From the NCBI GenBank assembly GCA_905221605.1, contig CAJNDS010002213.1, forward strand, positions 1,381,121-1,445,120: 64,000 nucleotides of DNA. The letters are read 5' to 3'. Shown one piece after another: positions 1 to 64,000 of this stretch; positions within the stretch are counted from its first letter, which is position 1, and each line of letters opens with the position of its first letter. The notes beneath the pieces are model-generated. The model was given only the letters and a program-made list of their open reading frames with translations. It was not told where the DNA came from and did not search any database. The DNA comes from Symbiodinium natans. Lineage: Eukaryota; Sar; Dinophyceae; Suessiales; Symbiodiniaceae. The position numbers and the translations under genes were made by a program.

Positions 1-857
1 AACTCAGACCGACTTCACGATCGCTGTTTGGGATCTTTGGTGCTACTTGTATACTAAACGTTAAGAAGTAGGATGTACTAAGGTGCTGGGGCATGGGCTC
101 TTACTCTTTACTCAAGCCCCAAATATGGCTAGAAGCCCTGCTAGCCTACAGCGTGCACGCAGGGCTTCGCGCATGACCGCCATCATCCTCTCCATGGCCG
201 TTGGGTTGTGGGGCGGCTTCTTCAACTGGCGCTGGCCAGGGCCCCCAGCAGAGTTTCTCTGCCCCTTCAAACCCAAAAAAGGGCACCCTTTTTATTCCTA
301 GGTTCCTCCCGGGTCCAGTTTTTTAAGCCCGAACTTCCCCCTAAAAAAGCCCTCCCCAGAGGTTCGATCGTATGCTTCGAAGTACCTCATTACATCAAAA
401 CAAGGTTTTGTATCCAGCTAGAAATGGAGTTAGCCTTCGAACCTCAAGTAGAGCGCTAGAATAGACCAAGAGATTTCCCCCACACTCCAATCTGTTTCTC
501 AAGAAAAGCGGCGTGCAATGCACACGCAAATGAACGAAACGCGTGCCCGGCACTGTTAGGCCGGGTCTAGAGCTTACGCCTCGGGGCACGGGCATAGCAA
601 TTTAGCAAGTCAGGGTCTCGTATGCCCTCCCCCAACCCTCACAACCCCTGCAACCCCTAAAAGCGCCTGAGCCTCTGCATAAACCCTAAACCCTGAACCT
701 CTCTGCATGAACCCTAAACCTTTCTATAACCTCGGGCTCATCTAGCTGCTCCTGGTGAGTGCATGTAGGGTACCTTATAAAGATTGGTGAGTGTATGGTT
801 TTATGGGGTGTTCCGTTCAGGGATACTAGCAGTTAAACAAGACCCTACTACACAAGT
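1..857. other. Gene-free stretch with scattered telomere-like monomers
   Basis: I see no supportable gene. Short open frames occur on both strands but none has recognisable domains or a plausible exon context. Single CCCTAAA or CCCTGAAC-like units begin to appear after about 640. Confidence 0.6.
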
Positions 858-937
858 ACCCTAAAACCCTAAAACCCTAAAACCCTAAAACCCTTAAACC
901 CTTAAACCCTTAAACCCTTAAACCCTAAACCCTAACC
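858..937 (-). repeat. Telomere-like array, CCCTAAAA/CCCTTAAA variants
   Basis: About ten tandem units read CCCTAAAA, then CCCTTAAA, then CCCTAAA. This is the C-rich strand of a plant/dinoflagellate-type telomere with blocks of 8-mer variants, so it is interstitial and not a fresh telomerase product. The C-rich strand lies on +, opposite in orientation to the next block at 1073. Confidence 0.9.
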
Positions 938-1072
938 CAATGAAGCCCTATATACATGTGAACCACGAAACAACCCGCAAACCGGTGGCGTTTCAAGGCT
1001 CGCCTGGGTCTCCTGGTTCACCCTAATCGGGATGCTGAGCTCGAGGCCAGGGAGCGCGGCTGCTTTGTGTAG

Positions 1073-1169
1073 TTTAGGGTTTAGGGTTTAGGGTTTAGGG
1101 TTTAGGGTTTAGGGTTTAGGGTTTAGGGTTTAGGGTTTAGGGTTTAGGGTTTAGGGTTTAGGGTTTAGG
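1073..1169 (+). repeat. Perfect interstitial TTTAGGG array
   Basis: Roughly 14 uninterrupted TTTAGGG units on +. The heptamer is the telomere repeat of plants and of several dinoflagellates. It sits only 135 bp from an opposite-orientation block, so it cannot mark a chromosome end here. Confidence 0.95.
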
Positions 1170-2324
1170 CTAAGCAGGGCCCAGGGTGTGTAGTTGAGGG
1201 TTCAAAGATGAATCCTTTGTTGGGCGACAAAGGGGTTTAGTTCGGGGGTGAGCATATACACATGTGTATATATAATATAGGTAGATAGATAGATAGATAG
1301 ATGTAAAAATGCGGGAAACTGACTCTGCTTGCACTTAATCAGGTGGAAACCAGACATGGACATGGTCTTGGGTGGATTTTCCCCGCTCGATGGGAGTGCC
1401 TAAGGCGACTTTTGGATAAGAACAAGATGGCCTCTGCCGATCTTCATACAGATTCAAAAATAGCCCAAACCTGGGTTTTGGAGTACTACACTTTAATGCT
1501 TCTTTTGGTTCTGGGTTCCTATAATAGCTACTTATACCTAAAAAGTATATACTTTTTTTCCAGGGTCTACTCCAAAGCTAAGAAACATTGATTCCATTGA
1601 GGCATGGCTGAAAGAGACCCCCCAAATGTTAGACGTAATAATGTAACAGATGCTGCTGTTCCAAGGGGAACGAGATCAGGGGGCCGCAATCAGACATGGC
1701 GACCAGTAGAACGTGAAACAAAGAATCACCTATTTATGTATATATATATATATATGCATATGTTTATATGTATATACAGAGAGAGAGAGAGACATGCAGA
1801 TTCCCCCTTATCGAGAGTCATGTGTAGAAAGACCAGAGGGTTGAAGGGCCAACCTAGTTGTCATTTGCACGCTAAACTACAATATATCCACGGTACAATA
1901 GCACCTTGTCATAGCGGGGTAACTTTTTACATGTTTAAGGGTACTTAAACTCAATGAGGAAGAGAAATCTAAATTGTTAATACTATCCCAAGCATGAACT
2001 AGACAGAGGCCCCTAAACCCAAACCCTAAACCCTAAACCCTAAACCCTAGACCCAGATTTTGAACTGCGTTCCGTGCGCCAGGAACACCGCCGGGCTCCA
2101 TGACCTGCAGAAGCGCGGGAAGCTGGCAGGGCGTCCCAGAAAGGAAGCTGGGTCCGGGTTTAGGGTTTAAACCTTGGGGCTGAGGAATTAGGGTTTAGGG
2201 TTTTGGGTTTAGAGGCCTTAGGCCCTGGACCTTAAGCTCGGCACCCGACAATTTCACGCCCGAGTCCCTAAGACCTCAGGCAGGGTTGGCAGTGTGTAGG
2301 GTTCGAGACTCAAAGCAATCTACT
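1170..2324. other. Gene-free stretch with simple repeats
   Basis: It holds a GATA run near 1280-1302, a TA run near 1738-1757 followed by a GA run near 1778-1791, and a short CCCTAAA block near 2016-2049. I see no supportable coding region. Confidence 0.55.
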
Positions 2325-2420
2325 GGGTTTAGGGTTTAGGGTTTAGGGTTTAGGGTTTAGGGTTTAGGGTTTAGGGTTTAGGGTTTAGGGTTTAGGGTTT
2401 AGGGTTTAGGGTTTAGGGTT
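2325..2420 (+). repeat. Perfect interstitial TTTAGGG array
   Basis: About 13 perfect TTTAGGG units on +, close in length to the array at 1073-1169. The flanks on both sides are unique sequence. Confidence 0.95.
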
Positions 2421-3426
2421 CTCATCTAGCTCTACAAGGTTTAGGTGGCTTGGGGTCTAACGTTTCGGTGGCGACGTTTTGCATTGAGATCTGCAAGGCC
2501 TTAGCCAGGCACGGACACCACGGTATTGTAGGCGCGGTTCTTAGGCCTCACAGCAAGTTGGAGTGTCACCACAAGATGGCGCTGCAACATCTTGACTATT
2601 CTTGACTATTCTGTTGATAAAGGCTTCGGTCGTATGAGTCGGAGGAGGTGTGGCCACGGACCCTCAAAAGCTCCCAAGGAGCGGCAGGCTACATCGTGCG
2701 CAACCAGACTTTGGGGGCCCAGGTCCTATACACCTTAGGGCGTAAGCCCGATATAAACCACATAGTTAAGCCCCGCAGAAAGTCCAAGATATACATACCG
2801 TGGACCCTAGAAGAAAACTCTACAGACCCAAAGCCGCAGATCCTGGTGCCAGGCAAGTGCACCGAAGTATCGGATCTCGGCGTGTGGGCCTCAGAAAGTG
2901 CTCTGGGCGGAGGTGTTAAGCAGTCAGGGAGCTTAGCGGGGTTGGGGACTCCGTGGAATGTTTTCATATTTTCTTATCGGGGGCTTGAGAGGAATGTTCT
3001 AGTTGGGGTGCGCTAGGGCTCGAGGGCGATCAGGTCAGGGGTATGCGGGGTATGCCGTGTGTAGAAGCTAGGCCACACTCTAAACCCTAAACTCCCTGAC
3101 TCCTTTAAATCCTTCGTTGAGGCCTTAAAGTGACAAACGTCTTCGGTACCCTCAAGGCCAAGACCCCTCAGCTCCCAGAAAGAAGCCTCCACCCTAAACA
3201 CGAAGCCGTGAACCCCCCAAAACCCGTTATAACCCTAAACCCTAAACCCTAAGACCCTCCGAGTGACTGTTTGCATAAACCCTAAACCCTGTAAGTGGCT
3301 TCAGTGTTTTCATGCCTCAGGCGCGCAGCGGCTGAGATGTTCTACCTGGTAATCGGGAATATCCTGTGGCAGGCAAGGCTTGGGGGTTTACGATATTCGG
3401 GGAGGTAGGGTTTAGGGTTTAGAGGG

Positions 3427-3510
3427 TCTATAGGGTTGAAAGGGTTTATAGGGTTTAGAGGTTGAAAGGGTTTATAGGGTTGAAAGGGTTTATAGGGTTG
3501 AAAGGGTTCA
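3427..3510 (+). repeat. Tandem 18-bp repeat TATAGGGTTGAAAGGGTT
   Basis: Four to five imperfect copies of an 18-bp unit that looks like two modified TTTAGGG monomers (TATAGGG plus TTGAAAGGG). It is probably a higher-order derivative of the telomere-like sequence. Confidence 0.75.
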
Positions 3511-3526
3511 AAGTACCTTCTCGTTC

Positions 3527-3590
3527 GGGGGTCCTTATGATCGGGGGATGCTACTATTTTGGGGTCTATATGAGGGGTCCCTTCTTATCG
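3527..3590 (+). repeat. Dispersed repeat family D, copy 1
   Basis: A 64-bp segment beginning GGGGGTCCTTATGATC and ending GGGGTCCCTTCTTATCG. It matches 14390-14453 over its whole length with scattered substitutions. No coding capacity and no clear terminal inverted repeat. Confidence 0.6.
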
Positions 3591-5068
3591 TAAACCCCTA
3601 TTTTTTCGGAGCTGAGGGCGCTTAGTTTCTGGGCGGAGAAAGCGGTGCCACGGCCACGCCCACAAGCCCCGAGTCAAGTGACAAACCCCCAACGCTAAAC
3701 CGCTAAAGCCCCAAACCCTGAACCCTATATAAACCTCAAACTGCAAGCCGTTACCCCGAGCCCTGAACCCTGAATTCGAAGACAGAGTGACTCCGCATCG
3801 GAGGTAGTACTGGCTGTCCTCAAGAACGTGATCAACATGTTCATGCCCAAGGCCGTTTAGGTATGGGGTGTAGGGTTTGGGGGTTTTGTATAGGGTATAG
3901 GGTTTAGGGTTCAGGGTTCAGGGTTTAGGGTTTAGGGTTAGGGGGGTTGGGGTTCAGGGGGGTTTGGGGTTCAGGGAGGTTTGGGGCTTGGGGCTTGTGA
4001 GGGTTTTGGGGTTGAGGGTTTGGGGCGTGGGTGTGGGTTGCCAAATCCCGCCCCCTTGGCTATACGTGCACCCTAAATCCTCAACCTTGTTCTACAATCC
4101 CCAAGCTACATTACACAACAGAGGGCCTTTACAAGAATGTACGGGAATATACAGTACCGGATCGCCTACGAAGAAAACTTAGGGACTGGGTATGTAACCT
4201 TTACCCTCTTGTTGGGCTATATGGAATCCTACTATATGTAGCAGGTTAACCTTTTCTGGGCTAGGGTATTCAGCCCCGAAGAGGAGCTCCATTTCTACGC
4301 CCCCTGGCTGCCGTTCTTCAAGCTGGGTGAGGACGTCGACGTGGGCCCGGCGCCCAAACCGGGAGTATGCGGCCCTAAACCTTAAACCCCAAACCTTAAA
4401 CCCTAAACCCCAACCCCTAAACCCGAAGCGGCTTCGGCGGAGGTTTAAGTTCTTCGGGATGTCAAAGCTGGGGTCAAAGGACTCCGAATATTTTTATCTT
4501 GGGAAGACTCCCCAACCTCATCCTAGGTCTGGAAACCTCAAACCCCCCAAGCCCTAACCCCAAAGGTCGGCGGTTCACAGGTCTCCGGGCTTTCGGACGC
4601 TGTGATAGGAACTTTCAGCATTCTGCCCAAAGGCCCCCGGAGGAAAACAAGATCCTCAACCCTAAACCGCCCTAAGCCTTACAAGGTTCATGACTTGCTA
4701 AGAGTTCCAAGGTGTGGCTGCATACCACGCCACCAAGGACCCCGATCTGTTCGTTGGATCTTCCTGGTCTTTCGTTTCTGGGGGGCATGCCGGGCTTATG
4801 TCAGGGACCCTGAAAGGCACAATCTAAGAGTCGTAATAGCAGTTATAGAAAAATTGTTTTACGATTGCATACTGGTAATTAAGGGGATATTTGGTTACCA
4901 AGGGTCCTTATTTGGGGGGGGGGGGGAGGGGTTAGTGTAACCAAAACAAGTTAGTACTAAACCCTATACACTCATCATAAAGAAGGCTCAAAGCCCCATA
5001 CTCTCCCCTCCCAAAAAAAAGATAAAAACAAACAAGCAGATAATATTGGAAATATTAATCATCGCTTG

Positions 5069-5156
5069 AGATGTTCCCCTTATACTAACAGTCCGGTAGT
5101 ATAATTGGGGATACTAGAATCCTTAGTGAGGACTGTTAGGATAAGGGGAATATCCC
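5069..5156 (+). mobile_element. Miniature inverted-repeat element, family A, copy 1
   Basis: About 88 bp bounded by an imperfect inverted repeat: GATGTTCCCCTTATACTAAC on the left and the complement of GTTAGGATAAGGGGAATATC on the right. A second copy lies inverted at 15066-15165, and shared internal sequence (GGGGATACT) shows they are one family. Non-coding and too short for its own transposase; the parent family is unknown. Confidence 0.7.
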
Positions 5157-5460
5157 AACAAGCACACTCGAAAACCCCAAAGGCCCACTTGGCCCTCATC
5201 CCCAAGCCGTAAACCCTAAACCCACCTAACCGAAACGTGAGACCCTAAAGCCACCTAAACCTTGTAGAGCTAGATGAGAACCCTAAACCCTAAACCCTGG
5301 CCCTAAACCCTAAACCCCAAACCCCAAACCCCAAACCCCAAACCCTAAACCCTAAACCCTAAACCCTGCCCCCATAGAGTTTTCAGCGTTTTCCTTGGAG
5401 AGAGGACGGGGCCCAGTCCCAAGTCGGCCCGCACCACTTCGTCTGCAGCGTGAGGCGAGG
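5157..5460. other. Gene-free stretch including a mixed CCCTAAA/CCCCAAA array
   Basis: Positions 5279-5368 hold CCCTAAA units with an internal run of CCCCAAA variants, which is the C-rich orientation. I see no gene. Confidence 0.7.
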
Positions 5461-7172
5461 AAGGGTTTTGGGGGTTGAGGGGTTCTAGGGGTTTTAGGGG
5501 GCTTTTAGGGGTTTCAGGGTTTTAGGGGTTTTAGGGTCGCTTGGTGGGGTTTAGGGTTTTGGGGTTTTGGGGGGTTTTAGGGTTTTAGGGGTGTTAGGTT
5601 TTTAGGGGGTTTTTAGGGGTTTTCGGGGTTTTAGGGGTGTTTAGGGGTGTTTAGGGGTGTTTAGGGGTGTTTAGGGGTTTTAGGGGTTTTAGGGGTTTTA
5701 GGGGTTTTAGGGGTTTTAGGGGTTTAGGGTTCTAGGGGTTTTAGGGGTTTTAGGGTCGCTTGGTGGGTTTAGGGTTTAGGGTTTTAGGGGTTTAGGGGTT
5801 TTAGGGGTTTTAGGGGTTTTTATGGGTTTCAGGGTTTTAGGGGTTTTAGGGTCGCTTGGTGGGTTTAGGGTTTAGGGTTTTAGGGGTTTTTGGGGTTTTT
5901 GGGGTTTTGGGGGTTTTAGGGTTTTTAGGGTGTTTAGGGGTTTTTGGGGTTTTAGGGGTTTTAGGGTTTTTAGGGTTTTAGGGGTTTAGGGTTTTATTGT
6001 TTAGGGGTTTAGGGGCTTTGGGGTTTTTAGCGGTTTTAGGGGGTTTGGGGTTTTTAGGGCTTTTAGGGCTTTTAGGGGTTTTGGGGTTTTAGGGGTTTTG
6101 GGGTTTTAGGGGTTTTGGGGGTTTTGGGGTTTTAGGGGTTTTAGGGGTTGTGGGGTTCGAGGGGTGTTTAGGGGTTTTAGGGGTTTTAGGGTTTTAGGGG
6201 CGTTTAGGGGTTTTTAGGGTTTAGGGTTTTGGGGTTCTAGGGGTTTTAGGGGTTTTAGGGGTTTTAGGGGTTTAGGGTTTTTAGGGGGTTTTAGGGGTTC
6301 TTATGGGTTTCAGGGTTTTAGGGATTTTAGGGTCGCTTGGTGGGTTCAGGGTTTAGGGTTTTTAGGGTTTTAGGGGTTTTTTGGGGTTTTAGGGGTTTTA
6401 GGGGTTTTATGGTTTTTAGGGTTTTTGGGGTTTTTGGGGTTTAGGGTTTTTTAGGGGTTTTTGGGGTTTTTGGGGTTTTGCGGTTTTTGGGGTTTTAGGG
6501 CTTTTAGGGGTTTTGGGGTTTTGGGGGTTTAGGGGTTTTAGGGGTTTTGGGGTTTTTAGGGTTTTAGGGGTTTTGGGGTTCGAGGGGCTTTAGGGGTTTT
6601 AGGGGTTTAAGGGGTTTTTAGGGGTTTTAGGGTTTTAGGGGTTTTGGGGTTTTAGGGGTTTTAGGCGTTTTAGGGGTTTTAGGGGTTTTCGGGTTTTAGG
6701 GGCTTTATGGGTTTTAGGGGTTTAGGGTTTTGGGGTTTAGGGGTTTTAGGGGTTTTAGGGCTTTAGGGTTTTGGGGTTTTAGGGGTTTTAGGGCTTTAGG
6801 GTTTTGGGGTTTTAGGGGTTTAGGGTTTTGGGGTTTAAGGGTTTTAGGGGTTTAGGGGTTTAGGGTTTTAGAGGTTTTAGGAATTAGGGTTTCGGCTTAT
6901 GGGGTTAAGGGGTTGTAGGGCTTTAGGGCTTCGGGTTAGTGTTTAGGGTTGTAGGGGTTTAGGATTTAGTTTTGCGGAGGGTTTAGGGTTTTAGGGGTTT
7001 AGGGCGTTCAGGTGTTTAGGGCTGTCGGGTTTTAGGGTTTAGAGCTGTAAGGTGTTTAGGGTTTTAGGTTTAAGGGTGGAGGGTTTAAGTTCAGGATAGG
7101 GAATCGCTTCAGTTTGGAGGTTTAGAGTTTTAGGTATTTCGGTTTAGGCTCGGTCTAGACCCTAAACCCTAG
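5461..7172 (+). repeat. 1.7-kb degenerate TTTTAGGGG array, G-rich on +
   Basis: Almost every 8-9 bases contain a GGGG or GGG run separated by TTTTA, TTTA or TTTT. The units vary (TTTTAGGGG, TTTTGGGG, TGTTTAGGGG), and a longer module ending GGGTCGCTTGGTGGG recurs near 5527, 5754, 5845 and 6331, which indicates higher-order duplication. The strand asymmetry is complete throughout. G-quadruplex potential is extreme. No gene. Confidence 0.9.
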
Positions 7173-7383
7173 GGTTTAGGGGTTTAGGGGTTTAGGGGTT
7201 TAGGGGTTTAGGGGTTTAGGGGTTTAGGGGTTTAGGGGTTTAGGGGTTTAGGGGTTTAGGGGTTTAGGGGTCTAGGGGTTTAGGGGTTTAGGGGTTTAGG
7301 GGTTTAGGGGTTTAGGGGTTTAGGGGTTTAGGGGTTTAGGGGTTTAGGGGTTTAGGGGTTTAGGGGTTTAGGGGTTTAGGGGT
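7173..7383 (+). repeat. Perfect TTTAGGGG octamer array
   Basis: About 26 nearly identical octamers with one TCTAGGGG variant. The homogeneity contrasts with the degenerate array before it and the heptamer units after it (7425-7461), so it looks recently amplified or recently homogenised. Confidence 0.93.
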
Positions 7384-8129
7384 GGGTTTAGGGGTTGGTT
7401 TAGGGGTTTAGGATTTAGGATTTAGGGTTTAGGGTTTAGGGTTTAGGGTTTAGGGTTTAGGCTTTCAGCCCTGGAAGGCACATGGACACGGCACACCCCG
7501 ATGGTCAGCGAGACCTGCAACTACACCGAAACACTGCCCGGGGCTGAGTGCCACGGGGCCCAATCAAGAGCGCAAAGGCGGTGGCGCCATAGTAGGGGTT
7601 AGGGTTTAGGCTTAGGGCTTAGGGCTTAGGGCTTAGCTTCAAACCTCCGTGACCATGGAAGCCAAAAAGCCCTACATCCTCAAACCCCAAAAGATCCCAA
7701 CAGGGTAGTTCTCTGAATTAGGGTCCCTCTTGGGGGTGCCGTACTATATATATATATACATGGGACGTAAACAGGGACCTTAATTTAATGAACTACCCAA
7801 AAAGCAGGCTGTAGATTGGAGTGGCTCAGACCTTCTGCAGACTCCACGTCCCTAAGGGTGTCTGGCTTAGAGGTAAGCATCCTAGACCCCCGATACCCCG
7901 AAAGACCTGAAGCCTCAACCCTCCCCCCAAGCGCCCTGAACCCTAAACCCCAAACCCTTTTGCTTTATTGGGCGTGTAGAAACGTAGGGTTTATTTAGAG
8001 GCTTAGGGTGTAGGGGAAACCCACAGCCCACCCGGAACCAGCAAGGGGTGGGGGGGTGGGGGTGGGGGGTTTAGGGTCTAGGGGCTTGGGATTAGGATCC
8101 CTTCTTCCTGGCTAAAATGGGGGGAGGCT
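7384..8129. other. Gene-free stretch
   Basis: Mixed 7- and 8-mer telomere-like units run up to 7461, followed by unique sequence with isolated monomers, a TA run near 7745 and a G-rich block near 8046-8070. No supportable gene. Confidence 0.5.
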
Positions 8130-10600
8130 AGACAGGGCGGACACCATTTTATTGAAACACACTTTTGGCAAAAATCGGGGTTACATCACCCATTTCAGCC
8201 TAGACGGGCAGCTTCATGCAAAGCACTCGTTTTTTGATGTTTGGAGGTTACATTTTTTATTTCATTGCCGAGTATGTGTGTGAGATGAGGAAAATGCATC
8301 TTTCTCAGAAAAGCGTTGGTGACTCGACGAGTGCAGGAATTCTTTCAAGCAGTGCGAACGCTCAGCAAGCAACGCTTCCCACGTAGGGCTCATTAGCATT
8401 GTGTTTCAAGGCAGCGTGGCAGGGCGGAGTGGGCAGTCCTGCGACTCGTCCTTCCTGCACCCGGTCACGGTTCGGAACATGCAACAGCTCGCGGGCAGCG
8501 CGGTGCTGCTGCGCCTGGGCAGCGCCGCGGACATGCACATGCGCAGGTCCCGCTTGTCGGAACTCAAAATCGGACAGTGTTTCAGCCTCTTACGCCGCCA
8601 GTTCTCAAACTCCGCAATGACTGCGCGAGGATACAGAGGCGAGTGCCCGGCAGCAGCGCCGTCATCTCCAAGGCTACGAAGAACACAGGCCGACGACGAT
8701 GAGCAGTTCATGAAAATCTCCATCCAGTCCCTGACCTGCGCCATGGACTTCTTTGCTCTTTGCAGCAACCAGCCCCCGAGTCCTTCCGGAAGCAATGCGC
8801 AGAGCATTGCCGCCAGGCAAGGGTTAGGGGTGGCGTGTCTACGATGATTGTCGTGTGTAGGGGTATCTAGTCGCTGCCGCTGCTTCCTGTCTCCCAGTCC
8901 TTGCAGGAGCCTGACTTCGACAGCCTACGCATGGAATTGCAGAAGGAGGAGGACTGCGCTGAGCTATAGTTGGAAGGGGGGACGTCGGCGGACATGGAGG
9001 CCTTCGCTCTGACATCCGAGCTGCGTACGACACAGCTTCGCCGTGCCCAACAGAACCATGCTACTCCGTGCGAGTGAAAGATAGGAAAATCTCTTGCAGC
9101 TGTGTGGAGAGGCCGAGGAGGATCAGCCAAGGCCCAGCCGGAAAGACCCTAAGACATTGCGGAGGCGCTTGCGAAAGCCATGTCTGTGCTGGGGAGGCCA
9201 GCGAAAACCTTTTCCGAGATCACCAGCCAGGTCTGGACCCTGTTGCGAGAGCTGCGCTGCAGGGGCTTAGGATGAAAGTCTCCAAATCTTGCAAATTGCT
9301 GCAGTTGTCGTGTGCGACTTGAGAACAGCTGAATTGTTCGAAAGAGGCATGGCCAAGGGCGTGCCACTCGTGATGCTATACTTGCTGTTGAGCTTCCCAG
9401 CTCAGACGGTAAGTGTAAGCTTGGGAGGTGTTCTGCTATCCCATCTGTCGCCCACCCTCATGTCCTACATCCTGGCATTCATCATGTTGACATCTTTCCT
9501 GATGTTGATGGTACCCGTTCGTGGGATGTGGGTGCCTGCAACAGGATGGTCAGCGGAGAGACTTCAAAGGGCGCAGCCTTCCGGAAATTGAAATGCTAAG
9601 GGGTCAGCCGGGCTACGTTCTTCGGCTCCTCGGAGGTTCAGTTGCCCGAGATCAAGGAGCCTTCAAATTAGACGTTAACATAAACCTGGCTGAAAGGTTG
9701 AATTTGTAAAGGTAAAGCTTCCGGCCTTCAGAGAAGAAGCCTGGTCCTTGACACGCTGAAACCCGAAACCATGTTTAGGGTTTAAGGCTTAGGCTCTAGG
9801 GTTTAAGGTTTCGCCTCCACAGGGTTTAGACTGCAGGGTTTGTGTTGCTTGTTCCAGGAGAGCCTTGGCAGCTGTGAGAGGAAGGTCACCCAGAGGACGA
9901 GAAGCAGGCCAGCAAGCAAAATCTAGCCAAAAGACAAGAGCACCACAATCAAGCTTAGAACTTAGTCCGAAACCTTGAGCCCGACAACCCCAAAACCCTG
10001 AACCAGAAACCACGAGGGCGTAAATCTTTAAACCCTGAACCCAAGCACTTTGAACCCTAAACCCTGTCACCTTAACCCTACACTCGCAAACCCTGAATCC
10101 TCAAGCCCTTTAACCTTAAAACCTTAAAGCCCAAAAGCCCTAACACCCTGAACCAGTAACCGCTGCCAAGGAGCTGCAAGTGGTGCTGCAGACCATGGGC
10201 GACTGATGGCACTGCCCGAATTTGGCCAAGGAGAAGTCGACCTTGACAAATTGGCCAACGCTTTTTCCCAGACCTTCACTTTGGCCAATTGGTCCTGGAA
10301 TATAAGGGCATGGCAGGCCCTAAACACCACTGAGACCCCACTGATGGTCAGGCTGATTGCCTGGATGCGCAGTGCCCGAGAGTGTGACAGCCTGGTTGGT
10401 GAGAGCAGAGATGAGAGAAGGCTGAGGCTCAGGGATGCAAACCATGCAATGCTGCACGGCTACATCTAGGCATCTCTGCGACCTAGAGGCTACATGTTGC
10501 TCGCAGGAGTAAAAATTAAGAAAAATGGGATTACACCCGCCCATTTCAGCCGACACGGAACAACTCAGCTAGATGAAACGCCTGCATGTGGCCCGACTAT
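8130..10600. other. Non-repetitive island, possible decayed exons
   Basis: Telomere-like units are nearly absent from 8130 to 9760 and from 10150 to 10560, and composition resembles the coding parts further right. Open frames of 80-150 codons occur on both strands (for example 8401-8847 + and 8406-8807 -), but they overlap each other, show no domain I recognise and do not join convincingly. The island edges carry similar sequence (CCATTTCAGCC preceded by GGTTACATCAC or GGATTACACCCGC) near 8178-8200 and 10528-10550, in direct orientation. It could be a relic of an inserted element or a broken gene. Confidence 0.35.
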
Positions 10601-13600
10601 GCAGTAGGAACGGGGATGGATTCGGGGCTCAGGGGTTTTAGAGGCTTAGGGGTTTGGGGGTTTTAGGGTTCTTCAACTCAAGAACGCTGAGGCGCAGGAC
10701 ATGTGGACAAAGCCGGGGCCCCTGGGGGGACAAGCAAGGCCTTGAGGTTCAGGCCTTTGGTCCTTACGACCGGAGTAGGCAGGGTTTAGGGTTTCGGGCG
10801 ACCTAAATGACTAGGACCCAGAAGGCCCTCATTTCTTTTTTTTATGGTTTAGGTTCCCGTATAAACCCCCTTTAAAGCAAAAAGGGGTGCCCTTTCTATT
10901 CCTAGGCTACTCGTGAGTCTAGATGCTGGTAGGCTTCTACTGAAAGAATGCAACTTATATCGTTCAGGATAGATACCATGCAGGGCTCATAGCTAAATCA
11001 ACTCCCCTCCTGATTCTAAAGTTAGTTCCTGGGCCCTGAACATGGTCCCTTGCCTTCTTTACAGGGTTCTGAAGTACGGGCCCTTGGGTTTTGAAGTCTG
11101 GGCTTTGGGTTTGATTAGGGCCCATACTAAGGGAGGAAGGCGTACGTAGAGGTTCGGATGAGAGTTTTCTGGTGCGGGAGGAACTTTATTCTCCGAAACC
11201 GCCAAAAGGACATACTGGTAGTAACTTTACGTGGGGATATGTGGCAACGACCATAAACTAAATCCCGAGCCCTTAACCCTACATCCCATCTTAAGCCTCA
11301 AAGCTTAAGCTCCCAAAGCACAGCGGCCAGGTGCAAAGACACTTCTGCGGGGGGACTTCTTGCCAACGTCAACTGTTTCTTCCCGCGCTTGTCAGGTGGG
11401 GGGGGGCGGGGGTTGTCAACCCTAAACCCTAAACCCTAGACCCTAGACCCTAGACCCTAAACTAGTTGAGTGGCTTGGTGCTTCTTGAGTGGTCATGTCT
11501 TTGGCCTAAGCCCCGAAGCTCCCACCCTGCAAGGCTCCACACACTGCAAAGAGACTTGGCTACGCCTTGAGGGCTTCCGTAGAACGGGTTGAAGGTCTGG
11601 GATTCAGGGTTTAGGGTTTAGGGGTTAAGGGTTTAGGGTTTAAGGATTTAGGGTTTAAGGATTTAGGGTTTAGGGTTTAGGGTATCTTGCATCTTGCGGC
11701 TCAAGGGTTTGGGTACTGTTTGGGTGAAGGGCTTTTTGGAGCAGCTGAAGGTGCTTCAGGGTTTAGGGAGGGCTGACTGCAGGTGAGCTTCGCTGAGGCT
11801 TACTTGCAAAGCCAGACGGGTTTTGGGCGTCTGGGTCCTGGACGCTTGGTGCCTCTTTCCGGGCTGAGAGCACACATCCAAGGAGATCAACCTCAGCGGC
11901 TGGACGTCTGAAGAAGCTGCACCTTGGATGCCAATTGCATGGGGAGAATGCTTCGGCTTAGAGCTCTCTAGGGGAGTTGATGAGGACTCTGCAGATTGTT
12001 TAGTTTGCCATGGTTTGGGCTCAAGGGTGTCGGGGAGAACCTCTAAACTTCAAGGTTTCACCCTAGAGCAACATGCGAGGGGCCTTTGACTTGGGGATTT
12101 TAGGCTTGAGCTGGTCGGCCCAGTATGAGTACGGGTGCCATGGAAATGCATGTGGTTGCAAAAAAGCAACCGGCAAGTGAGCAGGCGCAGGCTAAGTACG
12201 AGTACAGACCGCGAAGGGGAGTTCAAAAAGCACACTCGATCTAATCGTACTTGTACGTCGGGCTAAAGAGTCCTTTCTACATCATCCTTTTTCCGTGCAA
12301 AAACCTGTGCGGATGTGGCGAGACCTTCCCTGCTGTCGTGAGCGGAAGCAACTCTGTAAGACATACGTCTCCTGGAATGGGCCATGCATGTTTTTATCTG
12401 GTATTATCTCATTTTATGTTCTACTGGATTATATAAGATCATATTCATTATTGTGAAAATATATTGGATTATATATTGTTTTATTATATACAGTATATTA
12501 TATTTGGTTACATATTGTGAAAAAGTATGTGTATATATCATGCATACACGTAGCTTCTACGACAAGTTCCAGAGTTCCAATTCAGACCGCCCCAGCATGA
12601 GCCCAATCTTTTCCAAGGGTTGCGAAGACTACTGGCGTAGCCGATGACCTAACCCTAATCCCTTAACCCTGAAGCTTTGAACCGTAAACGAATTCCTAAA
12701 CCTGTGAACCCGAAAAAACTGAGCTTGAAACCGCCCCACCCCCCCACCGCATCCATCCTAAACTTGCACCCTTAAAACCCTAGCACCCTAACACCCCACC
12801 ACCCTCAGTTAAACCCCTAAGACCCTCAGCACCCTTAAAGCCCTTTAGGACACTTTGAGCCCCCTTTGGGTCCTAAGCATGTATAGAACCCTAAACCCTA
12901 AACCCTAAAGCCCCCCTGTCCTCCCCTGCAAACGAAATTGCAAGGCGAAGAGTTGGAGTGCGAAGCACTCGGGGCTGCCTGGCGTCCAGAGCCACCTGAG
13001 CCTCCGCCGAGAGTTTGAGGGCTCAGGGCATGGGGCTTAGGGTTTAGGGTTTAGGGTTTAGGGTTTAGGGTTTAAGGTTTAGGGTTTCGGGTTTAGGGTT
13101 TAGGATTAGCCTAAACCTCAGGCTTTTGGGTTTAGAGTTCACAGGGTTTGCGTGCCTAGGTTTTTTTTGGCACATGTCTGGGGATTAAAGCGGATTCAGG
13201 GTTCGAAGGCTTTTCGGGGTGTGGGGTTCAGATTTTAGGGTTCCGGGCTCGAAATTGTTTAGGTTTGGGGTACCAAGAAAGCGCCTCTTTTCCGTGGCCA
13301 CCACGGCATCCTCCACTTTTCTTTTTAGGCGTCGTAGGGTAAGAAGGAGTGCGCCCTAAATATTCAAGCTTGATAACCAAGCTATAAAGGGTCTTGGGTT
13401 TGGGTTTAGGGCTTTTTGGGGTTTAGGGTTCGACCCGGAAGCCTCAAACCTCGATTGCCAAGCCCCTCGGCGAAGGAAAGGCACCTAAACCTCCTTCGCC
13501 TTACGGAGCCTTGAATCGACCGCGCATCTCCCACCGAGGAGCAGCCGAGGGCAGATGCGCACCCTGGGCTCCATGCAGGCGTTTTAAGGGAGTGTGGCTG

Positions 13601-13601
13601 T
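10601..13601. other. Gene-free stretch with degenerate telomere-like units
   Basis: Contains CCCTAAA/CCCTAGA units at 11419-11462, TTTAGGG/TTTAAGG units at 11605-11690 and TTTAGGG units at 13035-13108. An AT-rich patch (12380-12530) has short open frames without features. No gene is supported. Confidence 0.5.
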
Positions 13602-13684
13602 ACCCTAAACCCTAAACCCTAAACCCTAAACCCTAAACCCTAAACCCTAAACCCTAAACCCTAAACCCTAAACCCTAAACCCTA
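13602..13684 (-). repeat. Perfect interstitial CCCTAAA array
   Basis: Twelve consecutive CCCTAAA units, C-rich strand on +. It faces a TTTAGGG array at 13843-13915 about 160 bp downstream, so the pair forms a loose inverted repeat. Confidence 0.95.
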
Positions 13685-13842
13685 GACCATACCCTAAACC
13701 CTGAACCCGAAACCCTCAACCCGAAACTTCCTGCCAAGCCTGGCAAGGCGTACCTGAAGCCTCACGGCGAGATTCGGCACCAGGCGGGGATGCCGCAAAG
13801 CGGGCACTGGGCTCTGGTCTGGTTTAGGGTACATGGTTTGGG

Positions 13843-13915
13843 GTTTAGGGTTTAGGGTTTAGGGTTTAGGGTTTAGGGTTTACTGTTTAGGTTTAGGGTT
13901 TAGGGTTTGGGGTTT
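13843..13915 (+). repeat. Interstitial TTTAGGG array
   Basis: About nine TTTAGGG units with a few substitutions, inverted relative to 13602-13684. Confidence 0.85.
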
Positions 13916-13920
13916 AGACT

Positions 13921-14010
13921 TAGGAACTTGAAACACCACAATACGGATACCATGAAACATGCACTACATAGCCTCATTGTGGTGATTTTACTTCACTTCC
14001 TTAATCAAGA
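13921..14010 (+). mobile_element. Miniature inverted-repeat element, family E
   Basis: The left end (TTAGGAACTTGAAACACCACAAT) and the complement of the right end (TTAAGGAAGTGAAGTAAAATC, then ACCACAATG) are imperfect inverted repeats about 90 bp apart. Related ends (ATTGTGG, then ACTT, then CCTTAA) recur near 15550-15585 and 16950-16978. Non-coding. Confidence 0.5.
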
Positions 14011-14389
14011 ACCCTGGGGAGGGGGGCAAAAGGGGTGGTGTCGGGTTCTGGGGTTCAGGATTTATGCGGGGTTCAAGTTTTCCATCGTTTTAGTTTTCAC
14101 AGTACAGGCTTTTCAGGGTGCGCGGGTGTGTTACACCCTCAACGGCAAGTCCTAGAAAGCCCACGACCACTGAAGCCGCCCTCTCTAACCCAGAAACCCT
14201 GAACCCAGAGCTCCAAGCCCTAATCCCGAAAGCTGAAGCCTTCCTAAACCTTAATTCATAAACCCGAAGCCCCTAGCACCAAAACTAGACCATAACACCC
14301 CCAAACAAACCCTAAATAAAACCCTAAAAAGCTCAGACCCTAAGTCCCAGAAACCTTGAGCCCTAAACCCTATAAACAGCCAAGCTTCT

Positions 14390-14453
14390 GGGGGTCCTGA
14401 TTATAAGGGAATCCTACTATCTGGGGACTAAATTCGGGGTCCCTTATTTTCGT
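14390..14453 (+). repeat. Dispersed repeat family D, copy 2
   Basis: Matches 3527-3590: both begin GGGGGTCCT, share a central CCTACTAT/GCTACTAT and end GGGGTCCCTT followed by TTTTCG or CTTATCG. Same orientation as copy 1. Non-coding. Confidence 0.6.
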
Positions 14454-14799
14454 CACCCTAAACCCATGTCCAGGATCGCTGCTCAAACTGCGCGAGGCTT
14501 TTGGAGTCGGAGACTCTCGGAGTCGGATGGTCGAAGGTTTGCTCTTTTTTTTTGTTTGGGCTGTTCGATGCTCAACTGTTGGGTTGAGGGGCCTAGGGCC
14601 TGCGGGTTTCAGGGTTTGGGGTTTAGGGTTTAGGGTTACGGTTTACAAGCCCTGAACCCTAAACCCTAAACCCTAAACCCCCCATTGGGTTTTGATCCAG
14701 GGGCCCCTCTGCTTTCCCCAAGGGCTGAAAAGGCCTTCTTCGCCTCCCTTTGGCTGCAACGGTTCACTCAATGTAGGAGCCTTAATGATTAGAATAGGG

Positions 14800-14870
14800 T
14801 TTGGGGGGTTTAGGGTTTAGGGTTTAGGGTTTAGGGTTTAGGGTTTAGGGTTTAGGGGGGGGGGGGGGGG
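14800..14870 (+). repeat. TTTAGGG array ending in a G16 run
   Basis: Seven or eight TTTAGGG units whose last unit runs straight into about 16 G residues. The homopolymer may be slippage of the terminal GGG or an assembly artefact. Confidence 0.85.
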
Positions 14871-15065
14871 TTTTTGGAGGATAGTCATAAAGGGGCCATA
14901 GAGGCAATATTGTTAGCAACTATTCCGAGCTCTACCCTAAACCCTAAACCCTCAACCCGATAGTATGTTCTTACATCTGCTGTGCCGGCCTTGCCCTAAT
15001 AAAAAGCCTCGTTCTGAACTTGGTCGCTCCAAGGATCTCCTGAGGCGCTGTTTAGGGTTTAGGTT

Positions 15066-15165
15066 GGGATTATCCCCCCCTTTTACTGGCAGTTCCTTAG
15101 TAGGGACTAGAGTATCCCCTATTATCATCCCTACTAGGGACTGTTGGTATAAGGGGGAACATCCC
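15066..15165 (-). mobile_element. Miniature inverted-repeat element, family A, copy 2
   Basis: About 100 bp with imperfect inverted ends: GGGATTATCCCCCCCTTTTA on the left and the complement of TATAAGGGGGAACATCCC on the right. Read on the minus strand it aligns along its length with 5069-5156, including GGGGATACT in the middle. Non-coding. Confidence 0.7.
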
Positions 15166-18100
15166 AAGGTTTAGGGTTTGCCTGAGTGGCTTTCTATGTT
15201 CGAGGCGAACTCTGCCAACGACAACCTTTGGAAGCCAAAATAATTCAGTGTTCTGCTCTAACCCCGAGGGGGCCCTACGCCTCGTGCTGAGGACATTGGG
15301 AGAGAAAGCGCCGGAGAAGTGCAGGCACACTCTCTCAGGGTTTAGGCTTGAGTCTGCGGTGAAGGGGGATCTGTGTCAACCCTCAAACCTGGAAACCCTC
15401 AACCCCGACACCCTAAACCTCCAAACTCTAAACCCTAAACCCTAAAACCCTAAACCCCTCAACCCTAAACCCCTACTCCCTAAACCCTCAACCCCTACGA
15501 GCCTTCAAGGGGCTAGTCGATCACAGCCCCCACCCCTTGTGTCGTATCCTTATTGTGGTGGCTTACTTGAAGTTCCTTAACAACAACCCAGGAGTTTGGG
15601 ATGTTCCTCCTAGCAACAGCCCCCCTCTCCTGACATCCTTCCGAAGATGTTCTTCAAGGCTGCAAGTATAGCGGATAACATCCCGACCCTTCATGCTTAG
15701 GTCACTGAGGCCGCAACGTTCCCGACTCGAACCTGGCTGCCCAATTAACTCGAAACCCACTTAAGCCGCGAACGCACTGAACTGTCCGGCTTTGCTGGGA
15801 AACTAAACCCTAGACCCTCTAAGCCCTCTAAGCCCCAGAATCCCGAATTCTCCTCGTGGGGTCAGGGACTTGCGGCTTGGGTTTTGGGCTTCGGATGCCC
15901 AAAAAAAAAGGAAGCACCCCCCCCCCCCCCCCAATAAAACAAAAAAAATGTCAAACAACAAAAACACAAAACAACTCCTGAACCTCTTTCAAAGTCTTGT
16001 GGGTAGGATGTTGGGACAAGTTGGGACCTGTGGGTCACTGATATTTTCGGAGGGTGTTCAATGGCCAACCTGGGTTCTAAAGGGTCCCTAAGTATCTCCC
16101 TCGCTGCGCGAGGTATTGCGGCAGCGACGGTTACGGCTACCCTTTCTTCTGAATGGAGCGCGCAAGAGCCCCTCAACAAAAAGGGAAGGCCAAACAGGGA
16201 AAAGAGCGGAGGCAGGTAGCTTTCTCCGAGGGTGTACGTGGGGGGCAGAATGCTCAACCCTTTAAACCCTTAAGCCGTAAACCTCAAACCATTAACCAGT
16301 AGGATCCTGGGCGATGAAGGAGTTTGAAGGCTCTACTTGAATAGGGTGCAGGATTTAGGGCCTGCTTGGAGGCTCATGGGCACACTGACATAGTAAGGGT
16401 TTTAGGTTTGAGGGTTATCAGCAGAGCTGTATTGCGGGCGCAGTGAATTTGGAGGCTACCCAGCAGCAGGACAGGGCTGCAAGCATCCTGATTATATTCA
16501 AGGGGCTTGTTGGAAGGGACTCGTTTCGTGATTCTGGAGGCTTCTTTACCCAGACAATGCTGCTAGTACACACTAAAACCCTGAACCCTAAACCCTAAAC
16601 CCTAAACCGTGTCTGGCCGCAGAGCGCTGCTAAGTTGAGACCCAACTTGGCGGCGTTCAGAAGGTAGAGCCGCAACTACTGCATGCTCGCATAGGCTTGG
16701 CCGTTCTCGAAGATACTAGTAGAGCTTGATTGAAAGGCTTAAGGCTTAGAGTATGCCGTCAAGGCAACGGGCATCTAGGACCTCCAACCGGTCCTTTCTT
16801 TCCCCCTAAACCCTGAGTCCAACACCCTTTCAAAAGAAAAGGAAATTCATTCTTCACACGCTAAACCTGGGTTTAGGGTTTAGGGTTTAGGGTGTAGAGT
16901 CCTTGTTAAGGACGCTCAGTTACCCGAGAATTAAACAACCCCATTGTGGAACTTAGTTTTACTTCCTTAACCAGGAACCCAGAAACCTTCAACGCGAGAG
17001 CCCTGAAGCCACTTGAGTAGCCTTAAACCCACGACCCCAAACCCTAAGGCATTTTAACGCGAAAAGACCACAAGGACGGCCAAGTAGGCAATAGACCGCC
17101 TGGAGCTTGCCTGAGAAGTTGGCGGTGGAGCAACCGAGCTTAGGCCGCGGTAGAACCCTAGTCCCTAAACCTCTTCAAGCTTTCGGGGTTTACGGTTTAG
17201 GGTACCCGCCCTAAACCCTAAAACCTAAACCCTAAACCCTTGGTTTAGGGTTTTGGGTGCCTTGTGAAGTTTTGACCGCCAGACAGGCAAGCTGAAGCCA
17301 GCAAGTGCATTGTCAGAGCGTCTCCTGGGATTACCCTAACCCCTCAGCCTTAAAGAAGGCCTGACTCCTGCTACCTGAAGTGGGCCCTGAACTACACAAC
17401 CAACTCTTCAACCCTGACCATATGGAACACAAAGCTCGATGATCATCGGGTAAATCCGAAAACTCCTTTTGAAAAACGCGAAAGCCCGAAAACCCAAAGC
17501 CCCATAAGCCCTGCAAGCCCTGCAAGCCCTACAATCCCTAACATCTCTACAAGCCCAAAATCCCGTAAGCTCTCAAAGAAGCCTAAGCCCCAAACCCTAA
17601 ACCCCAGACCCTAAGCCCCAAACAGCCCTATGAACCCTCAAGAAGCATTGTCAACCTTTAGGCACCCAGGTGGCGCTGCCAAGTTTCCCGTAGAACGCGG
17701 CCGCGGGCACGACCCTATTCCCACGGGCCGTGAGGTGATCTTTAAAGGTCTAGGGTTCAGGGTTTAGGGTTTAGGGTTCAGGATTTAGGGTTTAGGGTTG
17801 GTTGTTTTTTTCTTTTTTTGGTTGGGGGGGGCGGGGTGGGGAGGGGGGGAAGGAAGGGGGTGCGTTGAGTTTGTTTCTCCCAAAGGCTTAGGGTTTACGG
17901 TAGATTTTTGCAAGATTAAGGCGAATTTCGGGGTTTTGGGGTTTGGGGGGCTTATATGGGGCTTGGGGTTTCAAGGCGTTTCATCTTAGAGTTTTAGGGC
18001 TCAGGGTGCGCCATGTGTTTTGAGTTTTTGGGGTTTAGATGTTGGGCCTTTAGGGTTTGGGGTTTTGGGGCTTGGGCTTCAGGCTGCTAAGGGTGGGAAA

Positions 18101-18234
18101 CTTAAGGGAGCCTACCCTAAACCCTAAACCCTAAGCTAAACCCTAAACCCTAAACCGATACTTCGCCTCCGACAGGATCCCTAAGCCTAAAACCCCCAAA
18201 CCCTGCAACCATCAACGCTGAAAAGATGTGAGCC
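15166..18234. other. Gene-free stretch
   Basis: Telomere-like monomers in both orientations, a C18 run near 15917-15934 and a G-rich patch near 17824-17870. Open frames such as 15862-16257 (-) cross the C-run and are not credible genes. Confidence 0.5.
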
Positions 18235-18328
18235 TACCCTAAACCCTAAACCCTAAACCCTAAACCCTAAACCCTAAACCCTAAACCCTAAACCCTAAAC
18301 CCTAAACCCTAAACCCTAAACCTAAACC
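18235..18328 (-). repeat. Perfect interstitial CCCTAAA array
   Basis: About 13 CCCTAAA units, the last truncated to CCTAAA. Similar in length to the arrays at 1073, 2325 and 30083. Confidence 0.95.
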
Positions 18329-18944
18329 CATGACCAGATTCAAAAAGCATGGTGGAGCTGAGATGCCCGTGGTCTGGGAAGGCCAACGGCCCAGATTTGG
18401 CCCCCCTCCAGGTTGCCTCTCGCATCGCACTGCCGATGCTTGCCGAGCAAACCCTGGAGAAATGGATGGGCCCTGCAGTGGTTTAGGGTTTAGGGTTTAG
18501 GGTTTAGCAGTCTCGGGTTGGGTGTGTAAATTGAGGGTTTATAGTTTAGGGTTGGGGGTTTAAGGTTCAGGGAGAGTTTTGGGCTATGGCCGATCTGCTC
18601 TGCGCGCATCAGGGTTCAGGGTTGTAGGGATCATTGGAGGGTGCGCTTCCGAAATCCTACAGCCGGATGAGGTTCTGAAGGTTAGAGTCAATAGCCAAGC
18701 TTTCAAATCCCTCCAACCCCAAAACTGAAAATTTCAGACTTCCTCAAAACCCTCAAGTTACGGGGGCTAACGTACGTTTAGGGTTTAGGGTTTACGGTTT
18801 AGGGTTTAGGGTTTAGGGTTTCGGGAGAGGTGGCTCAATGGAGGTAGGTGGCCTAATTCTCCTCAGTCCTTAGCACTGCACAGGTGTTTTATCCCCGCCA
18901 AGCAACCCTTCCTGGTTTTAGAAGTCAGGCTAGGGATCCATCAA

Positions 18945-19135
18945 CCCTCAACCCCAAATCCTAAACCCGAAACCCTAAACCCTACCGCCCTAAACCCCAA
19001 ACCCTAAACCCTAAACCCTACCGCCCTAAACCCTAAACCCCAAATCCTAAACCCTAAACCCTGAACCCTGAACCCTAAACCCTAAACCCTAAACCCTGAA
19101 CCCTGAACCCTAAACCCTAAACCCTGAACCCTAAG
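18945..19135 (-). repeat. Mixed CCCTAAA/CCCTGAA/CCCCAAA array
   Basis: About 190 bp of C-rich telomere-like units. A longer module (CTACCGCCCTAAAC) recurs twice, so segments of the array have been duplicated as blocks. Confidence 0.85.
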
Positions 19136-22100
19136 AGGGTCCTGGATAGGCCTCGTCCCATACCGGTCTTTCTCGCAGGCGATTCCCCGAAACACTCGCG
19201 GAGTTGCTTTCCGCGACCCGCAAGGCTGGGGGTTTAGGGTTTAGGGTTTGGGTTTGGGGTTTAGGTTTTAGGGTTGAGGGCTGAACATAACAAGCTTCGA
19301 CTTAAGCTAAGGAGCAAGTCCAGATAATGAGCTCCCAAGCATTCCGTCTCAGCATCTTCCTTCATCAGGAATGGCGCTTCGTGATCCGAAGGCTCATTTT
19401 GATGGCCTTCTTCTTTGTATGGCCGCCCGGTTGCAAGTCGGCTCCGTTTCACAAGCCTTGTGCAGACGAAACTTGTTTGCTGTCTTGTAGCTTGTTTTTG
19501 TGGCATATGGCGCGATTCAAAGCCATGGGCCATACGTATGTACACACACATAGAGAGAGAGAGAGAGAAAGATAGCGCACGCCTGCCACTCGTTCCTAAC
19601 CGAAGCCTACGACCTGGACCCCGGTTGACCAAGGATGTACACACTTGCAGAACACTACTGCGTGCAAGATGGGACAGTCAACAAGGCCCTTGCTGGCATT
19701 TCTCCTCTTTGGGCAGGGTCGAGGTGTCGCTAAGCCCCTACAGCTCTCGAAGCCAACAACTCTAAACCCTAAACCCCAAGCCCTACGAGTTAGGGTCAAA
19801 AAAATGAGGATGAAGGAGAGAACAATATGATTCAGGGCTCCAAGTTCCAGGGTGATACGGCTAAAGCCTGACAAGTTGGAACAAGCTTATAACAAGGGTC
19901 CAGCAGTTCAGGTTGTACCTAGGTAGACCCCTTTTACCGCCGGATTCTTCATGACAGCACATTTGGTCGTTTCGTTCACTCATTTCTCTCCCTCAATGTC
20001 TTCATGTTGTACCAGTGCTCTTTTATTCGGTTTTTACATGATTATTATTGGTCTTCCTTGAGATCTTCCGGATTAGGATTGGAGCCCCAGAGTCGCCACA
20101 AAAAAAGTTTTTGCAGGGTTCAAGGGCGCGGAGCTGAAAAACTGTGTTTAGGGGTTTGGGGGGTTTGGGGTTTTGGTGTTTGGGGGTTAGGGTTCAAGCT
20201 TCGGGTTTAGGGTTTCGTGGTTAAGGGGTTTAGGGTTAAGGAGCTCTGCACCTTATGAGGGGAGGCGCCTGCGCGCTGTAAGTCGGTTCCCGATCTTATC
20301 CTATGAAGGTACCTCTGGGGATGTACGGTGCCCACTAGGAGCCAACAAGCTGGAGCAAAACGTGACGTCTTTGAGGGAGTGCCCTAGACTCCCTAGACCC
20401 CGAAGAAGGAAGCCTGACTGCTTCAACCCGAAACCCAAAAAAGCCCCAAGACTTTGAGGCTTACTTTAGGGCTTTCGGTGTTTCTTTCCCGCCTTTCTGC
20501 AAGCACTCTTTGCAACGGTAGCCTCCCATGCGCCTTTGTTGCTCAGGGTTTAGGGGAGACCTAAACCCTTTAAACCCTAAACCCTAAAACCCTCAAACCC
20601 TAAACCCGCGAATCCTGGAGCCGCTGCGCAGGAGGTGTGCGTCCTCCTGGCTTTCACTGCACCCTTAATGAGCATCTCCGTGAGCCAAAGGCCCAGGGTA
20701 ACTTGCAGCGGGGGGTGGGGCTTCTTCCCCTAAACCCTGAAAACCCTAAAAACCCTAAAAACCCTAAAAACCCTAAACCCCAAGCCCTATAAGCCCTAAA
20801 CTCTGAGCCTTGCAACCCAAGATCACGGACAGCTTCAGGAATGCAGTTGCTATTCGTTTGGCCTTTCAGAAGCAGTTTGTCGGACCCATAGTCTACGCCT
20901 CAGGTAAGGGAAGCTTCTCACAAGAAGCTGTCCGGAACCTTGCTCCAAAACACTTTTCTGCCACTTGTTTTGGGCTAGCTGACCATCAGCCCGACCCTAA
21001 CCCCTAAACCCTAAACCATACACCAGAGCAGCCCCCACACACCCCGAAGAACCAGAACCCTACATCCCTGAGCCATCAACTCTTGCACCTAAAGACATTA
21101 GTGTTGAGGGTTTAGGGTTTAGCTCCCTCACGGCGGCAGGTTCCATCGCGGAATCCAAATGATTTGGCACACCCCGCACAGGCCAGGGATTTGGGACTCT
21201 GCACCAGTCGGGGCTGCTCAGAGCACATAGACCCTGAACCCTAAACCCTAAACCATAGACATGCCTTTGCCCAAGCAGCTTCCAACTCTGACAACCCTGA
21301 AGCCCTCACTCCAGAAGCCCTCGAACGCACTTTTCAGATCCTAACCCGGCCTCGATACTTAGAATTGGGGGTTTGGGGTTTAGGGTTTTGGGTTTTTGGG
21401 CTTTGGGCTTTCGGTTTTGTGTTTTGGTTTTTTTTTTTTTTTTTTTTTTTGGGGGGGGGGGGGCGGGCTATTGTTTTTATAACTCTACAGGGAACATAAG
21501 GGAAGAATATTCGGAACTATTCCGACCCCCTATATTGACCTTAAATCCTCCAACTTTCTCAACCCTGGGCTGGCCTACTCCCGGAGGAGGAGTGTAGGGA
21601 TGAGACATGTGAAAGGAATCGATACTACCTGGCTAGGCATGGAGTTACAGGGCTTGGGGTTCTGAAGAGTTTAGGGATGTAGAGGCTTCTGCGGGTTTTT
21701 TTAGCAGGATTTCGGGTGCATGGTGGTGCGTGTTTTGGGGCTCAGGCGTTCAGATTGGGTAGAGGAGAGATTCAAATCTGCAAATCCGTAGCCAGTCTAC
21801 AGTGCAACCGGTTCTCATCCTTCGTCGTCCCTTCCAAAACACTCCAAATGCGGAGCTCCACGATCTGGGGGACGGTTGTTTATTGTTTATTGTTTAGGGT
21901 TTAGGGTTTAGGGTTTAGGGTTTAGGGTTTCTAAACCTTAAACCCCTTTGTAAGAGGAACACCTCATGCAGAGTGAACCGGATGTGGAGTCCAGAGCACC
22001 CTTAATATGCTCTGGGCCCTTAGATGTGTGTTGGCTTTGCGGTTTGGGGTGAAGCTGCTGACGACTGCAACGTCCCAACACCTGTTCAACCTGTATAGAA

Positions 22101-24047
22101 AGTCCTACAGTCCACACGGTGTCCTTGGGCATATCTTTCTTTGAGTCCGCAAGGGCCACACTGGCAGGTGGCGATACTTCCACATCTTCGGCTTTTTCGC
22201 CATGTTGTTTTATTTGGCCCCTTGGCTTCTGGCTGCGGCTACTGGCAGCACGGCTTAGGGTGGGCTCCCCTCTCCCCCGAAAAAGGCAACAAGGGAATCA
22301 AGACCAAAGCCGTGATTAGGGTTTAGGGTTCAGGGTTTAGGGTTTAGGGTTTAGGGAGTAGGAAACCTTTGACTTCATGACATCATGCATTCTCAAGCTG
22401 CAGTTGACCCTGCAGGGATCTTGTTTTAGAAAAGGCGGGAGCGCATGAAGCATGTTTGTTTTCATAGCGGCTCTACACCCTCAAACCTAAACCCTAACCC
22501 CTAAAACCCTAAACCCTCAACCCAAAACCCTGAAACCCTAAACCCCTAAACCCTACGAATAGTTGGTAGTTAAAGGTAAGACCCTAGAAGCCCGAGCCAG
22601 CGGCAGACAAGGTTTCGTTGCGGGCGTTTCAACCGCAGCGATGGGCGGCTCTGGCCCTGAGCTAAGAGGGGATTTTAGGGCTTTTAGGGCTTCTTAGGGC
22701 TGTTTAGGGCTTTCAGGGCGTTCAGGGCTTTTTAGGGGTTTTTGAGGGTTTTTAGACCTGTTAGGGCTTTGTAAGGCATTTTTAGGGTTTGTTGGGGGGG
22801 GAGGGGGGTTAGGGGTTTTCAGGGGTTTTAGGGGTTTAGGGCATTTAGGCCTTTAGGTCTTGGGGCTTTGTGGGGGTTGCGGCTTTAGGTTTCAGGTCCT
22901 TGGGCGGGATACCCTAAACCCTCAACCCGAACCCCTAAACCCTAAACACCCTGAACCCTAAACCCCAACCCTAAACCCCCTAAACCCTAAACCCCAAACC
23001 GGGGCAAAGGGGGTCTAGGCCTGAGGGTTTTTAAGAGCCCAGGGCCCGGTTCGGATTCAGGGTTGTACCCATCATCCCTATAAACCCACTTGTCTACACC
23101 CTGTCAGCCAGCCCACTCAACCCTAATCCCTAAACCCTAAGCCCTGAAACCCCATAAGCCCTTGAGCTTTGGTGGGTTGATTGAAGGCACTGGGGCGCAG
23201 GGGTTTTGGTAGAACTTGTCTAGGGTTCGTGTCCGGAGTCCGGAGTCCTGGGCGAAAGTCTTTTGCGGGTTTCGGGGCTGCTATTGGTTGCGCGGGGAGG
23301 CTGTGTGGAATTTGGGGAGTTGCAGTTTTGTGGCGGATGGGTTTGGGGCAGGTGAAATCCTTTGCTGTCATCTTGGAGCCGTTCTGGGGGGGGGTTTGGT
23401 CAGGGGCGTTTGGAAGTATTTCTGACAAACAGGGGAGTGAAGACACAAGACACGCAGTTTCTATTGACAGATCTTGAGGGTTTAGGGTTCTGGGTGTTAA
23501 CTTGGTTGCAACCTTGCGCGAGTCGATTCTGAAGTGATGCTGGGCTCGAGGGGAAAGTTCAGTAGGAACTGCGGCCATACTACGAAAGCCCTCGAATGCG
23601 TTTTCCAGGGGGTTCTCGGCTAGGGTTGGGGGGCCATCGAAAGGGACCCTTAGTCCACTACCCTTTTCTAACCCTTGTGGCCATATTTCGGCCTAAATAG
23701 CTGCTCTATGACCGGGTTCCTTACAAAGGTCCCTCCTGCTTCCCTGAGACTCGGCATGCGCATCTTCGGCACACTTGCACCGAACTTTTGGTGCTTCTCG
23801 GCCTAGGTTTTTTCTGGCGACCCGAAGTCTCTTTCGATCCGCCTGCTAAGGTGGCCATTCATCCCTGGTTGATCTGGGTTCACCAGGCCTGGCAAGGAAT
23901 TTGCCAGATTCTGCAGAAACTCTCAGCCCCTTAATGGGGCGTTGGCTGCTGGCTGCACTTGACCTCAGCGACCATAGCCATCTGTTTGGGGGTGTATGCT
24001 TTATTGTTTCAGTGGCTTGCGGGTTGTGGCACGGAGGAATATGGGAG
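19136..24047. other. Gene-free stretch with homopolymer and G-rich patches
   Basis: Contains unique DNA at 19270-19720 with a GA microsatellite near 19550-19571, a T22-G12 junction near 21427-21462, TTTAGGG units at 21893-21931, degenerate TTTTAGGGC units at 22670-22890 and mixed C-rich units at 22910-23000. Overlapping open frames on both strands at 23120-23580 and 19260-19640 have no recognisable product. Confidence 0.5.
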
Positions 24048-24104
24048 GTTCTGTAATATTATGGCCTACAGGGTACCCAAACAGGGCCACAAATTACAGA
24101 ATCC
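24048..24104. repeat. Short hairpin element (57 bp)
   Basis: GGTTCTGTAATATTATGGCC on the left pairs with GGCCACAAATTACAGAATCC on the right, separated by about 17 bases. It looks like a minimal foldback element. No second copy noticed. Confidence 0.6.
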
Positions 24105-24377
24105 CCCTAAAGACTAAACAAAAATCCGAAGTCCGTATGTAGTATAATGTTTTGAGAAGATTAGGGTTGACCGGTACCTATGTTGCCCTATGAACTGAAA
24201 GGTTTAGGGTGTCGGGTTTCGGGTTTAGGGTAAAGTCCTTCAGGAATTCCTTAGGCAGACCCAGGAACCTTCTCCTCCCAACATGTCGACATACGCCGAG
24301 AGTTAGGCCTTTAGGGGTATCAGGGTTTAGATGTCTCTGGCAAAGACAGTGAGACTCCATTCCTCTAAACACCCGCA

Positions 24378-24517
24378 GCCACTACTTGGAGGTCAGGGAA
24401 ATTACTTGTAACCCCAGTTATATCTCTACTTACATTCCCCCTAAGTCCTCTTAAGTAGGCTATAAAGTGGACTTACACTTGGGGTTACAAGTACCCATGA
24501 ACCTCCAAGTAGTAGCC
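24378..24517 (+). mobile_element. Miniature inverted-repeat element, family B, copy 1
   Basis: About 140 bp bounded by GCCACTACTTGGAGGTC and the complement of ACCTCCAAGTAGTAGCC, with the inversion continuing into TTACTTGTAACCCCA on each side. One end is shared with 31343-31447. Non-coding. Confidence 0.75.
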
Positions 24518-27500
24518 TTCAACTTCCGGTGCGAAGGGCAAAAGCCCGTTGTAGAGCTGACTTTCAGGCTCCGGCTGATAGCGCGTAGAGTGTCGGTCTC
24601 AGGGCTTAGGCTTATAAGGAGGGTGCATCCCAAAGAAGGGCGTAACGGATGGACTTGCAGCGCAGGCTCACTACACGATCCATACCAGCGTCTTGGGCAC
24701 TTTCGTGCTTTCCTGCGTGTCGTGCTTGCGCCGCCGGCAGTTTGAAGGGCAAGCCCTCAGCCCTTTAGGGTTTAGGGTTTTAGGGTTTTGGGTTTTAGGG
24801 TTTAGGGGAAACACAAAAGCCAAGTGAAGAATGGCTTTCTGCTACTGTTGCTGGCACACTTCACAAGCAGGGACATGTAGGGCTTGGGGGAAGGTGCTTC
24901 TCAACAGTCCTAGCCCCACAAAGCTACCTCCAAGCCTCTGAACCCTAAAGCTAAACCCCAAACCCTAAACCTCTCTGAACCCGAAACCCAAAACTCTAAA
25001 CCCGGAAACCGAAGCCCCACAGACTTCAAGCCCCGAAGCCTTCAACCTCTAATACCTTAAGCTTGGTGCTTCATGGAACCGTAGGAATCACATACAGAGA
25101 AGGTTAGACTTGCCGGTTTGATGTTAGTTCAGGGTTGAGGGGCCTAAGCCCGAAGCCCTAAAATCTAGGGTTTAGGGTTCGGGGTTTGGGGTTTGGGGTT
25201 TGGGGCTCTTGAGGTAATGGAGGCTTGGGGCTCTTGAGGTAATGGATTTCGGAGATTCGGAGGGCTCAGCCAACCATTGCCAAACTCGGACGTCTTCGGG
25301 CTGCCCTGGGAATGAGCGGCAGACATGCCCCGTGTTTTAGTTTTGGGTTTATATTGAAGCAGAGTTTATATTACTGTTATTGGTGAGTGTATATAAGGTT
25401 CCTTTTTTGATATTGGTGTGTGTATATATGGGGTGTCCTTTTGGCGATACAAGGAATATGAGCCTTGCTTCATATAGCAGACTCCGAAGCGTGCAGCTGT
25501 TTCATGAGTCGCTCCTGGGCTGTTCCTGGACCCTGAAACCCTATTCTACTGTGGTAAACCTCAAGGACTCCGGAAAGGTGTTTCGAGCCCTCAGGTTGTG
25601 GGTTTAGGGTTTAGGGTTTTGGGTTTAGGGTTTAGGGTTTAGGGTTTAGGGTTTAGGGTTTAGGGCGACCACAGGCCCTGCGCCCTAAACCCTATAGACC
25701 CAGTAGCGGACCATGCTTTGGGGCCATGCGCAGAGCCTAAACCCTAAACCCTAAGCCCTAAACTCCAAACCCTAAACCCCAAACCCCAAACCCTAAACCC
25801 TAAACCCTAACCCGAAACCCTCGCGCCAGGTACGTCGCAACCGCTAGTGGTGTGATCTTCTTGTTTTGGAAAACAGCGCTGCCGGGATCTGAGACTCTAG
25901 GTGCCTTGCTTGGTTTGGGGTTTAGGGTTTAGGGTCTAGGGTTTAGGGTTTAGGGTTTAGGGTTTAGGGTCTAGGGTCTAGGGTCTAGGGTCTAGGGTCT
26001 AGGGTCGGGAGTTGCTTGCGGGCACCGGGGACCTGAGAACGCGGTTTCTTGCTTCGCCTTCGACCCAATCAGGAAGCCAGACACGAAACATGCCCCTCCC
26101 TAAACCCTAAACCCTAAACCCTAAACCCGAAGACCTATACAGGCCTACAGCTGAGACTGCAGGAAAAACAAAGTGTAACCTGCTTTCGCTGGGTTTTTGA
26201 ACAGGTTGACCCTAAGCCCTAAACCCCCCAAACCCTAAACCCCTAACCCTACACCCTAAGCCCTATTCACCCTATTGACCCTAATAGCCCGAAAACCCTA
26301 AACCCTAAACCCTAAACCCTAAACCCTATCAAGCCTAAGTGGCCGAGGAGGGTTCCGACCATTGCCGATGTCAATACAGTGGACAGTGGCCCGTTGCAAA
26401 GCAACCCCGGCTCCGCGGCTTAGATTTCGAACCGGCTTCGGGGCTCGTTTGAGGGGTTTAGGGTTTAGGGTTTAGGGTTTAGGGCTTTTGCTCGTGACTT
26501 TCGAGTGCTGAGGTTTTTGCTTCAATCTTCATCGGAAGAGGTATGAAATTTCGTTGGTTCAGGGGGCACGCTCAAGGATTTTGAGCGCCTCTTGCTGTGG
26601 GGGTTCCCTTGCCTTGCAAGAAGCAAAACTGGCCACAAGGGGTTGTCGTTGAGAAGTGCTTGTTAGGGTGGGGAAGTGCGTGCAGAAAAGGTTCAGGGTT
26701 TAGTGTGTGGTTTCTGCGCACACTCTGCCTGAATACCCTGCTACTAAGTTCTAAGAAGACTCGCTTTCGTAGAAGGTTTTGGTTGCCATTGTAGGGTTCC
26801 TTCTGGCCTTCTAAGCCCGAAACCCTAAACCTTAATCCCTTAGCCCTTAACCCTAAAACCCTAAACCCTACCCCCCGCCCCCCCCCCCCCCCCCCAAAAA
26901 AAAAAAAAACAGGCAACAAAAACACAAAAAAAAAAAAACGCGAACCCTAAACCCTAAAGCGAAACAACTCTAAGCCTAAAGCTGCCGAAGCCTGCAGCTG
27001 CACCACCTGTGGTTGTGCCAACTGGGTCTTTGTTTGGACAACACCTGCATGTGGCTGCAGCAGGAATCTGCCAGGCCTCCTGGACTGAAACGGGCATGTC
27101 CCCAAATAGGGGTACCCTTAGTATAACCCCCTAAAAAATAGCAAAATCCTTTTTTCTAGGCACGCCCAAAAGGGTTACCCCTCCCCCCCCCTTATTTTCG
27201 GACACCCCCTATCTCAGATCTCTCGCATAAAAAACCCTAAACCCTAAACCCTAAACCCTAAACCCTAAACCCTAAGGGAGAAAGGGAGTCATTGCATTTC
27301 AAAAAAAAAAAACCTAAACCCCCTAAAAACCATAATTAAAGGCAGATCCGAGGCCGCAGTCTCCGCGCAGCATCACACGCAGCCGAACAGCACGAAGCGT
27401 AAGACCCTTGACATCAAGGGGACAGGAGGGACCTCCGCAAGGTTTAGGGTTTAGGGTTTAGGGTTTAGGGTTTAGGGTTTAAAAGGGTTTAAAGGGTTTA

Positions 27501-30082
27501 GGATGACTCTGAACCCTAAACCGGGCTCACAGCTTAGCATTTGTCCCCTGTCAAACGCGCGCTGGAGGGCTCTTCGATGAACCCCTGCAAACTGGGTCGG
27601 TCGGTGGATTGTTGCCAAGAGAGCCTCCCCCCAAGAAACCACCCCCCCCCCCCCTCAACCTCTTGCAGCAAGGGAAGTGTTCCGTGGTCTGTGCTCTAGT
27701 CGATGTGGCTTGGGGTTTTGGAAGTTATAGCCTATGCTTGTTTCGGTTGGGTTCGAAGCTTTCGCTCTTCGAGGTCAGGGTCTCAGAGGACTCTGGAACC
27801 CAGCAGGCCACGCGGGCTATCAAATTGGGTCGGCCCAGCACAGCGAGCGCTGGAAAGTAGGAGTTTGCGATGCTGCGGCAAGGACCCCATGGCGCAGACC
27901 CAGTTGTAGGGTGTTTGCATGTTGTAGAATTCAGAGCATCTTCGCGCTTCACATGGACGTTTCCAGAGCTCTATGTAACTCTGAGACTCTACTTGCATTC
28001 TGAATAAGCTCTGTAACTATCAACTGGCGCAACCTTGCTTGTGATTATGAGTGTCGTGTGGGGCGATACAGGTTCTCACAAAATACCGCAAGCTGCCTTT
28101 ACATGCCCCCCTTCAAACCCTAAACCCTAAACTTAACCCTAAGCAACCGTTTTTGCAGGGTCCTTACCGTGCCTGCCGGACGACCCTCCTGGCACTCCGC
28201 AAGACAGGAAGGAATCGATCCCTGAACTCTGGGCTTGAGTTTAGGGATTTGTGTTTCAGGGTTGGGGTTTAGGGTTTAATTAGGTGGAAAAGGGTCAAGG
28301 GTGAGGGTTCAGGGTTTAGGGATCGATTCCCCCAAGTTTCCTTGCGGAGTAGCCAGGGGCGGTGGGGCCCCAGAGTGTGGGCTGCGACAACGCGAAGCGC
28401 AGACGTCGCTCGAAGAGACTTCGCGTATGTCTGGTCTGTCGAACGCGGGTTTAGGGTTAGGGTTTAGGGTTTAGGGTTTAGGGTTTAGGGTTTAGGGTTT
28501 AGGGTTTAGGGTTTAGGTTAAGTTACCCCACAAGGATGCAGGGTTGAGAACCCTACGAAGTATCCGAAACGACCCTTGCTGTCTCAAGCACTCGCATTGC
28601 TCTGCGAGTGGCGCGGGTCATCTGCGGACAAACCGAAAGTGCTGAACTGCTAAACGACTAGGACCCAGAGTAGGCCCTTCTTCTCTTTTTTGGGGCTCTT
28701 GGGTCTAGACGAACTCACAGTTCAAGGGCGTCCCCTTCGTCCTCTTCACACACGGACCACTCGGACTTGAAAGCCAAGTGCCCCTTTGCGCCGAGAGTTT
28801 CCCTAACCCTAGACCCCTAAACCCTAAACCCTAAACCCTAAATAAATGAAACCGCCGGGTTGTCACGCCTCACACGTGTCTGGAAGGCTGCAAGGCAAGG
28901 CCGAGGCGGTTTGTGCCCAAGTCTTCATGATCCCTAAACCCTAAACCCTAAAAACCCTAAACCCTAAACCCTAAGCCCTAGTCTGGCCCTCTCTCTCCTC
29001 CCTTCAAGTTCTATCGATGCTGGAGCGCACCTAAACCCCTAAACCCCTAAACCCCTAACCCAACCCCAAACCCTAAACCCCTAAACCCTAAACCCCTAAA
29101 ACCCTAAACCCCAAACGAGAAGTTTGGGATCAGCCGCTTGAAAATGATGCCCCTGGAGTCTGTCCTACAGCTTCGGCTCTTTGTCTCCTATCCCGCCTCA
29201 CCGTTTAGGGTTTAGGGGTTTTAGGGGTTTGGGGTTTCGCGTTTTCGGGCTTTAGGGTTTAGGGTTTAGGGCTTAGTGTCCATGATTTTGGATTTCAGGC
29301 TTTGGATCATGGCATCATGGAGCATGAACGGAGAAAGTGCCAAAGCTCAGGGGGGGGGGGGGGGGGGGCAGACGTAAGTTTTTCAGTACAGCGAGGTGCC
29401 CCAAGCCGCTAAATCCTAAACTTCCTAAACCCTAAGCTTCCTAAACCCCAACCTTCCTAAAACCGAAGCTTCCTAAGCCTCAAATCCTGAACCCTGAGTT
29501 TCCTAAACCTGAGGCCCTTCCGGGCTGAGGGACGTCTTCATGAGAGAGCCCCGACCCAAACCCCCACACCCTCAGGCCCAAAGCAGCCTGAAGTCAAGCA
29601 AAACCTTGAGCTTCTATGGGTTTGCGCTTAGGGAGTAGGGCTTAGGGCTTAGGGCAAACCTGAAACTCTACACCCTTAAGCCCCAAGAATTTGAGGAGCC
29701 GAGGCCCAAGGTCAGCGCCAAGGAATGCAAGGAATTCAGCCTGCACCCCCTGCTTTGTCCTAATCCATGAGCCCTAACACTCACGTATTTGAGACTTGGA
29801 GTTTTCGGGTTTAGGATTTAGTGACTTTAGTGTTTCGGGTAGTACCCTACAAATTTGGGGTCTTGGGGAGTTACTAGCTGTTAACTCCGGCACCCTTGTA
29901 TTCCCGGGTTGCTCTGGGACCTAACTTTTCTCATGTAGCAAAGCTGAAAAAGGGTTAGGATTTCATGATAGGATGTCAATAGAGGGTGTATTTATAGTAG
30001 GGTTTACAAGGTTTTGGTTCTTGATCCGCTGACTTGGGGGCAGGCCGCGAGAGAGTGTGGTTTTCTGGGTTCCGCGGAGCTA
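24518..30082. other. Gene-free stretch rich in short telomere-like arrays
   Basis: Heptamer arrays lie at 25598-25665 (+), 25916-26006 (+, the last units CTAGGG), 27231-27275 (C-rich), 27441-27480 (+), 28447-28516 (+) and 29025-29118 (C-rich with CCCCTAAA variants). Homopolymer runs occur near 26875-26910 and 29350-29369. Open frames at 27609-28003 overlap on both strands. I support no gene. Confidence 0.5.
28447..28516 (+). repeat. Interstitial TTTAGGG array
   Basis: About ten TTTAGGG units with one TTAGGG, G-rich on +. Confidence 0.92.
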
Positions 30083-30176
30083 CCCTAAACCCTAAACCCT
30101 AAACCCTAAACCCTAAACCCTAAACCCTAAACCCTAAACCCTAAACCCTAAACCCTAAACCCTAAACCCTAAACCC
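30083..30176 (-). repeat. Perfect interstitial CCCTAAA array
   Basis: Thirteen CCCTAAA units with no interruption. A short TTTAGGG block in the opposite orientation follows at 30305-30353. Confidence 0.95.
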
Positions 30177-31342
30177 TCTGCTTTTGAAGCTCCCAAATAG
30201 AAGCCAAAGCAGACCCCTAAACAGAAAAACGCCTTGTGTCGGATCTGGGCGCCTTTGGCCTGTGAGCTCTCAAGTCTAAACCGCATAATGGAGGATTTCG
30301 AGCCTAGGGTTTAGGGTTTAGGGTTTAGAGTTTAGGGTTTAGGGTTTAGGGTGGGAGCATCTAAGCCCTATGAATTCTTAAGCCCAAGAGGGTAGCTCCA
30401 AAGGAACCTGTCGTGAGGGTTTGGTTGGTGTGAGTTTCCGGACGCAGGTGGGAATCGAATCAGAGGCACGGTGTTGGGATCTTAGAGCTCTACGAGGGTT
30501 TAGCGCTTAGGGAACCAGTAGCTGGTACCAAGATTCAGGATGCTCATCAACGCCTACGGCGAGATCCCTTCTGCCAGCCTCTGACACTAAGAGTAGCAGT
30601 AACGCATGGCTATGGGGCCAACAGCAATTGCCATCTGCTTCCTCCGCTTTGAAGATGCAGATTTGCTTAGCAGCATTGACTGGCGCCTCGCATGTATCTC
30701 GATGTGAATCAGACAGCTTATACAGGAGCCTGAAGAATTACAAGTAGTATCCCCTGATTGTCCGTATTTTGCTTCGAATATCGACTGACCCAAAGCCTTT
30801 CTAACCAATTAGGCCCTCTTTTGTCATATTGTTACAGCACTTGTGTCTTCAGTTCTGCTGGCGGGATTGCTGCTATTGCTGCTCTAAACCATCCCTTAAG
30901 GCCAAACTGCGGCATGTCATGATATGTTTGGTTTTCTGTGTTGGCGCAGAGCATGCGAGCGCCTCTGCATCTGTTGCATGATGTTTTTGCATTATGCGTA
31001 GGACGATGTCGGCCAATGGATGAGGAGAATGGAGAGAGTGGCTTGGCCGCGGCTACATACAAATCTTTGACAGAACTCCACAACCCCCAAGCCACAGACC
31101 CGACAATCACAAGTTCCCTCTCGCTTGCAACAGTGCATCAGGCAGTTAGAGCTTCTTCGTGCAATCAGCCAAGCAGTGCCTTGATTTTGCAGCATTCAAC
31201 TCTCAACCTTCCCAAACCCCTCAAAACTACCCAACCCGAAGCCCAAAATATCAGAAGGAGCCTGCGAGCATTTGGCTCGGTCAGAGGTCAGGCCATGTGA
31301 ATAGCAGATGGTTCGGCTGACAGCTGGGAAGAAGTGCCTTGC
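30177..31342. other. Mostly unique DNA, possible gene remnants
   Basis: Positions 30560-31310 lack telomere-like units and have mixed-strand open frames of 60-120 codons (30587-30808 -, 30938-31300 +). None has a recognisable domain. It may be a fragment of a gene, but I cannot assign strand or product. Confidence 0.35.
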
Positions 31343-31447
31343 TTGGGGTTGTTTATAAGTAGGTTATAAGTATGGTAACTATAGTTATAACATTACTTAG
31401 GGTACTTTCTTACCCTACTCATAAGTACGCATGAGCCTCCAAGTAAA
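31343..31447 (-). mobile_element. Miniature element, family B, copy 2 (one end matched)
   Basis: Read on the minus strand it begins TTACTTGGAGGCTCATGCGT, matching the end of 24378-24517 (CTACTTGGAGGTTCATGGGT). The remainder is AT-rich with TATAA/TAAGTAGG motifs, and the other end is diverged. Confidence 0.5.
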
Positions 31448-31852
31448 GCGCAAAAAGGGCAGAGATTGTTGCCTTGGAGCCCTAAACCCCTAAAATCCTA
31501 AAGCATACCCCGAACCTTGACGTGGATGTAGGGTTTAGGGCTTTCAGGGCTTTCGGCTTTGAGGGTTTTAAGGGCCTAAGGTTTTGAAGGGCTTGAGGCC
31601 TAAGGCTTTAAGGGGTCAAGGCTTGAAGGGTTTCAAGGAGGGCTTTAGGGTTCAAGGATAAATGGGATAAACCCCAAACCCTAAAATGAGGGGTTTAGGC
31701 GGATCGCAGAGTCGTCTAACTCTGGAGGTCCGTATCCAGTATGTGCTTTCCATGTGCAACGGTTGCCCTGCGATAGTTGAGCTCTGATTCCAGAGGTTTG
31801 GGGTTTAGGAGTTTCATTTACAGGTTTAGGGTGTAGGGTGTAGGGTTTAGGG
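31448..31852. other. Gene-free flank of the retrotransposon
   Basis: Degenerate telomere-like sequence ending in TTTAGGG. The last five bases, 31848-31852 (TAGGG), are the left copy of the retrotransposon target duplication. Confidence 0.7.
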
Positions 31853-32074
31853 TACGGGGGGAACCGAAGGGGGACAAGAAACCAAACAGTCAACCCCAAC
31901 AGAAGCCCTTGATTTCCCTGGATCAACCACACAACAAACCCAAACCACAGGGCACTCACCTTTTACTACCAGGCACATGGCCCAGTCTTGAGCCATAAAA
32001 AAAGATTTCCGGGTATATTAACCCTTTCAACTTCCAACACTAACTCTTTTTACAATACCAGTTGCAGCTCCGCA
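31853..32074 (-). repeat. 3' LTR of the retrotransposon
   Basis: 222 bp, on minus beginning TGCGGAGCTGC and ending CCCCCCGTA. It differs from 61106-61327 at two positions: one in the G-run at the minus 3' end, one in the A-run near 31995. On minus it contains TTAATATACCC and TGGCTCAAG; the latter equals the last nine bases of the dinoflagellate spliced leader as I recall it, possibly by chance. Confidence 0.95.
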
Positions 32075-32082
32075 CTCCCCCT
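32075..32082 (-). promoter_or_regulatory. Polypurine tract for plus-strand priming
   Basis: On minus, AGGGGGAG directly abuts the 3' LTR. An all-purine run at this exact place is the expected RNase H-resistant primer of an LTR retrotransposon. Confidence 0.85.
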
Positions 32083-32443
32083 GTCCTAGGATTTCCTAGG
32101 ACACATTGGAGATGCAGATCTTTGGCCAAAAACTGCCATTAGGGCAGTAGCCTGCTGCTTGACATGCACAATATGGTTTAACGTCTACCAAGACGAAATT
32201 ATAGCACATTGGCTAAATCCACTAACCATAGAGAATCTTTTCACCATGATCCTCTCATCACCGAAGACTCCTTGGCCTTCTTCACCACAAACCGTGGTCT
32301 TCGCTACGCGAAAAGCTACTGACTTCTACTATCAGGGATTTCCATACCCTTAATAGTAACCACCACATTTGTCAGCACATTGGCTGTTCCAGCGCGCCTG
32401 TCTCCAGAAAGAGAAAAACCATCCCTTCATCCATACCATCCAA
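32083..32443 (-). other. 3' untranslated part of the retrotransposon
   Basis: About 360 bp between the stop codon and the polypurine tract. On minus I see no open frame, and nothing resembling integrase or reverse transcriptase. Confidence 0.6.
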
Positions 32444-35400
32444 TCACTTCTTTTTCCGATTGTTGGCAATCTTGAGGTGAAGTTGCAGCAGAATATACTC
32501 CAGGTCCGAAACGGCAAGAACAGGATCCTGTACGCCCCTTTGAATTGAGGATACCAGTCCTTCTCTTTTCGCGTCCTCAATCGCTTGGCAAGATTGACCC
32601 AGCTCTGCACTCACAGCTGTAGATGCTTGCGCATCCACATCAGGAGGACGATCCTTTTCCTCGGGACCTTTCACCACTACCACTTCTCCCTTTTTGGGAC
32701 TCTGACTTTTCTCTCTCTTCTTCGCCTTTCCACCGACGATTGACTTTGTGCGCACCTTCAAGGCTTTTTCTCCTGCAGAAACCGCCGCATTGGATGATGA
32801 TCCACTCTTCTCAATGGTCGCCGGCATCTTCTTCGGCTTTGGAACCAGGAGAGTGTAAGGATCTTCGATAACTACAGGTTTCCTCTTCTTTTTAACCTTT
32901 TTTGCCTCCTCCTCAACGATAACATCCGTCTCAGAAGTTTCAACCACCTCCTTCTCGGCAGGAATATCTTTGCTGGACTCCCTTTCCAGGGACCTCTTCT
33001 TGCCCCTTTTGGGATCTTTTTCTTCTTCCAAGTTGGCTCGCTCGAACCATATCCTCAGGTCATTGACCCATTCTTCCACCTCCTCGAGCGAAACATCATA
33101 CGACTTCACTACTTCGTGAAGTTCCAGCACGGACAACATATCGTCGGTCCATGAAACCCATTCTCTATCCATCTGGTCAGCGTCTCCCTTGAACTTCAGG
33201 AGTTTGAACAGTGGGTCCGCCTCTGCTCGAGCCAAGTCTGGTTTGCCATTCGACAGAATTGAAATCGCTTCCATCAACAGTTCCGACATTTTGGTGTCAT
33301 CGTCATAGGTCATGGAATACTCCTCACCATCATCGAACTGTTCAGGAGAGACCTCCTCTTCTCCACCTTTTGCACCAGAACTTCTCCTTGGACCATCCCT
33401 TGGGGGCGTCCTCGGAGACCTTGGCCTCCGTTCATTCAGCAGCTCACCATGCTCAAAAACACACCTGTCACCATAACGACACTTCCCAGACTGAGCAAAC
33501 TGGATGCACCTCACACCAGTTGCATCATGCGAGAACGCACATGTCTTTCCAGCAAAACAGTGTCTCCCCGCCACATAGTATTTGCACCAATACGAATGCA
33601 GCACCACATCATCTTCTGAATGGATGAATTTGCAGTCTTCACCAAATTTGCAGCGATCTTTTCCCTTACTGAACCAATAGCAGAAGCCTTTCTTCCTCTT
33701 CTCCAAGCGCTCCGCCTCGAATCGGTCCATAGGGCGATTCTGCTCTACATGAACATTGCCATGGGCTTGAGAACTGCTCCCTTCACCCCAGGTGCTATCA
33801 GTATTTGATGCTTGGAGTACAGCTGGAAAACCTGGCCTTGGTCCTACCACCTTCATGATTGGTTTTCCGCCAGCTCCTGAGCCACGCTGAGACGATCCAA
33901 AAACATTGAACTTCTTCATGAGGGCTTTCCTAGTGCCGATCTTCTGCACCCTTTTGATTGGACGCTTCATTGTTCCAACCTTGCATCCAGATACGTTCAA
34001 ACGACACAACCTCCTATACCCAGCTCTATATCCCTTTTTCCAAAGAGCCATAAGAATTTTAGAGGCAGTAACATTCTCCACCTCTACCTTTTCCAACGAT
34101 CCCTCACTTCCCGGAACAGACCCCTCCAGCCCATCCATATCTGAAGACCTTCCCATCTTTTTTGACACCACTTCGTCGAGGTAGTCTTCAGAGATCCAGG
34201 GTAAGTTCCTCTTAGAGGAAGGATTGTCACCATTGTTTGGTCCTTCACCAGGATACCCTTTTGTGCTGTCAAAGATCTTCCCAGTAGTGCGGTCCTGCGT
34301 AGAGAAGTTGGAAGCAACGCGAGAGTACACTGACCACAAGAAAATCCTTGTGCCCGCCAGTCTTGACGACCCACTGGATGTCTCCTCTTCCGGAGAGACT
34401 TCTGGCGCTTTGCCATCCCTTCCAGTGTCACCAAGTGTCTCACCTCCAGCATCTTCAATGGGAATAAGGGATTCATTGTTCCCTTGATCTAGTACCGCAC
34501 CTTGTTGATCGGGGATCTCCAGCACCATTCCTGTAGGATCCACTTCCTCATCAGCATCGTCGTCCATTCTTCTCCAGAGAACTTCCAATTGATCAGCGCA
34601 AGTCGCTGCCTGAAGGAACTCCATCATTTGGTCCCTCCCGTGCTGCCAGAGAAACTCAGAATTCACCACTGTTCCTTGGCCTCCAAGTCTAAGGAATGGA
34701 GCGACCAGATTGGCTACCCTTGCCATAAGTTCCACATGAACTTCCATGCCTGGACTGCGACTCCAATCATAGGCTATTGCCTCCATAGCAGTTCCAAACT
34801 TTCCCGTATCCCTGAATTCCTTTTCCAGGCCAGGAGAAAGCAGTGCACCCATCACCGAAAGAGGATAATTTCCCACCACCGGCAAGCACGGATTGTCATG
34901 GAACGAATGATGCAAATCACAATAATATCCTTGATCTCTCCTTTCAAAAAGGAGTCTCCCAGTATTCAACTGGGCGTTCAGTTCATCCACCTGAACCATT
35001 TCAGCACATATTCTCTGTGCTGTGTACGCCATTGCTGGCCAGATGGAACGATCGGTCAGACCACGACGCATAACCCAATCAGTTGTTGGCGACTGAATCA
35101 GCGTCCTTGGATCATACACCAGAACTACCATCGCACCGTCACCCATTGACTGATCAGCATCGTCCTCCAGTGCCAGGTTCTCATCCTGTTCGCTTGCACC
35201 CTCGGATGACATGCTAATAACCAAATTTCGATCCATCTTATTGGACCCTTTTTGGCAGTCTCTTTGCCCGACCGGCAACTTGCCAACTGCCACCTTCCAA
35301 TAAATCCGATTCAGAAGGCCTTTAACCAGCAATTGCTGAAGGTCACTCCTCACCAAACCACCGCCCAACTTCTTCGCATCATCACCACGGAGGTCATTGC

Positions 35401-36637
35401 TCCCACCTTCTCCTTCTTTTTGGTCAGTCTCCTCGCCAGAAATTTGTATCGCTCCTTCCGGCGCCGTCTCCTGTCCAGCCACTTCATGCCCAGGAGGAAC
35501 TTGAGCGCTTTCAGGGACATTCACCTGTCCAGCAACACCTTGCCCAGGTAAAACCTCATCCGTGGAGCCCACCGCCAGCGAACCAACCATAACTGAGCCA
35601 TCCCTTGCTCTTTTTTGAGACTGTTCAGCTCGACGAGAAGGTTGTGATAGCGAAAAAACTTGAGAAGTCACTTCTTGGCGGGTCTCCCCCCGCGACGCTT
35701 TGTCGCGTTCTTTGCCAAGGTGAACCGATTTTTTCTGCCCGTCATTGGGGCCGGAAGAACCACCCATCGGAACATTGCCACGAATCGCAGTTCTCTGTGA
35801 ATCCCTTTCTTGCAAAAGGATTTCCCGCATGCGGTGCACAGCCTTGGTCTCTTCCTCGCTTGAATCGCTTGAGGAAGCGGCATAAGAAACCAAAGCCTCC
35901 GCCTGATCATCATCGTCCACCACATCTGCCCACGCTCTGCTGAACCGATACGACAACCCACCACGAGGCTTCAGTTCCAGTGGTTTTGGTTTCTCCACCA
36001 CTTCCGCCGGCTGCGCTCGTCGCTGTGAGCGAGAGCGTGGCACCTGTCGCACCTGTTTTTTGTCCAGCAAGGGCCTTCCCCTTTTCACAGGGTTTGATCT
36101 TGACCGATACTTTTTTGTTGGTGGATTCACCGGTGGCATTCCAACTCCCACCAACTTCAGCTTCTGTACGCACAGTGGAGACCTCTGCGCAAGCGTCCAA
36201 GCGTCACGGTACTTGACCTTATCAAAAAGCTCCCGATAGGAGCCTCTCGGCATCGTTTTTGCACCGGAGCCTTCAGCTTCACGCACCTGAGTGAGGGTTC
36301 GCACCGCCGCTCTTCCAGTCCCTTTGTTCCCAGAAGATTGTTGTACCCGTACAGATGCATCAGAAGGAACTGCCTTTTCCGGTCCTCCGGGTCGATATCG
36401 GATCTCACCCACCAATTGCAGAATTTTGCATGCGGTCACCTTGTTGATCCCTTTGTCAACCAAATCTTCCACAAAGATGAACTCTTGCAAGTCCGACACA
36501 TTGGTCACACCAAGGGTAATCATCACCTCACTTACATGAGGGGTATACACCCACAGGTGTTGGTTGCGAGCCATCCAATTTTCAATTGGCTCTTCTGGAT
36601 TGTGAAGCTGAGTGCTAGTAGATGCAGCCACCGAATT
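32444..36637 (-). CDS. 3' part of the retrotransposon CCCH polyprotein (frame broken by the inner transposon)
   Basis: 1397 codons then a stop. No ATG opens it. The frame is continuous back to the target duplication (Asn-Ser, then a GTG codon at 36631), and across the duplication it joins 57405-61040 in phase, so this is the C-terminal half of one protein and not a separate gene. Counting from the GTG: a SAM-like helical segment (about 37-75); basic and Ser-rich linkers; a conserved-looking central region (about 500-700) with no known fold to my eye; then three CCCH fingers at 984-1004, 1016-1035 and 1042-1061 (spacings C-x9-C-x5-C-x3-H and twice C-x8-C-x5-C-x3-H); and a Lys/Glu-rich tail. 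CCCH fingers usually bind single-stranded RNA. I see no catalytic motif. The role is probably Gag-like RNA packaging or capture of a host RNA-binding protein, which is inference. Confidence 0.85.
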   Translation of the reverse strand, partial: NSVAASTSTQLHNPEEPIENWMARNQHLWVYTPHVSEVMITLGVTNVSDLQEFIFVEDLVDKGINKVTACKILQLVGEIRYRPGGPEKAVPSDASVRVQQSSGNKGTGRAAVRTLTQVREAEGSGAKTMPRGSYRELFDKVKYRDAWTLAQRSPLCVQKLKLVGVGMPPVNPPTKKYRSRSNPVKRGRPLLDKKQVRQVPRSRSQRRAQPAEVVEKPKPLELKPRGGLSYRFSRAWADVVDDDDQAEALVSYAASSSDSSEEETKAVHRMREILLQERDSQRTAIRGNVPMGGSSGPNDGQKKSVHLGKERDKASRGETRQEVTSQVFSLSQPSRRAEQSQKRARDGSVMVGSLAVGSTDEVLPGQGVAGQVNVPESAQVPPGHEVAGQETAPEGAIQISGEETDQKEGEGGSNDLRGDDAKKLGGGLVRSDLQQLLVKGLLNRIYWKVAVGKLPVGQRDCQKGSNKMDRNLVISMSSEGASEQDENLALEDDADQSMGDGAMVVLVYDPRTLIQSPTTDWVMRRGLTDRSIWPAMAYTAQRICAEMVQVDELNAQLNTGRLLFERRDQGYYCDLHHSFHDNPCLPVVGNYPLSVMGALLSPGLEKEFRDTGKFGTAMEAIAYDWSRSPGMEVHVELMARVANLVAPFLRLGGQGTVVNSEFLWQHGRDQMMEFLQAATCADQLEVLWRRMDDDADEEVDPTGMVLEIPDQQGAVLDQGNNESLIPIEDAGGETLGDTGRDGKAPEVSPEEETSSGSSRLAGTRIFLWSVYSRVASNFSTQDRTTGKIFDSTKGYPGEGPNNGDNPSSKRNLPWISEDYLDEVVSKKMGRSSDMDGLEGSVPGSEGSLEKVEVENVTASKILMALWKKGYRAGYRRLCRLNVSGCKVGTMKRPIKRVQKIGTRKALMKKFNVFGSSQRGSGAGGKPIMKVVGPRPGFPAVLQASNTDSTWGEGSSSQAHGNVHVEQNRPMDRFEAERLEKRKKGFCYWFSKGKDRCKFGEDCKFIHSEDDVVLHSYWCKYYVAGRHCFAGKTCAFSHDATGVRCIQFAQSGKCRYGDRCVFEHGELLNERRPRSPRTPPRDGPRRSSGAKGGEEEVSPEQFDDGEEYSMTYDDDTKMSELLMEAISILSNGKPDLARAEADPLFKLLKFKGDADQMDREWVSWTDDMLSVLELHEVVKSYDVSLEEVEEWVNDLRIWFERANLEEEKDPKRGKKRSLERESSKDIPAEKEVVETSETDVIVEEEAKKVKKKRKPVVIEDPYTLLVPKPKKMPATIEKSGSSSNAAVSAGEKALKVRTKSIVGGKAKKREKSQSPKKGEVVVVKGPEEKDRPPDVDAQASTAVSAELGQSCQAIEDAKREGLVSSIQRGVQDPVLAVSDLEYILLQLHLKIANNRKKK

Positions 36638-36645
36638 CTTTTGTT
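36638..36645. other. Left copy of the 8-bp target duplication
   Basis: CTTTTGTT on +, identical to 57405-57412. An eight-base duplication is characteristic of hAT transposons, though a few other superfamilies also make one. Confidence 0.92.
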
Positions 36646-37150
36646 TTGAATGTTTTCAAGAAGGCCTGTGGGGGGGGCCCACTTAAAGGGTACGCAATAG
36701 TTCCATGCAATTGTTTTGCAATTGTTTTTAAATAGTTTTTCAATACTTTCCACTACGCAATAGTTTCCGCAATAGTTTTAGCAATAGTTTGAAAAAACAC
36801 AACTATTGCACGCAATTGTTTTGCAATAGTTTCCAAAAAAGCAAACTCTTGCACGCAATTGTTTTGCAATAGTTTCAAAAAAGCAAACTATTGCATGCAA
36901 TTGTTTTGCAATACTTTTGAAAACACCAAACTATTGCAGACAATTGTTTTTGCAAAGTTTTTTAAGACGAAACTACTGCAAACAATTTTTGGAAAATTTG
37001 CACCTTAACCAAAAACTATGCACAACACGCGTTTGACTATGTGTTTTGGTTTTTCAACAAGTGCCACATGGTTGCTTACAAGGTCTTGAACGTCATGACT
37101 TTTGCAAACAAGTAGGTTGTAAAACTGCGTACAGTTGTTGGACACATGGT
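36646..37150 (+). repeat. Left terminal inverted repeat with subterminal motif array
   Basis: Inverted match to 56925-57404. The outer 18 bases are identical. The next section holds at least six CAATTGTTTTGCAATAGTTT-like units between about 36690 and 36960. The inner part (36985-37150) pairs with 56925-57095, for example ACTATGCACAACAC and GGTTGCTTACAA, with roughly one difference per 10 bases. The outermost TTGAA..TTCAA is itself a small palindrome. Confidence 0.9.
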
Positions 37151-37575
37151 TTGGAACTCCCAAAATCGTGAGAATCTTTCATTTCATAGTTGTGTTCATT
37201 TGTACAGGAAAATGTTCAATCGTTTCCATTGTCTTGGTTGGCAGGCTTTGCGACTTTGTCGTCCCCTCACGGTTCCAAACCCTAAACCCAAAACCCTAAA
37301 CCGAAACGCCTATTAGTCCCTATTAGCCATTAGCCACTAGGCCTAAACCGTACCCTTTAGCCTAAACCCTAACCGGCCCTTAACCTTAAACTTTAAACTT
37401 TAAACCACTTAAACCCTAAACCCTAAACTAATGTGTAATGACTGTAATGTCAACATGAGTAGCATGAGTCATCAGCAAGCACATGGTGCGATAGTGATTG
37501 ATAGTGAGCGTAGCAGCATAGTATGGCATTAGCTCGACTTGGCTCGAGACTGAGCTGCAGCTTCGTACAATATTG
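37151..37575 (+). other. Transposase 5' flank, with telomere-like units
   Basis: Non-coding, about 425 bp. CCCTAAA-type units (37280-37430) lie within it, so telomere-like sequence occurs inside the transposon as well as in the flanks. No promoter motif I would defend. Confidence 0.5.
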
Positions 37576-38893
37576 ATGGATCTTGAGGACTTAGCAGGCA
37601 TTATTCTGCAGCACGCAGGAGATGTTGCTGTGAACCCTGTTCCTGGGCATGCAAATTTGCAGCAGCCTGGCAGGGTCCGAAGGGGGGGCAGGGGCAGAGG
37701 CCGAGGCCACAGGCCCGGCAGAGGCCATGGGCCAGGTTTAGGCAGAGGCAGAGGCCATGGGCCAGGTCGGAGGCTTGGGCGGGGCGGTCGCATGAATTTC
37801 AGGCAGGCCAACACTTCCAGGGCAAGGACGAAAGCCGTAAACAAAAGGTATTTGAAGGCTAGGAGGACTCAAAGTCGTGTGCAGGCAACCAACGTCAATT
37901 CATCCGGGCGTTGCCGAACGGCCGACCATTTGCTCCCAATGAGTTCCGAAGAGAAAAGGTTAAAAGTTAGTGGGAAAGGTTCCTGGAAGGTCTGGACGCC
38001 TGAGGCGGTGTTGCGTGCAGCTTTTTCTCAGCCTTCGGCAGCACTGCGACAAGTCGCAGCAGAAATCGATGGCGCGAGTCCATCGCAAGTCCAGGCCTGT
38101 CGGCGCCTTGTGTCCCAAGTCATTTTGAAGGAACAGGACAAGGGTTTGGCGCAGCTGAAAGGTCAAGCTCGGGCCCTGGCAATAGAAGGAATCAAGCCTG
38201 CCTTCTGGATTCTGAACTTAATGTTTGATGAGACCGAACTTGAAGTTAACCTGGATAAGGAAGGGCCAGGGGCTTGGTCAATTTTGGCTTCCCATTCGCA
38301 GTTGACCGTTAGCTTTCCAGGTGAGCACCCTGAGGTTCGTGATTTCGATTTTATCCGCCTTCCACAAGCGCTGCCCCGCAAGACTGCCTCCTGCATGTGG
38401 TCAGCGTTGTCCCTAGAGACAGGTGGTCTTGGACCGGGTAATCTTTTCACGCAGGCAGAGTACCCTTGTGTGTTGGTCACATGTGATCAAGCAACAGCCA
38501 ACATAAAACTTCTAAAGAGCTTGCACGCCAGTCTGCCCAAGAATTGTTTCTTGTTGCCCATGCTGTGTGCCCAACACCGCAACGGCAATGTTGTGGAGCA
38601 AGTAACAAAGCTGTTGGGCATTTTGCCAGGTTCTTATTGCCTAGCAAAGACCACCAGCAAAGGCAAACTCTTCAGCGACCTGAAGAAAGCAGTGAAGCGT
38701 CAGCTGAGCCAAGACTTGCTTATCGAAAAGCAAACCCCCCAGGACTTGAACAAGAATGGGCTGAAGCTCGCAAACATGCAACAAAAACTTTGGAACTGTT
38801 GCTGGAAGGTTTGGCAGATGAGAATCCTGGCTTGCGTCCTGGGAGCTCAGCTCTCATCAAGAAGTTTGTGGAGTTCTTCAACGGCCCGTGGTC
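37576..38893 (+). CDS. hAT-like transposase, N-terminal exon (frameshifted)
   Basis: Starts at the ATG at 37576, because the codon before it is TTG. Order of parts: a Gly/Arg-rich tract (residues about 30-75), a helical DNA-binding-like stretch, then an RNase H-like core with an acidic FDET segment, CDQATANIK (compare the hAT second catalytic Asp region) and CAQHRNGNVV (compare the hAT C-x2-H motif). No BED zinc finger is seen. Near 38735-38741, in a C6 run, the sensible frame moves from frame 1 to frame 3. The frame-3 continuation is helix-rich and ends NGPWSG at the exon boundary; the frame-1 continuation is not protein-like. The frameshift is either decay or a homopolymer sequencing error. 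The exon joins 43562 across a 4668-bp intron. Confidence 0.72.
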
Positions 38894-39285
38894 AGGACCG
38901 ACTGCTGCATAGAAAGTTAAGCCGCCAGCCGCAAGCCTGTTAAGCTATAAGGCTATAAGCTGTTAGTTGTAAGCCTCAAGCCGACTGAAGCCCTTCTGCA
39001 ATGCGCAGCTGGTCACTTTCCTTCTTGTTGTATCACTTCAACCTGGGTCCTTAGGGCTTTGGGCTTTGGGCTTTGGGACCTTGGGCTTGGGCGGTTGGGG
39101 ATTTTTGACTTTTGCATTTTGGGACCAGCGTGTTGTTGCAGCTCGCTTTTGAAGCTTCTGACGTTGTCGCAGCTTGGGCTCGTGGAGAGTTTTGGCCAAG
39201 TTTTGGCCCTTGAAGCCCTAAAGCCTTAAAGCCGTAAAGACTTTGTGTGTCTTTGTGACTTTGTGTTGTCTTCATTTGTGGCAAC

Positions 39286-39590
39286 ATGGCAGCCAAGCGG
39301 CGTTCAGATGTGACTTGGCGGCACCCTTTGCTCGACTTGAATGACGAGGACACCTTTGCCTATGTGAAAAGGGAGGGCCTGTGGGCCATGTGGGATTCCT
39401 GCGATCAGCGAAGGCAGGCATCCTCAGGCCTTTGGCCGGGTCCACAGCAAACGCCAGCTGAAGTGAAGGCAGCCGTGAAGACCTTGGCCAGCAAGTTGGT
39501 CTCCGACCAGTATGGCGGCGTGGACACAGTGCTTCGCAAGGGACGCTTACAACTCAAGGCTCGCTCCTCAAAGTTTCAAAATCCCTACCT
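39286..39590 (+). CDS. Possible first exon of the intron-nested gene
   Basis: An ATG-started frame with balanced composition (about 100 codons before it runs into repeat-like sequence). Trp/Asp-rich start and a helical end (AAVKTLASKLVSD). I do not recognise a family. The exon end is not determined; the frame stays open to 39630 but the last codons look intronic. It is placed with the following exons because all share strand and composition and lie between the same AGGACCG repeats. Confidence 0.4.
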
Positions 39591-39811
39591 ACTCATAAGC
39601 CATAAGCCTTCAAACCTAGGCCAAACGTAGCACACTTAAAGTGTAGCAAGCCTAAGCCGAACGTAGCGCACTTAAAGACACTGAAAGACTTAAAGCGTAG
39701 TTTGAGCCATCATGAACAGTCATGAAGACTAAGAAGTAGGCCATAGATCTTAAAATCATCTTAGCAGATCCTCTAGACTATACGACTACACTGTACTACT
39801 ATTATTCACGA

Positions 39812-39975
39812 TTTAGGGTTTAGGGTTTAGGGTTTAGGCTTTAGGCTTTAGGCTAGGGTTTAGGGTTTAGGGTTCTGGGTTCTGGGTTTAGGGTTTAGGG
39901 TTTAGGGTTTAGGATTTAGGGTTTAGGGTTTAGGGTTTAGGCTTGAGGGTTTAGGGTTTAGGGTTTAGGGTTTGA
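39812..39975 (+). repeat. Telomere-like array inside the transposon
   Basis: Some 22 TTTAGGG, TTTAGGC and TCTGGG units fill what appears to be an intron just before the phosphatase-like exon. The array ends directly at the exon boundary (GAAGCAG/GCATCC), so telomere-like DNA serves as intron sequence here. Confidence 0.88.
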
Positions 39976-39978
39976 AGC

Positions 39979-40587
39979 AGGCATCCCATGCACGTCGTCC
40001 TGGACACGGGCAACGGCTCGAAGCTATGGTTGGGCGGCAGTGTCTCTGTCGACCCGCACCGGCTGGTGGAGAACGGCGTCACTGTGGTTTGGCCTGCGGC
40101 CTCGAACGTGCAGGTTCCAGACACAGTCTCAGTGAAGATCTTGAAGACGCTCGATGGGACTGGAGTTGTGAATGGAAGGCCGTCTTTTGAGCAGGTGTTG
40201 GGGCAAGTGGACGAGGTAGTCACCTTGCTTATGCAGGGCCACAGCGTCCTGATAGCCTGCCACAATGGAGCTCACAGGTCTGCGACCTTGTCAGCTCTGG
40301 TGTTGTTGAGGCTTACAGCCGCGTCCGCTCAGGAGGTTTCCGACTACCTCTCCTCGCTCCGCAACATAGTCGACCTCCAATCGCGTGCCCCCTCGAACCA
40401 CCATCGCAGGATGAACGTCAAGCCCATGGACTACCTCGAGTCGCACGTCGTGTCTCAGCTCGGCGACATGGTCGGGAAGGAACATGAGATCATTGTGGCG
40501 TCGCGCTGGGCCAACGCTGCTCTGTTTTTGCCCAGGATTGTTTTTCTGTCTAAGGTTTGTGACGATTTGTGCAATGTTGCTTACTGA
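39979..40587 (+). CDS. Cys-based phosphatase-like (DUSP/PTP-fold) exon
   Basis: The frame contains SVLIACHNGAHRSATLSAL, a match to the Cys-x5-Arg-Ser phosphate-binding loop of dual-specificity and tyrosine phosphatases: hydrophobic strand, Cys, five residues, Arg-Ser, helix. An Asp-containing segment upstream (LKTLDGTGVVNGRP) could supply the general acid, but I cannot be certain. The usual His before Cys is Ala here. Activity on phosphoprotein is inference. The stop at 40587 follows sequence that no longer looks coding, so the true exon probably ends earlier (near 40540) and splices on to 40.7 kb. Confidence 0.5.
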   Translation, partial: RHPMHVVLDTGNGSKLWLGGSVSVDPHRLVENGVTVVWPAASNVQVPDTVSVKILKTLDGTGVVNGRPSFEQVLGQVDEVVTLLMQGHSVLIACHNGAHRSATLSALVLLRLTAASAQEVSDYLSSLRNIVDLQSRAPSNHHRRMNVKPMDYLESHVVSQLGDMVGKEHEIIVASRWANAALFLPRIVFLSKVCDDLCNVAY

Positions 40588-40699
40588 GTCATTAGCCATT
40601 AGGAATGAGAAATCAAACATGAACCCTAAGAAATAAGTAACAAGTAGCAAGAGACTAACCGAAGCCTGCACAATGAACAACAGCTGACAGCAAGTACTT

Positions 40700-41398
40700 G
40701 TGAGTTTTCTGATATCACATCTTGTTGCCAAGGACATTGTCACTCCCCAGTCTTTCCGCCAGTTGGCTTTGCAGCTGGGTTTCGTCCCGGGCCAGAAGCC
40801 GTTCCAGCCTTTGTGCCCCCCGCCACTCCAGTCCGAGTCCCAGAAGCGCCCAGCTCGACCCGCTTTGCCTTCTGTACCTCGTGGTCTGGCGCGAGAGGTT
40901 GTGGACAGCTGGCCTGTGCCAAAGGCTCGGCATTCCAGCGACTCTGCCTCGGGGGCCTCAGGCCAGGTTGCGTCCTCGGCTGCTTCCGGCCAGGTCGACG
41001 TGGACTTGGAGAACATGCAGACCGACCATTCATTCAATGTGGTGTCAGATGTCGAGATTGTGGCGCCAGCAACAGACGCTGAACTGGAGGAGGCCCAGAC
41101 TGAGGAGCCTGAAGGCGCAGGCGAGACAACGGCAGCCGAGTTTGAGATGGTTGATCAGACTCCGTCGCAGTGGCCTCCTGAGTCTCCGCCGTTGACGCCA
41201 AGGGTCGAGTGGTCGCCTGAGGATTTCGAGCGCCTCAACACTGTGATTTCCGACCTCAGCGCCCTCAACCAGCAACTTCTGGTCTTCACTCCTGCAGACC
41301 CAGAGCAGGGAGAAGAAGGCGCGGCCGACGATGCGGCTGATTCCGCCTTGGGCGAGGTCGATGATGCCCAGATGGCGGCTGCCGCAAGCAGCTTGGAG
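40700..41398 (+). CDS. Acidic Pro/Ser-rich exon of the nested gene
   Basis: A long low-complexity frame with an ordered N-terminal helix (QSFRQLALQLGFVPGQKP), then an acidic region rich in E, D, P and S. The peptide ASGQV occurs twice here and again in the next exon, encoded each time by GCCTCNGGCCAGGT or TTCCGGCCAGGT. The start codon position is GTG, so this is an internal exon. Product unknown; probably a linker between the phosphatase-like and ankyrin parts. Confidence 0.45.
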
Positions 41399-41469
41399 AG
41401 TATGCATCATTGTTTTTATTGTTTTTGGCGGTTTTTGGCTTTTGGTTTCCTGGCGCAGTGTTTTTAACT

Positions 41470-41640
41470 ATATAAATACATTTATGAATGTATATTATAT
41501 TTATATACACATAATATATTATGTATATATGTATATTATATATGTATATATATTGATATATATATATATACATATAAATATATACATAAATACATATATA
41601 CATATATATATATAATTATATATTTCTGTGTAGAATATAG
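41470..41640. repeat. AT-rich microsatellite, intronic
   Basis: TATATA/TACATA runs over about 170 bp between two coding-like segments. Probably an intron. Confidence 0.85.
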
Positions 41641-41684
41641 TGTGTTCAAACTTAGAACTTCGAACTTATAGACCCAACTTGTCT

Positions 41685-42367
41685 TTAGCAAGCGGTCCGG
41701 ACAGTGACGCTAGCGAGCAGAAGGCCGAGCCTGGGGCTCATGATGACGACCTGAAGTCAGAAGTTGACTATGACCCAGACGAACCTGAGCAAGAGGTCAC
41801 TGAGGCGGCCTCTGGCCAGGTCAACGTCAATGACAGCAATGACAGCGAGAGGCAGAACCTTGAGAAAGCAGTGCAGGACCTCAGGAACCAGAACAACTCT
41901 GAGGCCAACGAGTCTTTGACAAGACTCTATGAGCTCCTGGAGAACCAGAGGCTTTCGCAGCAGGCACTGCTTTCCAAGCTGACCAGCCAGGCTGATGAGA
42001 AGGCCGCCAAGGACAACATTTGGGCAGCCATGCTGAGTCGTAACATTGAGACCCTGGGACCTCTTCTTGAGCAGACGTCAGCTAGCGCCCTAGTGTCAAT
42101 GAGAGACCAAGAGAACGGCTTCACTGTCCTGCATCACATCACCCGCTTGGGCCTTGGGCCAGCGTTGGAGTTCGTCCTGAACAAGGCGCCGGTCCTGGCA
42201 GATGCGGTCTCTGCGCCCATGGGGCGGGCTGGAAACTGGACAGCTTTGATGGTGTTGGTGGACACCCCATTTGGGTCCATTGGCGGTCCGGACTACGCGT
42301 ACAAGATGCTCACGCTCCTCTTGGCTTACATGAGCTCGACAGCCATCCAGTCACTTGGCGACCAGTT
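41685..42367 (+). CDS. Coiled-coil and ankyrin-like exon
   Basis: Begins after AAG near 41685. An acidic start is followed by a coiled-coil-like stretch (LEKAVQDLRNQNN to LTSQADEKAAKDN), then ankyrin-like helices: FTVLHHITRLGLGPALEFVL and WTALMVLVDTPFG. The ankyrin consensus is loose (TVLH in place of TPLH). It continues into the next exon, which has a better repeat. Product and partner unknown. Confidence 0.5.
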
Positions 42368-42539
42368 AAATTTGCAGATTTTTATTCCATGAATTTTATG
42401 AGTTTTTTTATGTGTTAAGGCCTGTAGTCTCCTTAAAACTTAAAGCCGAACCCTAAACAGTAAGCCGAAACCCTAAACCCTATAAACCCTAGGCCTTAAA
42501 CCCTAAACCCTGACCCTAAACCGCCTAAACGTTGCCAAC

Positions 42540-42859
42540 CCAGGACCAGGGCTATGAGCGGATCCACTGCGCTGCACATCGCTGCCAGTCGAGGCCAGCT
42601 CCGCTTTGTCAAGAAGATGTGCTGGTCCCTCTACCACAAGCTGGGCGGGTCGAGCACAGACCCACGTAGCCACCAAAGCGCTGTGGCTTTCCACATGGTT
42701 CGTGACCTCTTGAATTCGTCAGGTGGCAAGAGGGGCCAAGGAGTGGTGGACATGGCTTTGGGCGCCAATGTGGAGACCGCCATGTACCTCAAGAACCACT
42801 GGAACGCAGTGGAGCAGGTGCCGGCCCCAGCCAGGCGCCCAGGGCCTGGCTATTGGTGA
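42540..42859 (+). CDS. C-terminal ankyrin exon
   Basis: GSTALHIAASRGQLRFVKKM is a clear ankyrin motif (TALHIAA..G....V). A second weaker unit (KRGQGVVDMALGANVETAMYL) follows and the frame ends in TGA at 42859. The preceding intron holds CCCTAAA units (42460-42530). Ankyrin repeats bind proteins. The sequence following the stop is full of GGC-TTT-AGCC palindromes. Confidence 0.55.
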
Positions 42860-43561
42860 AAGTCGGCTTTCAGCCAGGTTGCTGGGGCCGGCGGCTTTTA
42901 GCCAGGATACTGGCGCTGGCTAAAGGCCAAAGCCCAGGAAAGGCTGTAAAGTCTGTAAAGTAAAGAGGGCTTTAAGCCAGGTGCATCAAGGTCAGTTCGT
43001 CATTGGCTTTTTTGCACCCACTTTTGAGCCCCTGCTTTTGTCCAAGACCAAGGTCCAAGGTTTTGAACCTATAGTGCAGTGCTTCAAATTTCAAAGAGCT
43101 AATCGCTAATGTGTGCAGTCTTTGGGAGTCCTTGATCCTTGGTCTTGGTCTTGGACCGCGTCTTCCCCGTAGGCTCACAGTGTTCGACGCCTGCCGCTTT
43201 TCTTCGACACTGAAGCCACTGAAGCCGCCCAGAAGAAAAAGTGTCCCTGAGCTGAGCCCTGTGTAGGTTGCTCTTCTGTTCCTGTTAGACCTCAGCCCCT
43301 TTTCCAAAGACCGTAGTGGCAATAGACAATAGAGAGTGCAGCACAATGAAGACGTGAGAATCCCTGGTGCAATAGAAGGGCAAGTGTAGCGCAAGCCTGT
43401 GTAACTTGGTCCCCCCAGCACCCAGCCTCGAGCCCCCCAAACAATGCAGCCCAACATCAGCAGCTGTTGGCCCTAAATCTTCCGTCTTTAGGGTTTTTTG
43501 TTTAGGGCCTAGGGCCTCGTTTAGGTTCACTGAACCCTCTGCCTGGCTTTGCCCCGCCTGC

Positions 43562-45746
43562 AGGACCGCCAATCCACATCTGCCCGGGCAGGCCATGCTG
43601 CACAGACCGAGAAGAGTCAGTGGAGAGGGGTTTCGAGCTCTTGGAGCAGGTCATGCTAAAGCCGATCTTGGTACCTGCCCTGAACAAATGGACAAAGGTT
43701 GCCCCATGCATGCGCCATGTGTCAGTGCTGCAGAACTTCTGCAGGCTTGTTCCCAGAGCCTTTGAGGCATGTTTCAAAACCTCTGCCCGAAACCCACGGG
43801 AAGATGATTCTGAAGATGAGGGAGCAGAGGTTGGGGCGCCAATCGATCAGGCTAGAGTGTGGCAGAGACTCGCCAGAAAGCGTCTTTCCAAAGCAGGTTT
43901 GTTTTTGCAGGATCAGGCATCCAGATGGAGAACTGCACTGTGGGTTGTGCTCACTTGCCCAGTCATGCGTATTCACTATAGTCTGTTCAAGCATGCAACT
44001 TGGTTGTCTGAGAGGGCTCAGCAAACAGAACCTGGAGGAGAGCAGTTGACAGTTGCAACTTTTTGCATGGCTGCAGAGAGTCCTGCCAAGAAGGCGCTGC
44101 AGGGCCTTGTAGCCTTGTTGCTCGATCAGAGCCAGGAGGATTGGGGCCCGGTCATTTTGGCCTTTGGCCCAGTTTCGTCATGGCAGCAGCCCCTGCTCCG
44201 AGTGACCAGACGGAGTTTGTGTGTTGTTATAGGGCAATTGTTCAGGAAATTGCTTTACCCTTGGACTCAGTATCCTTGGAGGTTGGCACAGTTGATTGAT
44301 CCTGCAGCAAGCCCTGAGGCCAAGAAAGAGTGCGCTAAAGAGTTGTTCGAGTGGCCTCGATGTTGCTTGGATGGGTTTGCTCAGAAACTCAGAGAAACCG
44401 CCAAAGAGCCCAAGGCCCTTGAGCAGGAACGCGTGCTGCGATTTTTGACAGCCGTGTTTGAACGGCTGGTTCCAACCTCCACTTGCATTGAGCGGCAATT
44501 TGCCAGGTTAAGCGAATGGAGCGGAGGGGGTGGATCCCAGCACAAAGGCCCCAAGGCAAAACTTTCCAGCATTGCCGCTAAGCACTGCAACCACACACTC
44601 GAACACGAGGTCAAGATCTGGCGGACGAACGTTTTGAAACAGAAGAAGAGACGGATCCATAATCAGAGGCCTAGCTGGGTTCGACCCGTGTCTGCAAGAC
44701 AAAATGGTTGGAATCTGTTCGAACAGGACCTGCTTGGAAGGCAACCAGCTTTGCGCCAGCTGAATCATGTGGACAGGGCAGAGGCCGCAAGGGAGGCATG
44801 GTCTGCCTGCAGCCAAGAAGAGAAAAACAGGTGGGCATCTCTTGCGAAAACGGCCAACAGCCAGGCGCGGGCTGAACAAGAGCAACAGGCAGAGGAGGAG
44901 CCTGAGATCGCTGGAGGTCCTTGGCAGCTTGGCTCTAGCACAGGGTGGCCTTTGGCCAGGCACTTGATTGCTCAGCGTTGCAACACAGCCATTTCTGAGA
45001 GCAACCGCTTCCGCCAGAAGCACAATGTCTTGCAGCCCGAGAACGCTGACAGTCTGGACAGTGTTCCGGCCGAGCCGTGGCCATTGTTTGCGCCCTGCCC
45101 TGTGGGCGCGTGCCAGCACTGCTTGCGTGCAAGGCGCCGGCCATGCATGGAGCGTCTGACAGAGCTGTTCTGGAAGGTTGTGCTGACAAAGGGGCCCAAC
45201 GCAGCTAGCTCTGACAAAGAGCCGCTCCTGCTGTCTTTTACTTCAGCATCCAGAGAGGAGGACGTATCCTTGGCAGTGGCGTTCCACACACGCCGCGCGC
45301 CTTTGCAAGCTGCAGTGTTTTTGCTGGGCAAGCTCTTGGAGCCAGCGGGCGAAGGCATTCAGGTTAGTTTCCACATTATTCCTCCAGGGGAGGATATTGA
45401 GATTCACACTGAGAGCTCTGTGATTGCCAACTTGGCAAACGATGCCGAAGACTGGAAGCTCGAGCTCTTGGAGCCTGGTCCTGTCACAGAGCTAAATCGT
45501 TTTGATATACGAGCACGACACGCAATAGCTGAGAGCGAGTACGGGATTGGCGTGCCTGAGCCTGAGCCCTCTGTCAGTCAGGATGTGCGAGATGCCTTGG
45601 CAGCTTTCGAAGCTGCCCATCCTGATCCGAAGGCCAAGATCCTGCAGAAAGCCCAGAAAGCCCGGCTTCGAAGGCAGGGAAAGGTCGCCACAAAAGCAGA
45701 GAAGGAAGCCCAGAAGATTGAACTGGAAAAAAAATGCAGGGCCTGA
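43562..45746 (+). CDS. hAT-like transposase, second exon with dimerisation-type motif and HMG-box-like domain
   Basis: Open from the acceptor (CCTGCAG/GA). It begins GPPIHICPGRPCC, continuing NGPWS from the first exon. Parts in order: a helical domain with ALNKWTKVAP; PTSTCIERQFARLS, which corresponds to the hAT C-terminal signature (P-x-S-x3-ER-x-FS); an HMG-box-like module (NGWNLFEQDLL, then EEKNRWASLAKTAN); a Cys cluster (CPVGACQHC); and a Lys-rich end. The stop at 45746 comes just after an A8 run (45727-45734), and a better continuation lies in frame 2 (next entry). Probable activity: cut-and-paste transposition of this element. Function is uncertain given two frameshifts. Confidence 0.7.
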
Positions 45747-46276
45747 TTCCTGAGTCGTCTGGCTCTGAGTCAGAGGCTGGTGAGCTGGAGGAGGTGCAGG
45801 CAGAGGCCGCAGAGGCAGCAGAGCCAGCAGGGGAAGGGTTTTTGCTTTCTGAAGCTGAATCGGAAACTGACACGTTGCTTCCGGGCCACAGTGAACGAGC
45901 TTCCAGCTCTCGTGATGTGGCCCCTGCAGCTCCAGCGCAGCGTTCAAGGAGGGCTTTTGCTTGGGGAGTTTTCCGTATATCGCCGCTCTTTTCGCAGGGC
46001 CACCAAATAGGCTGGGAGGCGTCGTGCAACATGCATCAGAACACAGGAGACTGCGTAGGAACGAGCTGCAAGAAGGCCATCAATCAAGGTGGTTTGTCAG
46101 AAGAGGACTGCATGCTGCGCTTGAAACGCTGGCTTGTAGCCGGGTTAGAGGATTCCTCTTGGGATGCCTCTAGAGCTCGTTCGCATCATGTGTCCCTGGG
46201 AGGCAGCAGGTTGCATCACTTTGCTCATGGCTTGGACTTGGCCTCACTGGATGCGAAAGCAGGGCACCAGCCTTAG
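45735..46276 (+). CDS. C-terminal extension of the transposase, displaced by an A8 frameshift
   Basis: Picks up in frame 2 directly after the A8 run, so the Lys-rich end of the previous exon would pass into an acidic linker and then a Cys/His module: GWEASCNMHQN, CVGTSCKKAIN, LKRWLVAG, ARSHHV. The spacing suggests a small zinc-binding fold. I do not recognise a named family. The frame reaches a stop at 46276, although its last 30 residues are not conserved-looking. Confidence 0.5.
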
Positions 46277-46360
46277 GCTCAGTCAGCAGCTTTGGGTTTT
46301 GGCCTTCAGCCTGAGCAGTCATGGGCTCCAGCACGGGGCCCAGTTTGCCGCGCAGTCATT

Positions 46361-46438
46361 ATGACTATGACAATGGTGGCTGGAGCGTGTGCGTGTCGAA
46401 TCTCGACACGCACACGCTCGAGCCACCATCATAGTCAT
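46361..46438. repeat. 78-bp near-perfect palindrome, copy 1
   Basis: ATGACTATGA...GGTGGCTGGAGCGTGTGCGTGTCGA is followed directly by its complement, centred near 46400. It would extrude as a long hairpin with almost no loop. A relative lies 211 bp downstream. Confidence 0.9.
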
Positions 46439-46571
46439 TGGCTCCCTTGATGTTGCAGTCTTGTTCTGTGTTCATGGCTCCAGGGCTGTGCTGGGTTTGG
46501 CCTTTGGCCTGGTGAGGATGCAGCATTCATGGGCTGGAGCACTTGGGCCATGGGCCCGAGCACAGGAGCGA

Positions 46572-46652
46572 ATGACTATGACACTGGTGGCTCGAGCGTG
46601 TGCGTGTCGAGATTTGAGACGCACACGCTCGAGCCACCATTGTCATAGTGAT
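46572..46652. repeat. 81-bp near-perfect palindrome, copy 2
   Basis: Same arms as copy 1 (ATGACTATGACA, GGTGGCTCGAGCGTGTGCGT) with a slightly larger centre (GAGATTTGA). The flanking sequence after both copies (TTGGCTC followed by TTGCAGTC) is also similar, so the whole segment may be a tandem duplication. Confidence 0.9.
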
Positions 46653-46954
46653 TGGCTCTTCTGCTCTTGCAGTCAGCCTGTGTTGGACTTTGTCCTCCTC
46701 CGCCTCCTCTTCCTGCTCCTCTGCTGCAGCAGCGGCGCTAGGGCCTGGGTGTCTGGAGGCTGAGACAGCTACATGCAGGCCGACAGTGAAGAAAAAAGCC
46801 CGGACGTGCTGTGCTGTGGGCCTTGGGCCAGGCTCTGAGTCTTGCAGAGGTTAGGTGCCAGATTGAGTCTTGCTGCTTAATGCTTGTGTGATTCATAGCG
46901 GCTTGGCAGATTGTGCAGCAGCAGTGGGTTGTGTATCAATTGTGTTGCTTTTTA

Positions 46955-47262
46955 AAACAAGCTTTATTCAAGTGTTCAACAATTGCATAAACAATTGAAC
47001 AATTACATAAACAATTGCAAAACAATTGCAAAACAATTGCACAAACAATTGCACAAACAATTGCACCAACCGTCCTCGACGCATCTTAGGGGTTTCTCGA
47101 CGCATCGTTTTTTGGGCCCAATACTACTTCTTTTGAAACATACCCATCGATGCGTAGAGATCTCGACGCTCGATTGTTTGCGCAATTGTTTGCGCAATTG
47201 TTTGCGCAATTGTTTTGCAATTGTTTTGCAATTGTTTCTCAATACTTCTTAAATAGTGTCAA
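46955..47262. mobile_element. Inverted-repeat element built from CAATTG motifs
   Basis: The left arm (46972-47070) repeats ACAATTGCA/AAACAATTGC and the right arm (47165-47240) repeats TTTGCGCAATTG/TTTGCAATTG, the two being inverted around a core with its own inversion (CTCGACGCATCG against CGATGCGTAGAGATC). The motif is the same CAATTGTTTTGCAAT that fills the ends of the host transposon. It is likely a non-autonomous relative nested inside, or an internal relic of an older end. Confidence 0.65.
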
Positions 47263-47350
47263 TAGTTGTTCATTTTTTGGCAATCTAGTTTTTTTGATTC
47301 CAGGTGTTGCCTGCAGCCTGGTTTTTGGCTTCCAGAGTCAGTGACTAGGC

Positions 47351-47650
47351 ATGGGCAGTTCAGACAGTGAGGAAAGGGAGAAGCCAGGCAAGCCCGAAAG
47401 CAGCGCAGGTTTTCGAGGCATCCTGCACCTGGCAATAAGCTTTGTGCATTCCAGACCGTGCCGGTGTTGCCTCTGTGGCCAGCAGTCCATAGATCCCACA
47501 CCTTTGCTGGGTGATTTGGATGAGGCGGCAACAGAGCAGGAGTCAGGCAAGCGGCCTTGGGCCAAGTACCGCAGAGTGGTGCTGCCAGGTGAGGATTCTG
47601 TCCGAGTGCCCGAAAGTCGATGCTGTTTGATCTGCTTCAACGTATTTCGA
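47351..47650 (+). CDS. First exon of a long multi-exon gene, zinc-ribbon-like
   Basis: ATG at 47351. Two Cys clusters, CRCCLCGQQS and SRCCLICFNVF, lie about 55 residues apart, with WAKYRRVVLPGEDSVRVPE between them. They could form one zinc-binding fold. The coding sense ends as the sequence enters a G-only tract near 47650, so the donor is within CGTATTTCGAGG. Later exons of the same gene are probably 49.44-53.89 kb. Family not named; I believe similar proteins occur in dinoflagellates, but that is memory and not a search. Confidence 0.55.
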
Positions 47651-48440
47651 GGGGGGGAGGGGGGGTGGGGTGGGGGGGGGAGGGGGGGTGGGGCGGGGAG
47701 GGGGGGAGGGCGGGGGGGGGGTGAGGGCGGGGGGGGGGGGGGGAGGGGGGGGGGGGGGGTGGGGGAGGGGATTTTGAGGGGGGGGGGCAGGGGACGGGGA
47801 GCGGTGGGGGGGGGGGAGGGGGGGGGGGGGGGGAGGGGGGGGGGGGGGAGGGGCGGGGGGGGACAGGTGTGCGCGGGGGGGGGGGCGGAGGGGTAGGGGG
47901 TGGTTTGGTTTAGGCTGTAAGGTTGGGAGGTGGAGGCGGGGGGGGGGGGGGGCGACGGCGACGGCGACGGCGGCGGCCGGCGGCGGGCACGGCGACGGCG
48001 ACGGCGACGGCGACCGCGACGGCGCCAGCGCCTGCGGCAGCGGCGACGGCGGCGGCGCGGCAACAGCTTTGTCGCCTCTTGGGCGGTGGCGATAGCAACT
48101 ACGACAGCAACACGAGGGCAACAGTGTTATTGTTGGCGATTGGGGTGGAGAAACGGCGACGGCGAATGGCGACGGCGACGGCGACAGCGACGACCACAAC
48201 GACGACGACCACGACAGCGGCAGCGGCGGCAGCGACGGCGACTTGCCGGCGCTGAGGGGGCAAAGGGGGCGGCGGGGGCTGGGGCGCGCAGGGGTGCGGG
48301 GGCGCCGGGGCGCAAGGGCGCTGGGGCGCAGAGGCGCTGGCCGCTGGGGCGCAGAGGCGCTGGGGCGCAGAGGGCGCGGCGGCGGGGCACTGGGGTGCGG
48401 GGGCGCGGGCGCGCGGACGTGCGGGCGCCTCCCCTGCCTT
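47650..48440 (+). repeat. GC-extreme low-complexity block (G-only tract, then GAC/GGC repeats)
   Basis: Positions 47650-47895 are nearly all G with scattered A, T and C; 47940-48240 are GACGGC and related trinucleotide repeats; 48255-48440 are GGGGCGC-rich. Long frames on either strand (poly-Pro/Arg/Gly) are composition artefacts. It lies in a presumed intron. Extreme G-quadruplex potential; sequencing quality here should be doubted. Confidence 0.85.
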
Positions 48441-48632
48441 AACCCGGACTTCCCCCCACACATCTTTTTTTCCCGTCTCCATCTGCGTCAGCCCCCACCC
48501 CCACCCAACCCCTCTGCCCGGACTCTCTTCCCAAACCTCTGCTCAGCGGCTTTGCGGCCAAGTGAGAGACGCGCAGCTTTGATGGGCTCAAAAGCTTAAT
48601 TCTTTTGCCGCTTGCCCTTTTGGCCTGTGGCC

Positions 48633-49022
48633 ATGTCTGCCATGGAAGCTGGCTTGATTGGGCTTCTGGCCATGTCGCCTGATCAGAAGGGCAGGCCAAC
48701 ATCAAGTGAGGATCCTCCTGCAAAGAAGCGTCGCGCCTTTGCCACACGCATTCCTGCGCGTATCAAGATGTTTATGATGTTGCTGAGCATGCCCACATTG
48801 GATGGCGACGAGCCCAGCATTCTCAAGTTCAGTCAGACTTGCCGAACTGCGCATGTGGAGTTGAAGCAGACTTTGTGCGTTGAGCGTGTTCCGGCTCAGG
48901 CGCCAAGGACTTCTCAAGTTGGCAATCGCTGCAATCGTCTCCAGGCAATCCCAGAGGAGGCAAAGAGCGAAGGTTCAGCAGAGTCAGCTGAGACTCTTGT
49001 TTTGGGCATGGACCTTAATTGA
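48633..49022 (+). CDS. Possible exon or short gene
   Basis: ATG at 48633 and TGA at 49022. The first 95 codons look coding: PPAKKRRAFATRIPARIKM resembles a nuclear localisation stretch, followed by helical sequence. The last 30 codons are low-complexity. It could be an exon of the 47.35-53.89 kb gene, but I cannot place the splice sites. Confidence 0.35.
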   Translation: MSAMEAGLIGLLAMSPDQKGRPTSSEDPPAKKRRAFATRIPARIKMFMMLLSMPTLDGDEPSILKFSQTCRTAHVELKQTLCVERVPAQAPRTSQVGNRCNRLQAIPEEAKSEGSAESAETLVLGMDLN

Positions 49023-49439
49023 TGAAATCAATCGGTCCTTGGCCTTGGGCCCAGTTTGCCGGCAGGAATGATGGCCGGGCTTGCAAGACTGACGCCAGCG
49101 CAAGACTTGGCCCAAGGCCACTGGCCAAGTGTTATTGTTCTATTGTTAGCGTTTGTTTGTTTAGCAGCTGGCAAGTCACGTAAAGACTTAAGGCTGGAGG
49201 GGGAATCTTTCTTTGTTAGGGGGGGAGGGATGGGGCCTCCGGCGTGGTTGTCTGGACCTTGCGAGGTCTTAGTGTCTTACAGCGTCCCCGGCATGCCAGA
49301 GGCAAGCTCTTCTTACCAGCTAGAGCCTTTAGCCTTTTGCCTTTAGCCTTTAGACGCTTATGGACGTCGAAAAAGTGAGCATGCTGTGATGCCTGTGGTG
49401 CAGGCTTTGAAGAGCGCATGTCGAGGTGAGAGTAGCGGT

Positions 49440-49575
49440 GCAGATGACTGTTGATGAGTCTCGTGCAGGCCTTCATGCGAGATTCAAGAGCTACTCGAAG
49501 TACTATGACTTCATCCAGGAGAAGCAGAACCAGCACGAGCACAAGAAATTTCTTTCAGCTCTCAAGGACCACTCA
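49440..49575 (+). CDS. Exon of the long gene
   Basis: A short frame, ARFKSYSKYYDFIQEKQ and then KKFLSALKDHS, which flows into DCEDWIRQHN of the next exon. The acceptor of the next exon (TTGCAG/T, exon from 49637) is clear; the donor after GACCACTCA is not a GT. Both ends of this entry are approximate. Confidence 0.45.
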
Positions 49576-49636
49576 CCAATCTGAGATTTGTTGCCTTGTG
49601 TAATATGTTTCTGGTTGCCTGGCTGACACATTGCAG

Positions 49637-50364
49637 TGACTGTGAGGACTGGATCAGACAACACAATGAAGATCCTGGTCGAACCCGGCTGAAATCTAAG
49701 GAGGACGTTCTTGCTTGCCACAAAGAGCTTGCAGTAGAGAAGAAGACCGGAGGCAAGCTGACAGCGCCTAAGAAGCAGTTCATCCTCAGCACCCATTGGA
49801 ACGAAAGCAAACATGGCAAATGGGATGCCTCGAAGGAAACTGAAATAGAGATCAGGGGCGTGAAACAAAAGGGATGTTGGCGAAGTGTGGGCGAAGAAGG
49901 AGTTTTCGATTTCGAGGAGTTTGAGCAGACCGATGTTTCAGAGCGAATCATAGAGCACGATGCGAACGATGTGGGGCCTTTGGCCGACGTAGCTTTCGCA
50001 CTAAAAAAAGAAGCCGTGCAGCAAGCCATGCAGTCCCAAAGCCAAGCAAGAGACAAAGTGGCCATCAAGGGCCCTGACATGAGTATGGAAAGCCTCATGG
50101 AAATTGTCAACCTTGGGATGTCAGCCTCGTCCTCCTCAAAGGACAGGCCTAAGGCCCGGTCTTGCGGCTCCAGCCAGAGTTCCGGAGACGGCGGCTCAGA
50201 CTCAGAAAGTCAGAGTGCTGCAGACGAACCAGAGGAAGGCATGGCTTCCATGGCTTTGCTGGGGTCTGCGACCAAGAAGTCAGGGCAAAGCAAGGCAACA
50301 GCAAAGCCAAAGGCGTCTGCGCACACAGGGTCCAACACCAAGATCAATCCGAAAGCGACGCTAG
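49637..50364 (+). CDS. Exon of the long gene
   Basis: Acceptor TTGCAG at 49636, donor CTAG/GTTGAA at 50364. The 106-bp intron 50365-50470 joins CTA-G to TC-CAG in phase. Begins DCEDWIRQHNEDPGRTRL, then KQFILSTHWNE and a Trp/Glu-rich segment, then a Ser/Lys-rich disordered tail. No enzyme motif seen. Confidence 0.6.
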
Positions 50365-50470
50365 GTTGAACTGAAGCCAACTTAAGCTCATCGCGCAGTC
50401 GTTCTTAGTCTGAGTTTTTTTTGTTTTATGCTGGCCAAAGTATGCAACTCTTGTTCATTGTCAATTTCAG

Positions 50471-51883
50471 TCCAGCCGAGGCAACCTACCAAGAAAAGAA
50501 AAGCAGCCCCAGCTCCAGCAAGCGAGAGCCTCAAGGTGAAGGCTGAAGCGGCTGAAGGCTTGAAGCTGGATCCGAGGTTGAACTTGGACGTCTTGGACCT
50601 TGGAGGCGGTTCGGACGGTTTAGGGACATTGCAGCTGGATGGCAGGGCCAGTCGGACATTGACTCGCTTGCAGACAGCCATCTCCACTTTCGAAGTCAAC
50701 ATGAAAGCGCTTGATCTTCAGGATCAGCCGGTGTCTGCACAATTGTCGCTCAAAGACTACAAGGCCATGTGCCAGAAGCGCGTCAGCTCGCTGACTGGGT
50801 GGATGAAGCCGGCTAAGGATGATATCAAAAAAGTAGAGAGAAGCACGAACAAAAACTGTTTTGCCGACCAGCTTCGCTCTCTTGAGGAGCTTGTCGGCAT
50901 TGCCGGTGTTCTTGTCAAGTTGTTGACTTTGATGCCTGCGCAAAAGCCTGACCCTGAAGAGTTCCTGCGGTTGCTTGAAGAGTTCGATAAATTGAACGAA
51001 AGCAGCGGCTTGAAGTTGGGCCTAGGGCCAGGTTTTGTCTTGAAGAGCCTCATGGCTCGCGCGAATGAGTCGTGCTTACACAACGACTTCAGTCGTTTCA
51101 CAGGTTTCTTCAAAACAAGTTCAGCAGACGTCGTCGCTCTCAATAAGCTCATGAAAGCAGAGGATGTGCAAGCCCATGTGGTGGTTGAGATAGAGAACCG
51201 ATTGCTTTCAGCAATGCGCGCAATCACGCCAGCAGAGCTGGAGCTCAAGTCTTCAGGCAAGGCTACCCCAGAGGATGCGCCCAACATGCATGAGGCTTGC
51301 AGCCTGGCTTCAGCCCTTGTTGAATCAGCCCAGGGGCCGGACTTTCTGGCTAAAGATGTTGCTGCAAGCGCCAGGGTTGTTTATGCCATGCTGGACCAGC
51401 AGGACATCGCAAGCTTGAGAGAGAGCGTGCAAAACATCCAAAGCTACTCTGGGAAGAAGCCCCAAGAAGGTCAAGAACGTGCTGAGGAACTGAACGCAGT
51501 CGTCCGTTTTTTCTTGCAGCACGACGTTGGCAAATCAGTTATGGGCATGGCTGTGCAGCGGCTAGAGCATGGAGAGGCAGAGGCAGAGTTCCAAGAGATT
51601 TGCGCTCATTTGGAAAACCTGATTGGTTGTGCTGAAGTCCAAGCAAAGGAGTTTGCAGAGCAGAACAGCAGTAAGGGCATTGCAGAGGTCAAGCAGTTGG
51701 TGGGCCCGGCTTTAAGCAAGCTGGACGAGTTGAAAGCTTGTCGTTTCGGGAAATCCAAAGCTGCAAAGAAGGAGGGCGGTGCTGCTGGCACAATTGCTGA
51801 GTTGCAGAAGAGATTGAGCGAGGCAGCCAGCCAGCTAGTCACTGTCGAGTTGACCTTCACCCTGCTCGAGCATTTGCGTCTTG
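50471..51883 (+). CDS. Largest exon of the long gene, helical repeats
   Basis: Acceptor TTTCAG at 50470; donor CTTG/GTTGCA at 51883 (intron 51884-52125). Begins with a Lys-rich stretch (RQPTKKRKAAP), then about 440 residues of amphipathic helices with Leu-rich heptads (RSLEELVGIAGVLVKLLTL, LLEEFDKLNESSG, ALSKLDELKA). It reads as an extended helical or coiled-coil scaffold. I do not recognise a family and see no catalytic residues. Confidence 0.65.
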
Positions 51884-52125
51884 GTTGCAAGTTGCAAGAA
51901 TAATAAGCTAGCTGCCCAATTCCAAAGTTGCGACTTCAGAGTTCTCGGTAGATTGACTACTTGCACTGTTTTAGTCAGTTTTTGTTCGAAGCCCCAATTG
52001 CTCGATTCTCAGAAGCCCTAGAGCCCGCCTAAAATACCAAGGTGAAGTGGGCCTAGAGTCCGACTAGCTGCTGATGTGTTAAAGAACATTAATCGTGAGC
52101 TAGTGGCTACTTCGTCTGAGGCAAG

Positions 52126-52703
52126 AGGGATTCAAGAGCCTGGGCAATAACTGCAAGGTCCAAGTCCCCGATGCTGAGAATGCAGACGACCAGGGCATCA
52201 TCAACTTGGACCAGTTCATTGCTGGTTTGTCTGCAGCATCATTTGTGGAGGACAAGCTGTGGGACTCCATGCCAAGCGTTCTGGCTTGTGTCCAAGAGTT
52301 CAAAGACCTCACTGACAAGCTTTGCAAGCTTGTGAGATGGGCTTTTCTGAAGCAGGAAGCTTTCAGGCAAATGCGTCAGGAGCAGACATCAACGTCAGCA
52401 GACGATCTTTGCAAGTGGGCAGATGCCCTTCGCGCGTCGCACTTGTTTGGGATGAAGGATCCGAAACTTGTCAGCGACATACAGAAATTGCTCTTAGAGC
52501 CAGTCGACGCAGAGCTTGCAAAGCTTCAGTCAGCAGGCTTGGACGCTGTTGCTCCAATTGCTGAGCAGTTTGCGCAAAACGCTTTAGGCAATGGGCTGTC
52601 CAAAGGCGTGTTTGAGGAGATGATGGTCAAGTTGCCACAGAAGCACCGGCTTCGCAGTCTGGTGCAGGCCTTTGGCCAGGCGCGAACCATCAAGGGCAGT
52701 AAG
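52126..52703 (+). CDS. Exon of the long gene
   Basis: The acceptor GCAAG at 52125 completes a split codon (G+AG) from the preceding exon, then GFKSLGNNCKVQV. Helical throughout (LDQFIAGLSAASF, LCKWADALRASH). The donor AAG/GTTATT at 52703 is a canonical GT, with the codon complete. Confidence 0.65.
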
Positions 52704-52875
52704 GTTATTGTTTAGCTCGGATCGCGCTTGACGCGCAGCCTTGCCTTGGCTTGATAGGAGCTGTTGGGATCATTATACACGAGTTATACTGTGATACAAG
52801 CAGTTTCCATGATTCATGATTGGGTTTGTGTTTTTGATTGTGTTTCCTCTTAAGCCATCCTGGTCCTGACTTGAG

Positions 52876-53886
52876 GTGGCAATGATCCCAGGCAGCACAA
52901 AGGAGAAGGAGGAGGTGACATCTCTGAGCAAAGCCATGTGCCAGCTCCATGTGGAGCTAAAAGCAGCCATGGAGAAGCCCGATTGGGAATCAGACCTTGC
53001 GCGTGCGCAGTTGAACACAGCAGCAATGCTGGAGCATTTACAAACAAAGGTGGACATGATGAGAAGGCGAATGGTCGCCACAGCCAGGAAGAGCAGCCTG
53101 GAAGCTTGGAAGCTGCATGAGGAATTACAAGTTCCTTTGCAGCAGCTTTCGACTCCAAAGCCCAAAGAAGAAGATGCGTACATGAAGGTGGTGGTGGGCC
53201 ACACGTTGAAACTTTCCAAGGACTCAACCCAGCTTGCCGACACGATCGACAGAGTGCAGTGCGTCAAGGAGAACCTAGACGTTCTCAGCAGCATCGTCTT
53301 CGACCCTGATTCGGTGAGTTCTGAGAAAGCTGTCATGAATTTCAAGGATGCAGGGGACACCTTGGAGAATTTTCTCCAGACATGCAATGAAACAGAAGCG
53401 GTGGCAAAGACGCACGTGTCTGTTTGCGCTGCTCTGGTTCTGCTTCGCAGCCAGAAACTTGGCTCTGAGACAAAGGAAGGCCAGGACATGGCGACCAAGC
53501 TTGCAGATGTGTGTGGTGCGCTTGGCAAGCACCTTGAACACTTGAAGTCTTACACGCCTTCACCTGCAGAGGCAAAGAAAGCGCAATTTTACCAAGTTCG
53601 GGTCTTTGGTGAAGTTGTGCATGCGGAAGCCAAGTCGTGGCTTGAGACTCAGGGGCATGCAGAAGACACGAAGAAACGCAAGCATGAAGAGCTTGCCGAT
53701 GAAGCAGGGGGCTCAAAGGCAGCAAGATCTTCAGGAAAGCAGCAGAAAGGTGATGCCTCGAGCAAAAGCACAAGCAAGGCAGGCAAGGACAAGGATGACA
53801 AGAGTGAGAAGAAGCAAAAAGAGCAAAAGGAGAATGCCGGGAAGAAGAAGGAAAAGAGTCTGGCAAAGGCAAAGAACGCCAGGTAG
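52876..53886 (+). CDS. Last exon of the long gene, Lys-rich tail
   Basis: Acceptor TTGAG at 52875. The exon starts on a whole codon, matching the preceding donor phase. Helical for 260 residues, then a Lys/Ser/Glu-rich low-complexity tail ending LAKAKNAR and TAG at 53886. The tail would bind nucleic acid non-specifically or direct the protein to the nucleus; that is inference. The 3' flank carries GGC-TTT-CAGCC palindromes. Confidence 0.65.
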   Translation: MAMIPGSTKEKEEVTSLSKAMCQLHVELKAAMEKPDWESDLARAQLNTAAMLEHLQTKVDMMRRRMVATARKSSLEAWKLHEELQVPLQQLSTPKPKEEDAYMKVVVGHTLKLSKDSTQLADTIDRVQCVKENLDVLSSIVFDPDSVSSEKAVMNFKDAGDTLENFLQTCNETEAVAKTHVSVCAALVLLRSQKLGSETKEGQDMATKLADVCGALGKHLEHLKSYTPSPAEAKKAQFYQVRVFGEVVHAEAKSWLETQGHAEDTKKRKHEELADEAGGSKAARSSGKQQKGDASSKSTSKAGKDKDDKSEKKQKEQKENAGKKKEKSLAKAKNAR

Positions 53887-54544
53887 CTCGTTTCACTGGC
53901 TTTCAGCCATGTGTCAGGCGGCTTTTAGCCATGGTCCACTCAACACCGCCATTGCTCATGCTGGCCGCTGCCTTTAGGACTTAGACTTATATATAGTGCT
54001 GCATATCGTATAGAATAATATAAATATAGTATAGCATAGTATAGTATTAGAATTAGTATAGTATAGTCTATGTTTCTATGCTGTGTGCGCATGTTAGATT
54101 GAAACTTGAACAGGGCAGGCCTGCAGAGCAGACTTGGTAGCTTGATTATCTGTCTTCTCCAGTCGCAAAGTCAAAAAGGCAGACAACGCAGCCAGTCTTT
54201 TTGTTCTTATGGCTTCTGACTTTGGACTCGATGATCAGAAATCATGTAAGCGCCTAAAGCCCTAAAAGCGCTTAAAGCTTGACCCAAAGCCTAAAGCCTA
54301 AAGCCCTATCTGTGGCGCTGAAGCTTGGAGACCTGTGGCTGTAGCATGTGGCCATGTGACAACTGACAGAAGAGGGCTCAAGGGAAGACGCCATGCAACA
54401 TGCAACATTGATGTCGCTTTATGAAGTTGTGTGTGTGTGGGGGCCTCTGCCTTGCAACAACTCGTAACATGTTTTTGTTTAAGGGTTTAAGTTAAGGCTA
54501 AGGTGCAATGTGAACTTCACTGTCAGCCTAGATCTGACTGAGTC
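53887..54544 (+). other. Spacer before the methyltransferase gene
   Basis: Non-coding. TATAGTATAG repeats at 53985-54075, AAAGCC/TAAAGCC repeats at 54250-54310 and a GT run near 54428-54440. No defensible promoter element. Confidence 0.55.
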
Positions 54545-56491
54545 ATGGCAAATGCAAGCGCATCTAGTAGCCATGGCCATGGCCGCTGCTTGGAGAGGGC
54601 GCACTCCAATCCTGGAGAGCCTGAGTTGATGGTGCAGGCTTCAAGCCGGGTCTTGCAGGGAAGCAGCTTGCGCGAAGGGGATGCGCTGATGATATGCGCC
54701 AAGCAAAATTTATCTGGCTTTCAGTCACTCTACCCGCAAGACTGGGGGTCACCATCCATTGAGAACATGGCCAAGGCCACATTGTCTTGGGCTTCAGCTT
54801 GTTCAGGCAGTGAAGGTGCCTACTACGTAGCAGAAGCCATCAACAAGGCTTTTGATGATCTCTCGGTGCCACTGAGACTCAAGCACCGCTTTTCGTGTGA
54901 GATCAACAAAGATAAGCAACGATGGATCCATGCGGTGCTGGCCTCTGGCCCTGTCTTCTCAGCAGCAGAGCCAGAAGAGCCAGCAAAGCCCCCAAGTGGC
55001 CCAAGTGCAAGTCAATGTGACTATGGCCCTAACAAAGACAAAGACTCAGACTCAGACTCAGACAATGACCCCGAAGCAACTCGGAAGGCAGACTCAGATT
55101 CAGATTCGAACTCTGAGTCTTCAGAAGGGACTGTGCAGCACAGGTGCATCTTTCAGGATGTGCAAGATTTGGGCGCAGAGCATGCTCCTTGTGTTGTGCA
55201 CAACACCAAGTGCCAGGTTCCTGAAGTGGACATGTTTGTTTGTGGTGTGAGTTGCAAGGACATATCTAAGGCGAATCCAAACCGGGACCCATCCAAGATC
55301 GTGCTGTCTCAAAAGACATCCCCAGGGGGATCGGCCCAGACATGGTCCGGGTTTGATTCCTTTGTGTCCACAAAGCAGCCAGGCATAGTCATTTTTGAGA
55401 ATGTGGATGCGATAGAGGAGCCAGCAGGGCCTAAGGCCGAGTCCCCGTCCAACTTGGACTTTGTTCTCCAGCGCATGACTGCCCTGGGTTATGAATCCCA
55501 GACCATGATGACTGATGCGTTGCAGTTTGGTCTTCCTGCCAGGCGCCGTCGTGTCTACATATGTTTCATCCGCAAGGGATATTGCAAGTTTGCGTTTCAA
55601 AGGCGGCCTTTGACAGAAGTAGTCCCCATGTTCAGAAGCATGGTCTCATCCTGTGTGAGATCGCCGCCCTGTGCCTCTCATGTCCTCTTAGACTCACAAG
55701 ACGACGCTGTTGCAGCTGGTTTGCTGGAAGCGCAAGCCAAAAAGACCAAAGCTCTAGAGCGTGAGGAGGCTGCTAAGAAGGCTAAAGACAACCCGAAAGC
55801 CAAGGCCAAATCTAAGTCAGCGGCCAAATCTAAGTCAGCGTCCAAACCTACTGGCGAAGCTTGGGTCGAGCAGCACATTAAGTACAGCCAGAAGCTGAAC
55901 ATGCGTTGGGGGCAGCGTCCTGGCCGTGATTTGGAGACCAACGAGTGGTTCTTAACCTTGTCTGAACGTGAAAAGGATGTGCTTGTTTTGTCAAGGACAG
56001 AGGCGCCGCATGCGGCGTTCAGAAATCTCAGCCAATCAGTTGGCCGAGTGCATGGCAACAACTGGAATGCTGATAGAAGGCAGTATGAGGCTCCCACTAT
56101 GCTGCCCACTCAGCTGCTTTTTGTTGAAATCACAAAGCCAGCAAGGCTTCTCTTAGGTAGAGAGTCCCTGATGCTGTTGGGATTCCCAGTCCTCCGGTTC
56201 CTGAAAACCATGACAGAGGCCGGTTTCAATTCTGTTGACGACCCGTTGCCAGAGACGCAAAATCAAATGCCAGATGGACAGCCTGTCAAAAAAAGGAAGC
56301 GAAGGGTCACAGACCGGGTTTGGCTTTCCGAGGCACTTATGGCAGACCTTGCGGGAAACGCAATGGCCCTTCCAGTGCTCCTTGCTATCATTCAATCTGC
56401 CTTGTGTGCTCTTCCTATCCGTGGCCAGGCAAAGCCCATCTCTGACAAAGACGCAGAAGCCGCGTTGTCAGCCCTGGCCCTTGTGGTTTGA
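54545..56491 (+). CDS. C5-cytosine DNA methyltransferase (transposon cargo)
   Basis: An uninterrupted 648-codon frame from ATG to TGA. It would transfer a methyl group from S-adenosylmethionine to carbon 5 of cytosine. Motifs in order: I, SACSGSEGAYY (about 84-94); II, SCEINKDKQRW (117-127); IV, DMFVCGVSCKDIS (229-241) with the candidate catalytic Cys at 237; VI, FENVDAIEE (284-292); VIII, QFGLPARRRRVYI (327-339); a target-domain region with a Lys/Ala-rich insert (400-440); LLGRESLMLLGFP (536-548), matching the usual E-x-x-x-LQGFP segment; and X, AGNAMALPVLL (603-613). The usual Pro-Cys of motif IV is Ser-Cys. An Asp/Ser-rich insert (about 160-195) separates motifs II and III. No BAH, PWWP or chromodomain is seen. 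All key motifs present and no frameshift: probably functional, unlike the transposase. Confidence 0.85.
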   Translation: MANASASSSHGHGRCLERAHSNPGEPELMVQASSRVLQGSSLREGDALMICAKQNLSGFQSLYPQDWGSPSIENMAKATLSWASACSGSEGAYYVAEAINKAFDDLSVPLRLKHRFSCEINKDKQRWIHAVLASGPVFSAAEPEEPAKPPSGPSASQCDYGPNKDKDSDSDSDNDPEATRKADSDSDSNSESSEGTVQHRCIFQDVQDLGAEHAPCVVHNTKCQVPEVDMFVCGVSCKDISKANPNRDPSKIVLSQKTSPGGSAQTWSGFDSFVSTKQPGIVIFENVDAIEEPAGPKAESPSNLDFVLQRMTALGYESQTMMTDALQFGLPARRRRVYICFIRKGYCKFAFQRRPLTEVVPMFRSMVSSCVRSPPCASHVLLDSQDDAVAAGLLEAQAKKTKALEREEAAKKAKDNPKAKAKSKSAAKSKSASKPTGEAWVEQHIKYSQKLNMRWGQRPGRDLETNEWFLTLSEREKDVLVLSRTEAPHAAFRNLSQSVGRVHGNNWNADRRQYEAPTMLPTQLLFVEITKPARLLLGRESLMLLGFPVLRFLKTMTEAGFNSVDDPLPETQNQMPDGQPVKKRKRRVTDRVWLSEALMADLAGNAMALPVLLAIIQSALCALPIRGQAKPISDKDAEAALSALALVV

Positions 56492-56924
56492 GGTGAGCCT
56501 TCTCGATCGGGCTGGGGGCTTTCGTCCACTTTTGCAGGCAGCCGTGTCGCGCAGAGCTGCGCAAGGAGGAAAAAATAAACAGTGCGCAGCTGCAGTGTTT
56601 AGGGATTAGGGACGATGCTTTGCATTTGAAGCCAAGCTGAAGCTTTGTTGCCACTAGACTGTCCCCACATGTAGCCTAGGGCCTAGGGCCTAGTACCTGT
56701 TGGAGAGCAAGCCTTAGGGGATGGTGGGCTCTGTTTGGTTGACAAGGCTCAGGGTGGGAACACAGGAGGACAACGTGACAAGAAGGATGAATGTGTGAGA
56801 ATGAACAAATTCAAAGCAGTCAAAGCAGTCAAAGCATACCTTAAAGAAGTCTTGAACAATTAGCATTGCTAATTATTAGCAACCACAAGCGCAATGTCAA
56901 TGTTAATAGCTTCGGCTTCAATGA
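56492..56924 (+). other. Spacer between the methyltransferase and the right inverted repeat
   Basis: Non-coding, with short CCTAGGG repeats (56675-56692) and a tandem CAAAGCAGT near 56812-56835. No gene. Confidence 0.6.
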
Positions 56925-57404
56925 AGTGTCTGACAACTGTTTTTTGTACAGCTATGAAGTTTTACAACCTAGTTGTTTGCACTAGTCTTGACGTTCAAGA
57001 CCATTGTAAGCAACCATTTGGTACTCGTTGAAAAAACCCAAACGCATAGTCAAACAAGTGTTGTGCATAGTTTTTTAAGGTGCAATTTTTCCAAGAATTG
57101 TTTGCAATAGTTTTGGTGTTTAAAGAACTTTGCAAAAACAAATGTCTGCAATAGTTTGGGGTTTTCAAAAGTATTGCAAAACAATTGCATGCAATAGTTT
57201 GTCTTTTTGAAACTATTGCAAAACAATTGCGTGCAATAGTTGTGTTTTTTCAAACTATTGCAAAACAATTGCGTGCAATAGTTGTGTTTTTTGAAACTAT
57301 TGCAAAAACAATTGTGCGAACAATTGCGGGTGTTTTCCTCTCTCTAAACATTGGGGGGGTGTATAAAAACATGGTTTTGTATCAGGCTTCTTGAAAACAT
57401 TCAA
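56925..57404 (-). repeat. Right terminal inverted repeat with subterminal motif array
   Basis: Inverted relative to 36646-37150. The array of GCAATAGTTTG and AAAACAATTGC units runs from about 57100 to 57330, with at least five units. The outer 18 bases match the left end exactly. The section 57330-57380 differs from the left end, so the ends have diverged between the tip and the motif array. Confidence 0.9.
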
Positions 57405-57412
57405 CTTTTGTT
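57405..57412. other. Right copy of the 8-bp target duplication
   Basis: CTTTTGTT on +, identical to 36638-36645. On minus it covers the codons for Gln and Lys plus two bases of Glu, ending exactly on a codon edge. Confidence 0.92.
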
Positions 57413-60400
57413 CATCAGCCTCTTCTTCATCCAGAATACCCTTTTCACCATCTTTTTGTGACACATTGGTCATCTGCAGCGCTTGTGGTGCTGAGGAGGA
57501 CGAAGATTCTGCTCCCCCACTTACTGGTGGTTGAAAAGCGTTCCTGTCAGGAATCTCCAATCCCTTTGCCCTTTGAAAGGACACATGGTTTGCCACATCC
57601 ACCAAATGCTTCAACTGGGCCAGCCGGTCCTCAGACATCTCTTCGTGAGAATACTTGCAGCCAAATCGCACACGACATCTCCCTTTGAGATAGTAGTCGA
57701 AACAGCAATGGTGGAACCCCGCGTCCCTTAGTGCCTTCCTGGAAGCATTGTCCCAGGATTTGCCAGGCTCCCAAGTCCCTTCCAATGCCATGTCATCGTC
57801 GTGAAGATACCTGCACGCAGTCCCATATTTACAACCACTTTGATTGTAATACAGACACAGCCGTTTCTTCGTTTCACCCAGCGTAGGCTCACCTTTCGAT
57901 GTCCCTTTGCCATAGTTGTACTGGGCTCGGAAGGCCGAATCCTCCCGCTCCTGCTGCGCCTCATCCACTGTACCTTCATCAGTTGGAGGGCCACCGATGT
58001 CCCCATCCTCGTCACCAGTTTTTTGGCTGTTCTTTGGCTCAGTTGGCTCTCCTTCAGGCCACCCTTCACCGTAGCGACGATGTTCATAGGAACACCCATC
58101 TCCATTTCGACACCTCCCTTGATTGAAGAACCTGCACAGCTTACTGTATCCAAGTGACACAGTCTTCGGAGTCGTGTGAGCCTTTTTGTACTGTTCGGGA
58201 TCCATATAGGCTTCTATTGGCCTGTTTTCCCTCTTACTCATCTCCTCGACTGCACCATCAAGCTCTTGCAGAAATCGCTTGGTGTCCAACCACAGCTCGT
58301 TCCAAAGCTCATCTTTCCCTTTGCTCAGCAACATTGCCACCGCTTCACCCACGACTGGTCCACTAAATCTTCTTTTCTTGCGTGCCAGTTCGTAGAGCGC
58401 GTCGTGGTACTGCTTCCGGGAAAAAGTGGTTGTTTCTTCCACACCGACACGTTCTTTCTCCTCAGGCTTCCAATCATCACTTAGCAAGATGTTGTATGCG
58501 CTCCGAGCCTCATTATTCAGGAATGCATGATCTGCAATACTCTCCACAATCACGTCCATTGACCGACTCAGCAACATCCCAGTGATTTTGCCCACGTAGT
58601 CATTATCAATGGTTTCATCTTCCAGGAGATTTCGACAGATCTTTTCTCCATAGAGCTGTTTCTGCTCCGCCTCCTCTTGTTCCTTCGAGGATGCTTTTGA
58701 CTCGGCAAACCACTCACGAGACTGCGGTTCCTCCGACTTCCAGTCCCATTGACCATCGGAACCTTTGTACCATTGACCAGTCTGCCATGAGCCTGTCCAC
58801 CATGTACCCCAGCTGCTGTCCTTCCATTTGCGCAGCTTTGAAGAGGAATCCTCCTCGTCCTCTTCCAAAACCAGAAAGGTGTCCAAGATTATGGTACCAT
58901 CATCTTCCACTCGTTTCACTGTTCCATTGACAGTATCACCAAATTGGAACTGATGTACATTGTTCCCTTCTGCAGGAACCAATACATTTATATCACCATA
59001 GTCCAAAAAGGCTCCATACCCATTGATGCAGCGCACTAGACCAATGATCTTGTCTCCCTCTTGATAGCAATGTGTCCCAGGTGATTCCAAGGCTCCCGCT
59101 CGGGGCACTTTCTTTGCATGCTCTTCAGAAACCATTTCTGTATCATCGGCTCCTGGCGCATCCTTTGTCTTCACCTTTGGGTCACACTGCTCGTCCTGCT
59201 CCACGAGTCCCACAAGCTCATCTTTTTTGTGCTCCTGGATTTCAGGACCTCCCTTTTTCTCTGCCAAAGGCTTTGCCTCATCTGCTTCAGTTCGCTCGGT
59301 GTCGACTTCCGGTGAACTTCCAGACGGCAACGCCTCTCCCTTCATGGGAGTGGACCCATCATTGGTGTCCTTTGTCACACCTTCTGCAGCAGGCAAATTT
59401 TCTTCCGCTGCAGGGCGATTGAGTTGTTCATCCACGGCAGGCACACTTTCTTCCACCGCAGGCTCCTTTGGTTCCATGGTTTCCAAAGGAGAATTGCCAC
59501 CATCATTGACCACAGCTGCCTCATTGGCTCCGGTGTAGTCCTTGTCATTTCGTTCCTCGCGGCTAACTTCAGGTTGCACCAGTGCGTCCACCTGTGAACC
59601 TCCATCATCAGCTGCTGCGGAGACCTGCGCCCCATTGTTGCAGTCGCCCGTGGAACGTAACACCATATGCACCTCAACCTGTGCCTCCTTTGCACTCCAG
59701 GTACTATCTGGTGCATCGACCCGCGCTTCATTGGCGCTCCAGGCCTCATCTTTCCGATCAACCGTGTCTCCAGCAGTTTCAGAAGTTTCCTTTTCCCTTT
59801 GAATGGCAGAATTCTCGGCACCAAACGAAGAGACCTCCTCAGTCGTAATGCACAACTTTTTCTCTTCGCCATCCAAATCTCCAGGGCCATCTTCCTGAAC
59901 GACAGGTACCACATCCACCACTCGCTCTTCTGCAGCCGACACAATTCCGATCTCCACATTGGGCATTTTTTCTTCTGGACCCACCGATTCCACCGCTGCC
60001 ACACCCTCAGAAAGCATCCCCATTTCTTCCCGATCCAGATGTTGAGCTTCAGCGATGTCTGCTCGGTTTCCAGAAATCCCCTCTTCTTCAGGAGAACCCG
60101 AGGTCGGGGCGTCACCACCACCCCTAGGACCGCTATCCCCGATAGTAGAGGAAAAATCCTTTTCACTTACACTATTTACACTGCTGTTCACACTTTCCAT
60201 GCTACCCTGCTGTGCCTTAGAAGACTCAGTAGATGACGGAGACGAGGTAGCACCCAGCGCTGGCTCATCTTCCACAGGGACAATGCCCATTCCAACACCT
60301 GGCCCCTCACTATTTCCAGCCATTCCAGTCTTCTTAGGCCCCACCCATTGGGTATCTCCAGTGTCCAAGCAGTAAAAATATTCTCTCCCATCCTCGTGAA

Positions 60401-61040
60401 AATGGCGTTCCCATGTCTTCCCATCGCAGTCGATGATTGGAAGGTCAGCAGCTTGAGACGCTTTGCCTCCACCATCAGCGTATAAGTCTTCATCTGACTC
60501 CTGCTGTATTCTTGCTGCCTCCAATTCCAGGATTTCTCCTTCGCTCATCACCATAGCAACAGGAACGACTCCTTCTGTGTCCCCAACGACGAGGATACTG
60601 CCTTTTGTCGCAGCAACAGGCGCAGTTTCTTCCGCTTCACCTGTCAACAGATCACCACTTTCAGCCGCGAAACTCACTTTGTTGCGAGCTCGCTTGGAAA
60701 CAGGGATAACATCCCCAACCAGTTCTGTCTGGCACCCTTGCTCCACCATCTTTGACGTAGAGGAGCTTGTTGTTGGCGCTCCCGTTGATTCAGCAGATTC
60801 CGCAGCTCGAAGAAGATGCCCATGTTTGCTCAGAAGGCGCAGCAAAACTACTTCCATCTGGTCTTCCAGTCCTTCCACCACCGGCTTCTCTTCGCCACGC
60901 ATACCACCAACATCAACCAGAGCTTCCACATTGGGAACAACTTTTTCACCCGTTGCAGACCGTTTGACACCACTTTCACCTTGATCGCCCACATTGGAGC
61001 TCGATGATGTCGCACCAGTCCGTAACCAGTTGGTCGCCAT
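57405..61040 (-). CDS. 5' part of the retrotransposon CCCH polyprotein (frame broken by the inner transposon)
   Basis: ATG at 61040, 52 bases after the primer-binding site; 1212 codons to the target duplication. The frame happens to run 35 codons further into the transposon end (stop at 57297), which is not original sequence. Domains: WW domain (205-237: W-x-R, EYFY, TQWVGP); long acidic, repeat-like linker; S1 RNA-binding fold (656-730: GLVRCINGYGAFLDYG, GDTVNGTVKRV); Trp/Gly-rich segment; three CCCH fingers at 969-987, 1062-1080 and 1113-1132 (C-x7-C-x5-C-x3-H twice, then C-x8). It continues as 32444-36637. Likely RNA-binding; no polymerase, integrase or protease motif. Positions 57405-57412 also serve as the right 8-bp duplication. 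Confidence 0.87.
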
Positions 61041-61092
61041 GGCTTCAAACTTCCACCCTAAATCCGAAACACAAACCGCAGGGAACCTAATT

Positions 61093-61105
61093 TGGGCTCA
61101 TAACC
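61093..61105 (-). promoter_or_regulatory. Primer-binding site, half initiator tRNA-Met type
   Basis: On minus, GGTTATGAGCCCA starts at the very end of the 5' LTR. It is complementary to GGGCTCATAACC, the anticodon arm of eukaryotic initiator tRNA-Met as in yeast, and not to a tRNA 3' end. Drosophila copia primes from a cleaved 5' half of this tRNA in the same way. Confidence 0.8.
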
Positions 61106-61327
61106 TACGGGGGGGACCGAAGGGGGACAAGAAACCAAACAGTCAACCCCAACAGAAGCCCTTGATTTCCCTGGATCAACCACACAACAAACCCAAACCA
61201 CAGGGCACTCACCTTTTACTACCAGGCACATGGCCCAGTCTTGAGCCATAAAAAATGATTTCCGGGTATATTAACCCTTTCAACTTCCAACACTAACTCT
61301 TTTTACAATACCAGTTGCAGCTCCGCA
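61106..61327 (-). repeat. 5' LTR of the retrotransposon
   Basis: 222 bp, begins TGCGGAGCTGC on minus and ends CCCCCCCGTA. Two mismatches against 31853-32074. The bases after it on + (61328-61332, TAGGG) are the right copy of the 5-bp target duplication. The ends are TG..TA and not the usual TG..CA. Confidence 0.95.
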
Positions 61328-63117
61328 TAGGGTTTAGGGTTCAGAGCTTTACAGCTTACAGTATGTAGCTTGTGCTGGTGTGCAGTTGGGGGGTTCATTG
61401 CTAGTGTTGCAAAACTTGGTCGCGCAGTGGTACCCTTTACCCTGTTTTTTGGTTCTGGGTTCCCGTTTAAAGTACCCCACCAAAAACATAAGGTACCCTT
61501 ATTATGGTATGGTTAGTGGGCCACTAAGAAGAGAGATCTAGACCACTCCGGGATAGGTCTTGATGTTGGTTTGTAAATTCGCAACCACAGACCATAAGGA
61601 TTCCCCAAGTGCAGTCTAATTCGTCTATTTGTAGGCATGTTCAAACTAAACCCTAACCCTAAACCGTGGCTAACTAAGATTTTTTCGTATCTGAAAAAGC
61701 AGCAGAGGAGATGAGCTGTCAACCAGAAACCGCCCGCAGCACGCGCAAATTGTCCTTGTCAGGGACTGGGCGCAAACGGTCTCAACCCTAAACACTGAAC
61801 CCTACTAAACCCTAAGCACACCCCAAACCCAGCAGACTTTCAAGGCAGCGAGTTTAGGTTGGCAGCAGGAACCCTAAATCCTAATCCCTAAACCCTAAAC
61901 CCTAACCCCTAAACCCTAAACCCTAAGCCCTAATCCAAGGGATCGGAGAGGGCAAGGGCTCAGAGAGGGTGATCTAAGTTTCAGGGTTCAGGATTTGGGG
62001 TGCCCTGATTCCCTCCCAAACTGTCAACCCTTTCTACTAAACCCTAAAACCTGAAACCCCTAAACCCTAAACCCCAAACCCCAAACCCTAAACCCCAAAC
62101 CCTAAACCCTATTCCTATAAACCCTAAACCCTATTCCTAAACCCTGAACCCACATCCTTACCAAAGAACCGGTGGCCTTGAGCTTGGCGGCGGCTTGGCG
62201 TCGGGGGTTTGTAGGGCTCATGGCTTCATGCAATGGAGGGTTCAGGGCTGACCCTAGGCCCTAACCCTAAACCCTAAACTCTAAATCCGAATCCCTCAAT
62301 CCGAAAACTTAATTCCCTTATATAGTCCCAGAATAGCCCCTGTCATGAACACCTAGTGTCCCCGATTTATGAGGGTCACTCCATTACCCTGCAACCTTGA
62401 ATCCCCCGACACCCTACGGTGCCCTTTTCCTACGCTTCCCATTCTCGGCAGAACCCTGAGCACCCCCCTAGTACCCTGTCATACCCTCGAATACCCTTAC
62501 AACGCCCTAAACCCTAAACACTCTGATACCCTCTAGTACCTTGCAATACCCTTTCATCCCACATAGCCTTGATTCGAGCAAGCCTTGACCCTCCACCCGC
62601 GAATCATTCCTGGCGGGTTGAGGGTTTAGGGTTTATAGGGTTTAGGGCTTTTAGGGTTTAGGGTTTGTAGGGTTTAGGGTCTAGGGTTGTTTCGGGTTCC
62701 CGAAGTCTTGGAAGTAGGGTGCAGGTTAAGGGACGCAATGGAGAAGTCGCATATGTTGAGCCCCCAATCTCTGCAGGCTGCGTGCTGAGCACAGAGACAC
62801 ATACAATCAAAAAAGGTGTGGCGAAGGGATTGGTTTTTCGGATGTCTAGAACAGAAGGTCAGGGTTTTAGCATATCATTTTTTTTTTATATTTTTTGGAA
62901 GGGAGGGGCAGAGAGCAGCGGGCGCAAATGAAACTTCACCAACACCGCCCCCGGCACAGGGAGGCTAGCAATGGGGTGCGATAGGTTGGATTAAGGGGGG
63001 AATAAGAAGATCTGATTTTTCTGGATATATAATTTCATTTTTTGATGAATCTACTCTATAAAACGCTACGGTCAAACCAGCCCTACGCGGTGCGTCACGC
63101 CTCGGAGTGCCCCAGCC
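61328..63117. other. Gene-free flank with telomere-like units
   Basis: TTTAGGG units resume at the LTR edge. CCCTAAA and CCCCAAA units are dense at 61868-62150. Several CCCT-ending short runs (62390-62560) look like further-decayed monomers. A GGTACCCTT inversion lies near 61429-61502. No supportable gene. Confidence 0.55.
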
Positions 63118-63461
63118 CCAAAATTTTCCGGAAATTTCTGGACCCCGGCGAGCAAGCCGCTTTGGCCTACCCGGGACCCAAAATTTCCGGGAAATTTTGG
63201 GGCTTGGGCTGTGCCCTTTGAAAGGCTGGGCCTCTTCGACGGCCGCAAGCCGGATTCGCTCCCCTAAATTTCTGGAAAATTTCTGGTTCCGGGTAGCCCG
63301 AAGCCTCGGTCCCTAAATTTCCGGAAAATTTGCTTCATCGCTTTCCTAAATTTTCCGAAAATTTACACACCCAAAATTTTCAGGAAATTTAGGAAACGGA
63401 TGCAGCCTGATCATGTTCAGAAGCCACGGCCCAGCTCCCTAAATTTCCGGAAAATTTAGGG
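63118..63461. repeat. Cluster of seven AAATTTCCGGAAAATTT palindromes
   Basis: Copies at 63118-63141, 63178-63200, 63263-63286, 63312-63331, 63345-63364, 63371-63393 and 63437-63461. Each is a 20-25 bp near-palindrome centred on CCGG or a variant, usually flanked CCTAAA/CCAAAA and TTTAGG/TTCTGG. The spacers are unrelated and of 6-62 bp. Confidence 0.9.
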
Positions 63462-63576
63462 TGCTGGGTGGCCGAAAATGTCGAAGCATTGTTGACCGCT
63501 TGAACCGTTGAGTTCAGGTGTTGATCATTTGCCATGTTGCTGCATGCTTTCATTGCATGCTTTCATTGTTTTCAAT

Positions 63577-63726
63577 CGTGCTTTGTTTTGTGGCATTACA
63601 AAGCTAAAATATTAAACAGGACTTTTACTTCACTTCCAAGATGAGCGCATCACCTGGCATTACCAGGATATTACGAGCGTGCTTTGTTTTATGGCATTAC
63701 AAAGCGCATTACCTGGCATTACCAGG
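63577..63726 (+). repeat. Direct duplication around GTGCTTTGTTTTGTGGCATT
   Basis: The segment with GTGCTTTGTTTTGTGGCATTACAAAGC, then ACCTGGCATTACCAGG (shown in pieces under 20 bases: GTGCTTTGTTTTGTGG, CATTACAAAGC, CACCTGGCATTACCAGG), occurs near 63577-63666 and again near 63679-63726. CCTGGCATTACCAGG is itself an imperfect palindrome. Confidence 0.6.
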
Positions 63727-63748
63727 TCGTCGTCGTCGTCGTCGTCGT

Positions 63749-63825
<77 letters not shown>

Positions 63826-64000
63826 CGTCGTGCGTCGTCCGTCGTGCGTCGTCCGTCGTGCGTCGTCCGTCGTGCGTCGTCCGTCGTGCGTCGTCCGTCG
63901 TGCGTCGTCCGTCGTGCGTCGTCCGTCGTGCGTCGTCCGTCGTGCGTCGTCCGTCGTGCGTCGTCCGTCGTGCGTCGTCCGTCGTGCGTCGTCCGTCGTC
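63726..64000 (+). repeat. GTC trinucleotide run grading into a GTCGTSC heptamer minisatellite
   Basis: 63726-63824 is GTC repeated with one GTGC interruption. From about 63822 to the window end, GTCGTCC and GTCGTGC alternate regularly, making a 14-bp higher-order unit of about 12 copies. The array is cut by the window edge. Confidence 0.93.

Follow-up and report, generated by a model that had tools for sequence, protein, structure and literature searches.

The stretch of Symbiodinium natans DNA analysed here (64,000 nucleotides, hereafter the window) contains a real and complete giant transposon with terminal inverted repeats (TIRs), which occupies positions 36646-57404 and measures 20,759 bp. 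Its outermost 18 bp, TTGAATGTTTTCAAGAAG, are read on the plus strand at 36646-36663 and recur inverted, on the minus strand, at 57387-57404. The sequence CTTTTGTT stands on either side as an exact 8-bp target-site duplication (TSD; 36638-36645 and 57405-57412); a 9-bp match was absent at this site, the duplication being exactly 8 bp. When the window was scanned for inverted 12-mers separated by over 1 kb and bordered on their outer sides by identical 8-mers, two pairs were found, namely the element's ends and one pair within the repetitive arms, as against a single pair in all 20 order-1 Markov sequences that served as controls.

Arrays of CAATWSTTT-type repeats lie inward of the termini, in units of about 42 bp on the left (36706-37131, plus strand) and in inverted orientation on the right (56953-57328, minus strand). 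Both are composed of the words CAATTGTTT and CAATAGTTT, and the two arrays are mutually inverted. The CAATWSTTT motif has 37 occurrences inside the element and none in the remaining 43,241 bases of the window. A further inverted array of the CAATTGTTT motif, with no strand assigned, lies internally at 46946-47290, between the first and second genes. The same intergenic region features strong hairpin-forming inverted repeats (46361-46666), consisting of two units about 90% alike and 211 bp apart. Telomere-like arrays (TTTAGGG/CCCTAAA) are numerous in the first 32,000 positions of the window, and one such array is found inside the element at 39812-39973.

A preliminary description of this DNA had claimed a complete element of 20.8 kb with identical 18-bp termini and a perfect 8-bp target duplication, all of which is borne out by the TIRs, the TSDs and a frame-keeping empty site (see below) taken together. 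It had also reported inverted ends of about 0.5 kb. Inverted similarity is indeed present (36756-37126 against 56958-57328; 371 bp, 89%), but it is not continuous with the 18-bp termini, from which it is separated by about 90 bp on the left and about 60 bp on the right that align poorly; the ends are therefore best described as an 18-bp TIR accompanied by inverted subterminal arrays.

The element was inserted into a once-continuous ORF, its two flanks being halves of a single minus-strand reading frame. The downstream half, with CCCH zinc fingers, occupies 32447-36655, and the upstream half (Torus/CCCH/MLLE) occupies 57300-61097, both belonging to host sequence outside the element. Joining the flanks with one copy of the TSD restores a continuous ORF in which the frame of both halves is kept; joining them with two copies, or with none, leaves the second half out of frame. 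On another contig (C335, near 553.2-553.8 kb) an uninterrupted paralogue of this ORF, in which the two halves are continuous, passes through the site without the element and is identical to 600 nt of joined flanks at 515 of 595 aligned bases. It is an empty site of the kind that the preliminary description had proposed to look for, although a paralogous and not an allelic one. The host ORF family is multicopy: its downstream half was present in 14 of 30 loci fetched (the window's own excluded), the longest pieces of the copies sharing 75-87% amino-acid identity. Members of the CCCH/Torus/MLLE family include those at C335:552079-557591 and at loci L020, L021 and L044, among others, and the family is probably a mobile element in its own right.

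Genes of the element

Three genes, all on the plus strand, lie between the subterminal arrays. The first, a putative transposase, is distributed over several open frames. Its N part (37522-38909) comprises an ORF at 37522-38943 and a second frame that runs to 38909, the change of frame falling near 38.73 kb (38690-38760). Fifty-two matching proteins were found for it, among them an S. natans protein from the window's own contig (P0024), which agrees with the N part in two pieces with 0 mismatches; this annotated model omits the stretch around the frame change, although homologues conserve it. In an alignment (A1) of 18 of these 52 proteins with the window, two putative catalytic aspartates (38227-38229 and 38485-38487) are invariant in all 19 rows, and a CxxH motif is located at 38566-38577. 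For the N part, the AF2 model displays an RNase H-like strand order. A second exon (39331-39600) is homologous to P0034 and P0045, in which the corresponding sequence is fused to the N part. Its acceptor probably lies just before 39428: GA donors occur in dinoflagellates, and a GA-AG intron beginning at 38896, with the next exon at 39428, reproduces the junction seen in P0045 (GPWSGLWPG).

Downstream lies a segment resembling dual-specificity phosphatases (39976-40587; Pfam DSPc at E 4.1e-6, which falls short of the curated cut-off), with the P-loop CHNGAHRS. In two other proteins, P0069 and P0074, the N part runs on into a phosphatase-like domain, where the P-loop reads CKNGAxRS. Two ORFs on the same strand (40688-41467 and 41634-42392) are possibly further exons of gene 1, as is an ankyrin-repeat-like segment at 42500-42859 (Pfam Ank at E 0.001, again short of the curated cut-off); the two ORFs are open frames only, and homologue support was found for neither them nor the ankyrin-like segment.

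The C part of gene 1 (43572-46276) comprises a helical region, a motif with the putative catalytic glutamate, an HMG-box-like region and a conserved C-terminal domain. It has 23 matching proteins, the window's own included, and 18 of these were aligned with the window (A2). The glutamate (44490-44492), within the motif VPTSTxxERxFAR, is invariant in 19 of 19 rows. The HMG-box-like region (about 44673-44900) was recognised by comparing the family profile with PDB and by fold; the window's own C-part protein has no Pfam match to an HMG box.

The product of gene 1 has the look of a divergent DDE transposase of the RNase H type: one ORF holds D, D and CxxH and another holds E, with the phosphatase-like and ankyrin-like segments situated between the two. 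The transposases of hAT and P elements carry an insertion domain at the equivalent location, between catalytic residues. That gene 1 encodes a single spliced transposase is, in our judgement, somewhat better than an even proposition. No protein among those matching was found to join the N part or the phosphatase-like segment to the C part. The members of the pairs P0009/P0039 and P0010/P0038 come from contigs of equal length, so that in two further assemblies an N part and a C part are probably located on one contig. In one protein, P0076, the C part continues into gene 2, which may reflect a fusion of gene models.

Gene 2 (47351-53886) is a large multi-exon gene consisting of stretches at 47351-47668, 49471-50369 and 50386-51903 and of ORFs at 52104-52715 and 52870-53886, in which no convincing Pfam domain was detected. 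Its first three stretches match residues 1074-1994 of P0076 (25-44% in pieces), where the gene 2 part lies downstream of the transposase, in the order seen in the element. The gene also contains very G-rich and GC-rich minisatellites (47649-47900 and 47950-48420), with a local GC peak of 60-65%. A stretch similar to P0076 residues 1090-1177, which include the CCLC motif of gene 2, was observed outside any recognised element on contig C57 (L057, 2044-2302, minus strand).

Gene 3 (54542-56491) is a single open frame of 649 codons from stop to stop. It matches Pfam PF00145 above the cut-off (E 6.4e-14) and is therefore taken to encode a C5 cytosine methyltransferase. Among solved structures the best match is Dnmt5/Rad8 (7r76, E 1.2e-6, as compared with 0.0045 for HhaI), the residues of the catalytic motifs being aligned within several weak pieces; the enzyme accordingly looks Dnmt5-like, a class that rests on this best solved match.

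Relatives in the S. natans genome

A coding relative, an element of 7.5 kb, lies on the minus strand of the contig that carries the uninterrupted paralogue (C335:563607-571117). Its ends, TTGAATGTTTTTAAGAAGCTTC and TTGAATGTTCCCAAAAAGCTTC, are nearly identical to the left terminus in the window, and it is bounded by the direct repeat TTTTCAAAG with 9 matching bases. It contains a C part (two pieces at 57% and 38% identity, C-terminal pieces at 60-62%) and then part of gene 2 (37-41%), including a match to the third stretch, as well as arrays at both ends and an internal cluster between the genes. Its transposase is broken into several short ORFs, and no match was obtained in it for the N part, the phosphatase and ankyrin segments, the methyltransferase or the start of gene 2.

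Five copies of about 0.5 kb are bounded by CAATWSTTT arrays and by related termini, near-identical to those of the element, and four of them are 89-97% identical to the fifth, L033. Their TSDs are exact 8-bp duplications in L024, L037 and L040, a 9-bp match in L033 and imperfect in L030; that of L037 says little, since this copy is inserted in a telomere-like repeat. A decayed homologue of the right end (74%) lies at C1258:735863, next to methyltransferase 3' sequence (84-90% in pieces); the 39 kb fetched inward from it did not yield the rest of an element. The start of gene 2, searched for in frame, was matched neither there nor in the C335 stretch. Another right-end-like sequence, TTGGATGTTTCCAAGAAGTTTGATAC, was noted at C187:111860 (L053), with neither a partner end nor a coding match in the 35 kb fetched. 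Across the element and its relatives the termini begin with TTGAA, TTAAA or TTGTA.

Searched for with up to 2 mismatches, the 18-bp terminus occurs 116 times in the genome, against 32 occurrences of a backward control, an excess that is not a count of transposon ends, because at least 14 of the 30 occurrences examined lie in the host ORF family. Partner ends were sought within about 1.5 kb of these 30. The preliminary description had recommended using the ends to look for further copies of 15-25 kb; the relatives found with TSDs were the 7.5-kb element and the copies of roughly 0.5 kb, and no second copy with all of the genes was found.

Placement and alternative readings

We consider it likely that the locus holds a complete cut-and-paste DNA transposon, the largest member seen of a Symbiodinium family that constitutes an undescribed RNase H-type DDE lineage with 8-bp TSDs. 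The alternative that survives best, although we hold it to be unlikely, is that of a very diverged and enlarged member of a named superfamily, be it hAT, P or Kyakuja-Dileera-Zisupton (KDZ). The length of the TSD favours such a placement, and Zisupton likewise makes 8-bp TSDs; the duplication seen here agrees with the rule for Zisupton and Dileera given in the available text of PMC12730594. Hermes is among the best fold matches, and 3 of the 19 N-part rows weakly match the P-element-like family PF21787 (best E 0.034). The motif PTSTxxERxF, furthermore, resembles the hAT C-terminal motif. Against this placement, Pfam returned no match to a hAT or KDZ transposase family, Hermes was not matched by profile at E values up to 10, and termini beginning TTGAA misfit the hAT terminal consensus, YARNG. 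Neither hAT (hATC) nor BED was matched in Pfam by the element's ORFs or the transposase rows, where extreme divergence is possible, and the likeness to hAT appears to reside in a modelled, fold-level resemblance to Hermes. Of the label "hAT-like" used in the preliminary description, then, the 8-bp TSD stands, being exact in the element and in three short copies, while membership of hAT is doubtful, given the absence of a Pfam hAT match, the divergent termini and a likeness to Hermes at the level of fold only.

Two other kinds of large element were considered and rejected. Polintons/Mavericks have a 6-bp TSD, a retroviral-type integrase, a protein-primed polymerase and capsid genes, and do not agree with the 8-bp TSD or with the absence of any such Pfam match in the 17 element ORFs scanned. 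No tyrosine recombinase was matched by Pfam in the same 17 ORFs, and the element has TIRs and DDE-type motifs instead, which speaks against a Starship.

Under the preferred reading of an undescribed DDE lineage, the anatomy of the element and established DDE transposition suggest how it may operate. Gene 1 would give rise to one spliced transposase, its D-D-CxxH half and its E half separated by the phosphatase-like and ankyrin-like segments. This protein would bind to the CAATWSTTT arrays, bring the two ends together, cleave at the 18-bp termini and insert the element with an 8-bp stagger, the repair of which would leave the TSD; the short copies would make use of it in trans. Gene 2, travelling with the transposase, is probably an accessory factor, while gene 3 probably methylates the element's DNA and may give the element control over its own methylation. 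The element may be active at present.

A composite origin, in which a transposase unit and a unit of gene 2 and methyltransferase were fused and now move together and the internal array is a relic of former ends, is compatible with the main reading but seems improbable. The internal inverted array of the terminal motif is what invites it. However, no 18-mer between 45.5 and 48.5 kb comes closer to the terminus than 5 mismatches, a score equalled or bettered at 16 places in the window. In the C335 element a single TIR/TSD pair encloses both an internal cluster and genes in the same order, so any fusion must be old.

Slightly less probable again is an ordinary transposon with recently captured host genes as cargo, along the lines of the 14-kb ToxhAT. 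The large size, the prevalence of phosphatase, ankyrin and methyltransferase domains in cellular proteins and the failure to find another copy with the full gene set would all suit this account. Several parts nevertheless recur in relatives: two other gene models have the phosphatase segment joined to the N part, the order of gene 2 is the same in P0076 and partly in the C335 element, and methyltransferase 3' sequence lies beside a second right end. The "multi-gene cargo" of the preliminary description was consequently mostly mistaken, although it is possible that the methyltransferase and the ankyrin segment alone are late captures. An assembly artefact or a chance arrangement of repeats, which the repetitive ends and the telomere-like and G-rich repeats inside the element might have encouraged, is most improbable in view of the coincidence of exact TIR, TSD and frame-keeping empty site, the independent relatives with TSDs, and the PacBio long reads in the S. 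natans assembly (according to the available part of PMC8045281).

The available text of the genome paper (PMC8045281) describes S. natans as free-living and its DNA transposons as largely conserved and perhaps active; neither that text nor the available part of a dinoflagellate genomics review describes any individual family of them. Among the literature matches listed, in which few subscription journals are represented, there was no DNA transposon whose transposase gene bears a phosphatase or ankyrin segment, and to that extent the family is undescribed. A bolder proposal, which we advance tentatively and rate as somewhat short of an even chance, is that of a new dinoflagellate superfamily of giant TIR elements, with a phosphatase and ankyrin module in a split catalytic domain, transposition coupled to signalling, and CG self-methylation by its own Dnmt5-type enzyme.

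Comparison with known systems

The element shares with hAT transposons such as Hermes and Ac an 8-bp TSD, short TIRs with subterminal repeats, what is in its case a putative RNase H-like DDE core with CxxH, and a glutamate in a PxSxxxER-like motif. It departs from them in showing no detectable likeness in sequence to the hAT families or to Hermes, and in its TTGAA termini, its HMG-box-like region, the phosphatase-like and ankyrin-like segments between the second D and the E, its 20.8-kb length and its extra genes. P elements and THAP9 likewise have an 8-bp TSD and an RNase H core, with a GTP-binding domain inserted between catalytic residues, and the weak PF21787 match points in their direction; unlike them, the element has a different inserted domain, an HMG-box-like region in place of THAP, and no significant sequence match.

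As regards size, the large hAT-like element that comes closest is ToxhAT, described in the available part of its source as a 14-kb hAT-like element in fungi. Fungal Starships are also large and carry several genes, but they move by a tyrosine recombinase captain (PMC12134995, in the part available), whereas the present element has what looks like a DDE-type enzyme, TIRs and an 8-bp TSD; the preliminary description, too, had compared it with Starships as elements of similar lifestyle but with different enzymes.

Among cellular DNA transposons with a gene for DNA modification, those that come closest are fungal KDZ transposons, which carry TET/JBP dioxygenases and for which the available text of PMC12730594 shows 8-bp TSDs in Zisupton and a Dileera family. 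They resemble the element in the TSD and in having such a gene aboard a DNA transposon, but theirs acts towards removing methylcytosine, while that of the element is a cytosine methyltransferase, and the element has no KDZ Pfam match.

In Symbiodinium, a genus with CG methylation over most of the genome (PMC5890265, available part), the element, its short derivatives, the empty-site paralogue and its own methyltransferase form a concrete system for studying a possible influence of mobile DNA on that methylation. De Mendoza et al. (2018; PMC5890265), in the text available, describe retrotransposons of this genus with Dnmt3 or orphan-lineage methyltransferases (SymbioDIRS-Dnmt3 and SymbioLINE-Dnmt), list Dnmt5 as one of the genes rich in exons, and refer to marine viruses in which DNA transposons encode a DNMT. 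A methyltransferase in a DNA transposon is, given this viral precedent, not new as such. The element is like SymbioDIRS-Dnmt3 and SymbioLINE-Dnmt in being mobile DNA of the same genus that carries a DNA methyltransferase, and unlike them in that it is a DNA transposon with TIRs and its enzyme is Dnmt5-like; as far as the available text of PMC5890265 extends, a cellular TIR element with such a gene is different from both the retrotransposon and the marine-virus cases.
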